The position numbers and the translations under genes are program-made. From the NCBI GenBank assembly GCA_021296345.1, contig JAGWAN010000008.1, positions 1-50,914 of the forward strand: DNA of 50,914 bases, in the 5' to 3' direction. Of the stretch, positions 1 through 50,914 are shown piece by piece (position 1 is the first letter of the stretch; each line of letters opens with the position of its first letter). The notes under the pieces were generated by a model. That model made no database searches. It was not told the DNA's origin and saw nothing but the letters and a program-made list of their open reading frames with translations. The stretch comes from Acidimicrobiia bacterium. Lineage in GTDB: Bacteria > Actinomycetota > Acidimicrobiia > Spongiisociales > Spongiisociaceae.

Positions 1-260
1 TGGACTACCTGATCTGGTGACCGACCCTGCAGTCGCCCGACTCCAACGGGTTGACCGTATCCAACATCACCTGGTAGCGGGCCCTCCCGATCATGCGGTC
101 TTGGCACGAGGGTTGGCCGATTCTGTCGGACATGTCTGCCATGTTCGGGCACGCCCACGGTTCGGCAACTCGGGTTGTGCCGGGCGTGTTCCCGGAGGGA
201 CGGGGGTGTGACCCTTTTCCGGCTGTGCCGGTGGGGTCGTTCCCCCAGCCCCTGCGGTTT

Positions 261-320
261 CCATGCCCAGCCATGCCTCGCCAAGCCGAGCCTTGCCCCG
301 CCGTGCCGCGCCTAGCCATG
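261..320. repeat. Six degenerate tandem 10-bp units
   Basis: Six consecutive decamers beginning CC occupy this stretch, with a consensus close to CCWTGCCNMG (for example CCATGCCCAG, CCATGCCTCG, CCTTGCCCCG, CCGTGCCGCG). The register is exactly 10 bp with no spacer, so it is a simple tandem repeat and not a CRISPR array. Function is unknown. Confidence 0.7.
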
Positions 321-330
321 ACATTCTCTA

Positions 331-352
331 GGAGAGCGTCTCAATGCTCTCC
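331..352. other. Perfect 7-bp stem hairpin
   Basis: GGAGAGC at 331-337 is the exact reverse complement of GCTCTCC at 346-352, leaving an 8-nt loop. No T-run follows on either strand, so it is not a classical terminator. It lies next to the decamer repeats and may be a structural remnant. Confidence 0.4.
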
Positions 353-566
353 ACTTCGAACCGGCCGTATGGTCCTGACTTCTCCGGCCGCCAGTCCCCC
401 ACCCCGTGACGACGCCTGATCGGAATCCAACCCACCACACCCCACGACTTTTCCCCTCCCCCAACGCCCCGAATTTAGAAAAGCGGGCCTAACCAAAGAT
501 CCGATACTCAAACTGATAACCCACGTCTCTAAAAACCCTCTGAACAGGTGCTTTACTACGAATTAA

Positions 567-922
567 GGTGGAGGTGCGGGGAATCGAACCCCGGTCCGTC
601 GATACTTCGGTGGCGGCCTCTCCGAGCGCAGCCGATGGCGAGCCTTCAGGCGGTCGGACTCCATCGGCGAGTGACCGTCCGCCCTACACCCGGATTGATC
701 TCAACTCTCTGGTCCGGGCATCCCGGAGAGTCCATCCTGCTGAGCGACGCCCACTCCGAAGGGGGCAGGAACCCCTCCGGGGGACGGGCTACCTTTATCT
801 AGGCAGCCAGTGCAAGGTTTGGCTTGGCACTTATGGTTGTTACCGGCTGTTTAACGAGGACTCCGGTGACCTCGGCTCGCTTCCGACACCTCTACTACCG
901 ACGTCGAAACCTGTTCACCCCC
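567..922 (-). ncRNA. ssrA: Transfer-messenger RNA (tmRNA)
   Basis: This RNA rescues stalled ribosomes by trans-translation together with SmpB, whose gene lies just upstream. Read on the minus strand it begins GGGGGTGAACAGGTTTCGAC, the typical tmRNA 5' end, and finishes with a T-arm containing GGTTCGATTCC followed by CACCTCC, which pairs with the 5' GGGGGTG as the acceptor stem. The base after the stem is the discriminator A at 569. The next bases are CCT, so the final CCA is not fully encoded and would need CCA-adding enzyme. The tag frame appears to resume at GCC (828-826), after the usual UAAGU-like context, and reads AKPNLALAA before TAG at 801-799, ending in the LAA degradation signal. 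The smpB-ssrA order is common in bacteria. Confidence 0.95.
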
Positions 923-994
923 AATGGAGATTGTTCGACCAGTCTACACCCGTCCCGTGACAAGCGGCTTCGCCGCTGTCCATCGGGCAGGCGC

Positions 995-1474
995 TTACCT
1001 CGATTGGTCCCGGCCTGACATGGCCCGACGGGCCTCCATCTCCATGTCGCGGGCCTTCAACTTCTCCCGCTTGTCGTAGTGGCGGGATCCTCGGCCGACC
1101 CCGATCAGCACCTTGACCCGCCCATTCTTCCAGTACATCCTGATCGGCACGATGGTGAGACCCCGCTCCTTGACGCGCCTGCTGATCCGCCCGATCTCCC
1201 GGCTGTGGAGGAGCAACTTGCGCTCTCGCTTGGCTTCGTGACCGCCGTGACGAGCCATCTCGTATGGAGCGATATGCATCCCCACCAGCCATACCTCACC
1301 GTGGCGTACCAGGCCATAGGCCTCTCTCATCTGAACTTGCCCCGCCCGGAGGCTCTTCACCTCGGAGCCAATCAGCACGATGCCGGCCTCGTACTCCTCA
1401 TTGAACACGAAGTCGAACCGCGCGCGGCGGTTGGAGGCGATACCCGAGCCCGGGTCCTTTTTCTTCCGCTTCAC
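995..1474 (-). CDS. smpB: SsrA-binding protein SmpB
   Basis: SmpB binds the tRNA-like domain of tmRNA and carries it into the A site of stalled ribosomes. The 159-residue product has the usual length and motifs: an N-terminal basic MKRKKKDP stretch, NRRARFDF, then EAGIVLIGSEVKSLRAG of the oligonucleotide-binding barrel, and a basic C-terminal tail beginning near GRGSRHYDKREKLK, which becomes helical in the ribosome decoding site. The gene is minus strand, 22 bp downstream of the M23 peptidase gene and about 70 bp upstream of ssrA, so transcription likely continues from the ftsEX group into the trans-translation genes. Confidence 0.95.
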   Translation of the reverse strand: MKRKKKDPGSGIASNRRARFDFVFNEEYEAGIVLIGSEVKSLRAGQVQMREAYGLVRHGEVWLVGMHIAPYEMARHGGHEAKRERKLLLHSREIGRISRRVKERGLTIVPIRMYWKNGRVKVLIGVGRGSRHYDKREKLKARDMEMEARRAMSGRDQSR

Positions 1475-1496
1475 GATCTTCTCTCCGAGCCCTGAC

Positions 1497-2708
1497 TCAT
1501 CCGGGCAGGTAATGCATGGGGTCTACGGGGCTACCCACCTCCCGCACCTCGAAGTGCAGATGGGGACCGGTACAGAAGCCGGTGCATCCGACGTACGCCA
1601 CCACGTCGCCGGCCAGCACCTCCTCGCCCTCGCTCACCGCGATCCGGGACGCATGGGCATAGAGGGAAGATAGGCCCCCGCCGTGGTCTACCACCACGGT
1701 CCGCCCGTAACCTCCCCAGGTCCCCGCGAGGATCACCGTACCGTTGGCGGCGGCGTGGATGGGTTCCCCGGTGCTGCCACGCAGGTCGATTCCCGTGTGG
1801 AGGCGGCGATCCCCGAATATGGGATGGACGCGCCACCCGTAGGGTGAGGTGAGGGCGCCACCCACCGGCCAGGCCAGCACGCCCGGCGCCCGTCCCTCCC
1901 GGACCTGGCGCCGGAGGATCTCGAGTTCGATCCTATTGGACTCGGCCTCGAGGGCCCCCACGTGATCCTCATGGTCCTCGATCTCGCTGATCACCTCGGC
2001 CAGCAACGCCTCCTGCTTGTCCAGTTCCTCGCCGAGTTGCACCCGTGCCGTCGCCACCTCCGATTGATACTGCTCGGCCAGGGCCTGCTCATCCTCCAGC
2101 CGGGCGAGCAACTCCGCTTCGCGCTCCTGTTCCCGGACCAACTCCTCCTGTCGGGTCACCTCCTGGCGCTCCAGGATCTCGAGGGAATGCAGCAGCAACT
2201 CCGTGTCCTCCAGCAGCCTGCGTGAATACTCCAGCCTGATCGAGTTGGACTCCGGATCCCACGCACCGGCAAACAGGGAGTTGATTCCGGTCGCGCTGCT
2301 CATGTACATCTCGACAGTCCGGTCCCGGAGCGACTCCCCGGTGACCCGCTGATCCAGCCTGGTCCTGGCCAGCTCGGCGTCCATCAACCTGACCCGGCGG
2401 CTGAGGCCCGTGAAGGCATCCTGGCTTACCGCCACCGCCGCGTCAGCCGAGGTCAACTGGTCCTCCGCCGCCCAGAGCTGAACCCTCAGCTCCTCCATGC
2501 GGGCTTCCGTTTCCTCGATCAGCTCGACGTAGGCCGTGCGCTCCGCCTCCGCGCTGTCGAGCAGGCGCTCCAACTCTGCCATCTGCTGCTCGACCTGGGC
2601 GAGGCGCTGCTCCTCGTTCTGGGCCTCGACCAGCACCGGCGCGGCCGCCGTGACCCCCAGCACGGCCAGCACCAATCCTCCGACCAGCCTGTGCCGGCGC
2701 ACGGTCAC
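1497..2708 (-). CDS. M23-family murein hydrolase with coiled-coil (EnvC-like)
   Basis: The 403-residue protein has an N-terminal hydrophobic segment (about residues 9-27, ending near VLVEAQ) that looks like a signal peptide or anchor. A long Glu/Arg/Leu-rich coiled coil (about 30-270) follows, then a C-terminal LytM/M23 zinc peptidase domain. Zinc-site motifs are complete: H304 and D308 in HTGIDL, and H383/H385 in GPHLHFEV. The start codon overlaps the ftsX stop by four bases. A coiled-coil hydrolase directly after ftsEX is the architecture of EnvC and PcsB, which FtsEX activates at the septum, so the same role is inferred here. Mycobacteria use an NlpC/P60 enzyme (RipC) instead, making the M23 type notable. 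Confidence 0.88.
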   Translation of the reverse strand: MTVRRHRLVGGLVLAVLGVTAAAPVLVEAQNEEQRLAQVEQQMAELERLLDSAEAERTAYVELIEETEARMEELRVQLWAAEDQLTSADAAVAVSQDAFTGLSRRVRLMDAELARTRLDQRVTGESLRDRTVEMYMSSATGINSLFAGAWDPESNSIRLEYSRRLLEDTELLLHSLEILERQEVTRQEELVREQEREAELLARLEDEQALAEQYQSEVATARVQLGEELDKQEALLAEVISEIEDHEDHVGALEAESNRIELEILRRQVREGRAPGVLAWPVGGALTSPYGWRVHPIFGDRRLHTGIDLRGSTGEPIHAAANGTVILAGTWGGYGRTVVVDHGGGLSSLYAHASRIAVSEGEEVLAGDVVAYVGCTGFCTGPHLHFEVREVGSPVDPMHYLPG

Positions 2709-3577
2709 ACCCTCAGGAAGCGTCTCAGCCCGAGGCTGCTCCCGATGAATCCCGCCAACCCTCCGAAGGCAAGGATCAGGATGGCCCGGCTCAGCAGGAA
2801 CCCCTGGTCGGCCTGGAAGCGGATCAGAATGTCGGTCGGGATTCGCTCCAGCAGGTTGTGGCTGGCGAACACCGCAGCCGCCGCAAGGCCGCCACCCAGC
2901 AGGCCGACCGTAGCGCCTTCGATTATGAACGGAACTCGGATGAACCAGTTGCCGGCGCCCACCAGCTTCATGATGGCGATCTCCTCCCGCCGGGCGTAGA
3001 TGGCCATACGGATGGTGTTGGCGATCAGGACCACAGCCGACGCCCCCATGAGCACCACCAGGCCGATGCCGATGGAGTTGAGCACTCCGGTCAGGCTGAG
3101 CAGCCGCTCGATCCCCTCGCTGAACACCGAGAGGCGGCGGAGGAGCGGGTGGCCCACCAACCGGAACTGGACCTCCTGGTAGGTGGATATGTCCTCGAGC
3201 TCGACCCGGATCGAGGCAGGGAGATCGGCCGCCGTCACCGTCGCAGCCAGCGCCGGCTGGTCGCTGTAGATCTCGAGGAACTCCTGGTAGGCGCCTGCCT
3301 TGTCCAAGTACCAGGCGTTCTTCACCTCCGGATAGTCGTTGATCTGGGACAGGAGCTCACTGTGGGCCACCGGACCGCCCTCGTCCTTGAGGAAGATGAT
3401 CAGGTGGTCGCCCTCTTGCCACTGCAAGGTATTGACCCGCACAAGCTCGTTGAACACCAGCGCGCCGAACGCCAGGGCCAGGGACACGAATACGGCCAGG
3501 ATGGCGCCGGTCGCCACCAGGGCATTGCGTCGCAGGTTGACGAAGGCCTCACCGATCAGGAAGAGAAGGGTGCTCAC
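2705..3577 (-). CDS. ftsX: Cell division permease FtsX
   Basis: FtsX is the membrane subunit of the FtsEX complex, which transmits ATP-driven conformational change across the membrane to peptidoglycan hydrolases. The 290-residue product has one N-terminal membrane segment (about 18-45), an extracellular domain (about 50-165), and three C-terminal membrane segments, the first containing GIGLVVLMGASAVVLIANT. The YARREEIAIMKLVGA loop that contacts FtsE is present. It overlaps ftsE and the M23 gene by four bases each, which indicates translational coupling of all three. Confidence 0.93.
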   Translation of the reverse strand: MSTLLFLIGEAFVNLRRNALVATGAILAVFVSLALAFGALVFNELVRVNTLQWQEGDHLIIFLKDEGGPVAHSELLSQINDYPEVKNAWYLDKAGAYQEFLEIYSDQPALAATVTAADLPASIRVELEDISTYQEVQFRLVGHPLLRRLSVFSEGIERLLSLTGVLNSIGIGLVVLMGASAVVLIANTIRMAIYARREEIAIMKLVGAGNWFIRVPFIIEGATVGLLGGGLAAAAVFASHNLLERIPTDILIRFQADQGFLLSRAILILAFGGLAGFIGSSLGLRRFLRV

Positions 3578-4266
3578 GTTTCGTCGGACGATTCGTAGCC
3601 GGAACCGGACTGGTCCCGCACCACGCGTCCCCGGTCGAGTTGGACCACCCGGCGGCGCATAGCATCCACGATGGCGAAATCGTGGGTGGCCATCATCACC
3701 GTCGTTCCGGTGCGGTTGATCCGGTCAAGCAACCTCATGATGCCCACCGATGTGGCCGGGTCGAGGTTGCCGGTCGGCTCATCGGCCAGCAAGATGGGCG
3801 GCCGGTTGACGAAGGCCCTTGCGATGGACACCCGTTGCTGCTCGCCGCCGGACAGTTGCCGCGGATAGCGGTCGGTCTTGGCCGACAGGCCCACGAGCTC
3901 CAGCACCGTATTCACCTGGCGGCGCACGATGGAGCGAGGACAGCCGGTCACCTTGAGGGCGAAGGCCACGTTCTCGGCCACCGTCTTGGTGGGCAACAGC
4001 TTGAAGTCCTGGAAGATGGTTCCGACGGTGCGGCGGAGGTACGGAACCCGCCAGGTTGGGAGCTTGGTGATGTCCTTACCGGCCACCCAGATCTTGCCCC
4101 GGGTCGCCTTCTCCTCACGCAGGCACATCCGGATCAGCGTGGACTTGCCCGAGCCGGACGGACCCACCAGAAAGACGAACTCCCCCTTGCGGACGTCCAT
4201 GCTCACTTCCTGGACTGCCACGACCCCACCGTCGTAGACCTTGGCAACATTATGCAGTCGGATCAT
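3574..4266 (-). CDS. ftsE: Cell division ATP-binding protein FtsE
   Basis: FtsE is the cytoplasmic ATPase of FtsEX. The 230-residue product has a complete ABC cassette: Walker A GPSGSGKST (35-43), Q-loop Gln86, signature LSGGEQQR (138-145), Walker B ILLADEP (158-164) and switch His in MMATHD. Length and the start MIRLHNVAKVYDGG are typical. It is the first gene of the coupled ftsE-ftsX-M23 group and follows prfB by 63 bp on the same strand, an order seen in many actinobacteria. Confidence 0.95.
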   Translation of the reverse strand: MIRLHNVAKVYDGGVVAVQEVSMDVRKGEFVFLVGPSGSGKSTLIRMCLREEKATRGKIWVAGKDITKLPTWRVPYLRRTVGTIFQDFKLLPTKTVAENVAFALKVTGCPRSIVRRQVNTVLELVGLSAKTDRYPRQLSGGEQQRVSIARAFVNRPPILLADEPTGNLDPATSVGIMRLLDRINRTGTTVMMATHDFAIVDAMRRRVVQLDRGRVVRDQSGSGYESSDET

Positions 4267-4329
4267 GAACGTCCCTGTCCCACCAAGTCCGGAAGCGTAC
4301 GGGATGCTGAGACTACCAACGGGACCCTG

Positions 4330-5488
4330 CTACTCAAAGCGTTTAGAGGATGCGCGAACCCCGGCATCCCCCCGATCCTGCCGTTCCCGGTTGGCACGGC
4401 GCCAGTGCAGGTAGGACTCGGTGAGCCTTTCCATACTCCCGTCCAGCACCCCTTGGACATTGCCGATCTCCTGACCGGTACGGAGGTCCTTTACCTGCTG
4501 GTAGGGCTGGAGAACATAGGAACGGATCTGGCGTCCCCACGCAGCTTCGGTCTGCTCCCCGCGGATCTGGTCCAACTCCTGTTGCTGCTGCACACGAGCC
4601 AACTCGGCCAGCTTTGCCCTTAGAAGGGCCATGGCCCTGGCCCGGTTCTGGAGCTGGGAACGTTCCGCCTGGCAGGCCACCACGGTGCCTGTCGGCAGAT
4701 GGGTGAGCCGGACCGCAGAGTCGGTGGTGTTCACGTGCTGGCCGCCGGCGCCCTGAGAACGGTAGGTGTCGATCCGGAGGTCATCCGGACTGATCTCGAC
4801 GGCGGCATCCTCCACCAGCGGCACCACGTCCACCCCGGCGAAGGAAGTATGACGGCGGGCGTTGGAGTCAAAGGGAGATATGCGTACCAGGCGATGGACG
4901 CCTCGCTCGGCCTCCAGAACCGCATAGGCATGCTCTCCCTCGACAGTCAGGGTGGCCGACTTGATGCCGGCCTCCTCGCCCGACTGGAGATCGTCGATCT
5001 CGTGTTGGAAGCCGAGCTCGGTTAGATACCGGACGTACATTCGGACCATCATCTCCGCCCAGTCCTGGGCGTCCACGCCCCCCGCGCCGGCGTGCACGCT
5101 GAGGATGGCGGGATGATCGTCGTACTCGCCGAAGTAGAGCGACTCCTCCTCGAGAACCGCTACCCGTCGTTCGGTGGCGCCGAGGTCGCGAACCACCTCC
5201 TCGAGGGTGGCGGGGTCGCCCTCCTCCCTGGCCAGTTCGACCAGGATTTCCGCGTCCTCCAGGTCGCTGTCCATAGCCTCCACCCGGTTGACCAGGCGTT
5301 CGATCCGTCCCAGCCGGCGGGTCAGGCGGGTGGCTCGTTCGGGGTTGTCCCAGAGGTCGGGAAGGGCGACCTGAGCTCTCAGCTCGACTAGCTCGTCGAG
5401 CTTGGAATCGACATCAAAGGAACCTCCGGGCGTCCGAGAGGCGGGCGCGCAGGTCGTCGATGAGGGGGCGGGGGTCGGTGCGGTCCAT
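4330..5488 (-). CDS. prfB: Peptide chain release factor 2, programmed +1 frameshift
   Basis: RF2 ends translation at UGA and UAA codons. The recoded gene starts at ATG 5488-5486. The first 24 codons end in CTT followed by TGA (5416-5414), preceded by GGAGG and a 3-nt spacer (TTC). That is the canonical Shine-Dalgarno-stimulated CTT-TGA site, and a +1 shift there continues into the long frame (DVDSKLDEL...) ending at 4330. The merged product is about 385 residues. It carries the stop-recognition SPF tripeptide (RISPFDS) and the catalytic GGQ (GAGGQHVNTTDSAVRL). The in-frame TGA makes expression autoregulated by RF2 level, as established for this family. The C-terminal GDAGVRASSKRFE extension is not conserved. 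Confidence 0.95.
5407..5428 (-). promoter_or_regulatory. RF2 programmed frameshift site
   Basis: On the minus strand this reads GGAGG, TTC, CTT, TGA. An internal SD placed three bases before the slippery CTT codon stimulates +1 slippage when the UGA is decoded slowly. Both frames on either side encode RF2 sequence, so the shift is needed to make the protein. Confidence 0.92.
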
Positions 5489-5585
5489 GACGGACGGGAG
5501 GTTAGCCCCGATTCCTAATGGATCGGGATTCCTACCGTGAACAGTCGAGGCATGACGTTAGGCCGGCCTAGAAACTCTTCCCGGA

Positions 5586-5591
5586 TAGAAT
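5586..5591 (+). promoter_or_regulatory. Possible -10 element for a leaderless transcript
   Basis: TAGAAT ends six bases before the ATG at 5598. That spacing would place the transcription start on or next to the start codon, as in leaderless actinobacterial mRNAs. No clear -35 box is visible, so support is modest. Confidence 0.3.
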
Positions 5592-5597
5592 CCCGGT

Positions 5598-5948
5598 ATG
5601 GCCCGACTACTCGCCGCTATCACCGGGAAGTGTCGCGCCGCCTTGGCTGAGTGGGCGGCCCGGCGCGAGGGCGCCCGCCAACTCCCCCGCGATATCTTCA
5701 CGGCGGCCCGCCACATCGTGGGTCCCACCGGGTACGCCTGGTCCGGCGCCTGGCAGCGACTCGACGAGGACGGCGCCGACTATCTGAGGTCCTTCGATCC
5801 CCGGATACCGCCCAGCGTCTTCCTGTCTCCCAGCGACCTCACGAGATCCATCCACCCCGTGCCTCTGGCGGAACGCTGCATCGAGGACTGGTCGGAACCG
5901 GTACGACCGGATACCCCCGACGCCTCTCTGCCTGAGCCCAGCGGCTGA
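5598..5948 (+). CDS. Hypothetical protein, 116 residues
   Basis: I do not recognise this protein. It is soluble-looking, begins MARLLAAITGKCRAALAEW with a basic amphipathic N-terminus, and ends in a Pro/Asp/Glu-rich tail (PDTPDASLPEPSG). It has no membrane segment or known motif. It is divergent from prfB, and a TAGAAT box just upstream could drive a leaderless message. An opposing frame covers the same DNA, but this frame has the more protein-like composition. Whether it is expressed is uncertain. Confidence 0.45.
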   Translation: MARLLAAITGKCRAALAEWAARREGARQLPRDIFTAARHIVGPTGYAWSGAWQRLDEDGADYLRSFDPRIPPSVFLSPSDLTRSIHPVPLAERCIEDWSEPVRPDTPDASLPEPSG

Positions 5949-6053
5949 CGATCCCCTGTACCTTGTTTCCGGGTATGCCGGCAGCCGTAGGCTCACGATG
6001 ACCCCCTTAACCGGAAGTCCGCAACCGTCTGAGCGAGATCGTGGATGACGTCT

Positions 6054-6158
6054 TAGGAGCGTGCTGAAAAGGATGAGGACGGGCTGGCCCGCGATGCCTC
6101 GAACCGGGGTTTCGCTGCCGGTGATCGGGCTGACTGGACATTTTTCGGTACCCTCCTA
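6054..6158 (+). mobile_element. MITE-like element, copy 1
   Basis: This 105-bp element starts TAGGAGCGTGCTGAAAAG and ends TTTTTCGGTACCCTCCTA, so its ends form an imperfect terminal inverted repeat with terminal TA. An interior GGCTGGCC and a later CGGGCTGA add imperfect self-complementarity. It is homologous along its length to the elements at 35049-35159 and 35939-36045. It carries no open frame and sits downstream of a decayed gene. Confidence 0.75.
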
Positions 6159-6199
6159 GCCACCCGGATCCGAGTCGTGATTACGAAGCACTGCAGACG

Positions 6200-6863
6200 T
6201 GATCGGCTCGATTACCACGGTCGTGGAATCGTCCGATAGCACCGGCGTTTGGGGCACCTCGATCCCGGTACGGCTGACCCGCTGCTCAGGCAGGGAAGCT
6301 CATCGGAACCCGAATCACGGATGCTGTCGAGCATGCGGCTGTAGTGACGCCATGCCGGTTCGTGGTCATCGAACACGACCAGCGTCTCGGGCTGCTGTCC
6401 CGCGAAGGCTCTCTCGGGCAGGTTGGCGGATCGACGATCACACGGGGTCCGGTCTCCGCCAGCCAGCAGGAACAGCTTGGCGTGGGTTACTGACCCGCGC
6501 AGAACTCGGAACGTTGCCTGCCCCGCCGTTACCTTCTCCAGGACGCGACGGTGCCTCTGTCCCTTAAGGCCCATGATCGCTGCCCGCGTCCCTTCGGCTG
6601 CGGCCTTCTGGAAGGCGAGCACGTCGACCACTTTGCCGAGTGTCGCCTCAGGCCGAAAACACACTCGATTCCCCGAAGAAGAAGTCGTCCAACATCCTTG
6701 ACGATGGGTCCTGCGCTGGCCAAGTAGGTCAGGACTCTGAGGCTCTCGAAACCCTCGAAGAGGGACCAGTCGAACTTCTCATCTTCCAGGTACCTGGCTC
6801 GGACAACCCGAAGCCGGCGCCGTCATCCAACCCAAGCGTCGGCGTCGGCGCAGGTTCCAACAT
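6200..6863 (-). pseudogene. Decayed PLD-domain helicase/nuclease N-terminus
   Basis: Minus-strand frames encode pieces of one protein. An apparent start is MLEPAPTPTLGLDDGAGFG at 6863. After a frame change comes ARYLEDEKFDWSLFEGFES and LRVLTYLASAGPIVKDVG. After another change comes ECVFG, then GKVVDVLAFQKAAAEGTRAA and VTHAKLFLLAGGDRTP, then SANLPERAFAGQQPETLVVF. The HxK followed by a SANLPERAF stretch resembles the HKD motif of phospholipase D-like domains found at the N-terminus of DEAD/DEAH helicases, often in defence loci. At least two frameshifts, an apparently corrupted HKD region and loss of all helicase motifs show it is a remnant. A MITE lies just beyond its 3' end. Confidence 0.65.
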
Positions 6864-6933
6864 CGGCGCCGGCCGGCATCCTCTTCCACTCGGGCGATTC
6901 GGACGATATCAGTGCCGCGTGACACGCGGATTC

Positions 6934-9582
6934 CTATCGAGCGCGGGCGGCCGCCATGCAGTCGGGTGTCTTGGCGCATCGCTTGGCCTTGACACCTGAC
7001 CCGCACGGACACGGGGCGTTGCGTCCCACCTTGGCCGACTTCGCCTGCTTGGGCCGCCGCGGTCCCGAACCCGTGGCGAGGTTGGTCCGGGGTCGGGCCC
7101 GGCGACGAGCCTCCGCCACCTCGACCCGGTAGAGGTAGCGGGCGGTGTCACGCTTCACCGTGTCCACCAAGTAGCTGAACATCTCGTAGCCCTCTCGGCG
7201 GTACTCGGTCAGGGGATCCCGCTGGCCCATCGCCCTCAGGCCGATCCCGGCCCGCAGGTAGTCCATCTCCGACAGGTGATCCCGCCACTTGTTGTCGATG
7301 ATCGACAGGGCGAGACCCTGCTCGATGCGGCGCATCACCTCGGGAGTCAGTTCGCTCTCCCGCTCCTCGAACCGGCGGACCGCGTCATCCGCAACCGCCT
7401 CCACCACATCGTCGACCGATCTGGCGGCCACCAGGTCGCCGGGTGATAGCTCGGACGAGTACAGAATCTGGAGTTCCCGGAGCAAGCCGTCCCAGTCCCA
7501 CTCCGACGGAGGAACATCCTCCGGCAGACCGGCCCGCACGGTGGCCTCGACCGACTCCTCCACCCATTCCACCACCAGGTCCCGGCTCTGCCGGGTGCGT
7601 AGGATGCCGTCCCGCCACTCGTAGATCACCTCACGCTGGCGGTTCATTACCTCGTCGTACTTGAGAACGTTCTTCCGGATCTCGAAGTTCTGCGACTCGA
7701 CCTGCGATTGGGCCCGCTCCACGGCCTTGCTGACCATCTTCGCCTCGATCGGGACCTCGTCGGGCATCCTGAGCCGCTCCATGATGGTGCTGACCCGCTC
7801 GCTGGCGAACCTCCTCATCAGTTCATCGCCGAGGGACAGGTAGAAGCGGGACTCCCCCGGATCGCCCTGGCGGCCCGACCGTCCCCGGAGCTGGTTGTCG
7901 ATCCGGCGGCTCTCGTGGCGCTCGGTCCCGAGCACGTAGAGACCCCCGGCCTCCAGCACCTGGCGGCGGGTTTCCTCCATCGCGGCGGTATGGGAATCGA
8001 GGAGTTGGTGGTACTCCTCCTCCCAGAAAGGACTGTCCGGCGGCAGATCCGGTCGCTTCCGCATGGCGGCTCGCGCCATGCCCTCCGGGTTGCCGCCCAA
8101 CTGAATATCCACGCCGCGCCCGGCCATGTTGGTGGCCACCGTGACAGCGCCGGGACGGCCGGCCTGGGCAATGATCTCGGCCTCCCGGGCGTGGTGCTTG
8201 GCGTTCAGCACCTCATGGGGGATTCCCCGCCTGGCCAGCAACCTCGCCACCCGTTCGGACTTCTCGATCGAAACCGTGCCCACCAGCACCGGCTGGCCTG
8301 CCTGGTGACGCTCCTCTATGTCCTGAGCCAGCGCTTGGTACTTCGCGTCCTCGGTCTTGTAGATCACATCGGGCTGGTCGACCCTCGCCACAGGAACATG
8401 GGTGGGGACCTCCATGACCTCCAACCCGTAGATCTGCGAGAACTCGGAGGCCTCGGTCATGGCAGTACCGGTCATTCCGGCCAGTTTGTCGTATAAGCGG
8501 AAGTAGTTCTGGAGGGTGATCGCCGCCAGGGTCTGGTTCTCCTCCTTGATCCGTACCCCCTCCTTGGCCTCGATGGCCTGGTGGAGACCTTCCGAATAGC
8601 GGCGGCCTTCCAGAACCCGTCCGGTGAACTCGTCGACGATCATCACCTGGCCCTGCGAGACCAGGTACTCGACATCGCGGTGGTAGAGCGCCTTGGCCCG
8701 CAGCGCCTGCTCGAGATGGTGAACGAAGTCGACCGCGGCATGGTCGTACATGTTCTCCACGCCCAGCATGCGCTCGACCTGGGCTACACCTTCCTCGGTG
8801 GTCAGCACCTGCCGCTTGCCGTAGTCGACCTCGTAGTGTGCCCCCTCCCGGAGACTCCGCACCAGCCTTGCGAACTCCCGGTACCAGCGGGCGTTGTCGC
8901 CGACCTTGCCTGAGATGATGAGGGGGGTTCGCGCCTCGTCCACCAGGATCGAATCCACCTCGTCGACGATGCCAAAGGGATGGCCGCGCTGTACCCGTAG
9001 CTGCATGGACATGGCCATGTTGTCGCGCAGGTAGTCGAACCCGAACTCGTTGTTGGTGCCGTACGTGACGTCAGCCTCGTAGGCAGGCTTGCGCGAGGCA
9101 GGATCGTCGCCCGCCTGGATGAGACCCACGGAGAAGCCCAGCATCCGGTAGATGCCCCCCATCCATTCAGCATCGCGGGCGGCCAGGTAGTCATTGACGG
9201 TCACGACATGCACGCCTGCTCCGCTGAGGGCGTTGAGGTAGACCGGCATGGTGGAAACGAGCGTCTTGCCCTCTCCGGTCCGCATCTCGGCGATCATGCC
9301 CCGGTGGAGAGCGCCGGCGCCGATCACCTGGACGTCGTAGTGCCGCTGGCCGAGTGTCCGCTTGGCGGCCTCCCTGACCGTGGCGAAGGCCTCCACCTCC
9401 AGATCGTCCAGGGGTTCTCCGGCTTCGAGACGCGTCCGGAACTCGACGGTCTTCCGGGCTAGGGCGGAGTCGTCGAGCTGCTCCATCCGGGGCTCCAACT
9501 GGTTGACCCGCGCCGCCAGGGCTTCGAGGCTCTTCAGATTCTTGGACTCACCGGCACGCAGCACCTTGGCGAGTAGCGACAT
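6934..9582 (-). CDS. secA: Preprotein translocase ATPase SecA
   Basis: SecA drives secretory proteins through SecYEG using ATP. The 882-residue product has the full domain order: Walker A around RTGEGKT (101-107), DEVDSILVDEARTPLIISG near 210, preprotein cross-linking domain, second nucleotide-binding fold (VLVGTVSIEKSE, NMAGRGVDIQLGG, RGRSGRQGDPGES), helical wing and scaffold. A C-terminal zinc-binding SEC-C motif (VGRNAPCPCGSG...KRC) follows. The start MSLLAKVLRAGE is typical. A repeat-bearing 190-bp spacer separates it from hpf upstream, so it may have its own promoter. Confidence 0.96.
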   Translation of the reverse strand: MSLLAKVLRAGESKNLKSLEALAARVNQLEPRMEQLDDSALARKTVEFRTRLEAGEPLDDLEVEAFATVREAAKRTLGQRHYDVQVIGAGALHRGMIAEMRTGEGKTLVSTMPVYLNALSGAGVHVVTVNDYLAARDAEWMGGIYRMLGFSVGLIQAGDDPASRKPAYEADVTYGTNNEFGFDYLRDNMAMSMQLRVQRGHPFGIVDEVDSILVDEARTPLIISGKVGDNARWYREFARLVRSLREGAHYEVDYGKRQVLTTEEGVAQVERMLGVENMYDHAAVDFVHHLEQALRAKALYHRDVEYLVSQGQVMIVDEFTGRVLEGRRYSEGLHQAIEAKEGVRIKEENQTLAAITLQNYFRLYDKLAGMTGTAMTEASEFSQIYGLEVMEVPTHVPVARVDQPDVIYKTEDAKYQALAQDIEERHQAGQPVLVGTVSIEKSERVARLLARRGIPHEVLNAKHHAREAEIIAQAGRPGAVTVATNMAGRGVDIQLGGNPEGMARAAMRKRPDLPPDSPFWEEEYHQLLDSHTAAMEETRRQVLEAGGLYVLGTERHESRRIDNQLRGRSGRQGDPGESRFYLSLGDELMRRFASERVSTIMERLRMPDEVPIEAKMVSKAVERAQSQVESQNFEIRKNVLKYDEVMNRQREVIYEWRDGILRTRQSRDLVVEWVEESVEATVRAGLPEDVPPSEWDWDGLLRELQILYSSELSPGDLVAARSVDDVVEAVADDAVRRFEERESELTPEVMRRIEQGLALSIIDNKWRDHLSEMDYLRAGIGLRAMGQRDPLTEYRREGYEMFSYLVDTVKRDTARYLYRVEVAEARRRARPRTNLATGSGPRRPKQAKSAKVGRNAPCPCGSGVKAKRCAKTPDCMAAARAR

Positions 9583-9670
9583 GATTCACCGTTTCTCGTC
9601 TATCGGGCGGAGGACACGTCAGCACGACCCGCCGGCGTCATGCTATTCGCCCCTGGGGCGTCTGTGAACC

Positions 9671-9775
9671 CCTTCCAGTGGCCAATGGCCTGTGGCCAGT
9701 TGGGGCTGGGATTGTCTCGGGTCGAGCGAACCCGTCTGATGGTCGGGTTTCCCTGGTGGCCACTGGCCACTGCCG
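9671..9775. repeat. Intergenic TGGCCACTGG-type short repeats
   Basis: The spacer between hpf and secA holds multiple copies of related blocks: CAGTGGCCAATGGCC, TGTGGCCAGTTGG and GTGGCCACTGGCCACTG. Several are self-complementary and could form hairpins. Similar blocks occur at 21892-22020, 43278-43295 and 50315-50330, all near gene ends. Confidence 0.6.
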
Positions 9776-10324
9776 TCAGGCGGGCTCGATCAGCTCCAGG
9801 TGCCCACCGGCTGACCGGTGGAGGACGTTGAGGTCCCCCGTTTCGACGTTGGAGAAGAGAACCACGGGATCTCCCTTCTCCTCCATGACGATGGCCGCCT
9901 CCTCGGGAGTCATCGGCTTGCCGAGCGGCCGCCGTACGCGAGAGATAGAGGTATACCGGTCATCGGGTCCATCGGAACGCCGCCGAGGATTGCCGGCGCG
10001 AGCTTCGGGCTTCCGATGGCGGCGGCGATCGCTGAGTCTCTGCGAGAGCCGGCGCAGCCGGCGTTCGAAGTGTTCCGATGCGGCGTCGACGGAACGGCTT
10101 ACGGTGTCACCCTCGCCCGACGCCCTGATCAGATGGCCGGCCGCTCGAGCGGACAGCTCGGCTCGGAAACCGTGATCGCTGCCGTGTCTGCTGACCCTGG
10201 TGACGTTCACATCAACGTCACCCAGGCGGTCGAAGAACTTGGCCGTCCGGTTGACGCGCCCCATTGCATGGGCGCGGGTCTCATCGGTAAACCGGATTCC
10301 CCGCCCGCGTATCCGGACCTCCAT
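9776..10324 (-). CDS. hpf: Ribosome hibernation promoting factor, long form
   Basis: Long HPF binds the 30S subunit and joins ribosomes into inactive 100S dimers during stress. The 182-residue product has an N-terminal S30AE domain (MEVRIRGRGIRFTDETR onward, about 1-100), a basic linker rich in Arg (about 100-125), and a C-terminal dimerisation domain from about 125 containing SRVRRPLGKPMTPEEAAIVM and ending GGHLELIEPA. The gene follows comF by 23 bp, the common comF-hpf-secA order of Gram-positive bacteria. Confidence 0.93.
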   Translation of the reverse strand: MEVRIRGRGIRFTDETRAHAMGRVNRTAKFFDRLGDVDVNVTRVSRHGSDHGFRAELSARAAGHLIRASGEGDTVSRSVDAASEHFERRLRRLSQRLSDRRRHRKPEARAGNPRRRSDGPDDRYTSISRVRRPLGKPMTPEEAAIVMEEKGDPVVLFSNVETGDLNVLHRSAGGHLELIEPA

Positions 10325-10347
10325 GAGCCGATGTTAGCTCTGACTCT

Positions 10348-11007
10348 TCAAGCTCTACGCCTACCGCCTCCACCCCACCGGGATCGGGTGAGAGTGATAG
10401 CCGAAGTGACGGCGCCGCGGCAGGCGCCGGCCGCCGAGCTCAGGGTGGCGCCGGTGGTCAGCACATCGTCCACCAGCACCGCTCCCCCGGGCGGGCACGA
10501 CACCGACCGGAAACGCAGGCCGCCACGGCGCCTGGAGCGGATCTGGCTCCGGTGGAGCAAGGGCGCCCGCAGCACGTCCGCTACAGGCAGGCCGGCAACC
10601 CGGGCAAGCGCCATGGCCAGCGCTCTGCCGGGGTCGGTACCGAACCTGGCCCGGCGGGGCAATGACCTGGGTACAGGCACCAGGGCGGCCGCATCGGTCG
10701 GGATGAGATCGACCATAAGGGGCGCCAATCCCGGGGCGACCCGGTCGGCGCCCTGGTACTTCATGGCGTGGACAGCGTTGCGGATCGGACCGTCGTGAAC
10801 CAGCAGGGAGCGCACCAGCACGCCCGACGGGAGCCTTACCTCGCCGCCGGGTTGCAAGGACGCCTCGCAGGCGGGACACACCGCCGACTGCTCCGTCCGG
10901 TCCCGCCGGGGAGTTCTTACCGATGGGTTCCACCACCCGCACATCACGCACACCATGCCCTGTGTTGTAGGCGAACCCTGTGACAGCAAACCCTGGACGC
11001 CGGCCAT
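10348..11007 (-). CDS. comF: ComF family phosphoribosyltransferase-like protein
   Basis: The 219-residue product has an N-terminal zinc-finger-like pair of CxxC motifs (CVMC and CPAC, about residues 20-47) and a C-terminal phosphoribosyltransferase fold with the PRPP-binding loop VLVDDVLTTGATLSSA. These define ComF, named for a DNA-uptake role in competent bacteria but widely kept in non-competent ones. The start at 11007 lies 9 bp after the mutase stop. An internal Met (about residue 18, MVCVMCGWW) is an equally good start, since neither has a clear ribosome site. Confidence 0.85.
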   Translation of the reverse strand: MAGVQGLLSQGSPTTQGMVCVMCGWWNPSVRTPRRDRTEQSAVCPACEASLQPGGEVRLPSGVLVRSLLVHDGPIRNAVHAMKYQGADRVAPGLAPLMVDLIPTDAAALVPVPRSLPRRARFGTDPGRALAMALARVAGLPVADVLRAPLLHRSQIRSRRRGGLRFRSVSCPPGGAVLVDDVLTTGATLSSAAGACRGAVTSAITLTRSRWGGGGRRRA

Positions 11008-11016
11008 GCCGGGATG

Positions 11017-12381
11017 TCAGGGGGAGTCGATCATCCTCCGCACCCTTTCCACGAGTTCGCCCAACGACCCGGAGTCGGGTGCTTCGGCGTTGAGGCGGAG
11101 CAACGGTTCGGTGTTGGAGGGCCGGACGTTGAACCAGCTGTCTCCCAGGTCGACCGTCAGCCCGTCAAGATGGTCCAGGGAAGCGCCGGCGAAGGCCGAC
11201 GCCACCGCCCGGATCGCTGCCGCCGGGTCGTTGACCACGGTGTTGATCTCCCCCGACATGGCGTACGGCTCGTAGCCGCGCCTCAGCTCCGACAGCGGCA
11301 CACCGGCCTCGGTCAGGACGGTCAGCAACACCAGCAGGGCCAGGGTCGCGCTGTCCGCCCCGTAGTTATCGCCGAAGTAGTAGTGGCCCGAGTGCTCACC
11401 CCCGAAGGCCGCCTCCTCCTCCGCCATCACAGCCTTGATGAACGAGTGGCCCACCCGGGTACGAACCGGCACCCCTCCCGCGGACCGGATGGCTTCGGCC
11501 ACGCTCCTCGAGCAGATCAGATTGTGGACGATCCGGGCGCCCGGACGCCGGGCCAGGAACCAGCCCGCGATGATGGCGGTGGTCGTGCTCCCCGGGAGAG
11601 GGACTCCCTGCTCGTCCACGAACACCGCCCGGTCGGCGTCCCCGTCGAAGGCCACTCCCACGTCGGCCTTCTGTTCGCGCACGAGGCGGACCAGGTCGGC
11701 GAGGTTGTCGGGATCGAGGGGGTCGGCCGGATGGTTGGGAAAGGTACCGTCCGGCTCCAGGTAGAGGCCCATCAACGTGGACGAGGTCAACTGCTGGAAG
11801 AGCCGCCCGACGACGAGCCCGGCCATCCCGTTCCCGCCGTCGACCGCCACCCGCAGCGCCCCCACGCCGCCGGGATCGACGATTCCGAACACATGCTCCA
11901 GGTAGCCGGGCAAAGCGTCGTGCCGGCCAACCGCGCCCCTGGTCTCCCCCCTGGAGTACCCGGTCCACGACCCCGGCCCATCCCGGATCCCTTCCAAACC
12001 CCCCCCCGACCCGATCGGCGCCGCCCCCCGATGGCAGACCTAGAGACCGTTGTAACCGGCCGGGTTGTGGGAGGCCGTGACGACGGCGCCGGGAATACGG
12101 TGCAGGCCCGAGTGGTAGTAGACCACCTCGGTGGGAAGCAGGCCCAGGTCGGTAACATCGCACCCCTGCGAAAGTACCCCCTCCCGGAACGCTGCCGCCA
12201 ATGATTCCGAAGAGGGCCGGCAGTCACGTCCCAGGGCTACTGTCGAGGCGCCCGTGACCCGGGCGAAACCCACCCCGATACGTTGGGCGATCTCCTCGTC
12301 CAGGTCCCCCCTATCCACCCGACCCCGGACGTCGTAGGCCTTGAAGATTCGGTCGAAAGGGTCTGAGTCAGGGCTTCCCAC
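11017..12381 (-). pseudogene. Phosphomannomutase/phosphoglucomutase with in-frame TAG at active-site Lys
   Basis: The family interconverts hexose 1- and 6-phosphates for nucleotide-sugar synthesis. From a GTG at 12381 the frame reads VGSPDSDPFDRIFKAYDVRG and reaches the phosphoserine loop TASHNPAGYNGL, then stops at TAG (12042-12040). The same frame continues without a shift as VCHRGAAPIGSG and runs to 11017 with the metal loop (FDGDADRAVFVDEQG), sugar loop (GGEHSGHYYF) and phosphate loop (RPSNTEP). In relatives the stop position is Lys (NGxK), which works in phosphoryl transfer. AAG to TAG is a single change. The whole reading frame (about 454 residues) is otherwise intact, so this is a recent nonsense mutation, a sequence error, or readthrough. 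Confidence 0.85.
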
Positions 12382-12490
12382 GAGATATCCATGGTTATGA
12401 CGGCGCACCGGCTCCGTCCCCGGCCGGCATGGAGCGCGGCATTTGCGGCGGTCGCTGCGTCCGATCCTACACTCGCCCCCGGTAACAACT

Positions 12491-13189
12491 ATGACCCCAC
12501 CGCAGATCACCATCATCATCCCGGTCCACAACGAGGCCGGCTTCATGGGACCGGCCCTGGCCCGGATCCGGCGCCAGGTGGAGCCGGTGACGCCCCGGCA
12601 CCGGATCATCCTCGTGGAGAACGGATCGACCGACCGCACCCATGCCGAGGCCCTGTCCGAAGCCGCCTCCGATCCCCGCCTGGACGTGATGCAGGTCGAC
12701 GGCGCGGACTACGGGCTTGCCATCCGCACCGGGATGGAGGCGGCCGGGAACGAGGGATGGCTGGTGGTGTTCGACATCGACTACCACTCCGGGGAGTTCC
12801 TGCAAAGGGTTGCGGAGCTCGACGGATCGGCCGATGTGGTGATCGCCTCGAAGCGGGCGCCCGGTTCCCGGGACCGGCGACCGTGGATACGCCGCCTGGC
12901 CACCCGGGTATTCAACCTGGCGCTTCGCGCCATGGCCGGATCCGGGCTGAGCGACACCCACGGCATCAAGGCGCTCCGGGCTCCGGTGGTCCAGGCACTC
13001 CTCCCGGTCGTACGCCTGACCGAGGATCTGTTCGACACCGAACTGGTCCTGCGGGCCGAGCGGGCCGGGTACCGCATCATCGAGGTCCCCATCACCGTTG
13101 AGGAACTGCGGGAAGCCCGGTCCTCGCTGCTCCGCCGGGTTCCGCGAACCCTCCGGGGACTGCTCGCTCTCCGCCGAAGCCTGCGGTAG
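12491..13189 (+). CDS. Family 2 glycosyltransferase, dolichyl-phosphate-mannose-synthase-like
   Basis: The 232-residue product is a single GT-A domain without membrane segments. It begins MTPPQITIIIPVHNEAGFMG, has the nucleotide-binding ENGSTDRT motif, and a DxD-type metal motif in VVFDIDYH. Its length and SDTHGIKALRAP segment resemble polyprenyl-phosphate-sugar synthases that use a nucleotide sugar. A longer in-frame start exists at 12443, but the ATG at 12491 sits directly before the conserved strand. It is divergent from the mutase gene, and the two may share a promoter region. Confidence 0.82.
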   Translation: MTPPQITIIIPVHNEAGFMGPALARIRRQVEPVTPRHRIILVENGSTDRTHAEALSEAASDPRLDVMQVDGADYGLAIRTGMEAAGNEGWLVVFDIDYHSGEFLQRVAELDGSADVVIASKRAPGSRDRRPWIRRLATRVFNLALRAMAGSGLSDTHGIKALRAPVVQALLPVVRLTEDLFDTELVLRAERAGYRIIEVPITVEELREARSSLLRRVPRTLRGLLALRRSLR

Positions 13190-13192
13190 CGG

Positions 13193-15727
13193 CTAACCGT
13201 ATCCGAAACGGCCGGTGCCCCTCAGGGCGGGATCGCGGAGCCCTTCGGGAGGCGGAGCGGCCGGAGCCGATCGCCGGCGGGCGGCGGTGACCAGCCACAT
13301 GACCAGAACGATCCCACCGGCGATACTTAAGTAGGCCCCCACCCGCTCCACCCAGGTGTTCTCGAAGCGCAGCTCGACCTCGCTACCGGTCGGCACGACC
13401 ACCATGAAGGCCGGGGTCGCCCGCCACGGTCCCTCGGCGCCGTAAGCCGTCCAGTTGGGGAAGAAGGAGACCTTGACCAGGTGGGGAAGTCCCACTCCGG
13501 TAGTCGTGAACGCGATGCGGTGATCCTCAAGCACCACATCGGATACCTCCACGCTCGAGTCGGTGGTGATGGGAACGGTGGCGCCGTCCAGGTCGGGAGT
13601 GATCCGCTCCCAGTCTCGGGGACCGTCCGCCACGATCCATTGGTCGACGAGGTCGATGTCCTCGTACCAGTCGAGCGCCACGTCCACGAAATGCGGTTCG
13701 GTGTCCTCGGTGAAGGTAGTCACCAGCGAGGGAACGAGCCCCGAGCCGGGCTCCTCGAAGACCCAGGGCTGGTTGACAGCCACGTCCACCAGAGAGCTCT
13801 CGGGAAGGGAATAGATCCGGAACGGGGACGAATCTCCCACGAAGGTGAAATCCGGATGCCGGTCGGCCCTTTCCTTGGCCCTGTCGGTGTAGGCCACGTA
13901 GTAGGACACGTTGAAGAGGCGCATGTGGACGGCGCCCCGATCGATATTGCCGGTGTGGTAGGCCAGCCCCGGAATCGGGTTTGAGGGGGCGCTGGCAAGC
14001 TCGGACGCGTTCAGGAAATGGAAGGGGGTGGTGACCGAGGACTCGAAGTACAGGCCTTCCATCGAGGGGTGGGTACCCTCGGTCCAGTACGGGAACAGCA
14101 TCGGCGCCATGGGGGTGCCGTACTTGTTGAGCTCGTTGTTACCTTCCCACTGGACCCGGCCCGGCGGCAGGGCGCCTATTGCCGACATCATGCCTTCGTA
14201 CTCGGGCCAGGTCGTCTTACCCTCGTAACCGAGGTAGTTCCAGCGTGCCCAGGCGCCCACGTAGTTCTCCTCCGTGACCACGCCCACAAAGACGACTCCT
14301 GTGATAGCAACGGCCGCCAGGACAGGAAGGACCGTTCGGGTGGGGGGCCGCGCCCGGCGTTCCACCAGCCACAGCAGGATCATTCCCGCCGGCAGCAGCA
14401 GCAGGTCGGGACCCGAAACCCGCTCGACCAGCGGCGCCAGCCCCAACGTCCCGACCCAGCCGGCCATGCCCTCGAGGTCCCAGGCAGGATCCCCGATGTC
14501 AGCCCCGAACATCAGCACCAGGACGGCGCCCACGACGCCGATCTGGATCCACCAGATTGGAGTTCGCTCCGGGAGCCGGCGGCAGGCCGCCACCACCAGC
14601 AAGCCGACTGCGATGCCGGCGAAGAGGTGCAGACCGTAGAACCAGTGAGGCAGAGCACGGCCGTTCCACAGCTTGGCGCCCTGGCTGAGCAGGAAGAAAG
14701 CCGGAATCGGCACCAGCGTCAGGGCAGCCGGCCCCACGGCCCGTCCCGTCTTCCGCACTGCCATCACCATCCCGACCACGCCCAGGATGGCCACCGGCCA
14801 CAGCTCCACCGGAAACAGTTCGTCGAAGCCCGCCAGCGGCTGCCAGTTCATCTCGGTCGTGTACCGCAGCCGGATCACCAGCGGCAACGCCCAGAACGCA
14901 GCCAGCATGAAACCCACCGCCCAGGTTCCCGGAACAGCCCACCAGGGCAGCCCGGCCCCGGCACGCTCCCGGTGGTCGCCTTTGCGGAGACGTTCCCACC
15001 CGCGACCTACCGCCACCAACAGCGATGAGAGCAGTACGAACAGCGATGCGAACACCACGCCCATGGTCGGGATCACATGGCACAGAGCCGTCCCGGCCAG
15101 CGCGGCGGCCGCTCCCATGAAGTACCTACGGTTTTCGTGCACCGCCCTGAGCAGGCACCCCAGGTAGACGAGCGAGAACGCGAACGACCAGGAATACGAG
15201 AACTCTCCGGCCAGGCTGGAGGCGATGGTGCCACCGAAGATGTTGGGGGTGGGGGTCTCCATGAAGGCGTATACGCCTCCCGCCGCCGCGGCGACCGCAG
15301 CCACCGGGCGGGCGAACCCCATCGACCGGACAAGGAAGTACGTGGCCGGAGCGAGCGCCAGCAGCCCCACAACCGTCACCGTCTTGAACGCCACGCCGTA
15401 GGGGAGAGCCAGGTCGAGAGCCACGATCACCAGCGAGGGAAGCGGGAAATAGAAGTAGAAGATCGGGAACCCGGCGAACCAGTGGTTCGACCAACCCATG
15501 ATCCGGCCGGACGGGAGCAGCACATCCCGCAGGTAGGCGGGGCCGAGAACGTGAGCGCCCATGTCGCCGCCCGTCGGGGTGTTGGCGACCAGCAGCAGAT
15601 GGGGAGCCACGGCCAGAAGGGTCGCCACCGAGACCACGGCCACCACGATGGCCGAGGTCCGCGGCGACCATCCCCGGGATCGGACCTCCTCTCCTGCGGG
15701 CCCGGGCGTGTCGGCGACCCCGGTCAT
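13193..15727 (-). CDS. Large multi-pass membrane protein (PTPS-related/YfhO-like, GT-C type)
   Basis: The 844-residue protein has more than ten predicted hydrophobic segments in its N-terminal 500 residues. A large extracytoplasmic domain follows (about 510-800), then one last membrane segment (AYLSIAGGIVLVMWLVTA). An acidic first-loop motif, PTGGDMGAHV, and the SNHWFAGFPIFYFYFPLPS segment resemble the 6-pyruvoyl-tetrahydropterin-synthase-related membrane family and YfhO, thought to be GT-C-like glycosyl- or mannosyltransferases. It overlaps the thioredoxin-like gene by four bases and ends a four-gene coupled operon. A role in envelope glycan assembly is inferred. Confidence 0.6.
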   Translation of the reverse strand: MTGVADTPGPAGEEVRSRGWSPRTSAIVVAVVSVATLLAVAPHLLLVANTPTGGDMGAHVLGPAYLRDVLLPSGRIMGWSNHWFAGFPIFYFYFPLPSLVIVALDLALPYGVAFKTVTVVGLLALAPATYFLVRSMGFARPVAAVAAAAGGVYAFMETPTPNIFGGTIASSLAGEFSYSWSFAFSLVYLGCLLRAVHENRRYFMGAAAALAGTALCHVIPTMGVVFASLFVLLSSLLVAVGRGWERLRKGDHRERAGAGLPWWAVPGTWAVGFMLAAFWALPLVIRLRYTTEMNWQPLAGFDELFPVELWPVAILGVVGMVMAVRKTGRAVGPAALTLVPIPAFFLLSQGAKLWNGRALPHWFYGLHLFAGIAVGLLVVAACRRLPERTPIWWIQIGVVGAVLVLMFGADIGDPAWDLEGMAGWVGTLGLAPLVERVSGPDLLLLPAGMILLWLVERRARPPTRTVLPVLAAVAITGVVFVGVVTEENYVGAWARWNYLGYEGKTTWPEYEGMMSAIGALPPGRVQWEGNNELNKYGTPMAPMLFPYWTEGTHPSMEGLYFESSVTTPFHFLNASELASAPSNPIPGLAYHTGNIDRGAVHMRLFNVSYYVAYTDRAKERADRHPDFTFVGDSSPFRIYSLPESSLVDVAVNQPWVFEEPGSGLVPSLVTTFTEDTEPHFVDVALDWYEDIDLVDQWIVADGPRDWERITPDLDGATVPITTDSSVEVSDVVLEDHRIAFTTTGVGLPHLVKVSFFPNWTAYGAEGPWRATPAFMVVVPTGSEVELRFENTWVERVGAYLSIAGGIVLVMWLVTAARRRSAPAAPPPEGLRDPALRGTGRFGYG

Positions 15728-16104
15728 GCCCGCATCTTCCGGACTGCCCTCCGGAGAGCCAGGGGCCTCGGTACCTGGACGAACGAAGCCACTTGCCTAC
15801 CGTCGGCGCCCACCACCGCGCCCACCGGTATCTCGGCCACCCCGATCCGGGTCAGGAGGTCGGAGTGCTCCTCCCAACTCCGCTCGGTGAAGCCTGAGTC
15901 GCCCAGTACCTGCCGGTAGACGCGGCGGGCCTCATCACATGCGTCACACGCGGCAGCCGTGAACAGGTAGATACCGGGGCCATCGAGGTTCCCTTCCACG
16001 GAGAGGGGAGTCCGGGGCCGTTTCGGACGGAAAGCGGCCACCGCCGCCACCACTCCCGCCGCCAGCAGGACCACCAGCAGACGAACTACGAACCCCTCAG
16101 CCAC
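15724..16104 (-). CDS. Membrane-anchored thioredoxin-like protein
   Basis: The 126-residue product has an N-terminal membrane anchor (VVRLLVVLLAAGVVAAVAAF) and a small thioredoxin-fold domain. A CDAC active-site pair (YLFTAAACDACDEARRVY) and a cis-Pro-like segment (GVAEIPVGAVVG) are visible. It probably faces outward and acts in thiol-disulfide exchange. It overlaps the DUF5719-like gene by eight bases and the large membrane-protein gene by four, so it is co-expressed with the envelope operon. Confidence 0.7.
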   Translation of the reverse strand: MAEGFVVRLLVVLLAAGVVAAVAAFRPKRPRTPLSVEGNLDGPGIYLFTAAACDACDEARRVYRQVLGDSGFTERSWEEHSDLLTRIGVAEIPVGAVVGADGRQVASFVQVPRPLALRRAVRKMRA

Positions 16105-17404
16105 TCGGGATCGCCCCCGAGAACATCGCTCGGCCGGACACTGCCGACAGCCATCCCACCGTCAGTGGGCCGTCGGATGTGACCCGGACGCCGGCGACCT
16201 CCGGGGCGGCGATATGGACGGTGCGGACCGAGATGGGAGGGATGCTGATCACATTGGCGCGGGTCCTTCCCTCGGGAGTGAGCGTCCGGTAGGTGACGGT
16301 CAACTCGGTCACTCCGGCGTTGAGGAACCTGAGCCGGCTTCCGGATGAGACCACCCCCGGACCTGGCACCAGCCATTCGGTTGCTGTGGTCCGAGCCCCT
16401 ACGGTGGCGGCGATGCCGGTCTCCGAACGAGCCACGATGACCGCGCCGAAGGATCCGTCGCCCGTCACCCGCACCCCGAACCCCGAAGAACTCAACCCCT
16501 CCAGCGACACTCTCGCCTGCCCGGGTCCTTCGATACGGCCCACCTGGGCGGGTAGCAGCGCCCCGAGTTCGTCGAACGCCTCGATCACGAAGTTGACCGG
16601 AATAGATGCTTCATTGGTCAGCACCAGGTCACTCCGGAGTCCGACCGCCCCCGCTACCGGGAACTCCCAGCCGTCGCCGGCGCCGGTGCCGGGCCAGACC
16701 GCTGTATCCATGCCGGTGGCGAACACCATCGCCGGAATGACCGAGCCCAGAACCGGCCGGACGACGATCGACAGTGACTCCCGGCGTGGCAGTATCTCCT
16801 CGAGGGCCACGACCCGCGTGCGCCGGGCCGGCACCGTCAATCCCTCCAGAGCTTCTCCCGCCTCGATACCCAACTCGCTGAATGCCCAGAGGTCGATCCG
16901 GGCGTCGGTGGTGAAGGGGTTGAAGAGCCGGAGGACCAGGCTCTCGCCCTCCAGCGTGGAGCCTCCCGGCAGATGCCACGAGTCCGGAATCCTCCCGGAG
17001 CAAAGGTCACCGGCCAGGAGACCCTCACCAGCCGCCACCACGCCGACGGCGCCCAAGCCCCCGGAGAACTCGACCAGCGCTGCGCTGGCTCCGACTGGTC
17101 GCGGGTTCTCGACCCTGGCCGCCGTGTCCGAGTCGATCCGACCCGAGATTCGGTCCTCCACCGAGCCGCCCTCGAGGAAGGAGAGATCGAAGCCTGCCGG
17201 GCCCTCTCCCATCACGCTGTACGCCGAGTTCCGGAGGCTGTCGGAACGCGACCAGGGACAGTGAGTGAAATGGGAGGCACCACCGGGTGGCGCCTCCGAA
17301 CGGCTGGTGGCCTCGACGGTCGGAACCGGCGGTACCGGGGCCGGCTGCGTGATCGCCACCACCACGGCGAGGGCCGCTACGACCAGGCCGAGTACGCGGG
17401 TCAT
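16097..17404 (-). CDS. DUF5719-like secreted/anchored protein
   Basis: The 435-residue product starts with a signal peptide or anchor (MTRVLGLVVAALAVVVAITQ). It continues as a beta-rich extracytoplasmic protein with repeated segments such as SLVLRLFNPFTTDARIDLWA and DLVLTNEASIPVNFVIEAF. This pattern and the position next to a giant GT2 glycosyltransferase and cofD match the actinobacterial DUF5719 family, whose function is unknown. It overlaps the upstream glycosyltransferase gene by four bases. Confidence 0.65.
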   Translation of the reverse strand: MTRVLGLVVAALAVVVAITQPAPVPPVPTVEATSRSEAPPGGASHFTHCPWSRSDSLRNSAYSVMGEGPAGFDLSFLEGGSVEDRISGRIDSDTAARVENPRPVGASAALVEFSGGLGAVGVVAAGEGLLAGDLCSGRIPDSWHLPGGSTLEGESLVLRLFNPFTTDARIDLWAFSELGIEAGEALEGLTVPARRTRVVALEEILPRRESLSIVVRPVLGSVIPAMVFATGMDTAVWPGTGAGDGWEFPVAGAVGLRSDLVLTNEASIPVNFVIEAFDELGALLPAQVGRIEGPGQARVSLEGLSSSGFGVRVTGDGSFGAVIVARSETGIAATVGARTTATEWLVPGPGVVSSGSRLRFLNAGVTELTVTYRTLTPEGRTRANVISIPPISVRTVHIAAPEVAGVRVTSDGPLTVGWLSAVSGRAMFSGAIPSG

Positions 17405-20187
17405 ACCGGTTCGTCCTCGGCCTCACGCCTGGCTCGCACCAGCGACAGGCCCACCAGCAGGATCACTATTACAGCTGCCGCCCGGGCCTGGAACCGGAAG
17501 GAACCCACCCCTCCGAAGGTGGCGACTCCCGCCTCGGCCGGCACGCGGTTGGCCCAGCCGTCCTGTTGCCAAGCGCCCGGACCCCACCGGTGGTCGGCGT
17601 TCTCGGCGATCCGGACCGAGCCTCCGGACGATCTGCCCGCGTAATCAGGTGCCACCCACGACCACGCCACGCCCTGATCGGTCATCGCCCGGTAGGCGGG
17701 CACATCGTTTTCCCACACTCCGGCGGAGTCCCCCACGAAGAGGCCGGCAAGCGGTCGCATGTCCAGCTGTGCGCTCAGGGCGTCCGCTATAGGACTGGGA
17801 CCGCTGGCCGCCACCCAGCGGATGCCGAACCGCGCCAGCAACTCGCCCGGGCGGAGTTCCTCCCCGCCAATCAAACCGACCAGGGTCTCCTCGAGGACCT
17901 CATCTCCCAGGCGTGCTTCGGGGAGCCAGGCCTGCGGATAGTCCAGGACGCCACCGATCAGGCGGTAGGGCGTGCCATCCGGCAGTACCCGATGCTGCCC
18001 CGGAAGGGTTTCCGCAGGCCCGGTCAGCAGCACCCGGTCGGGACCGTGGGCCTCAGCCCGGCTGGAGGCGAACGCGAAGGCGGCGAACCGGTCATCAGGT
18101 AGTCCCATGCGGCCGGCGGGAGCAGCGATCAGGGTGGTCAACCCGACCAGGATGGCCGCCGCCATGGCCGCGTACGCGGTAGCGGTTCGCAGCAGCGAGA
18201 CATCGATGCCGAGCGATGCCGGCGCGTCCAGAGCGCCTGCGACAACCAGAGCCGCGCCGGCGGCGGCAGCGATAAGGCCGGCGGCCGTGGTTTCCTGGCC
18301 CGCGCCCAAGGAACCAGCCCGCGCCACGAGAAACCCGACCGATCCGATCACCACACCCGCTACGGCGACCGACAGTGGATGGCCGCGTGCAACCGCCGCG
18401 GCCACCGTGCCCGCCGCCAGCAGCGGAATGGCCACCCACCAGGACGGATCGGGGTGGAACGGGGCGCCGCTCGACAGCACGTCGGCCAACCCGCGACCGC
18501 TCAGCCACGGCAGCAACACAGGCAAAGCGAGCACCGATCCGGCCGCGCCGACGACCAGGGGGCGGCTGCGCCGCGCCACTACGGCCCAGACGAGTCCGAA
18601 GAAGACGGGTATCACGATCGAGAGCGGGACGAAGGCAGCCGAGGCAGCGGTGGCAAAACCCACCCTGCCGAGGCGCCCCATCCAACCGCGACCGGTCTCC
18701 GGATCGGGCCCCGCCACCCCCGCCAACGACCAGGGAAGCCCGCCGAGCGCCAGGAGGCCGGGCCAGTAGCCCTCCCCTGCCAACCACAGGGCCGGGAACC
18801 CGGCTATGAACACCGCCCCGGCCACCAGGCGTGCCCCGCGACTGAGGCCGAGCCTGCGGATCAGAGCCACCATCCCGGCCACGCCCGAAGCGACCGCACC
18901 CACCGTGAGGATGCCGGCCGCCCCACCCCCGCCGCCCAGGAGGAACTGGATGGCGGCGGTGGCGCCGACCGAAGGATGCATCGGCTCGGGACTGCCCAGA
19001 CCGCCCGGATGCCATCCCCCGGCATAGGCGCGCAGGGTGTCCCAGGCCGATTCCGCCAGCGGCAGCACGTATCCAATCGCCGGCAGTCCCTCTGCAATGA
19101 TGGAGCGGGTGAGCACCAGGACCAGCGCCACCCCCAGTACTGTCGTTATGAAGTCCGGTCTCTGCCAGAAGGCCGGCGAGGCACGATCGTCCGGCGCCTC
19201 CTGCTCGGCACCGGCGCCTAGTAGAGCGCCCAGTTCGGCCGCGATCTCGCGCAGTTCCAGCGACCCGCGGACCTGGAAGCGGAACAACTCGGCATCCGAC
19301 TCCATGGAGGTCGTAGGGGCGCGCCGCCGGGCCTGCAGGGTCGAGGGCAGGTAGAGGAGGTTCCAGGCCCAGGTGCGAATCCAATCCACCGGTCCGGTCA
19401 GGACACCCTTCGCGAGCCGGTAGAGCCAGGTCGCCAGACCCACCAGGAACAGGGCGGGCAGAACCCACAGGAGGGTCACCAGGGAGTAGGTCTTGAGCAT
19501 GGTCCGGAGCCGTCCGGCCTGCTCCCGCCAGGTGGTGGGTCGCTGGGCGCCACTGGACCGGCTGAACACCTCCGATCCCGGGGTCACGACCACCCGACCG
19601 CCCACCACCCGGGCCCTCTGGCAGATGTCCAGGCCGAAGGACAGGTAGGGCAGGGTGTGATCCAACCCGCCCAAGCCTTCGGCTAGATCCCTTCTGACGA
19701 GCAGGGAAGCCGGCTCCAGGAACGCCACGTCCCGGATGACGTCGAACTGCTCCTGGTCGATCTCCCCCCTCTCGAGGCCGGTGTACGGGAACCCGAACAC
19801 ATCGGTGGGCCCGCCCACGGACAGGAGCCGGTCGGGTTGGTCGCTATCGAGCACCTTCGAACCCACCACGGAGGCCTCAAGGCTCTCGGCGGTCTCGATC
19901 AGCGCGGCCAGGGCGTCGGGTCGGGCGGTGGTCCGGGAGTCCAGCATCCACAGGTAGTCCACCTGACCGTCAACCATGTCCAGAGCCTCCGACAACCGCC
20001 GGGCCGTCTTAGGCCCGGCCGCCTCCGCAGCGCTGTCGGGACGCCGGTCGGCGATGACCACCACGTCCTCGACCTCGTAGACTTGGGGCTCGATGCTTGC
20101 CAGCACGTCGGCGATGTCGTCTCCCCGGCGGGCCACCACCAGCGCTAGGACGCGCTGCTTCGATGACGGAGGAGAGGGTTGGGTCAT
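17401..20187 (-). CDS. Giant GT2 glycosyltransferase with membrane C-terminal region
   Basis: The 928-residue protein has an N-terminal GT2 domain (about 1-240: QRVLALVVARRGDDIADVLA, VDYLWMLDSRTTARPDALA with a metal-type acidic motif). A hydrophobic region of ten or more membrane segments (about 245-720) and a C-terminal soluble domain precede a final membrane segment. This architecture recurs in actinobacteria near cofD/fbiA and DUF5719 genes and is assumed to assemble surface polysaccharide. It is the first gene of the coupled run down to 13193 and is divergent from cofD across a short spacer at 20188-20250. Confidence 0.75.
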   Translation of the reverse strand: MTQPSPPSSKQRVLALVVARRGDDIADVLASIEPQVYEVEDVVVIADRRPDSAAEAAGPKTARRLSEALDMVDGQVDYLWMLDSRTTARPDALAALIETAESLEASVVGSKVLDSDQPDRLLSVGGPTDVFGFPYTGLERGEIDQEQFDVIRDVAFLEPASLLVRRDLAEGLGGLDHTLPYLSFGLDICQRARVVGGRVVVTPGSEVFSRSSGAQRPTTWREQAGRLRTMLKTYSLVTLLWVLPALFLVGLATWLYRLAKGVLTGPVDWIRTWAWNLLYLPSTLQARRRAPTTSMESDAELFRFQVRGSLELREIAAELGALLGAGAEQEAPDDRASPAFWQRPDFITTVLGVALVLVLTRSIIAEGLPAIGYVLPLAESAWDTLRAYAGGWHPGGLGSPEPMHPSVGATAAIQFLLGGGGGAAGILTVGAVASGVAGMVALIRRLGLSRGARLVAGAVFIAGFPALWLAGEGYWPGLLALGGLPWSLAGVAGPDPETGRGWMGRLGRVGFATAASAAFVPLSIVIPVFFGLVWAVVARRSRPLVVGAAGSVLALPVLLPWLSGRGLADVLSSGAPFHPDPSWWVAIPLLAAGTVAAAVARGHPLSVAVAGVVIGSVGFLVARAGSLGAGQETTAAGLIAAAAGAALVVAGALDAPASLGIDVSLLRTATAYAAMAAAILVGLTTLIAAPAGRMGLPDDRFAAFAFASSRAEAHGPDRVLLTGPAETLPGQHRVLPDGTPYRLIGGVLDYPQAWLPEARLGDEVLEETLVGLIGGEELRPGELLARFGIRWVAASGPSPIADALSAQLDMRPLAGLFVGDSAGVWENDVPAYRAMTDQGVAWSWVAPDYAGRSSGGSVRIAENADHRWGPGAWQQDGWANRVPAEAGVATFGGVGSFRFQARAAAVIVILLVGLSLVRARREAEDEPV

Positions 20188-20250
20188 GGAGACCCCATTG
20201 TGTTACGGAATGGATTTCAAGACAACAACCGTCGCACCGGATCCCGGCTC

Positions 20251-21186
20251 GTGACCCGGCGGGTCGTGCTCCTGTCCGGCGGGGTCGGCGGCGCCCGCCT
20301 GGCTCGGGGCTTCGAGCACCTGGAGGATGTCGAGGCCACGGTGGTGGTGAACGTGGGGGACGACGACACCTTCTACGGGTGGTCGGTGTCCCCGGACGTG
20401 GACACGGTGCTCTACACCCTGGCCGGCCAGGAGGGGCCCCACGGTTGGGGTCGAGCCGGTGACACCACGGTGCTGATGGACCATCTGGCGCGCTTCGGGG
20501 TCGATACTCGCTTCCGGATCGGAGACGCCGACGCCGCCCTCAATCTCTACCGGACCATGCGGCTGCGAGACGGAGATCCCCTCGACGCCATCACGGCAGA
20601 CCTGGCGGGGATGATGGGAATCCGCTCGACGGTCGTCCCCGCCACCAACGATCGGCTCCGAACCGAGGTGCTGACCGGCCCTGGCCATTGGACGGCGTTC
20701 CAGGAGTACTTCGTGCTGCGTGGCCACCGCGACGAGGTCACGGCGGTGAGGTTCGCCGGTGAGGAGACGGCGCGGCCCGCCCCGGGGGTCGTGGAGGCGA
20801 TCTCGGACGCTGACGCGGTGGTGATCGCACCCTCCAACCCTCCCCTGTCCGTCTGGCCCATCCTTGCGGTCCGTGAGATCGCGGCGTCGGTGCGAGACGC
20901 CCGCCGGGTGATGGCGGTCAGTCCGCTGTTCGGAGGCCGGGCGCTCAAGGGACCGGCTGACCGGGTACTGACTTCCCTGGGCTTACCGCCGGGCAACGCC
21001 GGGGTGGTGGCGGCCTATCCCGGCCTCATCCAGGACCTGTTCATCGATGGCGCCGACCAGGCCGACGTGCCTGCCCTGACCGGCTCGGGGTTGTCGGTTC
21101 ATGCCGGGTCTACCCGCATCGCCGAGAAAGACCAGGCGATCAGTTTCGTCCGTCTGATGATGGACTTGCTGGGGCCCGCGTCTTGA
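20251..21186 (+). CDS. cofD: 2-phospho-L-lactate transferase CofD/FbiA (F420 biosynthesis)
   Basis: CofD joins the phospholactyl (or phosphoenolpyruvyl) group to Fo in the penultimate stage of coenzyme F420 synthesis. The 311-residue product begins VTRRVVLLSGGVGGARLARG, containing the GGVGGAR nucleotide-binding loop. It has the family segments NVGDDDTFYGWSVSPDVDT, IAPSNPPLSVWPIL and VSPLFGGRALKGPADR. I chose GTG at 20251 because an earlier ATG at 20179 would overlap the divergent glycosyltransferase start and adds 24 unconserved residues. The stop overlaps the TTG start of cofE. Confidence 0.93.
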   Translation: MTRRVVLLSGGVGGARLARGFEHLEDVEATVVVNVGDDDTFYGWSVSPDVDTVLYTLAGQEGPHGWGRAGDTTVLMDHLARFGVDTRFRIGDADAALNLYRTMRLRDGDPLDAITADLAGMMGIRSTVVPATNDRLRTEVLTGPGHWTAFQEYFVLRGHRDEVTAVRFAGEETARPAPGVVEAISDADAVVIAPSNPPLSVWPILAVREIAASVRDARRVMAVSPLFGGRALKGPADRVLTSLGLPPGNAGVVAAYPGLIQDLFIDGADQADVPALTGSGLSVHAGSTRIAEKDQAISFVRLMMDLLGPAS

Positions 21187-21884
21187 GCATCTCGATAATC
21201 CCCGTGGAAGGCATTCCCGAGGCCGAACCCGGCGACGACGTGGCCGGGATGCTGATCGGAGGATTGGCGGCGTCCGGGCTGGAACCGGCGGACGGGGATG
21301 TGCTGGTCGTCACGCACAAGCTGGTCTCGAAGGCCGAGGGTCGTATCGAGGAGATCGGCGACGATCCTGAGGCCCGCCTCCGGCTGATCGAACGGGAGGC
21401 ATCGGCCGTTCTCCGCCGCCGCGAGGAACTGGTGATCACCGAGACGCATCACGGGTTCGTGTGCGCTAACGCCGGCGTCGACAAGTCCAACGTGCGCCGT
21501 GGTTCGGCGGTTCTCCTCCCGATCGACCCGGACAAGTCGGCGCGGCGGATCCGCGCCCGTCTCCATCAGGCGCTCGGGGTGACGATCGGGGTGATCATCA
21601 CCGATACGTTCGGGAGGGCCTGGCGCCACGGCCTGACCGATGTGGCGATCGGCGTCGCCGGCATCCCAGCCGTGGTGGACTACCGGGGAACGGCCGACAC
21701 CTACGGCAACACCCTCGAGGTGACGGAGGTTGCGCTGGCGGACGAGCTGGCCGCTGCAGCCGACCTGGTGATGGGCAAGGCCAAGGGCATCCCCGCCGCC
21801 CTGATTCGCGGGGCGGAGCACCCACCGGGTGAGGGATCGAGCGCCGACCTGGTGCGGAGCCCCGCCCAAGACATGTTCCGCTGA
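21183..21884 (+). CDS. cofE: F420-0:gamma-glutamyl ligase CofE/FbiB N-domain
   Basis: CofE adds L-glutamates to F420-0 using GTP. The 233-residue product starts at TTG (TTGA overlap with the cofD stop) and reads MSISIIPVEGIPEAEPGDD. It has VVTHKLVSKAEGRI, THHGFVCANAGVDKSN and VIITDTFGRAWRHGLTDVAI, the core of the family. It lacks the C-terminal FMN nitroreductase-like domain that is fused in mycobacterial FbiB, so that reduction step would need a separate protein. Translational coupling to cofD supports the F420 assignment. Confidence 0.93.
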   Translation: MSISIIPVEGIPEAEPGDDVAGMLIGGLAASGLEPADGDVLVVTHKLVSKAEGRIEEIGDDPEARLRLIEREASAVLRRREELVITETHHGFVCANAGVDKSNVRRGSAVLLPIDPDKSARRIRARLHQALGVTIGVIITDTFGRAWRHGLTDVAIGVAGIPAVVDYRGTADTYGNTLEVTEVALADELAAAADLVMGKAKGIPAALIRGAEHPPGEGSSADLVRSPAQDMFR

Positions 21885-22022
21885 CGGCAAGTGGTCAATG
21901 GTCAGTCGGCAGTGGGCGGTGGCCAGCGGAAAGAGATGGTCAGCAAAGGGGACGCCGAGGTGTCAGAGGGGGTCCATTAACCCCGAGAGCACCCGAAGCC
22001 CCAACTGACCACTGGCCACTGT
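21885..22022. repeat. Convergent spacer with short self-complementary repeats
   Basis: Between the 3' ends of cofE and the epimerase gene lie repeated blocks (GTGGTCAATGGTCAGT, CAGTGGGCGGTGGCCAG, TGACCACTGGCCACTG). The blocks at the two ends are roughly inverted relative to each other, so the spacer could fold and act as a bidirectional terminator. No gene is seen. Confidence 0.5.
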
Positions 22023-22982
22023 TCAGTTCTCGGCGAACCAGGCGACGGTGGCCTTGATGCCCTCTTTCAGGGAGGTTCGGGGACTCCAATCCAGATCTCG
22101 GCGTGCTCGGCTGCAGTCGAGGGCGGAACGGGGAACGTCACCCTGGCGCGCGGGTCCATGGTTCGCTCCGCCACCGAAGCGGGCTTCTTGGGCTACCGCC
22201 CTGAACACCTCCAGCGTGCTGGTCTCCATGCCGGTGCCGATGTTGTAGACACCTCCCCCTCCCTCTTCCGCTGCCAGTACCAGGGCATCCACCACGTCCT
22301 CCACATACACGTAGTCCCTGGTGTCATCGCCGGTCCCGAAGATGGTCGGGCGGGTCCTGTCCATACAGGCCCTGGCGAAGATCGCCATCACCCCACCCTC
22401 ACCCGAGAAGTCCTGCCGCGGACCGTAGATGTTGGCCGGGCGGACGACCGCGTAGTCCAGATCCCGAAGCCGCCTCCACAAGTCCAGGTATTGCTCGGCC
22501 ACCAGCTTGGAGAGGCCGTAGGGCGATTCCGGATGCTTGGGCGTGTCCTCGGGCGTGGGAAGCGGGGCGTCCCGGCCGTATATGGCGCCCCCGGTGGAGA
22601 CGAACACCAGGCGGGGCATGCCGGCCAGCCGAATTGCCGCCAGCAGGTTGAGGGTGCCGGTGACGTTGATCTCCGCATCCAGGCCCGGATCCGCCACGGA
22701 AACCGCCACCGAGGTCTGGGCGGCCAGGTGGAAGATCCGGTCGGGAGCGAACTTGGCAACCGCGGCGGAAAGGTGCTCAGAGCGGATGTCCATCTGATGG
22801 ACTCCCACCTTCCCGAACCGGCGGGCTTCGGCCAGGCGCGAAAGGCGGCCCGATGACAGGTCATCCACCACCAGGACCTCCCAGCGGTCGGTCACCAGCC
22901 GGTCGACCAGGCTCGATCCGAGAAAGCCCGCACCCCCGGTGACAAGGGCCCGTCCCTGCGTGGGACTCCGGGTCCAGATCAC
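22023..22982 (-). CDS. NAD-dependent sugar epimerase/dehydratase (GalE-like)
   Basis: The 319-residue extended SDR has a Rossmann glycine motif (ALVTGGAGFLGSSLVDRL), the FHLAAQTSVAVSV strand, and catalytic STGGAIYG with YGLSK (Tyr/Lys). It most resembles UDP-glucose 4-epimerases and UDP-glucuronate epimerases or decarboxylases. It overlaps the UDP-glucose dehydrogenase gene by four bases, which suggests it acts on UDP-glucuronate or a related sugar for envelope polysaccharide. The exact substrate cannot be read from sequence. Confidence 0.85.
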   Translation of the reverse strand: MIWTRSPTQGRALVTGGAGFLGSSLVDRLVTDRWEVLVVDDLSSGRLSRLAEARRFGKVGVHQMDIRSEHLSAAVAKFAPDRIFHLAAQTSVAVSVADPGLDAEINVTGTLNLLAAIRLAGMPRLVFVSTGGAIYGRDAPLPTPEDTPKHPESPYGLSKLVAEQYLDLWRRLRDLDYAVVRPANIYGPRQDFSGEGGVMAIFARACMDRTRPTIFGTGDDTRDYVYVEDVVDALVLAAEEGGGGVYNIGTGMETSTLEVFRAVAQEARFGGGANHGPARQGDVPRSALDCSRARRDLDWSPRTSLKEGIKATVAWFAEN

Positions 22983-24322
22983 GCCCTACCCGTTCCCACG
23001 CCCCGGTAGGAGAGCCCGGCGGCTCTGACCACCTCCGCATCCAGGAGGTTGCGAGCATCCACCACCACCGAACCCCGCATCGCCTCCTTTACCTCTACCG
23101 GGTCGACCTGCCGGAACCGGCGCCACTCGGTCGCGACCAGCAGTACATCGGCGCCGTCCGCCGCCGCCAACGGATCGGGCACCATCTCCATCCCCGGCAT
23201 CGACAGAACGGCCCGGGGGTCGTAGGCGCGGACGGAGGCGCCCGCCGCGGTCAGCCTCCCGGCGAGATCGGCGGCCGGCGACTCCCGGACATCGTCCGTC
23301 CCCGCCTTGAACGCCAGACCCCACAGACCAACCGTCGCGCCTGACAACGTCCCACCCGCGGCGGAGGCCACTTTGGCGACGATGCGTCGCCTCTGCTCGT
23401 CGTTCACCTCCATCACAGCCCGGAGCAACCGGAAGTCGTAGCCGTGCCGTTCCGCCATCGCCCTCAGCGCCCGCGTGTCCTTCGGCAGGCAGGATCCTCC
23501 GTAGCCGGGCCCCGGGGCAAGGTAGTGGGAACCGATCCGGTGGTCGCGGCCCATTCCCCCGAGCACGGTAGCCGCGTCGGCGCCCACCTCCTCGCACAGG
23601 TTGGCGATCGAGTTCACAAAGCTGACCCGGGTCGCCAGATAGGCATTGGCGGCGTACTTGATCATCTCCGACGAGGCGGGATCGACCACCAACCGTTCCC
23701 CGGGAAGGTCACCGTACACACCGGATGCGAGGAGTTCCGCCGCTTGGAGGTCGGTCGAGCCGATGACAACCCGGTCCGGGTTCAAGAAGTCCTCCACCGC
23801 CGAGCCTTCCCGGAGAAACTCAGGATTGGACACGACCCTGACATCCCGCCCCTCGATGGCCGGTATCTGCGAGATCCGCCGGGCGGTACCCACCGGAACC
23901 GTGGACTTGATGACCAGGACCGAGCCGGCCGGCAACGAAGCCGCCACATCGGCGATCGCCCGGTCCAGGATGGAGGTGTCCACCGCTCCGCCCTCGCCCG
24001 AGGGAGTGGGCAGGGCGATGAAGACCACCGATGTGCCGCTCACCGCCTCCCGGTTGGATGCGTGGAAGCTGAGCCGCCCCGCAGCCCGGCCCTCGGATAT
24101 GAGGGCCGCCAGGCCCGGCTCGTAGACGGGCATCCGTCCAGCCCGGAGGGCATCAAGTCGAGCCTCATCGCGCTCCCCGAGCCGAACCTCGTGGCCAAGT
24201 CGGACGAGTCCGCCTGCCTGCACCAGACCCACGTAGCCGGCCCCGATCACCGCGATCCGCATCCTGTGCGAGCTACTCGCCCGTGCCGGCGCCTCCCCGT
24301 CGTCCGGACCCGGACGGCTCAC
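22979..24322 (-). CDS. ugd: UDP-glucose 6-dehydrogenase
   Basis: The enzyme oxidises UDP-glucose to UDP-glucuronate with two NAD. The 447-residue product has the MRIAVIGAGYVGLVQAGGL dinucleotide fold, STVPVGTARR, NPEFLREGSAVEDFLNPDRV, and the catalytic-cysteine motif GYGGSCLPKDTRAL. The GTG start at 24322 is preceded by GGAGG at five bases and lies next to the LCP stop. An internal ATG at 24262 would remove a 20-residue tail with no match to the family, so either could be used. It is coupled to the epimerase downstream. Confidence 0.93.
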   Translation of the reverse strand: MSRPGPDDGEAPARASSSHRMRIAVIGAGYVGLVQAGGLVRLGHEVRLGERDEARLDALRAGRMPVYEPGLAALISEGRAAGRLSFHASNREAVSGTSVVFIALPTPSGEGGAVDTSILDRAIADVAASLPAGSVLVIKSTVPVGTARRISQIPAIEGRDVRVVSNPEFLREGSAVEDFLNPDRVVIGSTDLQAAELLASGVYGDLPGERLVVDPASSEMIKYAANAYLATRVSFVNSIANLCEEVGADAATVLGGMGRDHRIGSHYLAPGPGYGGSCLPKDTRALRAMAERHGYDFRLLRAVMEVNDEQRRRIVAKVASAAGGTLSGATVGLWGLAFKAGTDDVRESPAADLAGRLTAAGASVRAYDPRAVLSMPGMEMVPDPLAAADGADVLLVATEWRRFRQVDPVEVKEAMRGSVVVDARNLLDAEVVRAAGLSYRGVGTGRA

Positions 24323-24323
24323 A

Positions 24324-25748
24324 TCAACCTCCGAGAACCGCTTCGGCGGCCAGCGCGTCGGCTCCTAGGATCACCACCGCATCCAGGCTGTTGTCCACCG
24401 AACCTGCCTCCACCAGCCCGAAGCCCAGCATCTCCACTACCTGCCGGCCGATTTCGTGGTCATAAGGACGCACCCTCACCACCGTGTTGTCGAATTCGAA
24501 CGAGGCGGCGTCCCCCACGCCAACCGATCCGGACACGCCCTCACGACCCTCGAACCAATCCGCCCACATCCTGGCCTGCTCATCGCCACCGTTGCCGTTG
24601 AGTACCTTCAGGCGAAGTTCCTGTGCCTGTTCTTGTTCCTGTAGCGGCGCTCCGGTCGGCGCATCGGTGCCGATGAAGGCGGCCAGGACCTCAGTTGCCT
24701 CGGGCTGTCTCGGATGCAGGTAATAGACGCCGTTCTCCGTGCTCTCCCAAACCGGTAACGAGTAGACCTCCACGCCCCCCCTGTTCAGATTCCGCGCCGC
24801 CCAACCCAGTTCCAGGAGACGCTCGGTATCCAGACCGGCATCGATGACGAGATGCTCCCCGGCTGCTCGGAGAACGGCGCCGATATCGAACACGATCGTC
24901 CAGCGCTTGGCGGACTCCAGCATGGCGAACAGCAGGCTCTGCTGGCGGCGGATCCTGCCCAGGTCGTTGGCGTCGACGCTGACCCAGACGTTGCCCTGGC
25001 GCTCCTGGTAACCCCGGGACCTGGCGTAGGCCAGCGCCTGCTTCCCGTCCAGGAGTTGGGTACCGGCTTCTACGTCAAGGCCCGACTTGAGGTCACGAGC
25101 CGGATAGGCAAAGGTGATCTCGACCCCGCCCAGCGCGTCGACGATGCTGGCGAACCCGTAGAAATCCATCTCCACGTAGTGATCGATCTGGACTCCGGTC
25201 AGTTCCTCCACCGTAGAGACCATCAGGTCGCCCCCACCCAGCGCCAGGGCGGCGTTCAGCTTGACGATCCCGTACCCGCCGAGATCGACCTGCAGGTCAC
25301 GGGGCAGGCTGAGGACCCTGGCCGTGTCGCCGTCGAGGGTGGCGAGCATGATCACATCGGCCCGGTTGCCGTCCATCCGATCGTTGATCTCCAGTTCGTC
25401 GGGAAGGCCCTCACGGGTGTCGCCTCCGATCACCAGAAAGGTCACCGGCGCCAGGACTTCAGCGGGCGGCTCTTCCACGGCGGGGGTGCCGGCGTTGGCA
25501 GGGAGGGTGGAACCCGGCGTGCTGGTCGCCACCGGCGCAGGCGGCGTCGGCTCGCGGGCCAGGCTCGGGATGGAGGTGGTGGGAATGGCCTCGATGGCCT
25601 CCCTCGCGTCCACCAGGTAATAGAGAATCCCCCCGAAGACCACCACGTTGATGACGATCAGGCCAATAATGAGCCGCATCCACCGCCGTCGGGTAGGCGT
25701 GGATTCGGGCGCGGCACCGCCCTCGTTGGTGGAGTCTTGGGTGGTCAT
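24324..25748 (-). CDS. LytR-CpsA-Psr (LCP) family cell-wall glycopolymer transferase
   Basis: LCP proteins attach polysaccharides from lipid carriers to peptidoglycan. The 474-residue product has a cytoplasmic N-tail, one membrane anchor (MRLIIGLIVINVVVFGGILYY, about 24-45) and a Pro/Thr-rich linker. The catalytic LCP domain (about 100-300) shows IGGDTRE, DVIMLATLDGD, RVLSLPRDLQVDL with key Arg/Asp residues, and QALAYARSR. A C-terminal LytR_C domain (LRLKVLNGNGG onward) follows. It lies upstream of ugd and the epimerase on the same strand, like CpsA next to sugar genes in mycobacteria. Confidence 0.9.
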   Translation of the reverse strand: MTTQDSTNEGGAAPESTPTRRRWMRLIIGLIVINVVVFGGILYYLVDAREAIEAIPTTSIPSLAREPTPPAPVATSTPGSTLPANAGTPAVEEPPAEVLAPVTFLVIGGDTREGLPDELEINDRMDGNRADVIMLATLDGDTARVLSLPRDLQVDLGGYGIVKLNAALALGGGDLMVSTVEELTGVQIDHYVEMDFYGFASIVDALGGVEITFAYPARDLKSGLDVEAGTQLLDGKQALAYARSRGYQERQGNVWVSVDANDLGRIRRQQSLLFAMLESAKRWTIVFDIGAVLRAAGEHLVIDAGLDTERLLELGWAARNLNRGGVEVYSLPVWESTENGVYYLHPRQPEATEVLAAFIGTDAPTGAPLQEQEQAQELRLKVLNGNGGDEQARMWADWFEGREGVSGSVGVGDAASFEFDNTVVRVRPYDHEIGRQVVEMLGFGLVEAGSVDNSLDAVVILGADALAAEAVLGG

Positions 25749-25780
25749 GGAAGGTCAGCCGATGTTACTCCTGCGGGCTG

Positions 25781-25969
25781 TCAGCCACAGCAGGTATCCA
25801 TGGATGCCCCCGACCAGGGATGGTCCGACCCCGCCACCTCTTCGAGAACCTCCCCGTTCCGTGCCTTGCAGTCCGGGCACACCCACACCGCCGGCACCCT
25901 GGCGCCTTCCACCACCAGCGTTCTGTAGCGGTTGCCACAGTCAGGACAGGCGATTGCCAGGACAGGCAC
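25781..25969 (-). CDS. Small zinc-ribbon protein, 62 residues
   Basis: The product has two CxxC pairs (ACPDCGNRY and VCPDCKARNG) that would bind one zinc, and a C-terminal tail ending MDTCCG. I chose GTG at 25969 because GGGAG lies seven bases upstream. A longer frame start would overlap the preceding lyase. It follows the last gene of the putative CoM operon by 22 bp and precedes the LCP gene by 32 bp. It resembles FmdB-type small zinc ribbons of unknown role. The operon position hints at a link to CoM synthesis, but this is inference only. Confidence 0.75.
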   Translation of the reverse strand: MPVLAIACPDCGNRYRTLVVEGARVPAVWVCPDCKARNGEVLEEVAGSDHPWSGASMDTCCG

Positions 25970-25991
25970 GGCTTTCTCCCTGGTCGCTTGC

Positions 25992-27497
25992 TTAAACCTC
26001 CGCCAGGGCGGCGGCATCGGCGAGTAGGGCCTCCAGGGCCACATCCCGAGCGCTTCGCGAGGTTGAGGCCCATTCTAGGGATTCTCGTACCCGTAGCGAC
26101 ACCGAAGCACAGTGCTCCACCACCCGGTGGGGCGCCGATCCGCCGATCGAGTCTCGGGAGGCGACCATGGCCGCCACATCCTCCAGGTCTGGCCTCGACA
26201 CTTCCGGATCGGATCGGGCCGGTTCCATCCCCGCGGCTCGGGCCGCGTCGGCCAGGTGTCCGGCCGACACCTGCTCCTCCCCCGCCCTTGACGCTTCCGC
26301 CACCGCCCGGGCTACGACACGATAGGCGCTCCTGTAATCGAGACCCCCCTCCAGCACCAGACGGTCTGCCAGGTCCGTAGCGGTCGTGAAGTTCCTTCCC
26401 GCCTCAGCGGCCAGTCCGGCGACGTTCACCTTTAGCGAGCCGACCACCTCGGTCGCCAGCCGTACGAGCCGGGTTGCCATCTCCGTCGCTCCCACTACCT
26501 CCCCGTACAGGTAGAGCCAGTTGTCGGTCCGGGCGGACGGAGTCCGCTGCGTGACCATCATTCCGGTCGCCCGGCCGATGAGGGTTCCGCATCCGCCGCG
26601 GATCACCGCCAGAGCGTACGGATTGCGCTTCTGCGGGAGAAGCACGGAGGCCCGTGACGACGAGCCCCCCAAAATCACGTAGCCGAACTGAGGGCTGGCG
26701 AAGACCTCGAGGTCCTCGGCCAGGCGATCGACCGCCAGCGCGGCCTGCGCGGCCGCTACACCACAATCAATCATCGGATCGCCCGACCACATGCCGTCAC
26801 GGATATGGGCGGTGGGCTGCTCGAACCCCAGCCGGATGGCCATGCGGGAGCGGTCCACCGGGATCGGCGTTCCACCGACGCCGCCCGACCCGGCCGGTGA
26901 TTGGTTGACAAGTCGGTAGCAGCGGCGGATCCGGTCCAGATTCCGGGTCCCTTGCTCGGCGAAGCCGGCAAGGTAGTGGCCGAATGACGACGGTTGGGCA
27001 GGCTGCAGGTAGGTGGTGTCGTTCCACACCGCATCTGCCAACTCCTCGGACCGCTCGACCAGCACTTCGGTGCACCGGGCAACCGCGTCATGGAGGCCCA
27101 GAAGCCGGTCTCGGAGTACCAGGCGGATGGCGATGCGCCCAGCTTCCCGCCTCGTACGACCGGTCGGCAGCCACCCGGCCGCGGCGCCCAGACGGCGCTC
27201 GAGCTCCCGTTCCCGGCTGTTGTACGCGTCGCCGTAAATGGGGTCGTAGGGGAAGGAAGCGGGATCGGTGGCCAGGAAATCGAGCAACTCCCGGCAGAGT
27301 GCCGCCGCCGACGCCCGCGGCGCCACCCCCGCCGCGACCAGCTCGAGCACATGGCTGAGATCGGCCAGGCACAAGCCCTCGTGGAGGATGGTGGCGTCTG
27401 CCACCTCGAGGCGGTAACCGGCTGCCACCAGCTCCGGCGACGGACCCGATCCGAGCGGGCCATCCGCACCCAGATAGCCTTCGGGTGGCTGGATCAT
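25992..27497 (-). CDS. Argininosuccinate-lyase-like enzyme, candidate CoM biosynthesis lyase
   Basis: This 501-residue protein belongs to the aspartase/fumarase superfamily, closest in look to argininosuccinate lyase. QPAQPSSFGHYLAGFAEQ is at 165-182, and the catalytic loop GSSSRASVLLPQKRNP is at 278-293. The usual THLQ histidine is replaced by Tyr (TYLQ, 162-165), and the loop is longer than the standard GSSxMPxKxNP, so it is unlikely to be the arginine-pathway enzyme. The ATG at 27497 overlaps the PLP-enzyme stop by four bases. Bacterial CoM synthesis is known to use superfamily members (XcbC1 eliminates phosphate from phosphosulfolactate), and this is one of two candidates here. Confidence 0.75.
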   Translation of the reverse strand: MIQPPEGYLGADGPLGSGPSPELVAAGYRLEVADATILHEGLCLADLSHVLELVAAGVAPRASAAALCRELLDFLATDPASFPYDPIYGDAYNSRERELERRLGAAAGWLPTGRTRREAGRIAIRLVLRDRLLGLHDAVARCTEVLVERSEELADAVWNDTTYLQPAQPSSFGHYLAGFAEQGTRNLDRIRRCYRLVNQSPAGSGGVGGTPIPVDRSRMAIRLGFEQPTAHIRDGMWSGDPMIDCGVAAAQAALAVDRLAEDLEVFASPQFGYVILGGSSSRASVLLPQKRNPYALAVIRGGCGTLIGRATGMMVTQRTPSARTDNWLYLYGEVVGATEMATRLVRLATEVVGSLKVNVAGLAAEAGRNFTTATDLADRLVLEGGLDYRSAYRVVARAVAEASRAGEEQVSAGHLADAARAAGMEPARSDPEVSRPDLEDVAAMVASRDSIGGSAPHRVVEHCASVSLRVRESLEWASTSRSARDVALEALLADAAALAEV

Positions 27498-28441
27498 GCC
27501 GCCGAGCTCCCGCAGAAAAGGTTCAGGGTGCCACCGGTGACGAGAAACAGCACCGGCCCCCGCCCTTCGCCGGCCCGCCGGATCAGGTCGGCCAGAGCGC
27601 AGGACCCGTACTCGGGATCGAGGAAGACACCCTCCGTGCGGGCCATCAGCCTGGCGGCGGCGTCCACCTCCGAAGGGTCGGGATCCAGCTGGTCGGTGAC
27701 CTGCCACCGGACCGGGTACCGGCGGGTCACCTCCAGGAGATCGAGGGCTTCCTCGGATATGCCCTCGATGCGGCGCCGGCACTCCTCGATGGGCCGGTGC
27801 ACCGCCGTGCCAACCACCAGAGGGCCGCCGGACTGCCGCCGGTAGCCCGCCACCAAACCGGCCATCGTGCCGCACGATCCTGCCGCCAGCCAGACCGCAT
27901 CGAACCGGATTCCCGCCCTTCGCGCCTGGTCATCGATCTCATCGACCGCGGCCACGTACCCCAGTGCCCCGACCGGCCCGGCGCCGCCCCGGCCCACCAC
28001 GTAGGGACGGCGACCTTCATCCACCAAGCGCGCTTTCACCCGGTCTAGGAGCGGATCGACGGAGGCCCTGACCGGACTGCCGGTGAAGTGGATCCGTAGG
28101 TTGCCCAGCCGGTCGAGCAGATCGACTCCGCTCGTGCCGGCCGGCGGCCGGTCGCCGAACAACACCAACTCGCAGTCCAGTCCTCGGGCGGCCGCGGCGC
28201 TGGCCGCAGTCAGTACCCAGTTGGAACGGGGCCCTCCCCCGGTGACGAACACATCGGCGCCGGCCTCGTGGCAGGCGCCCATATGGAACTCGACCGCCCG
28301 GGCCTTGTTGCCGCCCAGGCCGATACCGGTCAAATCATCCCGCTTCAGCCAGATCGTCGTGCCGAGTTCCTCGGAGAGCCGGGGCGCGAAGGTCAGCGGT
28401 GTCGGCAGGTTGGCCAGGGCGATCCGAGCCGGGACCGTCAA
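27494..28441 (-). CDS. PLP-dependent D-cysteine desulfhydrase/ACC-deaminase-like enzyme
   Basis: The 315-residue fold-type II PLP enzyme has the Schiff-base lysine in KRDDLTGIGLGGNKARAVEF, a serine/asparagine loop (TGGGPRSNWVLTAASAAAAR) and a phosphate-binding LAAGSCGTMAGLVAGYR. It starts at TTG overlapping the preceding stop (TTGA). The family performs beta-eliminations at sulfur amino acids. Since bacterial CoM synthesis includes a PLP-dependent sulfur-transfer stage, and both neighbours are aspartase/fumarase enzymes, a role in thiolation leading to CoM is the likeliest reading. A free-standing D-cysteine desulfhydrase is the alternative. Confidence 0.8.
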   Translation of the reverse strand: MTVPARIALANLPTPLTFAPRLSEELGTTIWLKRDDLTGIGLGGNKARAVEFHMGACHEAGADVFVTGGGPRSNWVLTAASAAAARGLDCELVLFGDRPPAGTSGVDLLDRLGNLRIHFTGSPVRASVDPLLDRVKARLVDEGRRPYVVGRGGAGPVGALGYVAAVDEIDDQARRAGIRFDAVWLAAGSCGTMAGLVAGYRRQSGGPLVVGTAVHRPIEECRRRIEGISEEALDLLEVTRRYPVRWQVTDQLDPDPSEVDAAARLMARTEGVFLDPEYGSCALADLIRRAGEGRGPVLFLVTGGTLNLFCGSSAA

Positions 28442-29784
28442 CCGGCCGCTCTTATCACTCGATCCACGAACAGGGGGCCCGCGCCCATCACCCGGCCGAG
28501 ATCCGACTGCTCCTCGATGTCAGACCGGCTCAGGTGACTGGGCGCCCGGGGGTCGCTCATCAGCGCCTCGGCAAACGAGACCCCCTCCTCGACGCCGCGC
28601 ATGGCCGCCTCATACATGATGTCGTGGGCCGTATGCTTGCCGACCCGTTCGGCCAGCAACCGCATGACCGGCTCGGCGAACACGAATCCTCCCCGGGCGT
28701 CGATGTTGGCCCGCATCCGCTCCCCGTCAGCCTCGAGGCCCTCCACCAGTATCACCGCATAGCGGGTGGCCGAGAGGGTCAGGGCGGCGGCCTCGGGAAG
28801 TGCGATCCACTCGGCCTTCCAGGCCCGACCGTCCCGCTCATGGATCTGGACCATCGCCTCGGTCATCACCGATGCGTCGGCGCGCACCAGCCTGGCCAGC
28901 GTATCCAGGTGCTCCGACAGCTCCGGGTTGCGCTTCTGGGGCATGGTGATACTCCCCACGGTGCCCTCGATGAAGGGCTCGCGAACCTCGCCTATCTCCA
29001 ACCGCTGCAGCTCCATGATCTCGTTGCCGATCTTGGCGATCGTGGTGGCCACCATCGCCAGCAGGTGCACGAACTCGGCGGGCCCGTCCCGGCTGGTGAT
29101 CCAGGGGATCGTGGGAACGTCCAGACCCATCCGGTGGCCGAACGCATCCAGCAGATCGAGCGCCCGGTCGCCCCAGAACTCCAGGGTGCCGAGAGCACCG
29201 CCCAGCTGGACCACTTCCCATCGGCTCCGCCCGTCCGCGAGCCGCCGGCGGTGCCTGCCCAGTTCCGCCGCCCAGACCGCCGTCTTGAAGCCGAACGGGA
29301 TGGGCAGCCCCGGCTGGGCGTGGGTGCGACCCATCATCGGGGTGTTGCGATGATCGCGGGCCAGCGCCAGGGCAGCCGCCTCGAGCCGGTCCAGATCCCG
29401 TTCCAGCAGGTCGCCGACGGACCGCATCACCGTGACGGTCCAGGTGTCGGTGAGGTCCTGGACCGTTGCTCCGTAGTAGACCCATTCGCGGGCGGACTCC
29501 GGGAGGGTGGCTCGCAACACCCGGATCAGGCCCAGGGTGGAGTGGCCGGTGGCTCGGGTCTCGGCCGCGATCCGGTCCAGGTCGATCTCTGCTTCGGTTG
29601 CGTAGTCCCTGATGCACTCTGCGGCCCCTGCGGGTACCAGGCCCACCTCGGCCTGGGCCTCGGCGAGGGTGGCGAGAATGTCCAGCCAAGCACGGAAGCG
29701 GGCCTCCTCCCCCAGGATGGATCGGGCCTCCTCGGTACTCCACAGGTGCCCGTAGACGACGGAGTCGCCCAGGTGGATACTCAT
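28438..29784 (-). CDS. Adenylosuccinate-lyase-like enzyme, candidate CoM biosynthesis lyase
   Basis: The 448-residue aspartase/fumarase-superfamily protein has all three conserved regions: GHSTLGL (80-86), MGRTHAQPGLPIPFGFK (151-167) and the catalytic loop GSITMPQKRNP (277-287). Similar sequences are annotated as adenylosuccinate lyase or 3-carboxy-muconate cycloisomerase. Its place between an unknown gene (ATGA overlap) and the PLP gene (TTGA overlap) argues for a pathway-specific role. It is a strong candidate for the XcbC1-type phosphosulfolactate phospholyase or for the second superfamily step in CoM assembly. Which of the two lyases does which step cannot be decided here. Confidence 0.78.
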   Translation of the reverse strand: MSIHLGDSVVYGHLWSTEEARSILGEEARFRAWLDILATLAEAQAEVGLVPAGAAECIRDYATEAEIDLDRIAAETRATGHSTLGLIRVLRATLPESAREWVYYGATVQDLTDTWTVTVMRSVGDLLERDLDRLEAAALALARDHRNTPMMGRTHAQPGLPIPFGFKTAVWAAELGRHRRRLADGRSRWEVVQLGGALGTLEFWGDRALDLLDAFGHRMGLDVPTIPWITSRDGPAEFVHLLAMVATTIAKIGNEIMELQRLEIGEVREPFIEGTVGSITMPQKRNPELSEHLDTLARLVRADASVMTEAMVQIHERDGRAWKAEWIALPEAAALTLSATRYAVILVEGLEADGERMRANIDARGGFVFAEPVMRLLAERVGKHTAHDIMYEAAMRGVEEGVSFAEALMSDPRAPSHLSRSDIEEQSDLGRVMGAGPLFVDRVIRAAG

Positions 29785-30689
29785 CCGGCGGGGACCGGCG
29801 CCTCGAGGCCCACCAGCACCCGCAATGCCTGCCTCACCTCGTCGAGATTGGCGCCCCACGGCACCACCGCCCGGTTGCTCTCGACCTCCAAGCCCCGCTC
29901 CAGCATGCAACACTTGATGAGCCAGAGACCATCGGGGTCGGCGCTCTCCACCCGGCGCTTGGGGCAGATGTCGACCTGGGGCGGCTCGCTGCCGTAGAAG
30001 TGTCGGTGGAACTGCATCGAGCGCTCGCAACCGATCATCACCCACTCATCGGGCGCCGCGGGCCGGGTGTCGAGGTAGGACATCTTGGCAGACAACTCGG
30101 TGCCGGCCCCGCGGCACGGGAGAAGGTAGGAGTCCGAGGGGGCGGTGGCGGCCAGATCGTCGAAGGTGACCTCGTCCAGGACCAGATCCACCGGCGGCAT
30201 GTCCTCGTCGAATTCAACCACCTGCCGGGCTTGGTCCAGCAACTTGGGCGGCATGGGAGGGGTTACCTCGGTGACGAACACGCGCACCGGGTCAGGCTCC
30301 CAGATGAAGTTGATGTGCTCGAACCGGCCCTTCACCACGAAGGCGGAGACGCCGGGGCGTCCATGGCCGGCCGCTGCCGCGGCCAGCGCGGTGGCGTTCC
30401 CCACGTCAACGGTGGGATCCTCGATGAACTGCGTACGGTCGGGACCCGACCAGACCTCGACATCCACCACCGGCACGAACAGGTCGTCGGACTTCGCCCG
30501 CGCTACCGCCGCCAGGCCCACCGCTTCGCCGTGGATCAGGGCGATGTAGTCGGTGCGCCGGTAGACCTCCCGGCCCGTGAGATGTTCCCGCATGAAATCG
30601 GGGTGCGGTACCTCGTCGACATGCTGGACCGACAGCCCCCGGTAGGGGTGGGCACGAGCGTTGGGTGAGGGTTGGTCGGCTACCACCAT
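29781..30689 (-). CDS. Unknown conserved-looking protein, first gene of putative CoM operon
   Basis: I do not recognise this 302-residue soluble protein. I chose ATG 30689 (MVVADQPSPNARAHPYRGL); the 45 residues available upstream are low-complexity. The central region (VDVGNATALAAAAAGHGRPG, FVVKGRFEHINFIWEP) is mixed alpha/beta. The C-terminal third is rich in potential metal or catalytic residues: LPCRGAG, MIGCERSMQFHRHFYG, DICPKRR and IKCCMLERG. Its stop overlaps the lyase start (ATGA), so it is produced with two lyases and a PLP enzyme. CoM synthesis includes a decarboxylation and a reduction, and this protein may supply one. That is inference from context. Confidence 0.7.
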   Translation of the reverse strand: MVVADQPSPNARAHPYRGLSVQHVDEVPHPDFMREHLTGREVYRRTDYIALIHGEAVGLAAVARAKSDDLFVPVVDVEVWSGPDRTQFIEDPTVDVGNATALAAAAAGHGRPGVSAFVVKGRFEHINFIWEPDPVRVFVTEVTPPMPPKLLDQARQVVEFDEDMPPVDLVLDEVTFDDLAATAPSDSYLLPCRGAGTELSAKMSYLDTRPAAPDEWVMIGCERSMQFHRHFYGSEPPQVDICPKRRVESADPDGLWLIKCCMLERGLEVESNRAVVPWGANLDEVRQALRVLVGLEAPVPAG

Positions 30690-30789
30690 GCCGTCACGGT
30701 CCGGATGCTCCACGCATGCGGTGATTCTAGGAGAACCGTGTCCCTTCCGGCGTGCTGCCCTCGGCCGGGCTCTCGGTCCGGAACATCGA

Positions 30790-31164
30790 CTAGAGCACCA
30801 TCGCTGTCGCGATGCCGATAGCACCTACGACAATACCCAGGATCCAGTAGGTCGACATGGTGATCCGCCGCTCGATAGTGAGCAGAGCATCGGCTACAAC
30901 GGTGCGGGTATCGGCTTTCACCACATTGTCCTTGGCGTCTACCAGCTCGACAAACCCTTCCGGGTATGAAGTGCCGTCATAGGTTACTCCTTCCTTCGGT
31001 GTCGTCGCGCCGCCCCGGCCATGACCCTCTTGTGTCCCCGTCGCTCTGGCAACGGTAACAAGCGTACCACCGCTTGGTAACCCACCAACACGCCCACGAG
31101 AGTCGGGGGGGCGTTGGTCGATCGTACGGAACGCCGATCTGCCTGTGGCCACCGGCCGCTGCAA
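30790..31164 (-). CDS. Small protein with C-terminal membrane segment
   Basis: The last 65 residues (VTYDGTSYPEGFVELVDAKD onward) look like a real small protein ending in one membrane helix (STYWILGIVVGAIGIATAMVL). The start is unsettled. In this frame the only start codons are ATG 31164 and GTG 31152, giving an unconserved 59-residue leader. A strong AAGGAG (30992-30987) sits six bases before an ATG at 30980, but that ATG opens a different frame of 13 codons. A single-base frameshift just after that ATG would explain both facts. It lies beyond the terminator-like hairpin of the epoxyalkane:CoM transferase gene. Confidence 0.45.
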   Translation of the reverse strand: MQRPVATGRSAFRTIDQRPPDSRGRVGGLPSGGTLVTVARATGTQEGHGRGGATTPKEGVTYDGTSYPEGFVELVDAKDNVVKADTRTVVADALLTIERRITMSTYWILGIVVGAIGIATAMVL

Positions 31165-31169
31165 ACGGG

Positions 31170-31200
31170 CAGGGCCGCCCCGGAAAGGGACGGCCCTGCT
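31170..31200 (-). terminator. Stem-loop terminator after epoxyalkane:CoM transferase gene
   Basis: GCAGGGCCG (31170-31178) pairs perfectly with CGGCCCTGC (31192-31200), and inner CC/GG bases extend the stem. It starts 16 bp downstream of the stop codon at 31216. There is no T-run, as is usual for GC-rich actinobacterial terminators. Confidence 0.65.
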
Positions 31201-31215
31201 GGGATGCCGGGTCTT

Positions 31216-32322
31216 CTAGCCCAGTTCGCTGCGTACGATCTCCGCTCCCGAGACCATCGCGTGGAGCTTGTCCTGGGCGATGTAGCGCTGCAGGAGGATG
31301 AGCCCGCAGTCGGTGGTCACGCCCAACTGGTTGGCCGGTACGTGCTCGAGCAGCCGGCGGATCCGGCCCGCAACCTGCTCGGCCGTCTCGGTGATGGTCG
31401 ACTTCACGTCGATCACACCCGCCCAGAACTGGACGTGCTCGGGAACCGGATTGTCCCGGATCACGTCGAGGCCGGACAGGTCGTCCGAGCGCCGCCCGCA
31501 GTTCTCGAGGTTGAGAACATTGATGTTCGCCTCGTAGGACTTCGGGACCACCGAAGCGGTGGCAGACGGCTCGTCGCCCTCCCGGATGGTCAGATCGAAG
31601 ATCTCGCCGGCGCCGGCCGTATCGTCCGGGAAGTAGGCGGGAGTGCCGCCCCAGTTGCCCCAGCAGATGTGGACGATGATCTTGGCGTTCTGGACGCCTT
31701 CCACGGCCCGGTTGAAGGCATCGATCGCCCATGGCTCGTAGAAGTACGGCCAGGTGAACTCGTCCAACTGGATGAAGTCGATCCCCATGGCGTCCACCTC
31801 GAGGATGTCCTCGTTCACCGCCGCGGCGATAGCCATGGCCCGGTCCTCGGCGGCCTCGTAGTGGAGGTCGTTGGTGGCCTGGGCGAGGACCTGGATACCC
31901 GTGTACTGGACCTTGGTGGCCTTGTTGGTGGCCTGCTTCAGCGCCCTGGCCTGCTCGACCATGATGGCGCCGCGCCGCTTGACCTCCCCGGTGAGCGTGC
32001 CGGCATGGAGACGGCTGTATATCGGGAACCCGAGGAAGCCGCCCTTCAGGTCGTATCCGAGCCGCTTGTAGTAGTAGTAGAGGGCTTGGTCGGCATAGTT
32101 GTCGCCGTGGAGCCGCCCATCGGTGATGATGTCGAGGCCGGCGTTCTCCTGGTCCCTGGCGAGCGCGCCCACCGCGTCTTCCAGCGCCTCCCGGATGTAG
32201 GCATCCGGAGGCTCCTGATCCCCCGTCCAATCCCGTACGCAGTTGGCGTCCCACCACCTCGGATTGGGGTAGTTCCCGACCATCGAGGTCGGAATCAACA
32301 CCTCTTCGCCCTTGATCTGCAT
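31216..32322 (-). CDS. Epoxyalkane:coenzyme M transferase (MetE-family zinc enzyme)
   Basis: This enzyme opens aliphatic epoxides by attack of the CoM thiolate, giving 2-hydroxyalkyl-CoM. The 368-residue product is a single barrel of the cobalamin-independent methionine synthase C-terminal family. Zinc ligands are visible as H218 and C220 (IIVHICWGN) and C339 (GVTTDCG), which matches the His-X-Cys...Cys set of the Xanthobacter enzyme (H218, C220, C341) nearly residue for residue. The length also fits (about 377). GGAGG lies four bases before the ATG. With CoM synthesis, two kinds of SDR and 2-KPCC nearby, the assignment is firmer than a generic MetE-like label. Confidence 0.88.
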   Translation of the reverse strand: MQIKGEEVLIPTSMVGNYPNPRWWDANCVRDWTGDQEPPDAYIREALEDAVGALARDQENAGLDIITDGRLHGDNYADQALYYYYKRLGYDLKGGFLGFPIYSRLHAGTLTGEVKRRGAIMVEQARALKQATNKATKVQYTGIQVLAQATNDLHYEAAEDRAMAIAAAVNEDILEVDAMGIDFIQLDEFTWPYFYEPWAIDAFNRAVEGVQNAKIIVHICWGNWGGTPAYFPDDTAGAGEIFDLTIREGDEPSATASVVPKSYEANINVLNLENCGRRSDDLSGLDVIRDNPVPEHVQFWAGVIDVKSTITETAEQVAGRIRRLLEHVPANQLGVTTDCGLILLQRYIAQDKLHAMVSGAEIVRSELG

Positions 32323-32467
32323 ATCGCCTCCGTTCGAGAGATATCTGCGAGCCGCCCTTGGTTGCGACTCCTACAGCCGGGTCCTGCATGCCTCCTTTGT
32401 AGCCGACGGTTCACGGTCCGGACCCGTCTGGACGAGAGTAGCAAGTACCCGGACACCGGGTAGGGCT

Positions 32468-32510
32468 ATGTTGTTGGTTGTTAGTTATTAGTTGTTAGCA
32501 ACCTGCTCAT
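32468..32510. repeat. TTGTTAGTTATTAGTTGTTAG-type AT-rich repeat
   Basis: Overlapping copies of a TTGTTAG/TTATTAG heptamer lie in the 3' flank of the R-type SDR gene. The same motif in reverse complement (AACTACCAACTA, AACTAACAACTA) occurs at 33483-33512, 43321-43369 and 50331-50343. The sequence is conspicuously AT-rich for this genome. Confidence 0.55.
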
Positions 32511-33251
32511 CTAGCGGAGCGACCAGCCGCCATCGACAACCAGACCGTGGCCGGTCATGTAGGCGAGGCGCCCGGACGCCAGGAGGGCGATGGCCTCGGC
32601 GACCTCCTCGGGCTGGGCGACCCGGCCGATAGGGATGCTTGTCTCGATGGCCGCCCTGAGGTCGGGCTGGTCGAGCCGCCATTTGGTCATCGGGGTCTCC
32701 GCCATGCCCGGGCACACCGCGTTGGAGCGGATACCGTCCCCGGCGTAGTCGAGGGCTATCGACCGGGCCAGGAGCAGCGCCGCCGCCTTCGAGACCGAGT
32801 ACGCCGACCGGGCGGGGAACGGATCCATCCCCGCCACCGACGCCACCGTGATTATGTGACCCGACCGGCGGGGAACCATCGAGGAGAGAGCCACACGTGA
32901 GCACAGATAGGCGCCCCTCACGTTGACCCCCATGACCCTGTCCCACTCGTCGACCGGGGTCTCGTGGAGGCGGGTGGCCTCCAAGGATCCGGTGATCCCT
33001 GCGTTGTTGATCAGCACGTCGACCGGACCCAGCGTTTCCTCGACCGCGGCGAAGGCCTCCGAGACCTCGCTCGCCACGGCTACGTCCACTCCTAGCCCCA
33101 GCCCGTCGGCGGCGGCCTCGGAGGCGCCGGCCGGATCGAGGTCGAGCACACCCAGCCGGAACCCCTCGCGCCGGAGGCGCTTACACGTCGCCAGCCCTAT
33201 CCCCGACCCACCTCCGGTCACCACAGCCACCCTTGGCGCCTGGTCCACCAT
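32511..33251 (-). CDS. 2-(R)-hydroxypropyl-CoM dehydrogenase-like SDR
   Basis: This NAD-dependent SDR would oxidise the R-enantiomer of 2-hydroxyalkyl-CoM to 2-ketoalkyl-CoM. The 246-residue product has TGGGSGIG (12-19), NNAG (82-85), catalytic S138, Y151 and K155. Two arginines match the sulfonate-binding pair of the Xanthobacter enzyme: R148 (three residues before Tyr151, like R152) and R192 in TPMTKWRLDQPDLR (like R196). The stretch LDYAGDGIRSNAVCPGMAET is also nearly identical to it. ATG at 33251 has GGAGG five bases upstream. The gene is on the same strand as the epoxyalkane:CoM transferase and 190 bp before it. Confidence 0.88.
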   Translation of the reverse strand: MVDQAPRVAVVTGGGSGIGLATCKRLRREGFRLGVLDLDPAGASEAAADGLGLGVDVAVASEVSEAFAAVEETLGPVDVLINNAGITGSLEATRLHETPVDEWDRVMGVNVRGAYLCSRVALSSMVPRRSGHIITVASVAGMDPFPARSAYSVSKAAALLLARSIALDYAGDGIRSNAVCPGMAETPMTKWRLDQPDLRAAIETSIPIGRVAQPEEVAEAIALLASGRLAYMTGHGLVVDGGWSLR

Positions 33252-33377
33252 CCATACCTCCAGACAGATTCGAGACGCCACCAGGATACGTCTGCCCCCT
33301 GGCGAGACGCGTAGCCGGCCAAGCCCGACCAGCCAGGGCCGCCGTGGCGCTCCCGGAATTAGCATGGCCACCGACAT

Positions 33378-33518
33378 GATCTGTTCCAAGGGTCCGCCGG
33401 AACTGCCAAGCGTGCTCTGCGCGGACTCGCACAGTGTTCAGGGGACCGGGAACTACGCGATCACAGGTTAATCATCGATGAACAACTGCCAACTACCGAT
33501 TAGAAACTAATCATGTAG
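33378..33518. repeat. Composite intergenic repeat, copy A
   Basis: Two blocks recur here and at 43296-43369. The first is GATCTGTTCCAAGGGTCCGC (33378-33397). The second is CAACTACCGATTAGAAACTA followed by ATCA (about 33489-33512). Here the blocks are about 90 bp apart; in copy B they are nearly adjacent. No gene is present between the SDR start region and the membrane protein at 33519. Confidence 0.6.
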
Positions 33519-35003
33519 ATGACCCCATATCGAGCCGCCGCTTCCCTGCGTGCCCGTTTTCTTCCCCACTTCGGCTGGATCGTGGCCTCGCTCATCGCCC
33601 TGGCGGTGTTGGTGGCCTGGCTGCCCGACCTGGACCTCCCACTCGGGGACAGTGATGACGGGCGGCTACTCGCCCGCTTCGGTCTGGCGGCCCGCAACTT
33701 CTGGGAACTCGGACCACTCGAGTCCGGTTTCGGCGCCCGCGTCGATCCGTACATCCGCGGCGAGTTCGGGATCGAACCGGGAGCGGTAGCGCCCGTGGAG
33801 GCTATGACCTACGCCCACCACCCGCCGCTCCAGGTATTCCTGGCCGTCCTCTCGGTCGGGATGCTGGGAGACAGCCCGGTCTCCCAGCGCATCGTGGGCT
33901 TCCTGATCGGCGCGGCGACGGTGCTGTTCATGGCCGGTGTCGGCCGGTCCGTCGGCATGAGGTGGGGTCCGATCCTCCTCGCCACCGGGGCCATGTCCGC
34001 CACCGGCTTCTTCTTCGTCTACGGGAGGATGGGCGGGGGCTTCTCCCTGATCGCGGCCTCCCTCGCCATGGTGGCCTACCTGCGGGAGGCGGACGATCCG
34101 CCCCGATGGGTCCTGTCGCTTGCCGCGGTCCTGTCCTTCGTCGCGGCCATGCAGTCCTGGATAGCCATCGCCGCGCTGGGTCTGGCGGTGATCTGGCTGT
34201 TCGGCGCCAAGCGCACCTCGGCGGTCACCTGGTGCGTAGCGTTGGGCGCCATCGCAGGCCTGGCTGTCACCGGACTATGGCTCCTGGCCAACACCCCCGC
34301 CGACGAGCTGACCCGCCAGGTGACCGCTCGGGTCGACACCGCCGACTTCACCATGGGAGAGTTCCTCGCCCGCCAGTGGCGCTTCGCCGGAGAGCTGACC
34401 CCCGTGTGGTTGCGTGCCCTGGCCCCCTTTGCCCTCGTGGCCGGCCTGGTGGATCGCCGCACCCGGGTACCGGTGGCCATCACGCTGGCAGTGGCGGCCG
34501 CCCTGACGTTCGGGACGAGCCAGGGCGCCTGGGTGCACCGCCTCTGGAACTTCCCCTGGCTGGCCCCGATCACCATCGGGACGATCGCCCTCGGGGACAT
34601 GGTGCGGCGGAGGATCGACCACCGTTGGGCCGCCTTGCTCGGAGCGATGGGAGCGATCGTGGTAGCCATCACGTTCTACGGTCTCTTCAACGGGCCGACC
34701 CGCGACACGTACCTGCTGGCGCCCGCCCACGCAGGCGCCATCGTCGAGCAGGCGCCGGCGCCGGAGGGCATCATGTGGGTGGCGCCCGGCATCCCCACGC
34801 CTCGCTGGGTGTCCTACTACCTCGACGTCCCGGTATGGAGGATCAATGAGCGTCACGCCGACCGGGTCAGTCCTGGCGATCTGGTGCTGGCACGCACCGA
34901 CCGGACGCAGGATTGGATCGAACTGCCGGAGGAATCCATCGTCGAAGCCGGGCGCTACCGGTTGCTGGACGGCGCCCTGATACAGGACCCCCACGAGCCC
35001 TGA
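33519..35003 (+). CDS. GT-C type membrane glycosyltransferase-like protein
   Basis: The 494-residue protein has about ten hydrophobic segments, from FGWIVASLIALAVLVAWLP to WAALLGAMGAIVVAITFYG, and a short soluble C-terminal domain. The acidic motif DSDDGRLLARF in the first external loop and the later HHPPLQVFL resemble the ArnT/PMT GT-C superfamily, which uses polyprenyl-phosphate sugars. Its role is probably envelope glycosylation, and its presence within the epoxide region may be incidental. A hairpin beginning 26 bp after the stop may terminate it. Confidence 0.62.
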   Translation: MTPYRAAASLRARFLPHFGWIVASLIALAVLVAWLPDLDLPLGDSDDGRLLARFGLAARNFWELGPLESGFGARVDPYIRGEFGIEPGAVAPVEAMTYAHHPPLQVFLAVLSVGMLGDSPVSQRIVGFLIGAATVLFMAGVGRSVGMRWGPILLATGAMSATGFFFVYGRMGGGFSLIAASLAMVAYLREADDPPRWVLSLAAVLSFVAAMQSWIAIAALGLAVIWLFGAKRTSAVTWCVALGAIAGLAVTGLWLLANTPADELTRQVTARVDTADFTMGEFLARQWRFAGELTPVWLRALAPFALVAGLVDRRTRVPVAITLAVAAALTFGTSQGAWVHRLWNFPWLAPITIGTIALGDMVRRRIDHRWAALLGAMGAIVVAITFYGLFNGPTRDTYLLAPAHAGAIVEQAPAPEGIMWVAPGIPTPRWVSYYLDVPVWRINERHADRVSPGDLVLARTDRTQDWIELPEESIVEAGRYRLLDGALIQDPHEP

Positions 35004-35029
35004 CCCCACCCCACCCCGACCGCCGCGTG

Positions 35030-35056
35030 CCCGCCTGCTCGGATGGCGTAGGCGGG
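35030..35056 (+). terminator. Hairpin after the GT-C gene, overlapping MITE copy 2
   Basis: CCCGCCT (35030-35036) pairs with AGGCGGG (35050-35056). The right arm is the left end of the MITE, whose end has GGCGGG where other copies have GGAGGG, so the base change completes the stem. Confidence 0.5.
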
Positions 35057-35159
35057 TGCTCAAAAGATGGGGATGGGTTGGCCCGCGCCCTGCGATTTCG
35101 CTAACAGCCATCGGGCCAACTGGTATCGGGCCAACTGGACATTCTTCAGTACCCTCCTA
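35049..35159 (+). mobile_element. MITE-like element, copy 2
   Basis: The 111-bp element runs from TAGGCGGGTGCTCAAAAGA to TTCTTCAGTACCCTCCTA. Terminal inverted repeats and interior GGGTTGGCCC/GGGCCAACTGG match the other two copies. An internal 15-bp tandem duplication (ATCGGGCCAACTGGT) is unique to this copy. Its right end lies 11 bp before the ATG of the SDR gene at 35171. Confidence 0.8.
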
Positions 35160-35170
35160 GGATCGGCGTC

Positions 35171-35938
35171 ATGAAACTCCAAGGACGCGCTGCTCTCATC
35201 ACCGGCGCAGGCTCGGGCATCGGCCGGGCCACCGCCGAGTTGTTCGCGAGCGAGGGCGCCGGCGTCGCGATACTCGACCGCGACGAGCAGGCCGCCGAAT
35301 CCGCCGCCTCGGATATCTCGGCCGAAGGCGGGGAGGCACATCCGGTGGTGGCCGACGTGTCGTCAGCGGACGAGGTCGCCCGCGCCGTGGCCCGCGCCGC
35401 CCGGCTCCTCGGCCGCCTCGACATCATCTACAACAACGCCGGCGTCGGATCCACCGGATCGATTGCGGACATCACCGAGGAGGACTGGGACCTCTGCTTC
35501 GCAGTCAACGTCAAAGGCACCTACCTCACGTCGCAGGCCGCCATCCCCCACCTGGAGGCCGCCGGCGGCGGATCGATCATCAACCAGGCCTCGGTAGCCG
35601 CCCTGGTCGGCATCCCGGGCTTCTCGGCCTACAGCGCCGCCAAGGGTGCGGTGGTCTCGCTGACCCGGGCCATGGCGCTCGACCTCGCCCCGATGGGTAT
35701 CCGGGTGAACGCGCTCTGCCCGGGCACCGTCTACACGCCGCTCATGGAACCGCTCATGCGCGAGCGCGGCGGCGGGAGTGTCGAGCGTGGCTTGGAGATC
35801 ACCGCCGCCAAGTACCCGATCGGACGCATCGGCACGCCGATGGAGATCGCCAAGGCCGCGCTGTTCCTGGCATCGGACGATGCCAGCTTCGTGACGGGCA
35901 CCGCCTTCACGGTCGACGGCGGCATGACCGCCCAGTAG
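35171..35938 (+). CDS. SDR dehydrogenase, candidate 2-(S)-hydroxyalkyl-CoM dehydrogenase, paralog 1
   Basis: The 255-residue classical SDR has TGAGSGIG (11-18), NNAG (88-91), catalytic S141, Y154 and K158, and ends DGGMTAQ. It lacks an Arg three residues before Tyr154 (it has Phe151), so it does not share the sulfonate clamp of the R-type enzyme. K214 in TAAKYPIGR lies in the substrate loop, where the S-specific enzyme is reported to use Arg211 and Lys214. It is a close paralog of the SDR at 45170, with shared flanking bases on both sides. Inverted MITE copies bracket it. The S-type role is inferred from context. Confidence 0.75.
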   Translation: MKLQGRAALITGAGSGIGRATAELFASEGAGVAILDRDEQAAESAASDISAEGGEAHPVVADVSSADEVARAVARAARLLGRLDIIYNNAGVGSTGSIADITEEDWDLCFAVNVKGTYLTSQAAIPHLEAAGGGSIINQASVAALVGIPGFSAYSAAKGAVVSLTRAMALDLAPMGIRVNALCPGTVYTPLMEPLMRERGGGSVERGLEITAAKYPIGRIGTPMEIAKAALFLASDDASFVTGTAFTVDGGMTAQ

Positions 35939-36045
35939 CCGGGAGGGTACTGAGAAATGTCCAGTTGGCCCGATACGTCGGCAACGAAAGCCCTGCTCGA
36001 GGCATCACAGGCCAACCCATCCCTGTCTTTTTCAGCACCCTCCTA
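35939..36045 (-). mobile_element. MITE-like element, copy 3 (inverted)
   Basis: In reverse complement it begins TAGGAGGGTGCTGAAAAAGA and ends TTTCTCAGTACCCTCCCG, homologous throughout to copies 1 and 2. It starts directly after the SDR stop codon and ends 10 bp before the ATG of the CoA-transferase alpha gene. It thus forms the whole spacer between the two genes. Confidence 0.8.
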
Positions 36046-36055
36046 GACCCGTCGG

Positions 36056-36970
36056 ATGGCCGTCCATCTCGCTCCCGACAAGCTGACCGACCTCGCGACG
36101 GCGGTGGCGATGGTGCGGCCCGGCTCGATGGTGGCCCTGGGCGGAGGCCTCTCGGCCCGGCTCCCGATGGCGCTGGTGCGCGGCCTGATCAGGGCCGGGA
36201 CCGGAGACCTCCACGTGGTCGGATCCGCCCATTCCATCGATGTGGACCTGCTGGCCGCAGCCGGGGCGATCTCGGTTTGCGAGCAGAGCTACGTGGGCTA
36301 CGAGCAGGATCACGGCTTGGCGCCGGCCTTCCGGAGGGCTGCTCAGGAAGGGTTGCTCGAGGCGCGGGAGAGCTGCTGCGACACCGTCCTCACCCAGCTT
36401 CGGGCCGCCGAGATGGGCCTTTCCTTCCTCCCCGTCCACGGCGTTAAGGGGACGGACATCGAGGGGCTGCATCCGGAGTACTCCCGGGTGACCTGTCCCT
36501 TCACCGGGCACGAGTACGTAGCCGTACCGCCCTTGGCCCCGGACGCGGCTCTGGTCCACGCCCCCATCGGGGACCGTCAGGGGAACCTCCACATCGAGCA
36601 GCCCTACGTCCTAGACGAGCGGTTCGCGATGGCCTCCGCCATGACCATCGCCACCGTAGATCGGATCGTTTCCGCCGATGAGGTGTCGGCGGCAGGCATA
36701 GTCGTCCCCTACTACCGGGTCGCCGCGGTGGTCGAGGCGCCGTTCGGCGCCCATCCCAGCTCGTGCTATCCCGGCTACGCGTACGACCGCGCTCATCTGG
36801 CGTCCTGGGTCGCCGCCGCCAGGACCGCCGAGGGCGCGCAGGACTACCTCGACCGCTATGTCACCGGCGTTGACGAGGACGGCTACCGCCGGCTCGTGGG
36901 CTCTGACCGGCTGGAACACCTGACCGGTTACCGGGCTTCCGACCGGGCCTGGATGGAGCTGTTCCGGTGA
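36056..36970 (+). CDS. CoA-transferase subunit A (glutaconate/IpdA type)
   Basis: The 304-residue protein begins with the family segment KLTDLATAVAMVRPGSMVALGGG and continues with DAALVHAPIGDRQGNLHI, typical of class I CoA-transferase alpha subunits. It overlaps its partner gene by four bases (GTGA). Because the carboxylase in this region yields a 3-oxoacid such as acetoacetate, the pair is a candidate for transferring CoA to that product. Steroid-ring hydrolases of the IpdAB type share this fold and are an alternative. Confidence 0.82.
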   Translation: MAVHLAPDKLTDLATAVAMVRPGSMVALGGGLSARLPMALVRGLIRAGTGDLHVVGSAHSIDVDLLAAAGAISVCEQSYVGYEQDHGLAPAFRRAAQEGLLEARESCCDTVLTQLRAAEMGLSFLPVHGVKGTDIEGLHPEYSRVTCPFTGHEYVAVPPLAPDAALVHAPIGDRQGNLHIEQPYVLDERFAMASAMTIATVDRIVSADEVSAAGIVVPYYRVAAVVEAPFGAHPSSCYPGYAYDRAHLASWVAAARTAEGAQDYLDRYVTGVDEDGYRRLVGSDRLEHLTGYRASDRAWMELFR

Positions 36971-37776
36971 GTTCGCGATTCGGTCTTGACGAGCTGTTCG
37001 TGGTCGAACTCGCCCGGACCGTGCGAAATGCCGAAGTCATCTTCCATGGCTTCGGGAGCCCGTGCGCCACGGTTGCCATGCACCTCGCCAAGCGCACCCA
37101 TGCCCCCCACGCCTTGCTGATCGAAGGCGCCACCTATGCGGTCAACCCCTCCCCCGCGTTCATCCCTCCCTCCAGCAACGATCACTCCCTGAAGCGGGGG
37201 TCGGCCTATTCGATGCGCTTCGAGGAAGCGTTCGACATGTCGATCAGGGGCGACGTGGACCTCATGTTCCTGTCGGGTATCCAGATCGACCCCCACGGGA
37301 ACACCAACGTCACCGCGGTGGGCGGGATGCCCCAGCCGAAGGTAAAGCTGGGGGGCGGCGGCGGCGGGTGCAACATGTCGGCCACTATCGGTCGGCTCAC
37401 CCTGTGGACCACCAACCACCGGTCCGGGCGATGCCTGGTCGAGGAATGCGACTTCATCACCGACATCGGCCACCGGACCCCGGAGGGAACCCGGGCCGAG
37501 TTGGGCTATCCGGGGGGAGGCCCGGAGGTGCTGGTCACCGAATTGGGCGTGTTCGACTACCCCGAGGGTCGGGCCCGGCTGCGGAAGCTGTTCCCGGACG
37601 TGACCCTCGCCAATGTGACGGCCGCCACCGGCTTCGAGTTCGCCGTGGCGCCCGACCTGGCGCCGGTGGAGACACCTTCGCGAGACCAGATCGACCTGGT
37701 GCGGGCCATCGATCCGCTCAACGTCCGCCGGCGGGAGTTCCGCCCTGCCGAGCTCGAACGGACCTTCTCCCTGTGA
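36967..37776 (+). CDS. CoA-transferase subunit B (glutaconate/IpdB type)
   Basis: The 269-residue beta subunit starts at GTG overlapping the stop of subunit A. It shows FHGFGSPCATVAMHLAKRTH, DLMFLSGIQIDPHGNTNVTA and the glycine-rich LGGGGGGCNMSATIGR loop of the family. No classical SENG or EXGXG catalytic-Glu motif is evident, as in IpdB-like relatives, so its chemistry may differ from standard 3-oxoacid CoA-transferases. The stop overlaps the GTG start of the acyl-CoA synthetase, which completes a three-gene coupled operon. Confidence 0.82.
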   Translation: MSSRFGLDELFVVELARTVRNAEVIFHGFGSPCATVAMHLAKRTHAPHALLIEGATYAVNPSPAFIPPSSNDHSLKRGSAYSMRFEEAFDMSIRGDVDLMFLSGIQIDPHGNTNVTAVGGMPQPKVKLGGGGGGCNMSATIGRLTLWTTNHRSGRCLVEECDFITDIGHRTPEGTRAELGYPGGGPEVLVTELGVFDYPEGRARLRKLFPDVTLANVTAATGFEFAVAPDLAPVETPSRDQIDLVRAIDPLNVRRREFRPAELERTFSL

Positions 37777-39833
37777 GCCTCGACTCGGTATTCGAACCGG
37801 CGCGCGTTGCCGTGGTAGGCGCCTCCGACCGTCCCGGCAAGGTCGGTTCGGTCATCTGGAAGAACCTGGCGGCCTTCGACGGCGAGATCATCCCGGTGAC
37901 CACCTCGGCGGACCGTGTCGGAGGCGTGCCGGCGGTCCCGAGCCTGACGGAGATCGAGGGGACGGTCGATCTGGCGATCCTGGTCGTGCCTGCCCGTGCT
38001 GCACCCGTCATCGCCCGCCAGGCCGCTGCCAAGGGAGTGGGCGGGATCGTGGTGCTGGCGGGCGGGTTCGCCGAGACGGGACCGGCCGGGGCCGCCCTCC
38101 AGGCCGAGTTGGTCGAGGCGGCGGGGCCGGTCCGGATCGTCGGACCCAACTGCTTCGGTATCCAGAACATCGCACGAGGCCTCAACGCGTCGATCACTAT
38201 GGCTGGCGATATCGAGCCGGGAAAGGTGGCCCTGGTCACCCAGTCGGGCGCGTACGGGATGGCGATCCACTCGCTGGCGCTGGACGAGAACCTGCGCTTC
38301 GGCAAGGTGTACTCGTCCGGCAACAAGGCCGACATCGGCGACCACGAGGTGATCCGCTACTTCCATGAGGATCCCGGCACCGGCATCGTCTGCCTGCTGG
38401 CGGAGTCGGTAACCGACGGGGCCGAGTTGGCCGCGGCCATCCGAGCCGCCAGCCCGACCATGCCGGTGATCGTCACCAAGACCGGTCGCTCGGAGGCCGG
38501 GGCTCGAGCGGCACTGTCCCACACCGGGGCCCTGGGTACCGACGACGCCGTTTTCCGGGCCGCCATGCGCCAGGCCGGGGCCATTACCGTCCGATCCGGT
38601 CTGGAGATGCTCGACGTCGCGAGGGTGCTGGCCACCCAGCCCCTGCCGCAAGGTACTCGGGCGGCCATCATCACCAACTCGGGCGGGGTGGGTGTCGAGT
38701 TGGCCGACATGCTCGAGGACGAGGGGGTAGAGGTCCCCGAGTTGTCGCCCGCTCTCAGGGATCGCATCGCCGAAAGGCTGCCTCCGATCGGCAGCGCCCG
38801 CAACCCGGTGGACATGACCCCCATCTGGTCGCGGTTCGCGGAGCTCTACCCGGGGCTCACCGAAACGCTGGCCCGCTCCGGCGAGGTGGACCTGGTGATC
38901 CCCGTCCTGCTCCAGCGGGCAGCCATGGACGAGGCCACGCTGGTCGGACTGCGCGACACCGTGGCGGAGCTGAGGGCCGCCGGGAACCAGGTGCCCGTCT
39001 ACTGCTGCTGGGTGACCCCTAGAGACGGTCGGGCCATGGCCGGGATGCTCCAGTCTGTGGGGATTCCCTGCCTGGAGTGGCCCGAGCGCGTGGCGAGGGC
39101 GGTCGGGCACGCGGTGCGCTACGCCGCCAGCCGCTCGGGCATCAACCCGCCCGTTCGGGTCGACCCCTCCGCACCCTTCGGGCTGGCGGACGGACCGGTC
39201 CCTGCTACCGAAGCAGCCCGCATCCTGGCCCGCTACGGGATCGGCACCGTGGAGAGCACGCTGTGCGCGACAGCCGACGAGGCTCTAGCCGCGGCGGAAC
39301 GCCTGGCGGGGCCGGTGGTGATGAAGACCGCCGTCCCCTCCGTGGCCCACCGGGCCGAGGTCGACGGCGTACGGATGGACCTGTCCACCGGAGATGACGT
39401 CCGGGACGCCTACGGCGACCTGTCCACGCTGGGAGCGGAGGTCCTGGTCCAGCCCAGGCTGGAAGGCGTGGAGATGGCAGTGGGGGCCGTGCGGGATCCC
39501 GTGTTCGGGCCGCTGGTGATGGCCGGTATGGGCGGGACCATGGTGGAATTGCTGGAGGATGTGGCCTTCGCGCTGGCGCCGGTCAGTAAGGAAGAAGCGA
39601 TCGGGATGCTGGAGAGCCTGAAGGGCTTCCCTCTACTCGCCGGTTACCGGGGCAGGCCGGCGGTTGACCTCGACACGCTCGGGGAAGCGATAGCCGGCGC
39701 CTCCCGCCTGGCCGCTGAGCACCCCGAACTGAGCGAGGTCGACCTCAACCCGGTAATCGCAACCGGATCCGGCGCGGTCGCGGTGGACTGGAAACTCTAC
39801 GTGAGCCACCCGCCCGAGAGCGGCCGGGCGTGA
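37773..39833 (+). CDS. Acyl-CoA synthetase (ADP-forming), fused alpha-beta
   Basis: The enzyme makes acyl-CoA from a carboxylic acid, CoA and ATP through a phosphohistidine. The 686-residue product has an N-terminal CoA-binding Rossmann domain (RVAVVGASDRPGKVGSVIWK), two succinyl-CoA-synthetase-like domains (GPNCFGIQNIARGLNASIT, and the active-site region ALSHTGALGTDDAVF with its His), and a C-terminal ATP-grasp domain (PVVMKTAVPSVAHRAEVDGV, EVDLNPVIA). GTG 37773 is the start; longer in-frame sequence upstream only overlaps the CoA-transferase. Activation of acetoacetate or another epoxide-derived acid is inferred from the operon. Confidence 0.85.
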   Translation: MSLDSVFEPARVAVVGASDRPGKVGSVIWKNLAAFDGEIIPVTTSADRVGGVPAVPSLTEIEGTVDLAILVVPARAAPVIARQAAAKGVGGIVVLAGGFAETGPAGAALQAELVEAAGPVRIVGPNCFGIQNIARGLNASITMAGDIEPGKVALVTQSGAYGMAIHSLALDENLRFGKVYSSGNKADIGDHEVIRYFHEDPGTGIVCLLAESVTDGAELAAAIRAASPTMPVIVTKTGRSEAGARAALSHTGALGTDDAVFRAAMRQAGAITVRSGLEMLDVARVLATQPLPQGTRAAIITNSGGVGVELADMLEDEGVEVPELSPALRDRIAERLPPIGSARNPVDMTPIWSRFAELYPGLTETLARSGEVDLVIPVLLQRAAMDEATLVGLRDTVAELRAAGNQVPVYCCWVTPRDGRAMAGMLQSVGIPCLEWPERVARAVGHAVRYAASRSGINPPVRVDPSAPFGLADGPVPATEAARILARYGIGTVESTLCATADEALAAAERLAGPVVMKTAVPSVAHRAEVDGVRMDLSTGDDVRDAYGDLSTLGAEVLVQPRLEGVEMAVGAVRDPVFGPLVMAGMGGTMVELLEDVAFALAPVSKEEAIGMLESLKGFPLLAGYRGRPAVDLDTLGEAIAGASRLAAEHPELSEVDLNPVIATGSGAVAVDWKLYVSHPPESGRA

Positions 39834-39937
39834 ACCCATCCCCGACCATCTGGCCAACCTGAGGATCACCGCACCAACCATGACGCCCTAAACCTCAGGA
39901 ACGCCGGCGCTCCTTCGGCGCGGCTTCGCTCGGGCCG

Positions 39938-40351
39938 CTAATCGATGCTCCCCGCGGGGACTACCCATTCACACCCCTGACCGGTGACCTCTGCGACTAG
40001 ATCAAAGTCACGGTCGTAATGGAGCACTACGAGTCCCTTTTCCTCGGCCGCGGCCGCAACCAGCAAATCTGGGATCTTCCTGCCCCTCTGACTCCTCGGG
40101 GCCAACATACGCTGGACCTGTAGAGCCCGCCGGACGTGCCACCGCGTCGTCTCGACCGGCGCCAGAGCGTCTAAAGCCAGCAGAAGCCGGTCCCACTCCC
40201 CCTCGTTACGGGCCGCATATCCGATCTCAAGATCGCTTATCAGGGCACGGGCCGCCAGGCCGGCGACCACGAGGGGTTCCACGACCTCTCGCACCGAGGG
40301 ATATTTGAGTCGGGTCAATACGCTCGTATCGAGCAGATGGCTCAACGCCAC
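39938..40351 (-). CDS. vapC: PIN-domain toxin VapC
   Basis: VapC toxins are Mg-dependent RNases that cut tRNA or rRNA. The 137-residue PIN domain has the acidic set D8 (HLLDTSVLTRL), E42, D95 (KIPDLLVAAAA) and D113 (HYDRDFD). Its 5' end overlaps the antitoxin gene by 10 bp, the usual vapBC arrangement. It separates the acyl-CoA synthetase operon from the carboxylase gene. Confidence 0.9.
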   Translation of the reverse strand: MALSHLLDTSVLTRLKYPSVREVVEPLVVAGLAARALISDLEIGYAARNEGEWDRLLLALDALAPVETTRWHVRRALQVQRMLAPRSQRGRKIPDLLVAAAAEEKGLVVLHYDRDFDLVAEVTGQGCEWVVPAGSID

Positions 40352-40536
40352 GCCCGAGAGCGATCGTCGGCCTTCATCTCGGCCAGATCATCGAGCGCCT
40401 TCGACACCCGACCATCACGACCCGAGACCGATTGGCGCAACGCCCGATTCACCGTTTCCTTGATCGTCGCGGTCCCCATCTCGGTACGGGCCGCGCTCAA
40501 GGCCCATTCGTCGATGTCAACCAAGTGCTTACCCAT
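40342..40536 (-). CDS. vapB: VapB-type antitoxin
   Basis: The 64-residue product begins MGKHLVDIDEWALSAARTEM and has TATIKETVNRALRQ, the ribbon-helix-helix pattern of VapB antitoxins that bind their own operator. The C-terminal part (KALDDLAEMKADDRSRAWR) would wrap the toxin. An AT-rich inverted repeat 11 bp upstream of its start is a likely autoregulatory site. Confidence 0.88.
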   Translation of the reverse strand: MGKHLVDIDEWALSAARTEMGTATIKETVNRALRQSVSGRDGRVSKALDDLAEMKADDRSRAWR

Positions 40537-40546
40537 ATGTCCCCAG

Positions 40547-40572
40547 TATATATGGATCAGGGCATCTATATA
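40547..40572. promoter_or_regulatory. Likely vapBC operator
   Basis: TATATATGGA (40547-40556) and TCTATATA (40565-40572) form an imperfect inverted repeat just upstream of vapB. Its low GC content stands out from the surroundings and would suit both a -10 region and a ribbon-helix-helix repressor site. Confidence 0.55.
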
Positions 40573-40596
40573 CGCTCACCGATCCGCTGGTTCTGA

Positions 40597-43199
<2,603 letters not shown>

Positions 43200-43360
43200 C
43201 CGGTCGGTATGTAGTTGATAGTTGATAGCTAAATCTATATTCCTATTGTTTAGGAGTAACGAGCGCCAGTATCTATCACCTGGCCACTGCTGGACGATCT
43301 GTTCCAAGGGATCCGCCAGCACCAACTACCGACTAGGAACTACCAACTACCAACTAGGGA
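43200..43360. repeat. Convergent spacer with composite repeat copy B
   Basis: The spacer between comA and the LLM oxidoreductase contains GTTGATAGTTGATAG, CCTGGCCACTGCTGG, the block GATCTGTTCCAAGGGATCCG (43296-43315) also seen at 33378, and three AACTACC/AACTAGG units from 43321 that extend to about 43369. AT-rich tracts around 43225-43250 stand out. No gene is present. Confidence 0.6.
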
Positions 43361-44278
43361 CTAATCAGCGAGATCGGCCAGGAGGTCCCGAGTGGCGCCG
43401 GTTCCGATCCCGGTGTCGAACGGGACCGCCCAGACATCGGTGGCGCCCGCATCGAACAGGGCCTGGATACGTGACCGGACCGTCTCCTCGTCGCCGGCGA
43501 TGACCGAGTCCGCCGGTCCGTCCACCCCTTCGCGGGCGAACAGTCGCTGGTAGTTGACGAGGTTGCCGTACATGCCGAAGGTCCGGTTGGCCGCGGCCCC
43601 GGCCCGGTCCCGGTCCGCGTCCACGGCCACCGGAATCCCCGCCAACACCCGGGGCGAGGGCTTCCCCGCCGCTTCCGCACCCTCGGAGGCGGCGGGCAGT
43701 ACCACTTCCTCCAGGGACTTCGGTCCGGCCAGCCACGTGGTAACTCCGTCGGCCAGCTCCCCGCCCAGCCGGCACATCCCGGGCGCCAGAGCGCCGACGA
43801 TGACCGACACCCGTGATGTCCCGGGTACGTTTATGGCCGCCTCGACCCGGTAATGATCCCCGGCGAAGCTCGCCTCGCCTTCCCCCAGCAACCCGTCCAG
43901 GACGGTCAGGTACTCCCGCAGGTGCCCTATCTGGCTCGAATAGTCGAGGCCGTGCATCCCCTCGATGACCGGACGATGGGAGACGCCCACGCCGAGCACG
44001 AAGCGTCCGCCCGACAGGGACTGGACGGTGGCCGCGGACTGGGCCAGCGCCACCGGATGGCGGGGGTAGGTGGGAACCACCCCCACCCCGAGCTCGATAC
44101 GCGAAGTCTGCTGCGCCGCCGCGGCCAGCATGGTCATCGAGTCGATGCCCCGGCTGAAGTGGATGCACCACGCCGAGCTGAACCCATCCTCCTCGGCGGC
44201 GACCGCATCACCGACCACGTCCTCCGGGGCCTTGAACATGCCTACCGGCTCGCCGCCGATAAGAATCGTGATCCGCAT
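43361..44278 (-). CDS. LLM-class F420-dependent oxidoreductase
   Basis: The 305-residue luciferase-like barrel begins MRITILIGGEPVGMFKAPED and has the family segments GFSSAWCIHFSRGIDSM, RIELGVGVVPTYPRHPVALA and SGGRFVLGVGVSHRPVIEGMHG. These are typical of actinobacterial F420-dependent hydride-transfer enzymes. F420 can be made here, since cofD and cofE are in the window. The substrate is unknown. It lies 22 bp downstream of the hydrolase gene on the same strand, and a role around epoxide or alkene metabolism is only suggested by position. Confidence 0.85.
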   Translation of the reverse strand: MRITILIGGEPVGMFKAPEDVVGDAVAAEEDGFSSAWCIHFSRGIDSMTMLAAAAQQTSRIELGVGVVPTYPRHPVALAQSAATVQSLSGGRFVLGVGVSHRPVIEGMHGLDYSSQIGHLREYLTVLDGLLGEGEASFAGDHYRVEAAINVPGTSRVSVIVGALAPGMCRLGGELADGVTTWLAGPKSLEEVVLPAASEGAEAAGKPSPRVLAGIPVAVDADRDRAGAAANRTFGMYGNLVNYQRLFAREGVDGPADSVIAGDEETVRSRIQALFDAGATDVWAVPFDTGIGTGATRDLLADLAD

Positions 44279-44300
44279 GGGTGGCTCCTGTCGGTCGGGT

Positions 44301-45041
44301 CTATCCGAGTGTGGCGGCCAGCAAGCGAAGCAGGCGGGCCAGGGTGTCGCTGGTAGCGGCGTGATGATAGGAATCGGCGTCGTCATCCAGGTAGTCGTGG
44401 CCCACACCGTCATACAGGATCCATCTGCCGTGGGGGTTGAGCCGCTGGGCCTCGTCGACCCCGGCGGCGGGTACCAGCTCGTCGTCCGCCCCGTAGAGGC
44501 CCAGGACCGGCATCGGAAGCATCTCCAGGGCATCGACCACCGGCAGGCGCCTAGCCTCATCGCCGGCCAGCGGAGCGTACGCCACGCAGAGCGCCCCCAC
44601 CGCCCGCTGGCGGTGCGCCGCATAGATGATGGCGAACCGGCCCCCCATGTCGATCCCCACCATGCCGATCTTGCCGGGACGGACCCAGCCGGCCGGATCG
44701 GCGAACGCAAAGGCCACCGCATCGTCGATGTCCGCCAGGGCGCGGCTGTCCCGGATCCCCTGGTAGGTGGCCACCAGATCCTCGAACGGCGCCTTGGCAC
44801 CGGGATGGGCGCCCCTGGTCAGGTCGGGCACGAGCACGGCGTATCCGTTACGCGCCAACCGGCGGGCAAGATCCCTTACGTACGCCGTGATCCCCTGGAG
44901 TGGGGGCAGCAGCATCACCAGCGGGTAATCACCGATCCGGTCCGGGCGGGAGAGGTAGCCGGTAGTGAACCCGGCCCCGGACGGCATCGCGAAGTCACGA
45001 TAGAGAATCTCTATCGTTCCCTCATGCTGGAGAATCGCCAT
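44301..45041 (-). CDS. Dienelactone-hydrolase-like alpha/beta hydrolase with Asp nucleophile
   Basis: The 246-residue alpha/beta-hydrolase has the dienelactone hydrolase layout, but its nucleophile elbow reads GIDMGG, giving Asp131 instead of Cys. The acid D186 or D187 (GLYGADDELVP) and H215 (GVGHDYLDDD) complete a triad. An Asp nucleophile is used by haloalkane dehalogenases and epoxide hydrolases, so an ester-intermediate chemistry on an epoxide or halide is possible, though a non-hydrolase role cannot be ruled out. ATG 45041 has AGGAGG four bases upstream. Confidence 0.78.
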   Translation of the reverse strand: MAILQHEGTIEILYRDFAMPSGAGFTTGYLSRPDRIGDYPLVMLLPPLQGITAYVRDLARRLARNGYAVLVPDLTRGAHPGAKAPFEDLVATYQGIRDSRALADIDDAVAFAFADPAGWVRPGKIGMVGIDMGGRFAIIYAAHRQRAVGALCVAYAPLAGDEARRLPVVDALEMLPMPVLGLYGADDELVPAAGVDEAQRLNPHGRWILYDGVGHDYLDDDADSYHHAATSDTLARLLRLLAATLG

Positions 45042-45169
45042 GCCACCTCCTGTACGGGGCCCGGGCAGGCACCCCGAACGGCTCTCAATCGTAGCGAGTG
45101 GAGGGGTCACAGCTGAACCCGCGGTCTCGCAGCGCCGTAACCGCCGGGGAGGAACCTAGGATCACCGTC

Positions 45170-45937
45170 ATGAGACTCCAAGGACGCACCGCTCTCATAA
45201 CCGGCGCCGGGTCGGGCATCGGCCGGGCCACCGCCGAACTCTTCGCGAGCGAGGGAGCCGGGGTTGCGATACTCGATCGCGACGCGCCGGCCGCCGAGGC
45301 GGCCGCATCCGCCATCTCGGCCACGGGCGCGGAGGCCCATCCGGTGGTCGCTGATGTGTCTTCTCCGGACGAGATGTTCCGAGCCGTGGCCCGCTCCGCC
45401 CGGCTCCTCGGCCGCCTCGACATCGTCTTCAACAACGCCGGCGTAGCACCGTCCGGGTCGGTTCTTGATGCGGACGAGGATGAGTGGGACCGGTGCTTCG
45501 CCGTCAACGTCAAGGGCACCTACCTCACCTCTCGGGCCGCCATCCCCCACCTGCAGGCCGCAGGCGGCGGATCGATCATCAACCAGGCATCCGTAGCCGC
45601 CCTGGTCGGGATGGCGAACTTCTCCGCCTACAGCGCCGCCAAGGGTGCGGTGGTCTCGCTGACCCGCGCCATGGCGATCGACCTCGCTCCGATGGGGATC
45701 AGGGTGAACGCCCTCTGCCCTGGCGCCGTCCACACACCGATCATGGAGCCGCTCATGCGCAATCAAGGGGGTGGCAGCGTCGAGCGGGGACTGGAGCTCA
45801 CGGCCGCCAAGCACCCGATCGGGCGCCTCGGAACCCCGATGGAGATCGCCGCCACCGCGCTGTTCCTGGCATCGGACGACGCTGCCTTCGTCACCGGCGC
45901 CATCCTCCCGGTGGACGGCGGCAGAACCGCCCAGTAG
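45170..45937 (+). CDS. SDR dehydrogenase, candidate 2-(S)-hydroxyalkyl-CoM dehydrogenase, paralog 2
   Basis: This 255-residue SDR is the same length as the enzyme at 35171 and very similar across its whole length, with S141, Y154, K158 and K214 (TAAKHPIGR) retained. The main differences cluster in the variable substrate regions (for example FNNAGVAPSGSVLDADEDEW and GAVHTPIMEPLMRNQ), which could mean a different chain length or enantiomer preference. CCTAGGATC before the start and CAGTAGCCGG at the end are shared with paralog 1, but MITEs are absent here. The start at 45170 is taken by homology; a longer frame from 45098 is unlikely. Confidence 0.78.
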   Translation: MRLQGRTALITGAGSGIGRATAELFASEGAGVAILDRDAPAAEAAASAISATGAEAHPVVADVSSPDEMFRAVARSARLLGRLDIVFNNAGVAPSGSVLDADEDEWDRCFAVNVKGTYLTSRAAIPHLQAAGGGSIINQASVAALVGMANFSAYSAAKGAVVSLTRAMAIDLAPMGIRVNALCPGAVHTPIMEPLMRNQGGGSVERGLELTAAKHPIGRLGTPMEIAATALFLASDDAAFVTGAILPVDGGRTAQ

Positions 45938-46127
45938 CCGGACCCGGAAGGATGGCCGCACACTCGCGCCCCTACGAAGCCGGCCGACCTCAGGACCACG
46001 GGCCGATATCGGAATGGATTTACGTCGGCGGGTAACGCTGCGCCACGCCTCTGAACTCCGACGGTCAGGCCAGAAGTCAAAGCCTCCGGGACGCCCTATC
46101 TCGTGTGGATCGGACCCGAATAGCCCT

Positions 46128-46820
46128 TCACCCTGACCCGCGGTCAGCCAGTTCCGAGACCGCCGCCGAGGTCAGCGTCCGCCGGCCGGTATCCGTCTCC
46201 ACCACCAAACCCCCGTCCGGCGAGATACCGACCGCAGTTCCGCTGCCGTCCGGGACCCAAGTGATCGATCGCCCGAGTGTGGAGCACCTTCGGCGGTATT
46301 CCTCACCGGGCCAGTCGCCCGGTTCGCCGGCCAGCAGGGGAAGGAACTCTTCGACCCAACGCTCTGCGATCTCCACCCCGGCCTCCGGGCCGGGATCGGA
46401 GTCGAAGAGAGCGCCCGTACCCGCCGGAGCATCGGGCCAGAACAGGTTGGCGCCCCAGCCGGCCACCACCGTGTCGCCCGATGCCTCGGTGAGCAGGCCG
46501 CCCAGCTTCAGCGGCCCGCGCATCACATCGTTGGGCCATTTGAGCGTGATGTCCCGTCCCGGATCGCCGAGCGCTCGCAGGACCGCCACGCCGGCCACCA
46601 GCGTCAGGAGTGGCCATGAGGATGGGGGCCAGTGCGGCCGGACTCCTACGGATGCCGCCAATGCTCGCGGGGCGTTCGACCAGCGAGATCCCGACCGTCC
46701 TCTCCCCCGGGTCTGGAGTCCCGCCACCACCAGGAGAGGCGTCGATTCGAACCGGGACCAAACCTCGTCCTGGGTGGAAGTGGTCCGGTCGAGTATCAGA
46801 GTTTCGTACGGTGTAGCCAT
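46128..46820 (-). CDS. birA: Biotin-[acetyl-CoA-carboxylase] ligase BirA
   Basis: BirA attaches biotin to the carrier domain of carboxylases such as the alpha subunit encoded nearby. The 230-residue product has TTSTQDEVW, the biotinyl-AMP loop GRGRSGSRW, LKWPNDVMRGPLKLGGLL with the catalytic Lys, and a C-terminal SH3-like domain. It lacks the N-terminal DNA-binding domain of bifunctional BirA, so it is not a repressor. It is divergent from the acyl-CoA carboxylase genes. Confidence 0.9.
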   Translation of the reverse strand: MATPYETLILDRTTSTQDEVWSRFESTPLLVVAGLQTRGRGRSGSRWSNAPRALAASVGVRPHWPPSSWPLLTLVAGVAVLRALGDPGRDITLKWPNDVMRGPLKLGGLLTEASGDTVVAGWGANLFWPDAPAGTGALFDSDPGPEAGVEIAERWVEEFLPLLAGEPGDWPGEEYRRRCSTLGRSITWVPDGSGTAVGISPDGGLVVETDTGRRTLTSAAVSELADRGSG

Positions 46821-47000
46821 CGGCAGCCGGTCAGGGTCTAAGGGTCGAGTTCAAAGGATACGCGCCCGAGCGTCAGCCAGGGCCGGACGGTGACGCGTCC
46901 GCTTGCGATGCCCGAGCACCGGAGAATCGTTGCTGACGGGCGTAACGCCTAACCTTGAACGCCGCGTATCGCCAGGCCGACCACAGAAAGCCGGACGACT

Positions 47001-48551
47001 TTGGGTACCGAACAGCGCATCGAACAGCTCCGAGAACTCCGTAGCCAAGCCGAGGGCGGAGGATCCCGGCGCGCCGTGGACCGCCAGCGCGAGAAGGGCA
47101 AGCTGACCGCACGGGAGCGGATCGCTCTCCTGCTCGACCAGGGAAGTTTCCAGGAGATCGACACCTTCGTCCGGCACCAGTCGCGCGGGTTCGGCCTCGA
47201 GGACCGGCGCCCGCTCGGGGATGCGGTGGTAACCGGCTACGGAACCGTCAACGGTCGGACCGTCTTCGTCTTCGCCGAGGACTTCACCGTTTTCGGCGGA
47301 AGTCTCGGCAAGGCGGTGGCCGACAAGATCACCAAGGTAATGGACATGGCCATGAAGGTTGGGGCGCCGGTGGTCGGGCTGAAGGACTCAGGCGGTGCGC
47401 GCATCCAGGAGGGTGTGCAGTCGCTGGACGGCTACGGGAGGATCTTCTATCGCAACGTGATGGCCTCCGGGGTGATCCCCCAGGTGTCGGTCATCATGGG
47501 TCCGTGCGCGGGAGGAGCGGTCTACTCCCCCGCTATCACCGATTTCGTCTACCAGGTGGGCGGCACCAGCCACATGTTCATCACCGGTCCGGACGTGATC
47601 AAAGCCGTCACCGGCGAGGAGGTCACCTTCGAAGACCTGGGCGGCGCCCACACCCACGCCTCCACTTCGGGAGTCACCCATTTCGTTTCCGAGTCCGGCG
47701 CCGATGCCCTGGATGACGTCCGCTACCTGCTGTCGTTCCTCCCCCAGAACTACATGACGCCGCCCCCCTACTTCCCACCCGACGACTCCCCGGACCGGGC
47801 GGACGACCACCTGGATTCGATCATTCCCGACTCGCCCAACCAACCCTACGACATGGTGGACATCATCGAGTCGGTGGTGGACGGTGGCGAGTTCTACCAG
47901 GTCCACGAGCACTGGGCCCGCAACATCGTGGTGGGGTTGGCTCGCCTGAACGGTCACTCCATGGGCATCGTGGCCAACCAGCCCAGCCACCTGGCCGGGA
48001 CGCTGGACATCGGAGCGTCACAGAAGGCGGCCCGGTTCGTCCGGATGTGCGATGCCTTCAACATTCCAATCATCACGTTCGTGGACGTGCCCGGATTCCT
48101 GCCGGGTGTGGAGCAGGAGCACGGCGGCATCATTCGCCACGGCGCCAAGCTCCTCTACGCCTATTGTGAGGCGACCGTTCCCAGGGTGACCGTGATCACC
48201 CGCAAGTCCTACGGAGGCGCTTACCTGGTCATGAACGCGCGCGGCGTGGGCGCCGACCTCGTCTACGCCTGGCCGTCGGCCGAGATCGCGGTGATGGGCG
48301 CCCGGGGCGCGGTCAACATCATCCCCCGCAAGGAGATCGCCCCCGCCGCCAACCCCGATGCCAGGCGGGCCGACCTGGTCGAGGAGTACGAGGACCGCTT
48401 CGCCAACCCCTACGTGGCTTCCGAATTGGGCCTGGTGGACACCGTCATCGAGCCCCGAGAGACCAGGATGCTTCTCATCAAGGCGCTCGACATGCTGCGC
48501 GACAAGCGTGACTCGCTCCCGCCCAAGAAGCACGGCAACATTCCGCTCTGA
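47001..48551 (+). CDS. Acyl-CoA carboxylase beta subunit (propionyl/acetyl-CoA type)
   Basis: The carboxyltransferase subunit moves CO2 from biotin to acyl-CoA. The 516-residue product has both crotonase-like halves, with [18 protein letters not shown] and [17 protein letters not shown] in the N-half, and [20 protein letters not shown] and [19 protein letters not shown] in the C-half. It is close to actinobacterial AccD5/PccB. The start is TTG at 47001 with no strong ribosome site. It precedes the alpha subunit by 28 bp. Confidence 0.93.
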
Positions 48552-48579
48552 GATTCGCGTGCCGAAGCAGAGCCTGAGC

Positions 48580-50319
48580 ATGGATTCCCTCCTCGTAGCC
48601 AACCGGGGGGAGATCGCGGTGCGGGTGATCCGGACCGCCGCCGAGCTTGGGTTGCGGACGATCGCGGTGTATTCGGAATTGGACCGGGACGCCCTACATG
48701 TCGAGATGGCCGACGAGGCCTGGAACATCGGCGGTCCTCCCGCCTCTGAGTCCTACCTCAACGCCCGGCGCATCCTCGATGTCGCCCGACAGTCGGGCGC
48801 CGACGCAATCCATCCCGGCTACGGGTTCCTCTCCGAGAACGCCGGATTCGCGCGCATGGTGGCGGATGCGGGCATCACCTGGGTGGGGCCGCCGGCCCAC
48901 GCTATCGAGTTGATGGGCGACAAGATCCGGTCGCGCCAGACCGCGGAGCAGGCCGGCGTGGCACCGGTGCCCGGAACCACCGATGCCGTCCGCAGCCTGA
49001 AGGAGGCTGCCCCGATCGCCTCGCGAATCGGCTACCCGGTCGCTGTGAAGGCCTCTCACGGCGGCGGGGGCAAGGGTCTGCGGGTCGCCGCCAACCGCAA
49101 GGAACTCGGCAACGCCATCGAGGGCGCCCGGCGGGAGGCGGAGGCGTACTTCGGCAACCCGGCCGTCTACCTCGAGGCCTACCTCGATAGGGCCCGCCAC
49201 ATCGAGGCCCAGATCATCGTCGACCGGCACGGCAACGCCCGCTTTCTCGGCGAACGGGATTGCTCGGTGCAGCGCCGGCACCAGAAGCTCATCGAGGAGG
49301 CGCCCTCCACGTTGCTCACCCCTGAAAGCCGGAGGGATCTCGGCGAGGCCGCACTCGCCATCGCCGAGGCATGCGGCTACACCAACGCCGGCACGGTCGA
49401 ATTCCTGGTCCGGCCCGACGGGACCTTCTATTTCCTCGAGATGAACACCCGCCTTCAAGTCGAGCACACGGTGACCGAGATGGTGACCGGGCTCGACCTG
49501 GTGGCGGAGCAGTTGGCGATCGCCGATGGCCATCCGCTCTCCTTCGACGAGGTTCCGGTGGTCGGGCACGCCATCGAGCTACGCATCAACGCCGAGGATC
49601 CCGCCAACCAGTTCCGCCCCTCGCCGGGGACCGTGACCGAATACCAGGAGCCCGGCGGTCCGGGCGTGCGGGTGGATTCGTGGATAACCCCGGGCACCAC
49701 GATCAGCCAGTACTACGACAACCTGCTGGCCAAGCTGGTGGTGTGGGGCCGGACCCGCCAAGCCGCGATAGCCCGGGCCGAACGAGCCCTGGACGAGTAC
49801 CGCGTGGCGGGCGTCGCCACCACCCTGCCGGCCCACCGGGCGGTGCTATCCCACCCGCTCTTCGTCAGCGGGGAGGCCCACACCCGGTTCGTGGAAGAGG
49901 AGCTGATGCTCGACCCCGAGCCGTTCGACCGGGGCGAGGCCCGACCCACCGAGGATCAGGGACCGGGCCGCGAGATGACGGTGGAGGTCGGCGGACGGAA
50001 GTTCGATGTGACCTTCTGGCCACCGGCCGTGCCGGACCCGGGCGGGGATCGCCCGATGCGGCGGCCACCCCGGCGGCGGACCGGCGGCGGACCGGCGTCC
50101 GCCGAGGCCGGAATGGTGCTATCCCCCATGCAGGGAACCATCGTCAAGGTGTCGGTCAAGGCGGGGGATCGGGTGACGGCCGATCAGCAGATCTGCGTTC
50201 TCGAGGCCATGAAGATGGAGAACGAGATCAGGAGCCCCATGGACGGGGAGCTAGTGGAGCTGAAGGTCCGGCCCGGTGACACCGTCCGCACCAACGAGGT
50301 TGTAGCCATTGTCCGCTAG
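48580..50319 (+). CDS. Acyl-CoA carboxylase alpha subunit (biotin carboxylase + biotin carrier)
   Basis: The 579-residue protein has a biotin carboxylase domain (SLLVANRGEIAVRVIRTAAE at the N-terminus, ATP-grasp KASHGGGGKGLRV, EMNTRLQVEHTVTE, about 1-450). A linker and a biotin carrier domain follow, with the modified lysine K545 in EAMKMENE. It forms a holoenzyme with the beta subunit upstream. ATG 48580 precedes the conserved strand; a GTG at 48559 is an alternative start. The stop TAG lies inside a 16-bp palindrome. Confidence 0.94.
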   Translation: MDSLLVANRGEIAVRVIRTAAELGLRTIAVYSELDRDALHVEMADEAWNIGGPPASESYLNARRILDVARQSGADAIHPGYGFLSENAGFARMVADAGITWVGPPAHAIELMGDKIRSRQTAEQAGVAPVPGTTDAVRSLKEAAPIASRIGYPVAVKASHGGGGKGLRVAANRKELGNAIEGARREAEAYFGNPAVYLEAYLDRARHIEAQIIVDRHGNARFLGERDCSVQRRHQKLIEEAPSTLLTPESRRDLGEAALAIAEACGYTNAGTVEFLVRPDGTFYFLEMNTRLQVEHTVTEMVTGLDLVAEQLAIADGHPLSFDEVPVVGHAIELRINAEDPANQFRPSPGTVTEYQEPGGPGVRVDSWITPGTTISQYYDNLLAKLVVWGRTRQAAIARAERALDEYRVAGVATTLPAHRAVLSHPLFVSGEAHTRFVEEELMLDPEPFDRGEARPTEDQGPGREMTVEVGGRKFDVTFWPPAVPDPGGDRPMRRPPRRRTGGGPASAEAGMVLSPMQGTIVKVSVKAGDRVTADQQICVLEAMKMENEIRSPMDGELVELKVRPGDTVRTNEVVAIVR

Positions 50320-50330
50320 TGGCCACTAGC
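50315..50330. repeat. Perfect 16-bp palindrome at convergent gene ends
   Basis: GCTAGTGGCCACTAGC reads identically on both strands and spans the stop codon of the carboxylase alpha gene. It is followed by AACTAACAACTAG, the AT-rich repeat seen at other gene ends. A role in bidirectional termination is possible. Confidence 0.6.
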
Positions 50331-50339
50331 AACTAACAA

Positions 50340-50914
50340 CTAGTCGCCGGCGTCCGAGATCGACTCCGACAGTGTGGGATGCACCATGAGGGTCTCCCTG
50401 AGGGTCTGTACCTTCATCTTTCCCCTGGTGGCGAGGGCCAGGATCCCGATCAGCTCCGATGCTCGGTGACCCACGATGGTCCCTCCGAGCACCACCCGGG
50501 TGGCCGGATCGGACACCACCTTGGCGAAGCCTCCCGTGCTCCCGTGGATGAGGCTGCGGGGATTGGCGGTAAAAGGCACCTTGGTGATACGAACCTTGCG
50601 ACCCTCCGCCGCGGCGTCGGCTTCCTCCAGACCGACGGATGCGATCTCCGGCTCGGTGAATATGGCCTGGGCCACGTCCGAATAATCGATGGACTGGCCG
50701 GGATGGCCCGTGACATGCCGGCCCAGGTTCCGTCCCTGCTGGTTGGCCACCGACGACAGGAGCATCTGGCCGGTGACATCACCCGCCGCGTATATGTGCG
50801 GAACCGAGGTGCGCTGATACTCGTCCACCACGATGAAGCCCCGGTCGGTCTTGACCCCGGCCTCTTCCAGGCCCAGACCCTCGGTCATGGGCATGGCCCC
50901 CACCGCTAGCAGCG
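50340..50914 (-). CDS. Flavoprotein pyridine nucleotide-disulfide reductase, C-terminal part (truncated by window end)
   Basis: The gene runs off the right edge: the frame stays open upstream of 50903 (LLAVGAMPMTEGLGLEEAGV). Visible are the FAD-binding YAAGDVTGQMLLSSVANQQG and the dimerisation domain (VAQAIFTEPEIASVGLEEAD). The C-terminal HPTLSES places the catalytic His and Glu of ordinary disulfide reductases, unlike 2-KPCC. Dihydrolipoamide dehydrogenase is the likeliest family, with mycothione or related reductases as alternatives. The CxxxxC part lies outside the window. Confidence 0.85.
   Translation of the reverse strand, partial: LLAVGAMPMTEGLGLEEAGVKTDRGFIVVDEYQRTSVPHIYAAGDVTGQMLLSSVANQQGRNLGRHVTGHPGQSIDYSDVAQAIFTEPEIASVGLEEADAAAEGRKVRITKVPFTANPRSLIHGSTGGFAKVVSDPATRVVLGGTIVGHRASELIGILALATRGKMKVQTLRETLMVHPTLSESISDAGD

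What the first reader, a model, noticed from the sequence alone, without database searches (positions are those of the whole stretch)
25781..45937. Epoxide carboxylation pathway and its coenzyme M supply in one ~20-kb chromosomal region
The region encodes an epoxyalkane:CoM transferase, an R-type hydroxyalkyl-CoM dehydrogenase, two candidate S-type SDRs, 2-KPCC, phosphosulfolactate synthase, two aspartase/fumarase lyases and a PLP enzyme. Active-site residues of the transferase, R-type SDR and 2-KPCC are visible. The established examples (Xanthobacter, Rhodococcus, Mycobacterium) often carry these genes on megaplasmids; here they sit between envelope and carboxylase housekeeping genes. The occurrence in this lineage and the gene arrangement may be undescribed.
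Basis: partly seen in the sequence, partly recalled or inferred. Interest (0 to 1): 0.93.

Follow-up and report, generated by a model that had tools for sequence, protein, structure and literature searches.

The report
Chromosomal coenzyme-M epoxide carboxylation gene block
An actinobacterium of the class Acidimicrobiia (likely an uncultured marine sponge associate) and ten of the 14 family relatives searched carry, at one chromosomal place, a mosaic set of genes predicted to make coenzyme M and use it to turn small epoxides plus CO2 into acetoacetate, although searches of these draft genomes found a monooxygenase family that could make such epoxides in only two of the eleven.

Summary
Only one of the two "S-type" SDRs is conserved, and it lacks one of three S-type site residues. 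The block sits at one chromosomal site, empty in two relatives, with dN/dS 0.05-0.22 and dS overlapping the flanks. It is a mosaic: XecA, 2-KPCC and XcbB are nearer Xanthobacter; XcbC/E/D/A, SDR1, CoA-transferase and synthetase nearer actinobacterial ethene clusters, but the ethene-type aldehyde dehydrogenase and flavin reductase are not in the block. pMMO/AMO matched 0 of 12 and diiron monooxygenase 2 of 11 pathway genomes. Verdict: a new variant of a known pathway in a new lineage, with an open epoxide source. All functions are predictions.

The parts
25992..27497 (-). XcbC-like lyase (argininosuccinate-lyase type), CoM synthesis (predicted)
   Evidence: NF052535 392.6 bits, its best family but below cut-off 575; 40% to Xanthobacter XcbC1, 57/53% to JS614/NBB4; PQKRNP motif kept
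27494..28441 (-). XcbE-like PLP enzyme, last step of CoM synthesis (predicted)
   Evidence: NF052537 230.0 bits, its best family but below cut-off 450; 41% to XcbE1; PLP Lys46 in GGNK; SNW motif shared with JS614/NBB4, SNH in Xanthobacter and three methanotrophs
28438..29784 (-). XcbD (3-sulfopropionylcysteine synthase family)
   Evidence: NF052536 664.1 bits, cut-off 600; 46% to XcbD1
29781..30689 (-). XcbA family protein (DUF7714)
   Evidence: NF052538 372.8 bits, cut-off 150; PF24830; 42% to XcbA1
31216..32322 (-). Epoxyalkane:coenzyme M transferase (XecA type)
   Evidence: 77% to Py2 XecA over 370 columns; H218, C220, C339 align with XecA H218, C220, C341
32511..33251 (-). R-2-hydroxypropyl-CoM dehydrogenase type SDR (XecD-like)
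   Evidence: 48% to XecD; S142 R152 Y155 K159 W195 R196 all kept
33519..35003 (+). Membrane protein by eye, not part of the conserved block
   Evidence: no Pfam/NCBIfam hit; near full length only in G000, G004 and G005 of the loci read
35171..35938 (+). SDR1, S-like/etn-type hydroxyalkyl-CoM dehydrogenase candidate
   Evidence: 50% to XecE over 224 aa; PDB 4gh5/4itu (S-HPCDH; that identity is recalled) second best at 197.7 bits, against 155.8 for R-HPCDH 2cfc; K214 and Y215 kept, R211 is Thr; on the JS614/NBB4 side of a split with UFBoot 100
36056..36970 (+). CoA-transferase subunit A (glutaconate/IpdA type)
   Evidence: PF01144 90.3 bits; PDB 6con 114.8 and 5mzw 108.3 bits; 65/63% to JS614/NBB4
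36967..37776 (+). CoA-transferase subunit B
   Evidence: PF01144 26.2 bits; PDB 5n00 91.4 bits; 66/62% to JS614/NBB4
37773..39833 (+). ADP-forming acyl-CoA synthetase (fused, with ATP-grasp domain)
   Evidence: PF13549, PF13607, PF13380; TIGR02717 377.6 bits, below its cut-off of 567.15; 50/41% to JS614/NBB4
40756..42339 (+). 2-ketopropyl-CoM oxidoreductase/carboxylase (XecC)
   Evidence: 67% to XecC; 793.2 bits to PDB 1mo9; C82 H84 C87 H137 M140 R56 R365 M361 F501 H506 kept
42336..43199 (+). Phosphosulfolactate synthase XcbB/ComA
   Evidence: TIGR03849 300.3 bits, cut-off 280; PF02679; 56% to XcbB1
43361..44278 (-). F420-dependent LLM-class oxidoreductase of the block
   Evidence: TIGR03564 280.8 bits, cut-off 234.25; matches at E<=1e-30 in the 11 pathway genomes and in none of the 4 others of the family; beside XcbB in OM1 bin76 too
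44301..45041 (-). Hydrolase-like gene, right flank
   Evidence: retained at the empty sites of G005 and G011; the label dienelactone-hydrolase-like (DLH) is my reading of the sequence, no family call
45170..45937 (+). SDR2, variable paralogue of SDR1
   Evidence: 82% to SDR1; S-type site T-K-H; not at the locus in G002, G007, G009, G010, G013; kept in G005, which lacks the pathway

Best explanation
The block 25992-44278 is a gene cluster kept at one chromosomal site and predicted to make its own coenzyme M, to add it to short-chain epoxides and to end in a reductive carboxylation to acetoacetate, which the adjoining CoA-transferase and synthetase would likely activate to acetoacetyl-CoA. Predicted steps (chemistry recalled from the known pathways): (1) XcbB, XcbC, XcbD and XcbE, with XcbA, make CoM from phosphoenolpyruvate, sulfite and cysteine. 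(2) XecA opens the epoxide with CoM. (3) The R-type SDR and SDR1 oxidise the hydroxyalkyl-CoM to 2-ketopropyl-CoM. (4) 2-KPCC cleaves the C-S bond with NADPH and fixes CO2, giving acetoacetate and CoM. (5) CoA-transferase A/B and the ADP-forming synthetase pass acetoacetyl-CoA to central metabolism. (6) The F420-dependent LLM enzyme has an unassigned redox role in the same pathway. Because 9 of 11 family carriers show neither monooxygenase family searched, the epoxide probably comes from outside the cell or from a general oxygenase, so the pathway is probably used for scavenging or detoxification. Shown here: sequence similarity, residues, gene order, selection and distribution. Inferred: every reaction, the substrate, and the roles of the CoA module and the LLM enzyme.
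For: Identity and residues. Same order in genera g1 and g2 and in OM1 bin76 of another family of the order. Pathway in 11 of 15 family genomes: XecA, 2-KPCC. Empty sites in G005 and G011. For the 13 block genes against three relatives, dN/dS 0.05-0.22 and dS 0.24-0.63, flank dS 0.23-0.41. 2-KPCC keeps H506, while six of six methanotroph homologues have Tyr there. Ethene-type aldehyde dehydrogenase and flavin reductase not found in the window or in the stretches of G004, G008, G010 and OM1 searched, flavin reductase in 0 of 10 genus genomes at E<=1e-30, which makes acetoacetate the likelier substrate of the CoA module. LLM co-occurrence 11 of 11 and 0 of 4. Precedent for a CoM-epoxide cluster without alkene monooxygenase, proposed to work in detoxification: PMC11507031 (abstract, sections 13, 16 and 17, and passages read).
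Against: XcbC and XcbE score below their NCBIfam cut-offs. SDR1 lacks R211 of the S-type site, as do the ethene oxidisers. 2-KPCC has Ala for Tyr472 and Gln for Glu493 of XecC. [quoted passage not shown] Names given by sources to the close XecA relatives are mixed, many reading methionine synthase (best 120 of 1152 listed). Nothing ties the block to a substrate. G013 lacks XcbC and XcbB at the locus. The LLM co-occurrence rests on related genomes and may reflect one or two events.
Confidence: 0.74

Rival explanations
1. A dual ethene/propene system: SDR1, the CoA-transferase pair and the synthetase process epoxyethane through CoM-acetate to acetyl-CoA, while the R-type SDR and 2-KPCC process epoxypropane.
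For: SDR1 and the CoA module are closest to the ethene clusters of JS614/NBB4 by identity; the NBB4 plasmid holds both sets, including a 2-KPCC with F501/H506 and an R-type SDR.
Against: No JS614-type aldehyde dehydrogenase in the window or in the G004, G008, G010 and OM1 stretches, whereas five of six methanotroph stretches have it at 68-70%; no JS614-type flavin reductase in 10 of 10 genus genomes at E<=1e-30, though G010, G011 and G013 have a 40-41% relative elsewhere and G012 and G014 weaker ones. The aldehyde dehydrogenase was not searched for genome-wide.
Confidence: 0.3
2. Growth on alkenes: the organism has its own alkene monooxygenase that the draft assembly or the profiles miss.
For: G001 and G013 have a soluble diiron monooxygenase, alpha subunit 47% to the Py2 plasmid's alpha subunit (its name XamoA is recalled); the window's genome is 95%, not 100%, complete; P450s occur in 15 of 15 family genomes.
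Against: PF02332 matches in 2 of 15 family genomes (2 of 11 with the pathway) while the Py2 plasmid control rings; PF02461 in 0 of 12 pathway genomes while both methanotroph controls ring. The two diiron enzymes lie on other contigs than the block and match toluene/o-xylene monooxygenase best in the PDB. P450s occur also in genomes without the pathway. Other oxygenase families were not searched.
Confidence: 0.2
3. Coenzyme M is the main product, used as a general thiol or released, and epoxide turnover is secondary.
For: XcbC/E/D/A in one run plus XcbB beside 2-KPCC.
Against: XecA and 2-KPCC are the most conserved genes of the block between genera (93-94% and 91-92% in genus g2, against 47-73% for CofE to LCP on the left flank and 85-87% for the carboxyltransferase on the right) and keep their catalytic residues; they persist in G013 although XcbC and XcbB are missing from the locus there.
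Confidence: 0.06
4. The block is a recent horizontal acquisition carried by chance, without fixed function in the lineage.
For: Mosaic affinities; 12 of 395 sampled Acidimicrobiia genomes have XecA; empty sites in G005 and G011. dS of LLM, XcbC and the R-type SDR (0.35-0.63) reaches above the flanks.
Against: Same site in both genera; dS otherwise overlaps the flanks and dN/dS is well below 1.
Confidence: 0.03

Closest known systems
Xanthobacter autotrophicus Py2 epoxide carboxylation cluster (pXAUT01, Xaut_5047-5055)
   Same: XecA 77%, XecC 67%, XecD 48%, XecE 50% (224 aa), XcbA 42%, XcbB 56%, XcbC 40%, XcbD 46%, XcbE 41%
   Different: Py2 genes run on one strand, Xcb order A-B-C-D-E, on a plasmid; no match to the CoA-transferase pair, synthetase or LLM in the 41-kb stretch at E<=1e-12, though PMC11507031 reports Py2 homologues of the CoA genes in its several clusters; the Py2 plasmid has diiron monooxygenase genes and a flavin reductase at the end of the stretch
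Actinobacterial ethene (etn) clusters: Nocardioides JS614 pNOCA01, Mycolicibacterium chubuense NBB4 pMYCCH.02
   Same: Order XcbC-E-D-A; CoA-transferase A/B plus synthetase; SDR with the same T-K-Y site
   Different: EtnE only 49/46% to window XecA, XcbB 38/35%; etnE beside diiron monooxygenase genes, on plasmids; in the JS614 stretch the only 2-KPCC match is a 26% flavoprotein. NBB4 has a 2-KPCC and an R-type SDR about 12-14 kb from etnE, so it is the nearest actinobacterial precedent for the mixture
Methanotroph CoM-epoxide clusters (Methylohalobius crimeensis, PMC11507031; loci L032, L034-L037, L040)
   Same: XecA 72-74%, CoA-transferase pair, Xcb genes; no dedicated alkene monooxygenase reported for M. 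crimeensis
   Different: Order XcbA-B-C-D-E where the stretch is long enough (L032, L034, L040); aldehyde dehydrogenase in five of six and flavin reductase in two of six stretches; Tyr at 506 of the 2-KPCC homologue in six of six; no LLM or synthetase match in the stretches at E<=1e-12; pMMO in both genomes checked
Marine propylene-assimilating Halieaceae PE-TB08W (PMC6440738, passages read)
   Same: Py2-type epoxide carboxylase and CoM genes in a marine bacterium
   Different: Gammaproteobacterium (recalled; family name in the title) with a putative alkene monooxygenase cluster near them

Membership tests
Epoxyalkane:CoM transferase (XecA) | Full-length similarity far above methionine synthases | tested here: met
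   77% to XecA; nearest solved MetE-like chain 125.3 bits
Epoxyalkane:CoM transferase (XecA) | His-X-Cys...Cys zinc ligands (recalled) | tested here: met
   H218, C220, C339 align with XecA H218, C220, C341
2-KPCC (XecC) | Redox cysteines C82/C87 with H84 and H137 (roles recalled) | tested here: met
2-KPCC (XecC) | F501 and H506 in place of the His-Glu dyad of other disulfide oxidoreductases (recalled) | tested here: met
   F501/H506 in the window, L025, L028, L030, L038, Py2 and NBB4; Tyr506 in six of six methanotrophs
2-KPCC (XecC) | Tyr472 and Glu493 of XecC (role uncertain, recalled) | tested here: not met
   Ala472 and Gln493 in the window, L025, L028 and L030; Ala and Asp in OM1 bin76; NBB4 has Phe and Glu, methanotrophs Tyr and Asp. 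I do not treat these as defining
2-KPCC (XecC) | CO2 fixation on 2-ketopropyl-CoM | not testable with these tools
   needs an enzyme assay
R-2-hydroxypropyl-CoM dehydrogenase (XecD) | S142, Y155, K159 and sulfonate-site R152, W195, R196 (roles recalled) | tested here: met
   kept in 6 of 6 acidimicrobial sequences aligned and in NBB4
S-2-hydroxypropyl-CoM dehydrogenase (XecE) | R211, K214, Y215 sulfonate site (numbers and roles recalled) | tested here: not met
   SDR1 T-K-Y in 6 of 6 acidimicrobial sequences, SDR2 T-K-H; T-K-Y also in JS614 and NBB4; R-K-Y in four of four methanotrophs. SDR1 is filed as S-like, not as XecE
Bacterial CoM biosynthesis (XcbA-E) | All five genes present and linked | tested here: met
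   XcbB lies apart, after 2-KPCC
Bacterial CoM biosynthesis (XcbA-E) | NCBIfam curated cut-offs | tested here: inconclusive
   XcbA and XcbD over theirs, XcbB over TIGR03849; XcbC 392.6 of 575 and XcbE 230.0 of 450 below
Alkene-growth pathway (Py2, etn) | Alkene monooxygenase in the genome | tested here: not met
   PF02332 no match in own genome, matches in 2 of 11 carriers; PF02461 0 of 12; controls ring. Two families only, draft genomes
Ethene (etn) pathway | JS614-type aldehyde dehydrogenase and flavin reductase in the cluster | tested here: not met
   neither in the window nor in the G004, G008, G010 and OM1 stretches; flavin reductase 0 of 10 genus genomes at E<=1e-30

The most novel reading that the evidence does not exclude
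A host-associated actinobacterial lineage has built an F420-coupled, monooxygenase-free epoxide-carboxylation pathway from Xanthobacter-type and ethene-type parts, and uses it to scavenge epoxides leaked by ammonia- or methane-oxidising neighbours in the same holobiont, fixing CO2 onto them; the block's LLM enzyme is an F420-dependent hydroxyalkyl-CoM dehydrogenase that replaces or supplements the missing S-type enzyme.
Probability: 0.15. Interest if true: 0.8.

Novelty: new variant of a known kind. Interest (0 to 1): 0.57.

Why it matters
CoM-dependent epoxide carboxylation is known from a few alkene degraders, often on plasmids (recalled; PMC11507031 passage), and as a proposed detoxification system in some methanotrophs. 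Finding it at one chromosomal site across two genera of Acidimicrobiia, under purifying selection and mostly without a matching monooxygenase, suggests a standing epoxide supply in their habitat and possible cross-feeding. It adds three testable parts (CoA-transferase pair, synthetase, F420-LLM enzyme) and shows that genes of the C2 and C3 pathways have been recombined. The methanotroph 2-KPCC homologues with Tyr506 offer a natural contrast for testing what makes this enzyme a carboxylase.

Tried and rejected
Two S-type SDRs as a pathway feature: rejected for SDR2, which is missing from the locus in five carriers and kept in G005, which has no pathway. The membrane gene 33519-35003 and the PIN gene 39938-40351 as parts: rejected, scattered. 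The LLM enzyme as the missing epoxide-forming oxygenase: disfavoured, since it scores over the F420 family cut-off and its nearest solved chains are F420-dependent methylenetetrahydromethanopterin reductases. The diiron monooxygenase of G001/G013 as the general epoxide source: rejected as general, 2 of 11 carriers. P450 presence: uninformative.

Errors, limits and dropped rows. In one search the Xanthobacter row of the SDR1 tree was the R-type paralogue XecD, and the methanotroph and JS614 rows of the SDR_R tree were S-type; neither tree is used, and my note still quotes the faulty SDR1 value; SDR1 was redone with XecE. In one search rows with under 60% query coverage or no hit were dropped: JS614 in KPCC; OM1 in XcbC; M. 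oryzae in XcbE; Xanthobacter in both CoA-transferase trees and the synthetase tree; methanotrophs in the synthetase tree. Trees are unrooted. For XecA and XcbB the actinobacterial branch is so long (1.19 and 1.84) that affinity is read from identity, not topology; formally the trees join Xanthobacter with the actinobacteria (79 and 46), and the KPCC tree joins NBB4 with the methanotrophs (79). The CoA-transferase A tree joins JS614 with the methanotrophs (92) and the B tree joins OM1 with them (69), so the actinobacterial affinity of that pair also rests on identity. One search dropped tblastn hits under 45% identity (35% for OM1) or covering under a quarter of the query; one search kept the best of overlapping hits. 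dN/dS is a pairwise count. One search scored only three candidates per genome, so 1 of 396 is a lower bound; searches are samples of larger groups. One search found no paper. Bin names and accession stems were searched to confirm a sponge origin, without success. Term searches for epoxide and coenzyme M gave 0 and 0 in PMC12263773, PMC12008989 and PMC8941161, and in PMC9999580 0 and 2, both methyl-coenzyme M reductase. Nguyen et al. 2023 on sponge Acidimicrobiia is cited in PMC12263773; I did not look for its text.

Full report
What was checked. Identities to Py2 are XecA 77%, 2-KPCC 67%, R-type SDR to XecD 48%, SDR1 to XecE 50% over 224 residues, SDR2 to XecE 47%, XcbA 42%, XcbB 56%, XcbC 40%, XcbD 46%, XcbE 41%. 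The 2-KPCC keeps C82, H84, C87, H137, M140, R56, R365, M361, F501 and H506 in XecC numbering. The R-type SDR keeps S142, R152, Y155, K159, W195 and R196. XecA keeps H218, C220 and C339 at the positions of XecA H218, C220 and C341. The roles of these residues are recalled, not from a call.

Against a perfect fit: XcbC and XcbE fall below their NCBIfam cut-offs, SDR1 has Thr where XecE has the Arg that I recall as R211, and 2-KPCC has Ala472 and Gln493 where XecC has Tyr and Glu. XcbE lacks part of a C-terminal stretch of XcbE1 but keeps the PLP lysine and shares an SNW motif with the actinobacterial homologues. Of 1152 XecA relatives at E<=1e-20 the best 120 were listed; source names among them are mixed, many reading methionine synthase, and the Xanthobacter versatilis plasmid protein, named 2-hydroxypropyl-CoM lyase, is among them at 77%.

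Lineage. The window is contig 43 of a 2,826,246-base draft genome, 94.95% complete. Of the ten named records holding a 2-KPCC at 85% or more, six are titled 'Acidimicrobiia bacterium' and four just 'bacterium'. Bin names such as RHO1 and APA suggest sponge metagenomes; that is recalled convention, and no call confirmed it.

Distribution. XecA is in 9 of 10 genus genomes and in 12 of 395 sampled Acidimicrobiia genomes at E<=1e-80: nine of genus g1, two of g2, and G258, which is OM1 bin76 by contig position. A 2-KPCC at 88% or more is in the same 11 of 15 family genomes (in G002 it is split over two contigs). In a 396-genome sample of the phylum only the window's own genome had 2-KPCC at E<=1e-120, with three candidates scored per genome.

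Anatomy. From right to left the minus strand carries R-type SDR, XecA, XcbA, XcbD, XcbE, XcbC; the plus strand carries SDR1, CoA-transferase A, CoA-transferase B, ADP-forming synthetase, 2-KPCC, XcbB; the F420-LLM gene is convergent to XcbB. Of the 11 family carriers, eight show all 13 genes on the stretches read (G000, G001, G002 over two contigs, G004, G007, G008, G009, G010); G003 and G006 are cut by contig ends before the Xcb operon, and G013 lacks XcbC and XcbB at the locus, where the stretch holds no N. OM1 bin76 shows 12 of 13; the fetched stretch ends where XcbC would lie.

Site. The block lies between an LCP-family gene and a hydrolase-BirA-carboxyltransferase run in both genera, where the contigs reach. 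G005, of the same genus and 97% complete, has LCP, membrane gene, an SDR, hydrolase, SDR2 and BirA there; G011, of another genus, has LCP followed by hydrolase and BirA, on a 3.0-Mb contig. So this is one site with filled and empty states. Whether G005 lost the block or never had it is not settled; the membrane gene, which lies inside the block in G000 and G004, leans towards loss.

Selection. Against G004, G008 and G001, the 13 block genes have dN/dS of 0.05-0.22 and dS of 0.24-0.63; the flank genes (epimerase, UDP-glucose dehydrogenase, LCP, hydrolase, BirA, carboxyltransferase, biotin carboxylase) have dS of 0.23-0.41. The highest block values belong to LLM, XcbC and the R-type SDR. This mostly fits vertical inheritance within the genus. 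XecA and 2-KPCC are strongly conserved: 93-94% and 91-92% in genus g2, where XcbE is 63-64% and the synthetase 69-70%.

Mosaic. By identity, XecA (77 against 50/46%), 2-KPCC (67 against 55%, NBB4 only) and XcbB (55 against 39/36%) are nearer Py2 than the ethene clusters of JS614/NBB4, while XcbA (42 against 55/54), XcbC (40 against 57/53), XcbD (46 against 56/60), XcbE (43 against 47/47) and SDR1 (50 against 58/61) are nearer JS614/NBB4. Unrooted ML trees separate Xanthobacter plus methanotrophs from Acidimicrobiia plus JS614/NBB4 with ultrafast bootstrap 100 for XcbA, XcbC, XcbD and XcbE (for XcbD JS614 and NBB4 are not a clade), and 100 for SDR1 redone with XecE (that side also holds the R-type sequences). 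Trees that do not speak clearly are told under Tried and rejected. The order C-E-D-A also matches JS614/NBB4. In NBB4 a 2-KPCC with F501/H506 and an R-type SDR lie on the same plasmid as the ethene genes, so mixing of the two pathways has an actinobacterial precedent.

The CoA module. PMC6440738 states that a CoA-transferase/synthetase is used in ethylene but not in propylene metabolism (passages read). In PMC11507031 the same kinds of genes are assigned to the epoxyethane branch (section 13). In the Acidimicrobiia the partners of that branch were not found in the block: the JS614 aldehyde dehydrogenase, present at 68-70% in five of six methanotroph stretches, and the flavin reductase, present in two of six (stretches differ in length); the latter also has no match in 10 of 10 genus genomes at E<=1e-30. 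I therefore infer that the module activates acetoacetate, the 2-KPCC product. The dual C2/C3 reading remains the main rival.

The LLM enzyme. It scores over the TIGR03564 cut-off. Its nearest solved chains are F420-dependent methylenetetrahydromethanopterin reductases; F420-dependent alcohol dehydrogenase 1rhc matches at 44.6 bits. At E<=1e-30 it matches in the block of all 11 family carriers and nowhere in the four family genomes without the pathway; four carriers also have a 40-43% paralogue elsewhere. It is beside XcbB in OM1 bin76 and had no match in the Py2, methanotroph or JS614/NBB4 stretches at the cut-offs used (E<=1e-12, E<=1e-8). The carriers are related, so these are not 15 independent observations. 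F420 synthesis genes CofD and CofE lie at 20179-21884.

Epoxide source. The soluble diiron monooxygenase family PF02332 has no match in the window's genome and matches in 2 of 15 family genomes, both carriers; the Py2 plasmid rings as control, while both methanotroph genomes given with it do not match. PF02461 matches 0 of 12 carriers, with both methanotroph genomes ringing. P450s occur in 15 of 15 family genomes. The drafts are incomplete, so absence is provisional, and other oxygenase families were not searched; OM1 bin76 was not searched for PF02332.

What is known. M. [quoted passage not shown] No held paper found by the searches was seen to describe this pathway in Acidimicrobiia (listings read; papers opened are named with their calls); the library lacks most subscription papers, so this is not proof that it is undescribed.

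Verdict. Membership of XecA, 2-KPCC and the R-type dehydrogenase in their families is well supported by sequence; XcbC, XcbE and SDR1 are weaker. The system is a new variant of a known pathway: new lineage, one conserved chromosomal site, mosaic make-up, an added F420 enzyme, and no consistent monooxygenase. All activities remain to be shown.

Noticed in passing
L032, L034-L037, L040 (2-KPCC homologues): Six of six methanotroph 2-KPCC homologues have Tyr in place of His506 but keep C82, C87, H137 and F501, so they may cleave without carboxylating. The M. [quoted passage not shown] not checked.
   Followed up: partly
L059 (G013:C120) 4139-4497 and 16475-17718: G013 lacks XcbC and XcbB at the locus; a 350-aa gene on the minus strand (nucleotidyltransferase-like by eye) fills the XcbB place, and the other block genes are kept. 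Whether XcbB and XcbC lie elsewhere was not searched.
   Followed up: partly
L067 (G001:C146) 2392-5871 and L068 (G013:C161) 3834-7289: Two carriers of different genera share a diiron monooxygenase cluster, alpha subunit 47% to the Py2 alpha subunit and, in G001, best PDB match toluene/o-xylene monooxygenase, on other contigs than the block.
   Followed up: partly
window 33519-35003; L070 8496-9950; L053/L054: A membrane-like gene lies inside the block in G000 and G004, beside LCP in G005 without the block, and leaves a 72-residue match in G008: a possible trace of rearrangement at the site.
   Followed up: partly
window 39938-40351: A PIN-domain (VapC-like) gene lies upstream of 2-KPCC in G000 and G007 only.
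   Followed up: no
window 20179-21884: CofD and CofE of F420 synthesis lie beyond the envelope genes left of the block. CofE keeps that place in G001, G002, G004, G008, G010, G005 and G011; it is not listed in the G009 stretch. CofD was not compared.
   Followed up: no
L080 30653-33657: The NBB4 plasmid holds a 2-KPCC with F501/H506 and an R-type SDR about 12-14 kb from its ethene genes.
   Followed up: partly
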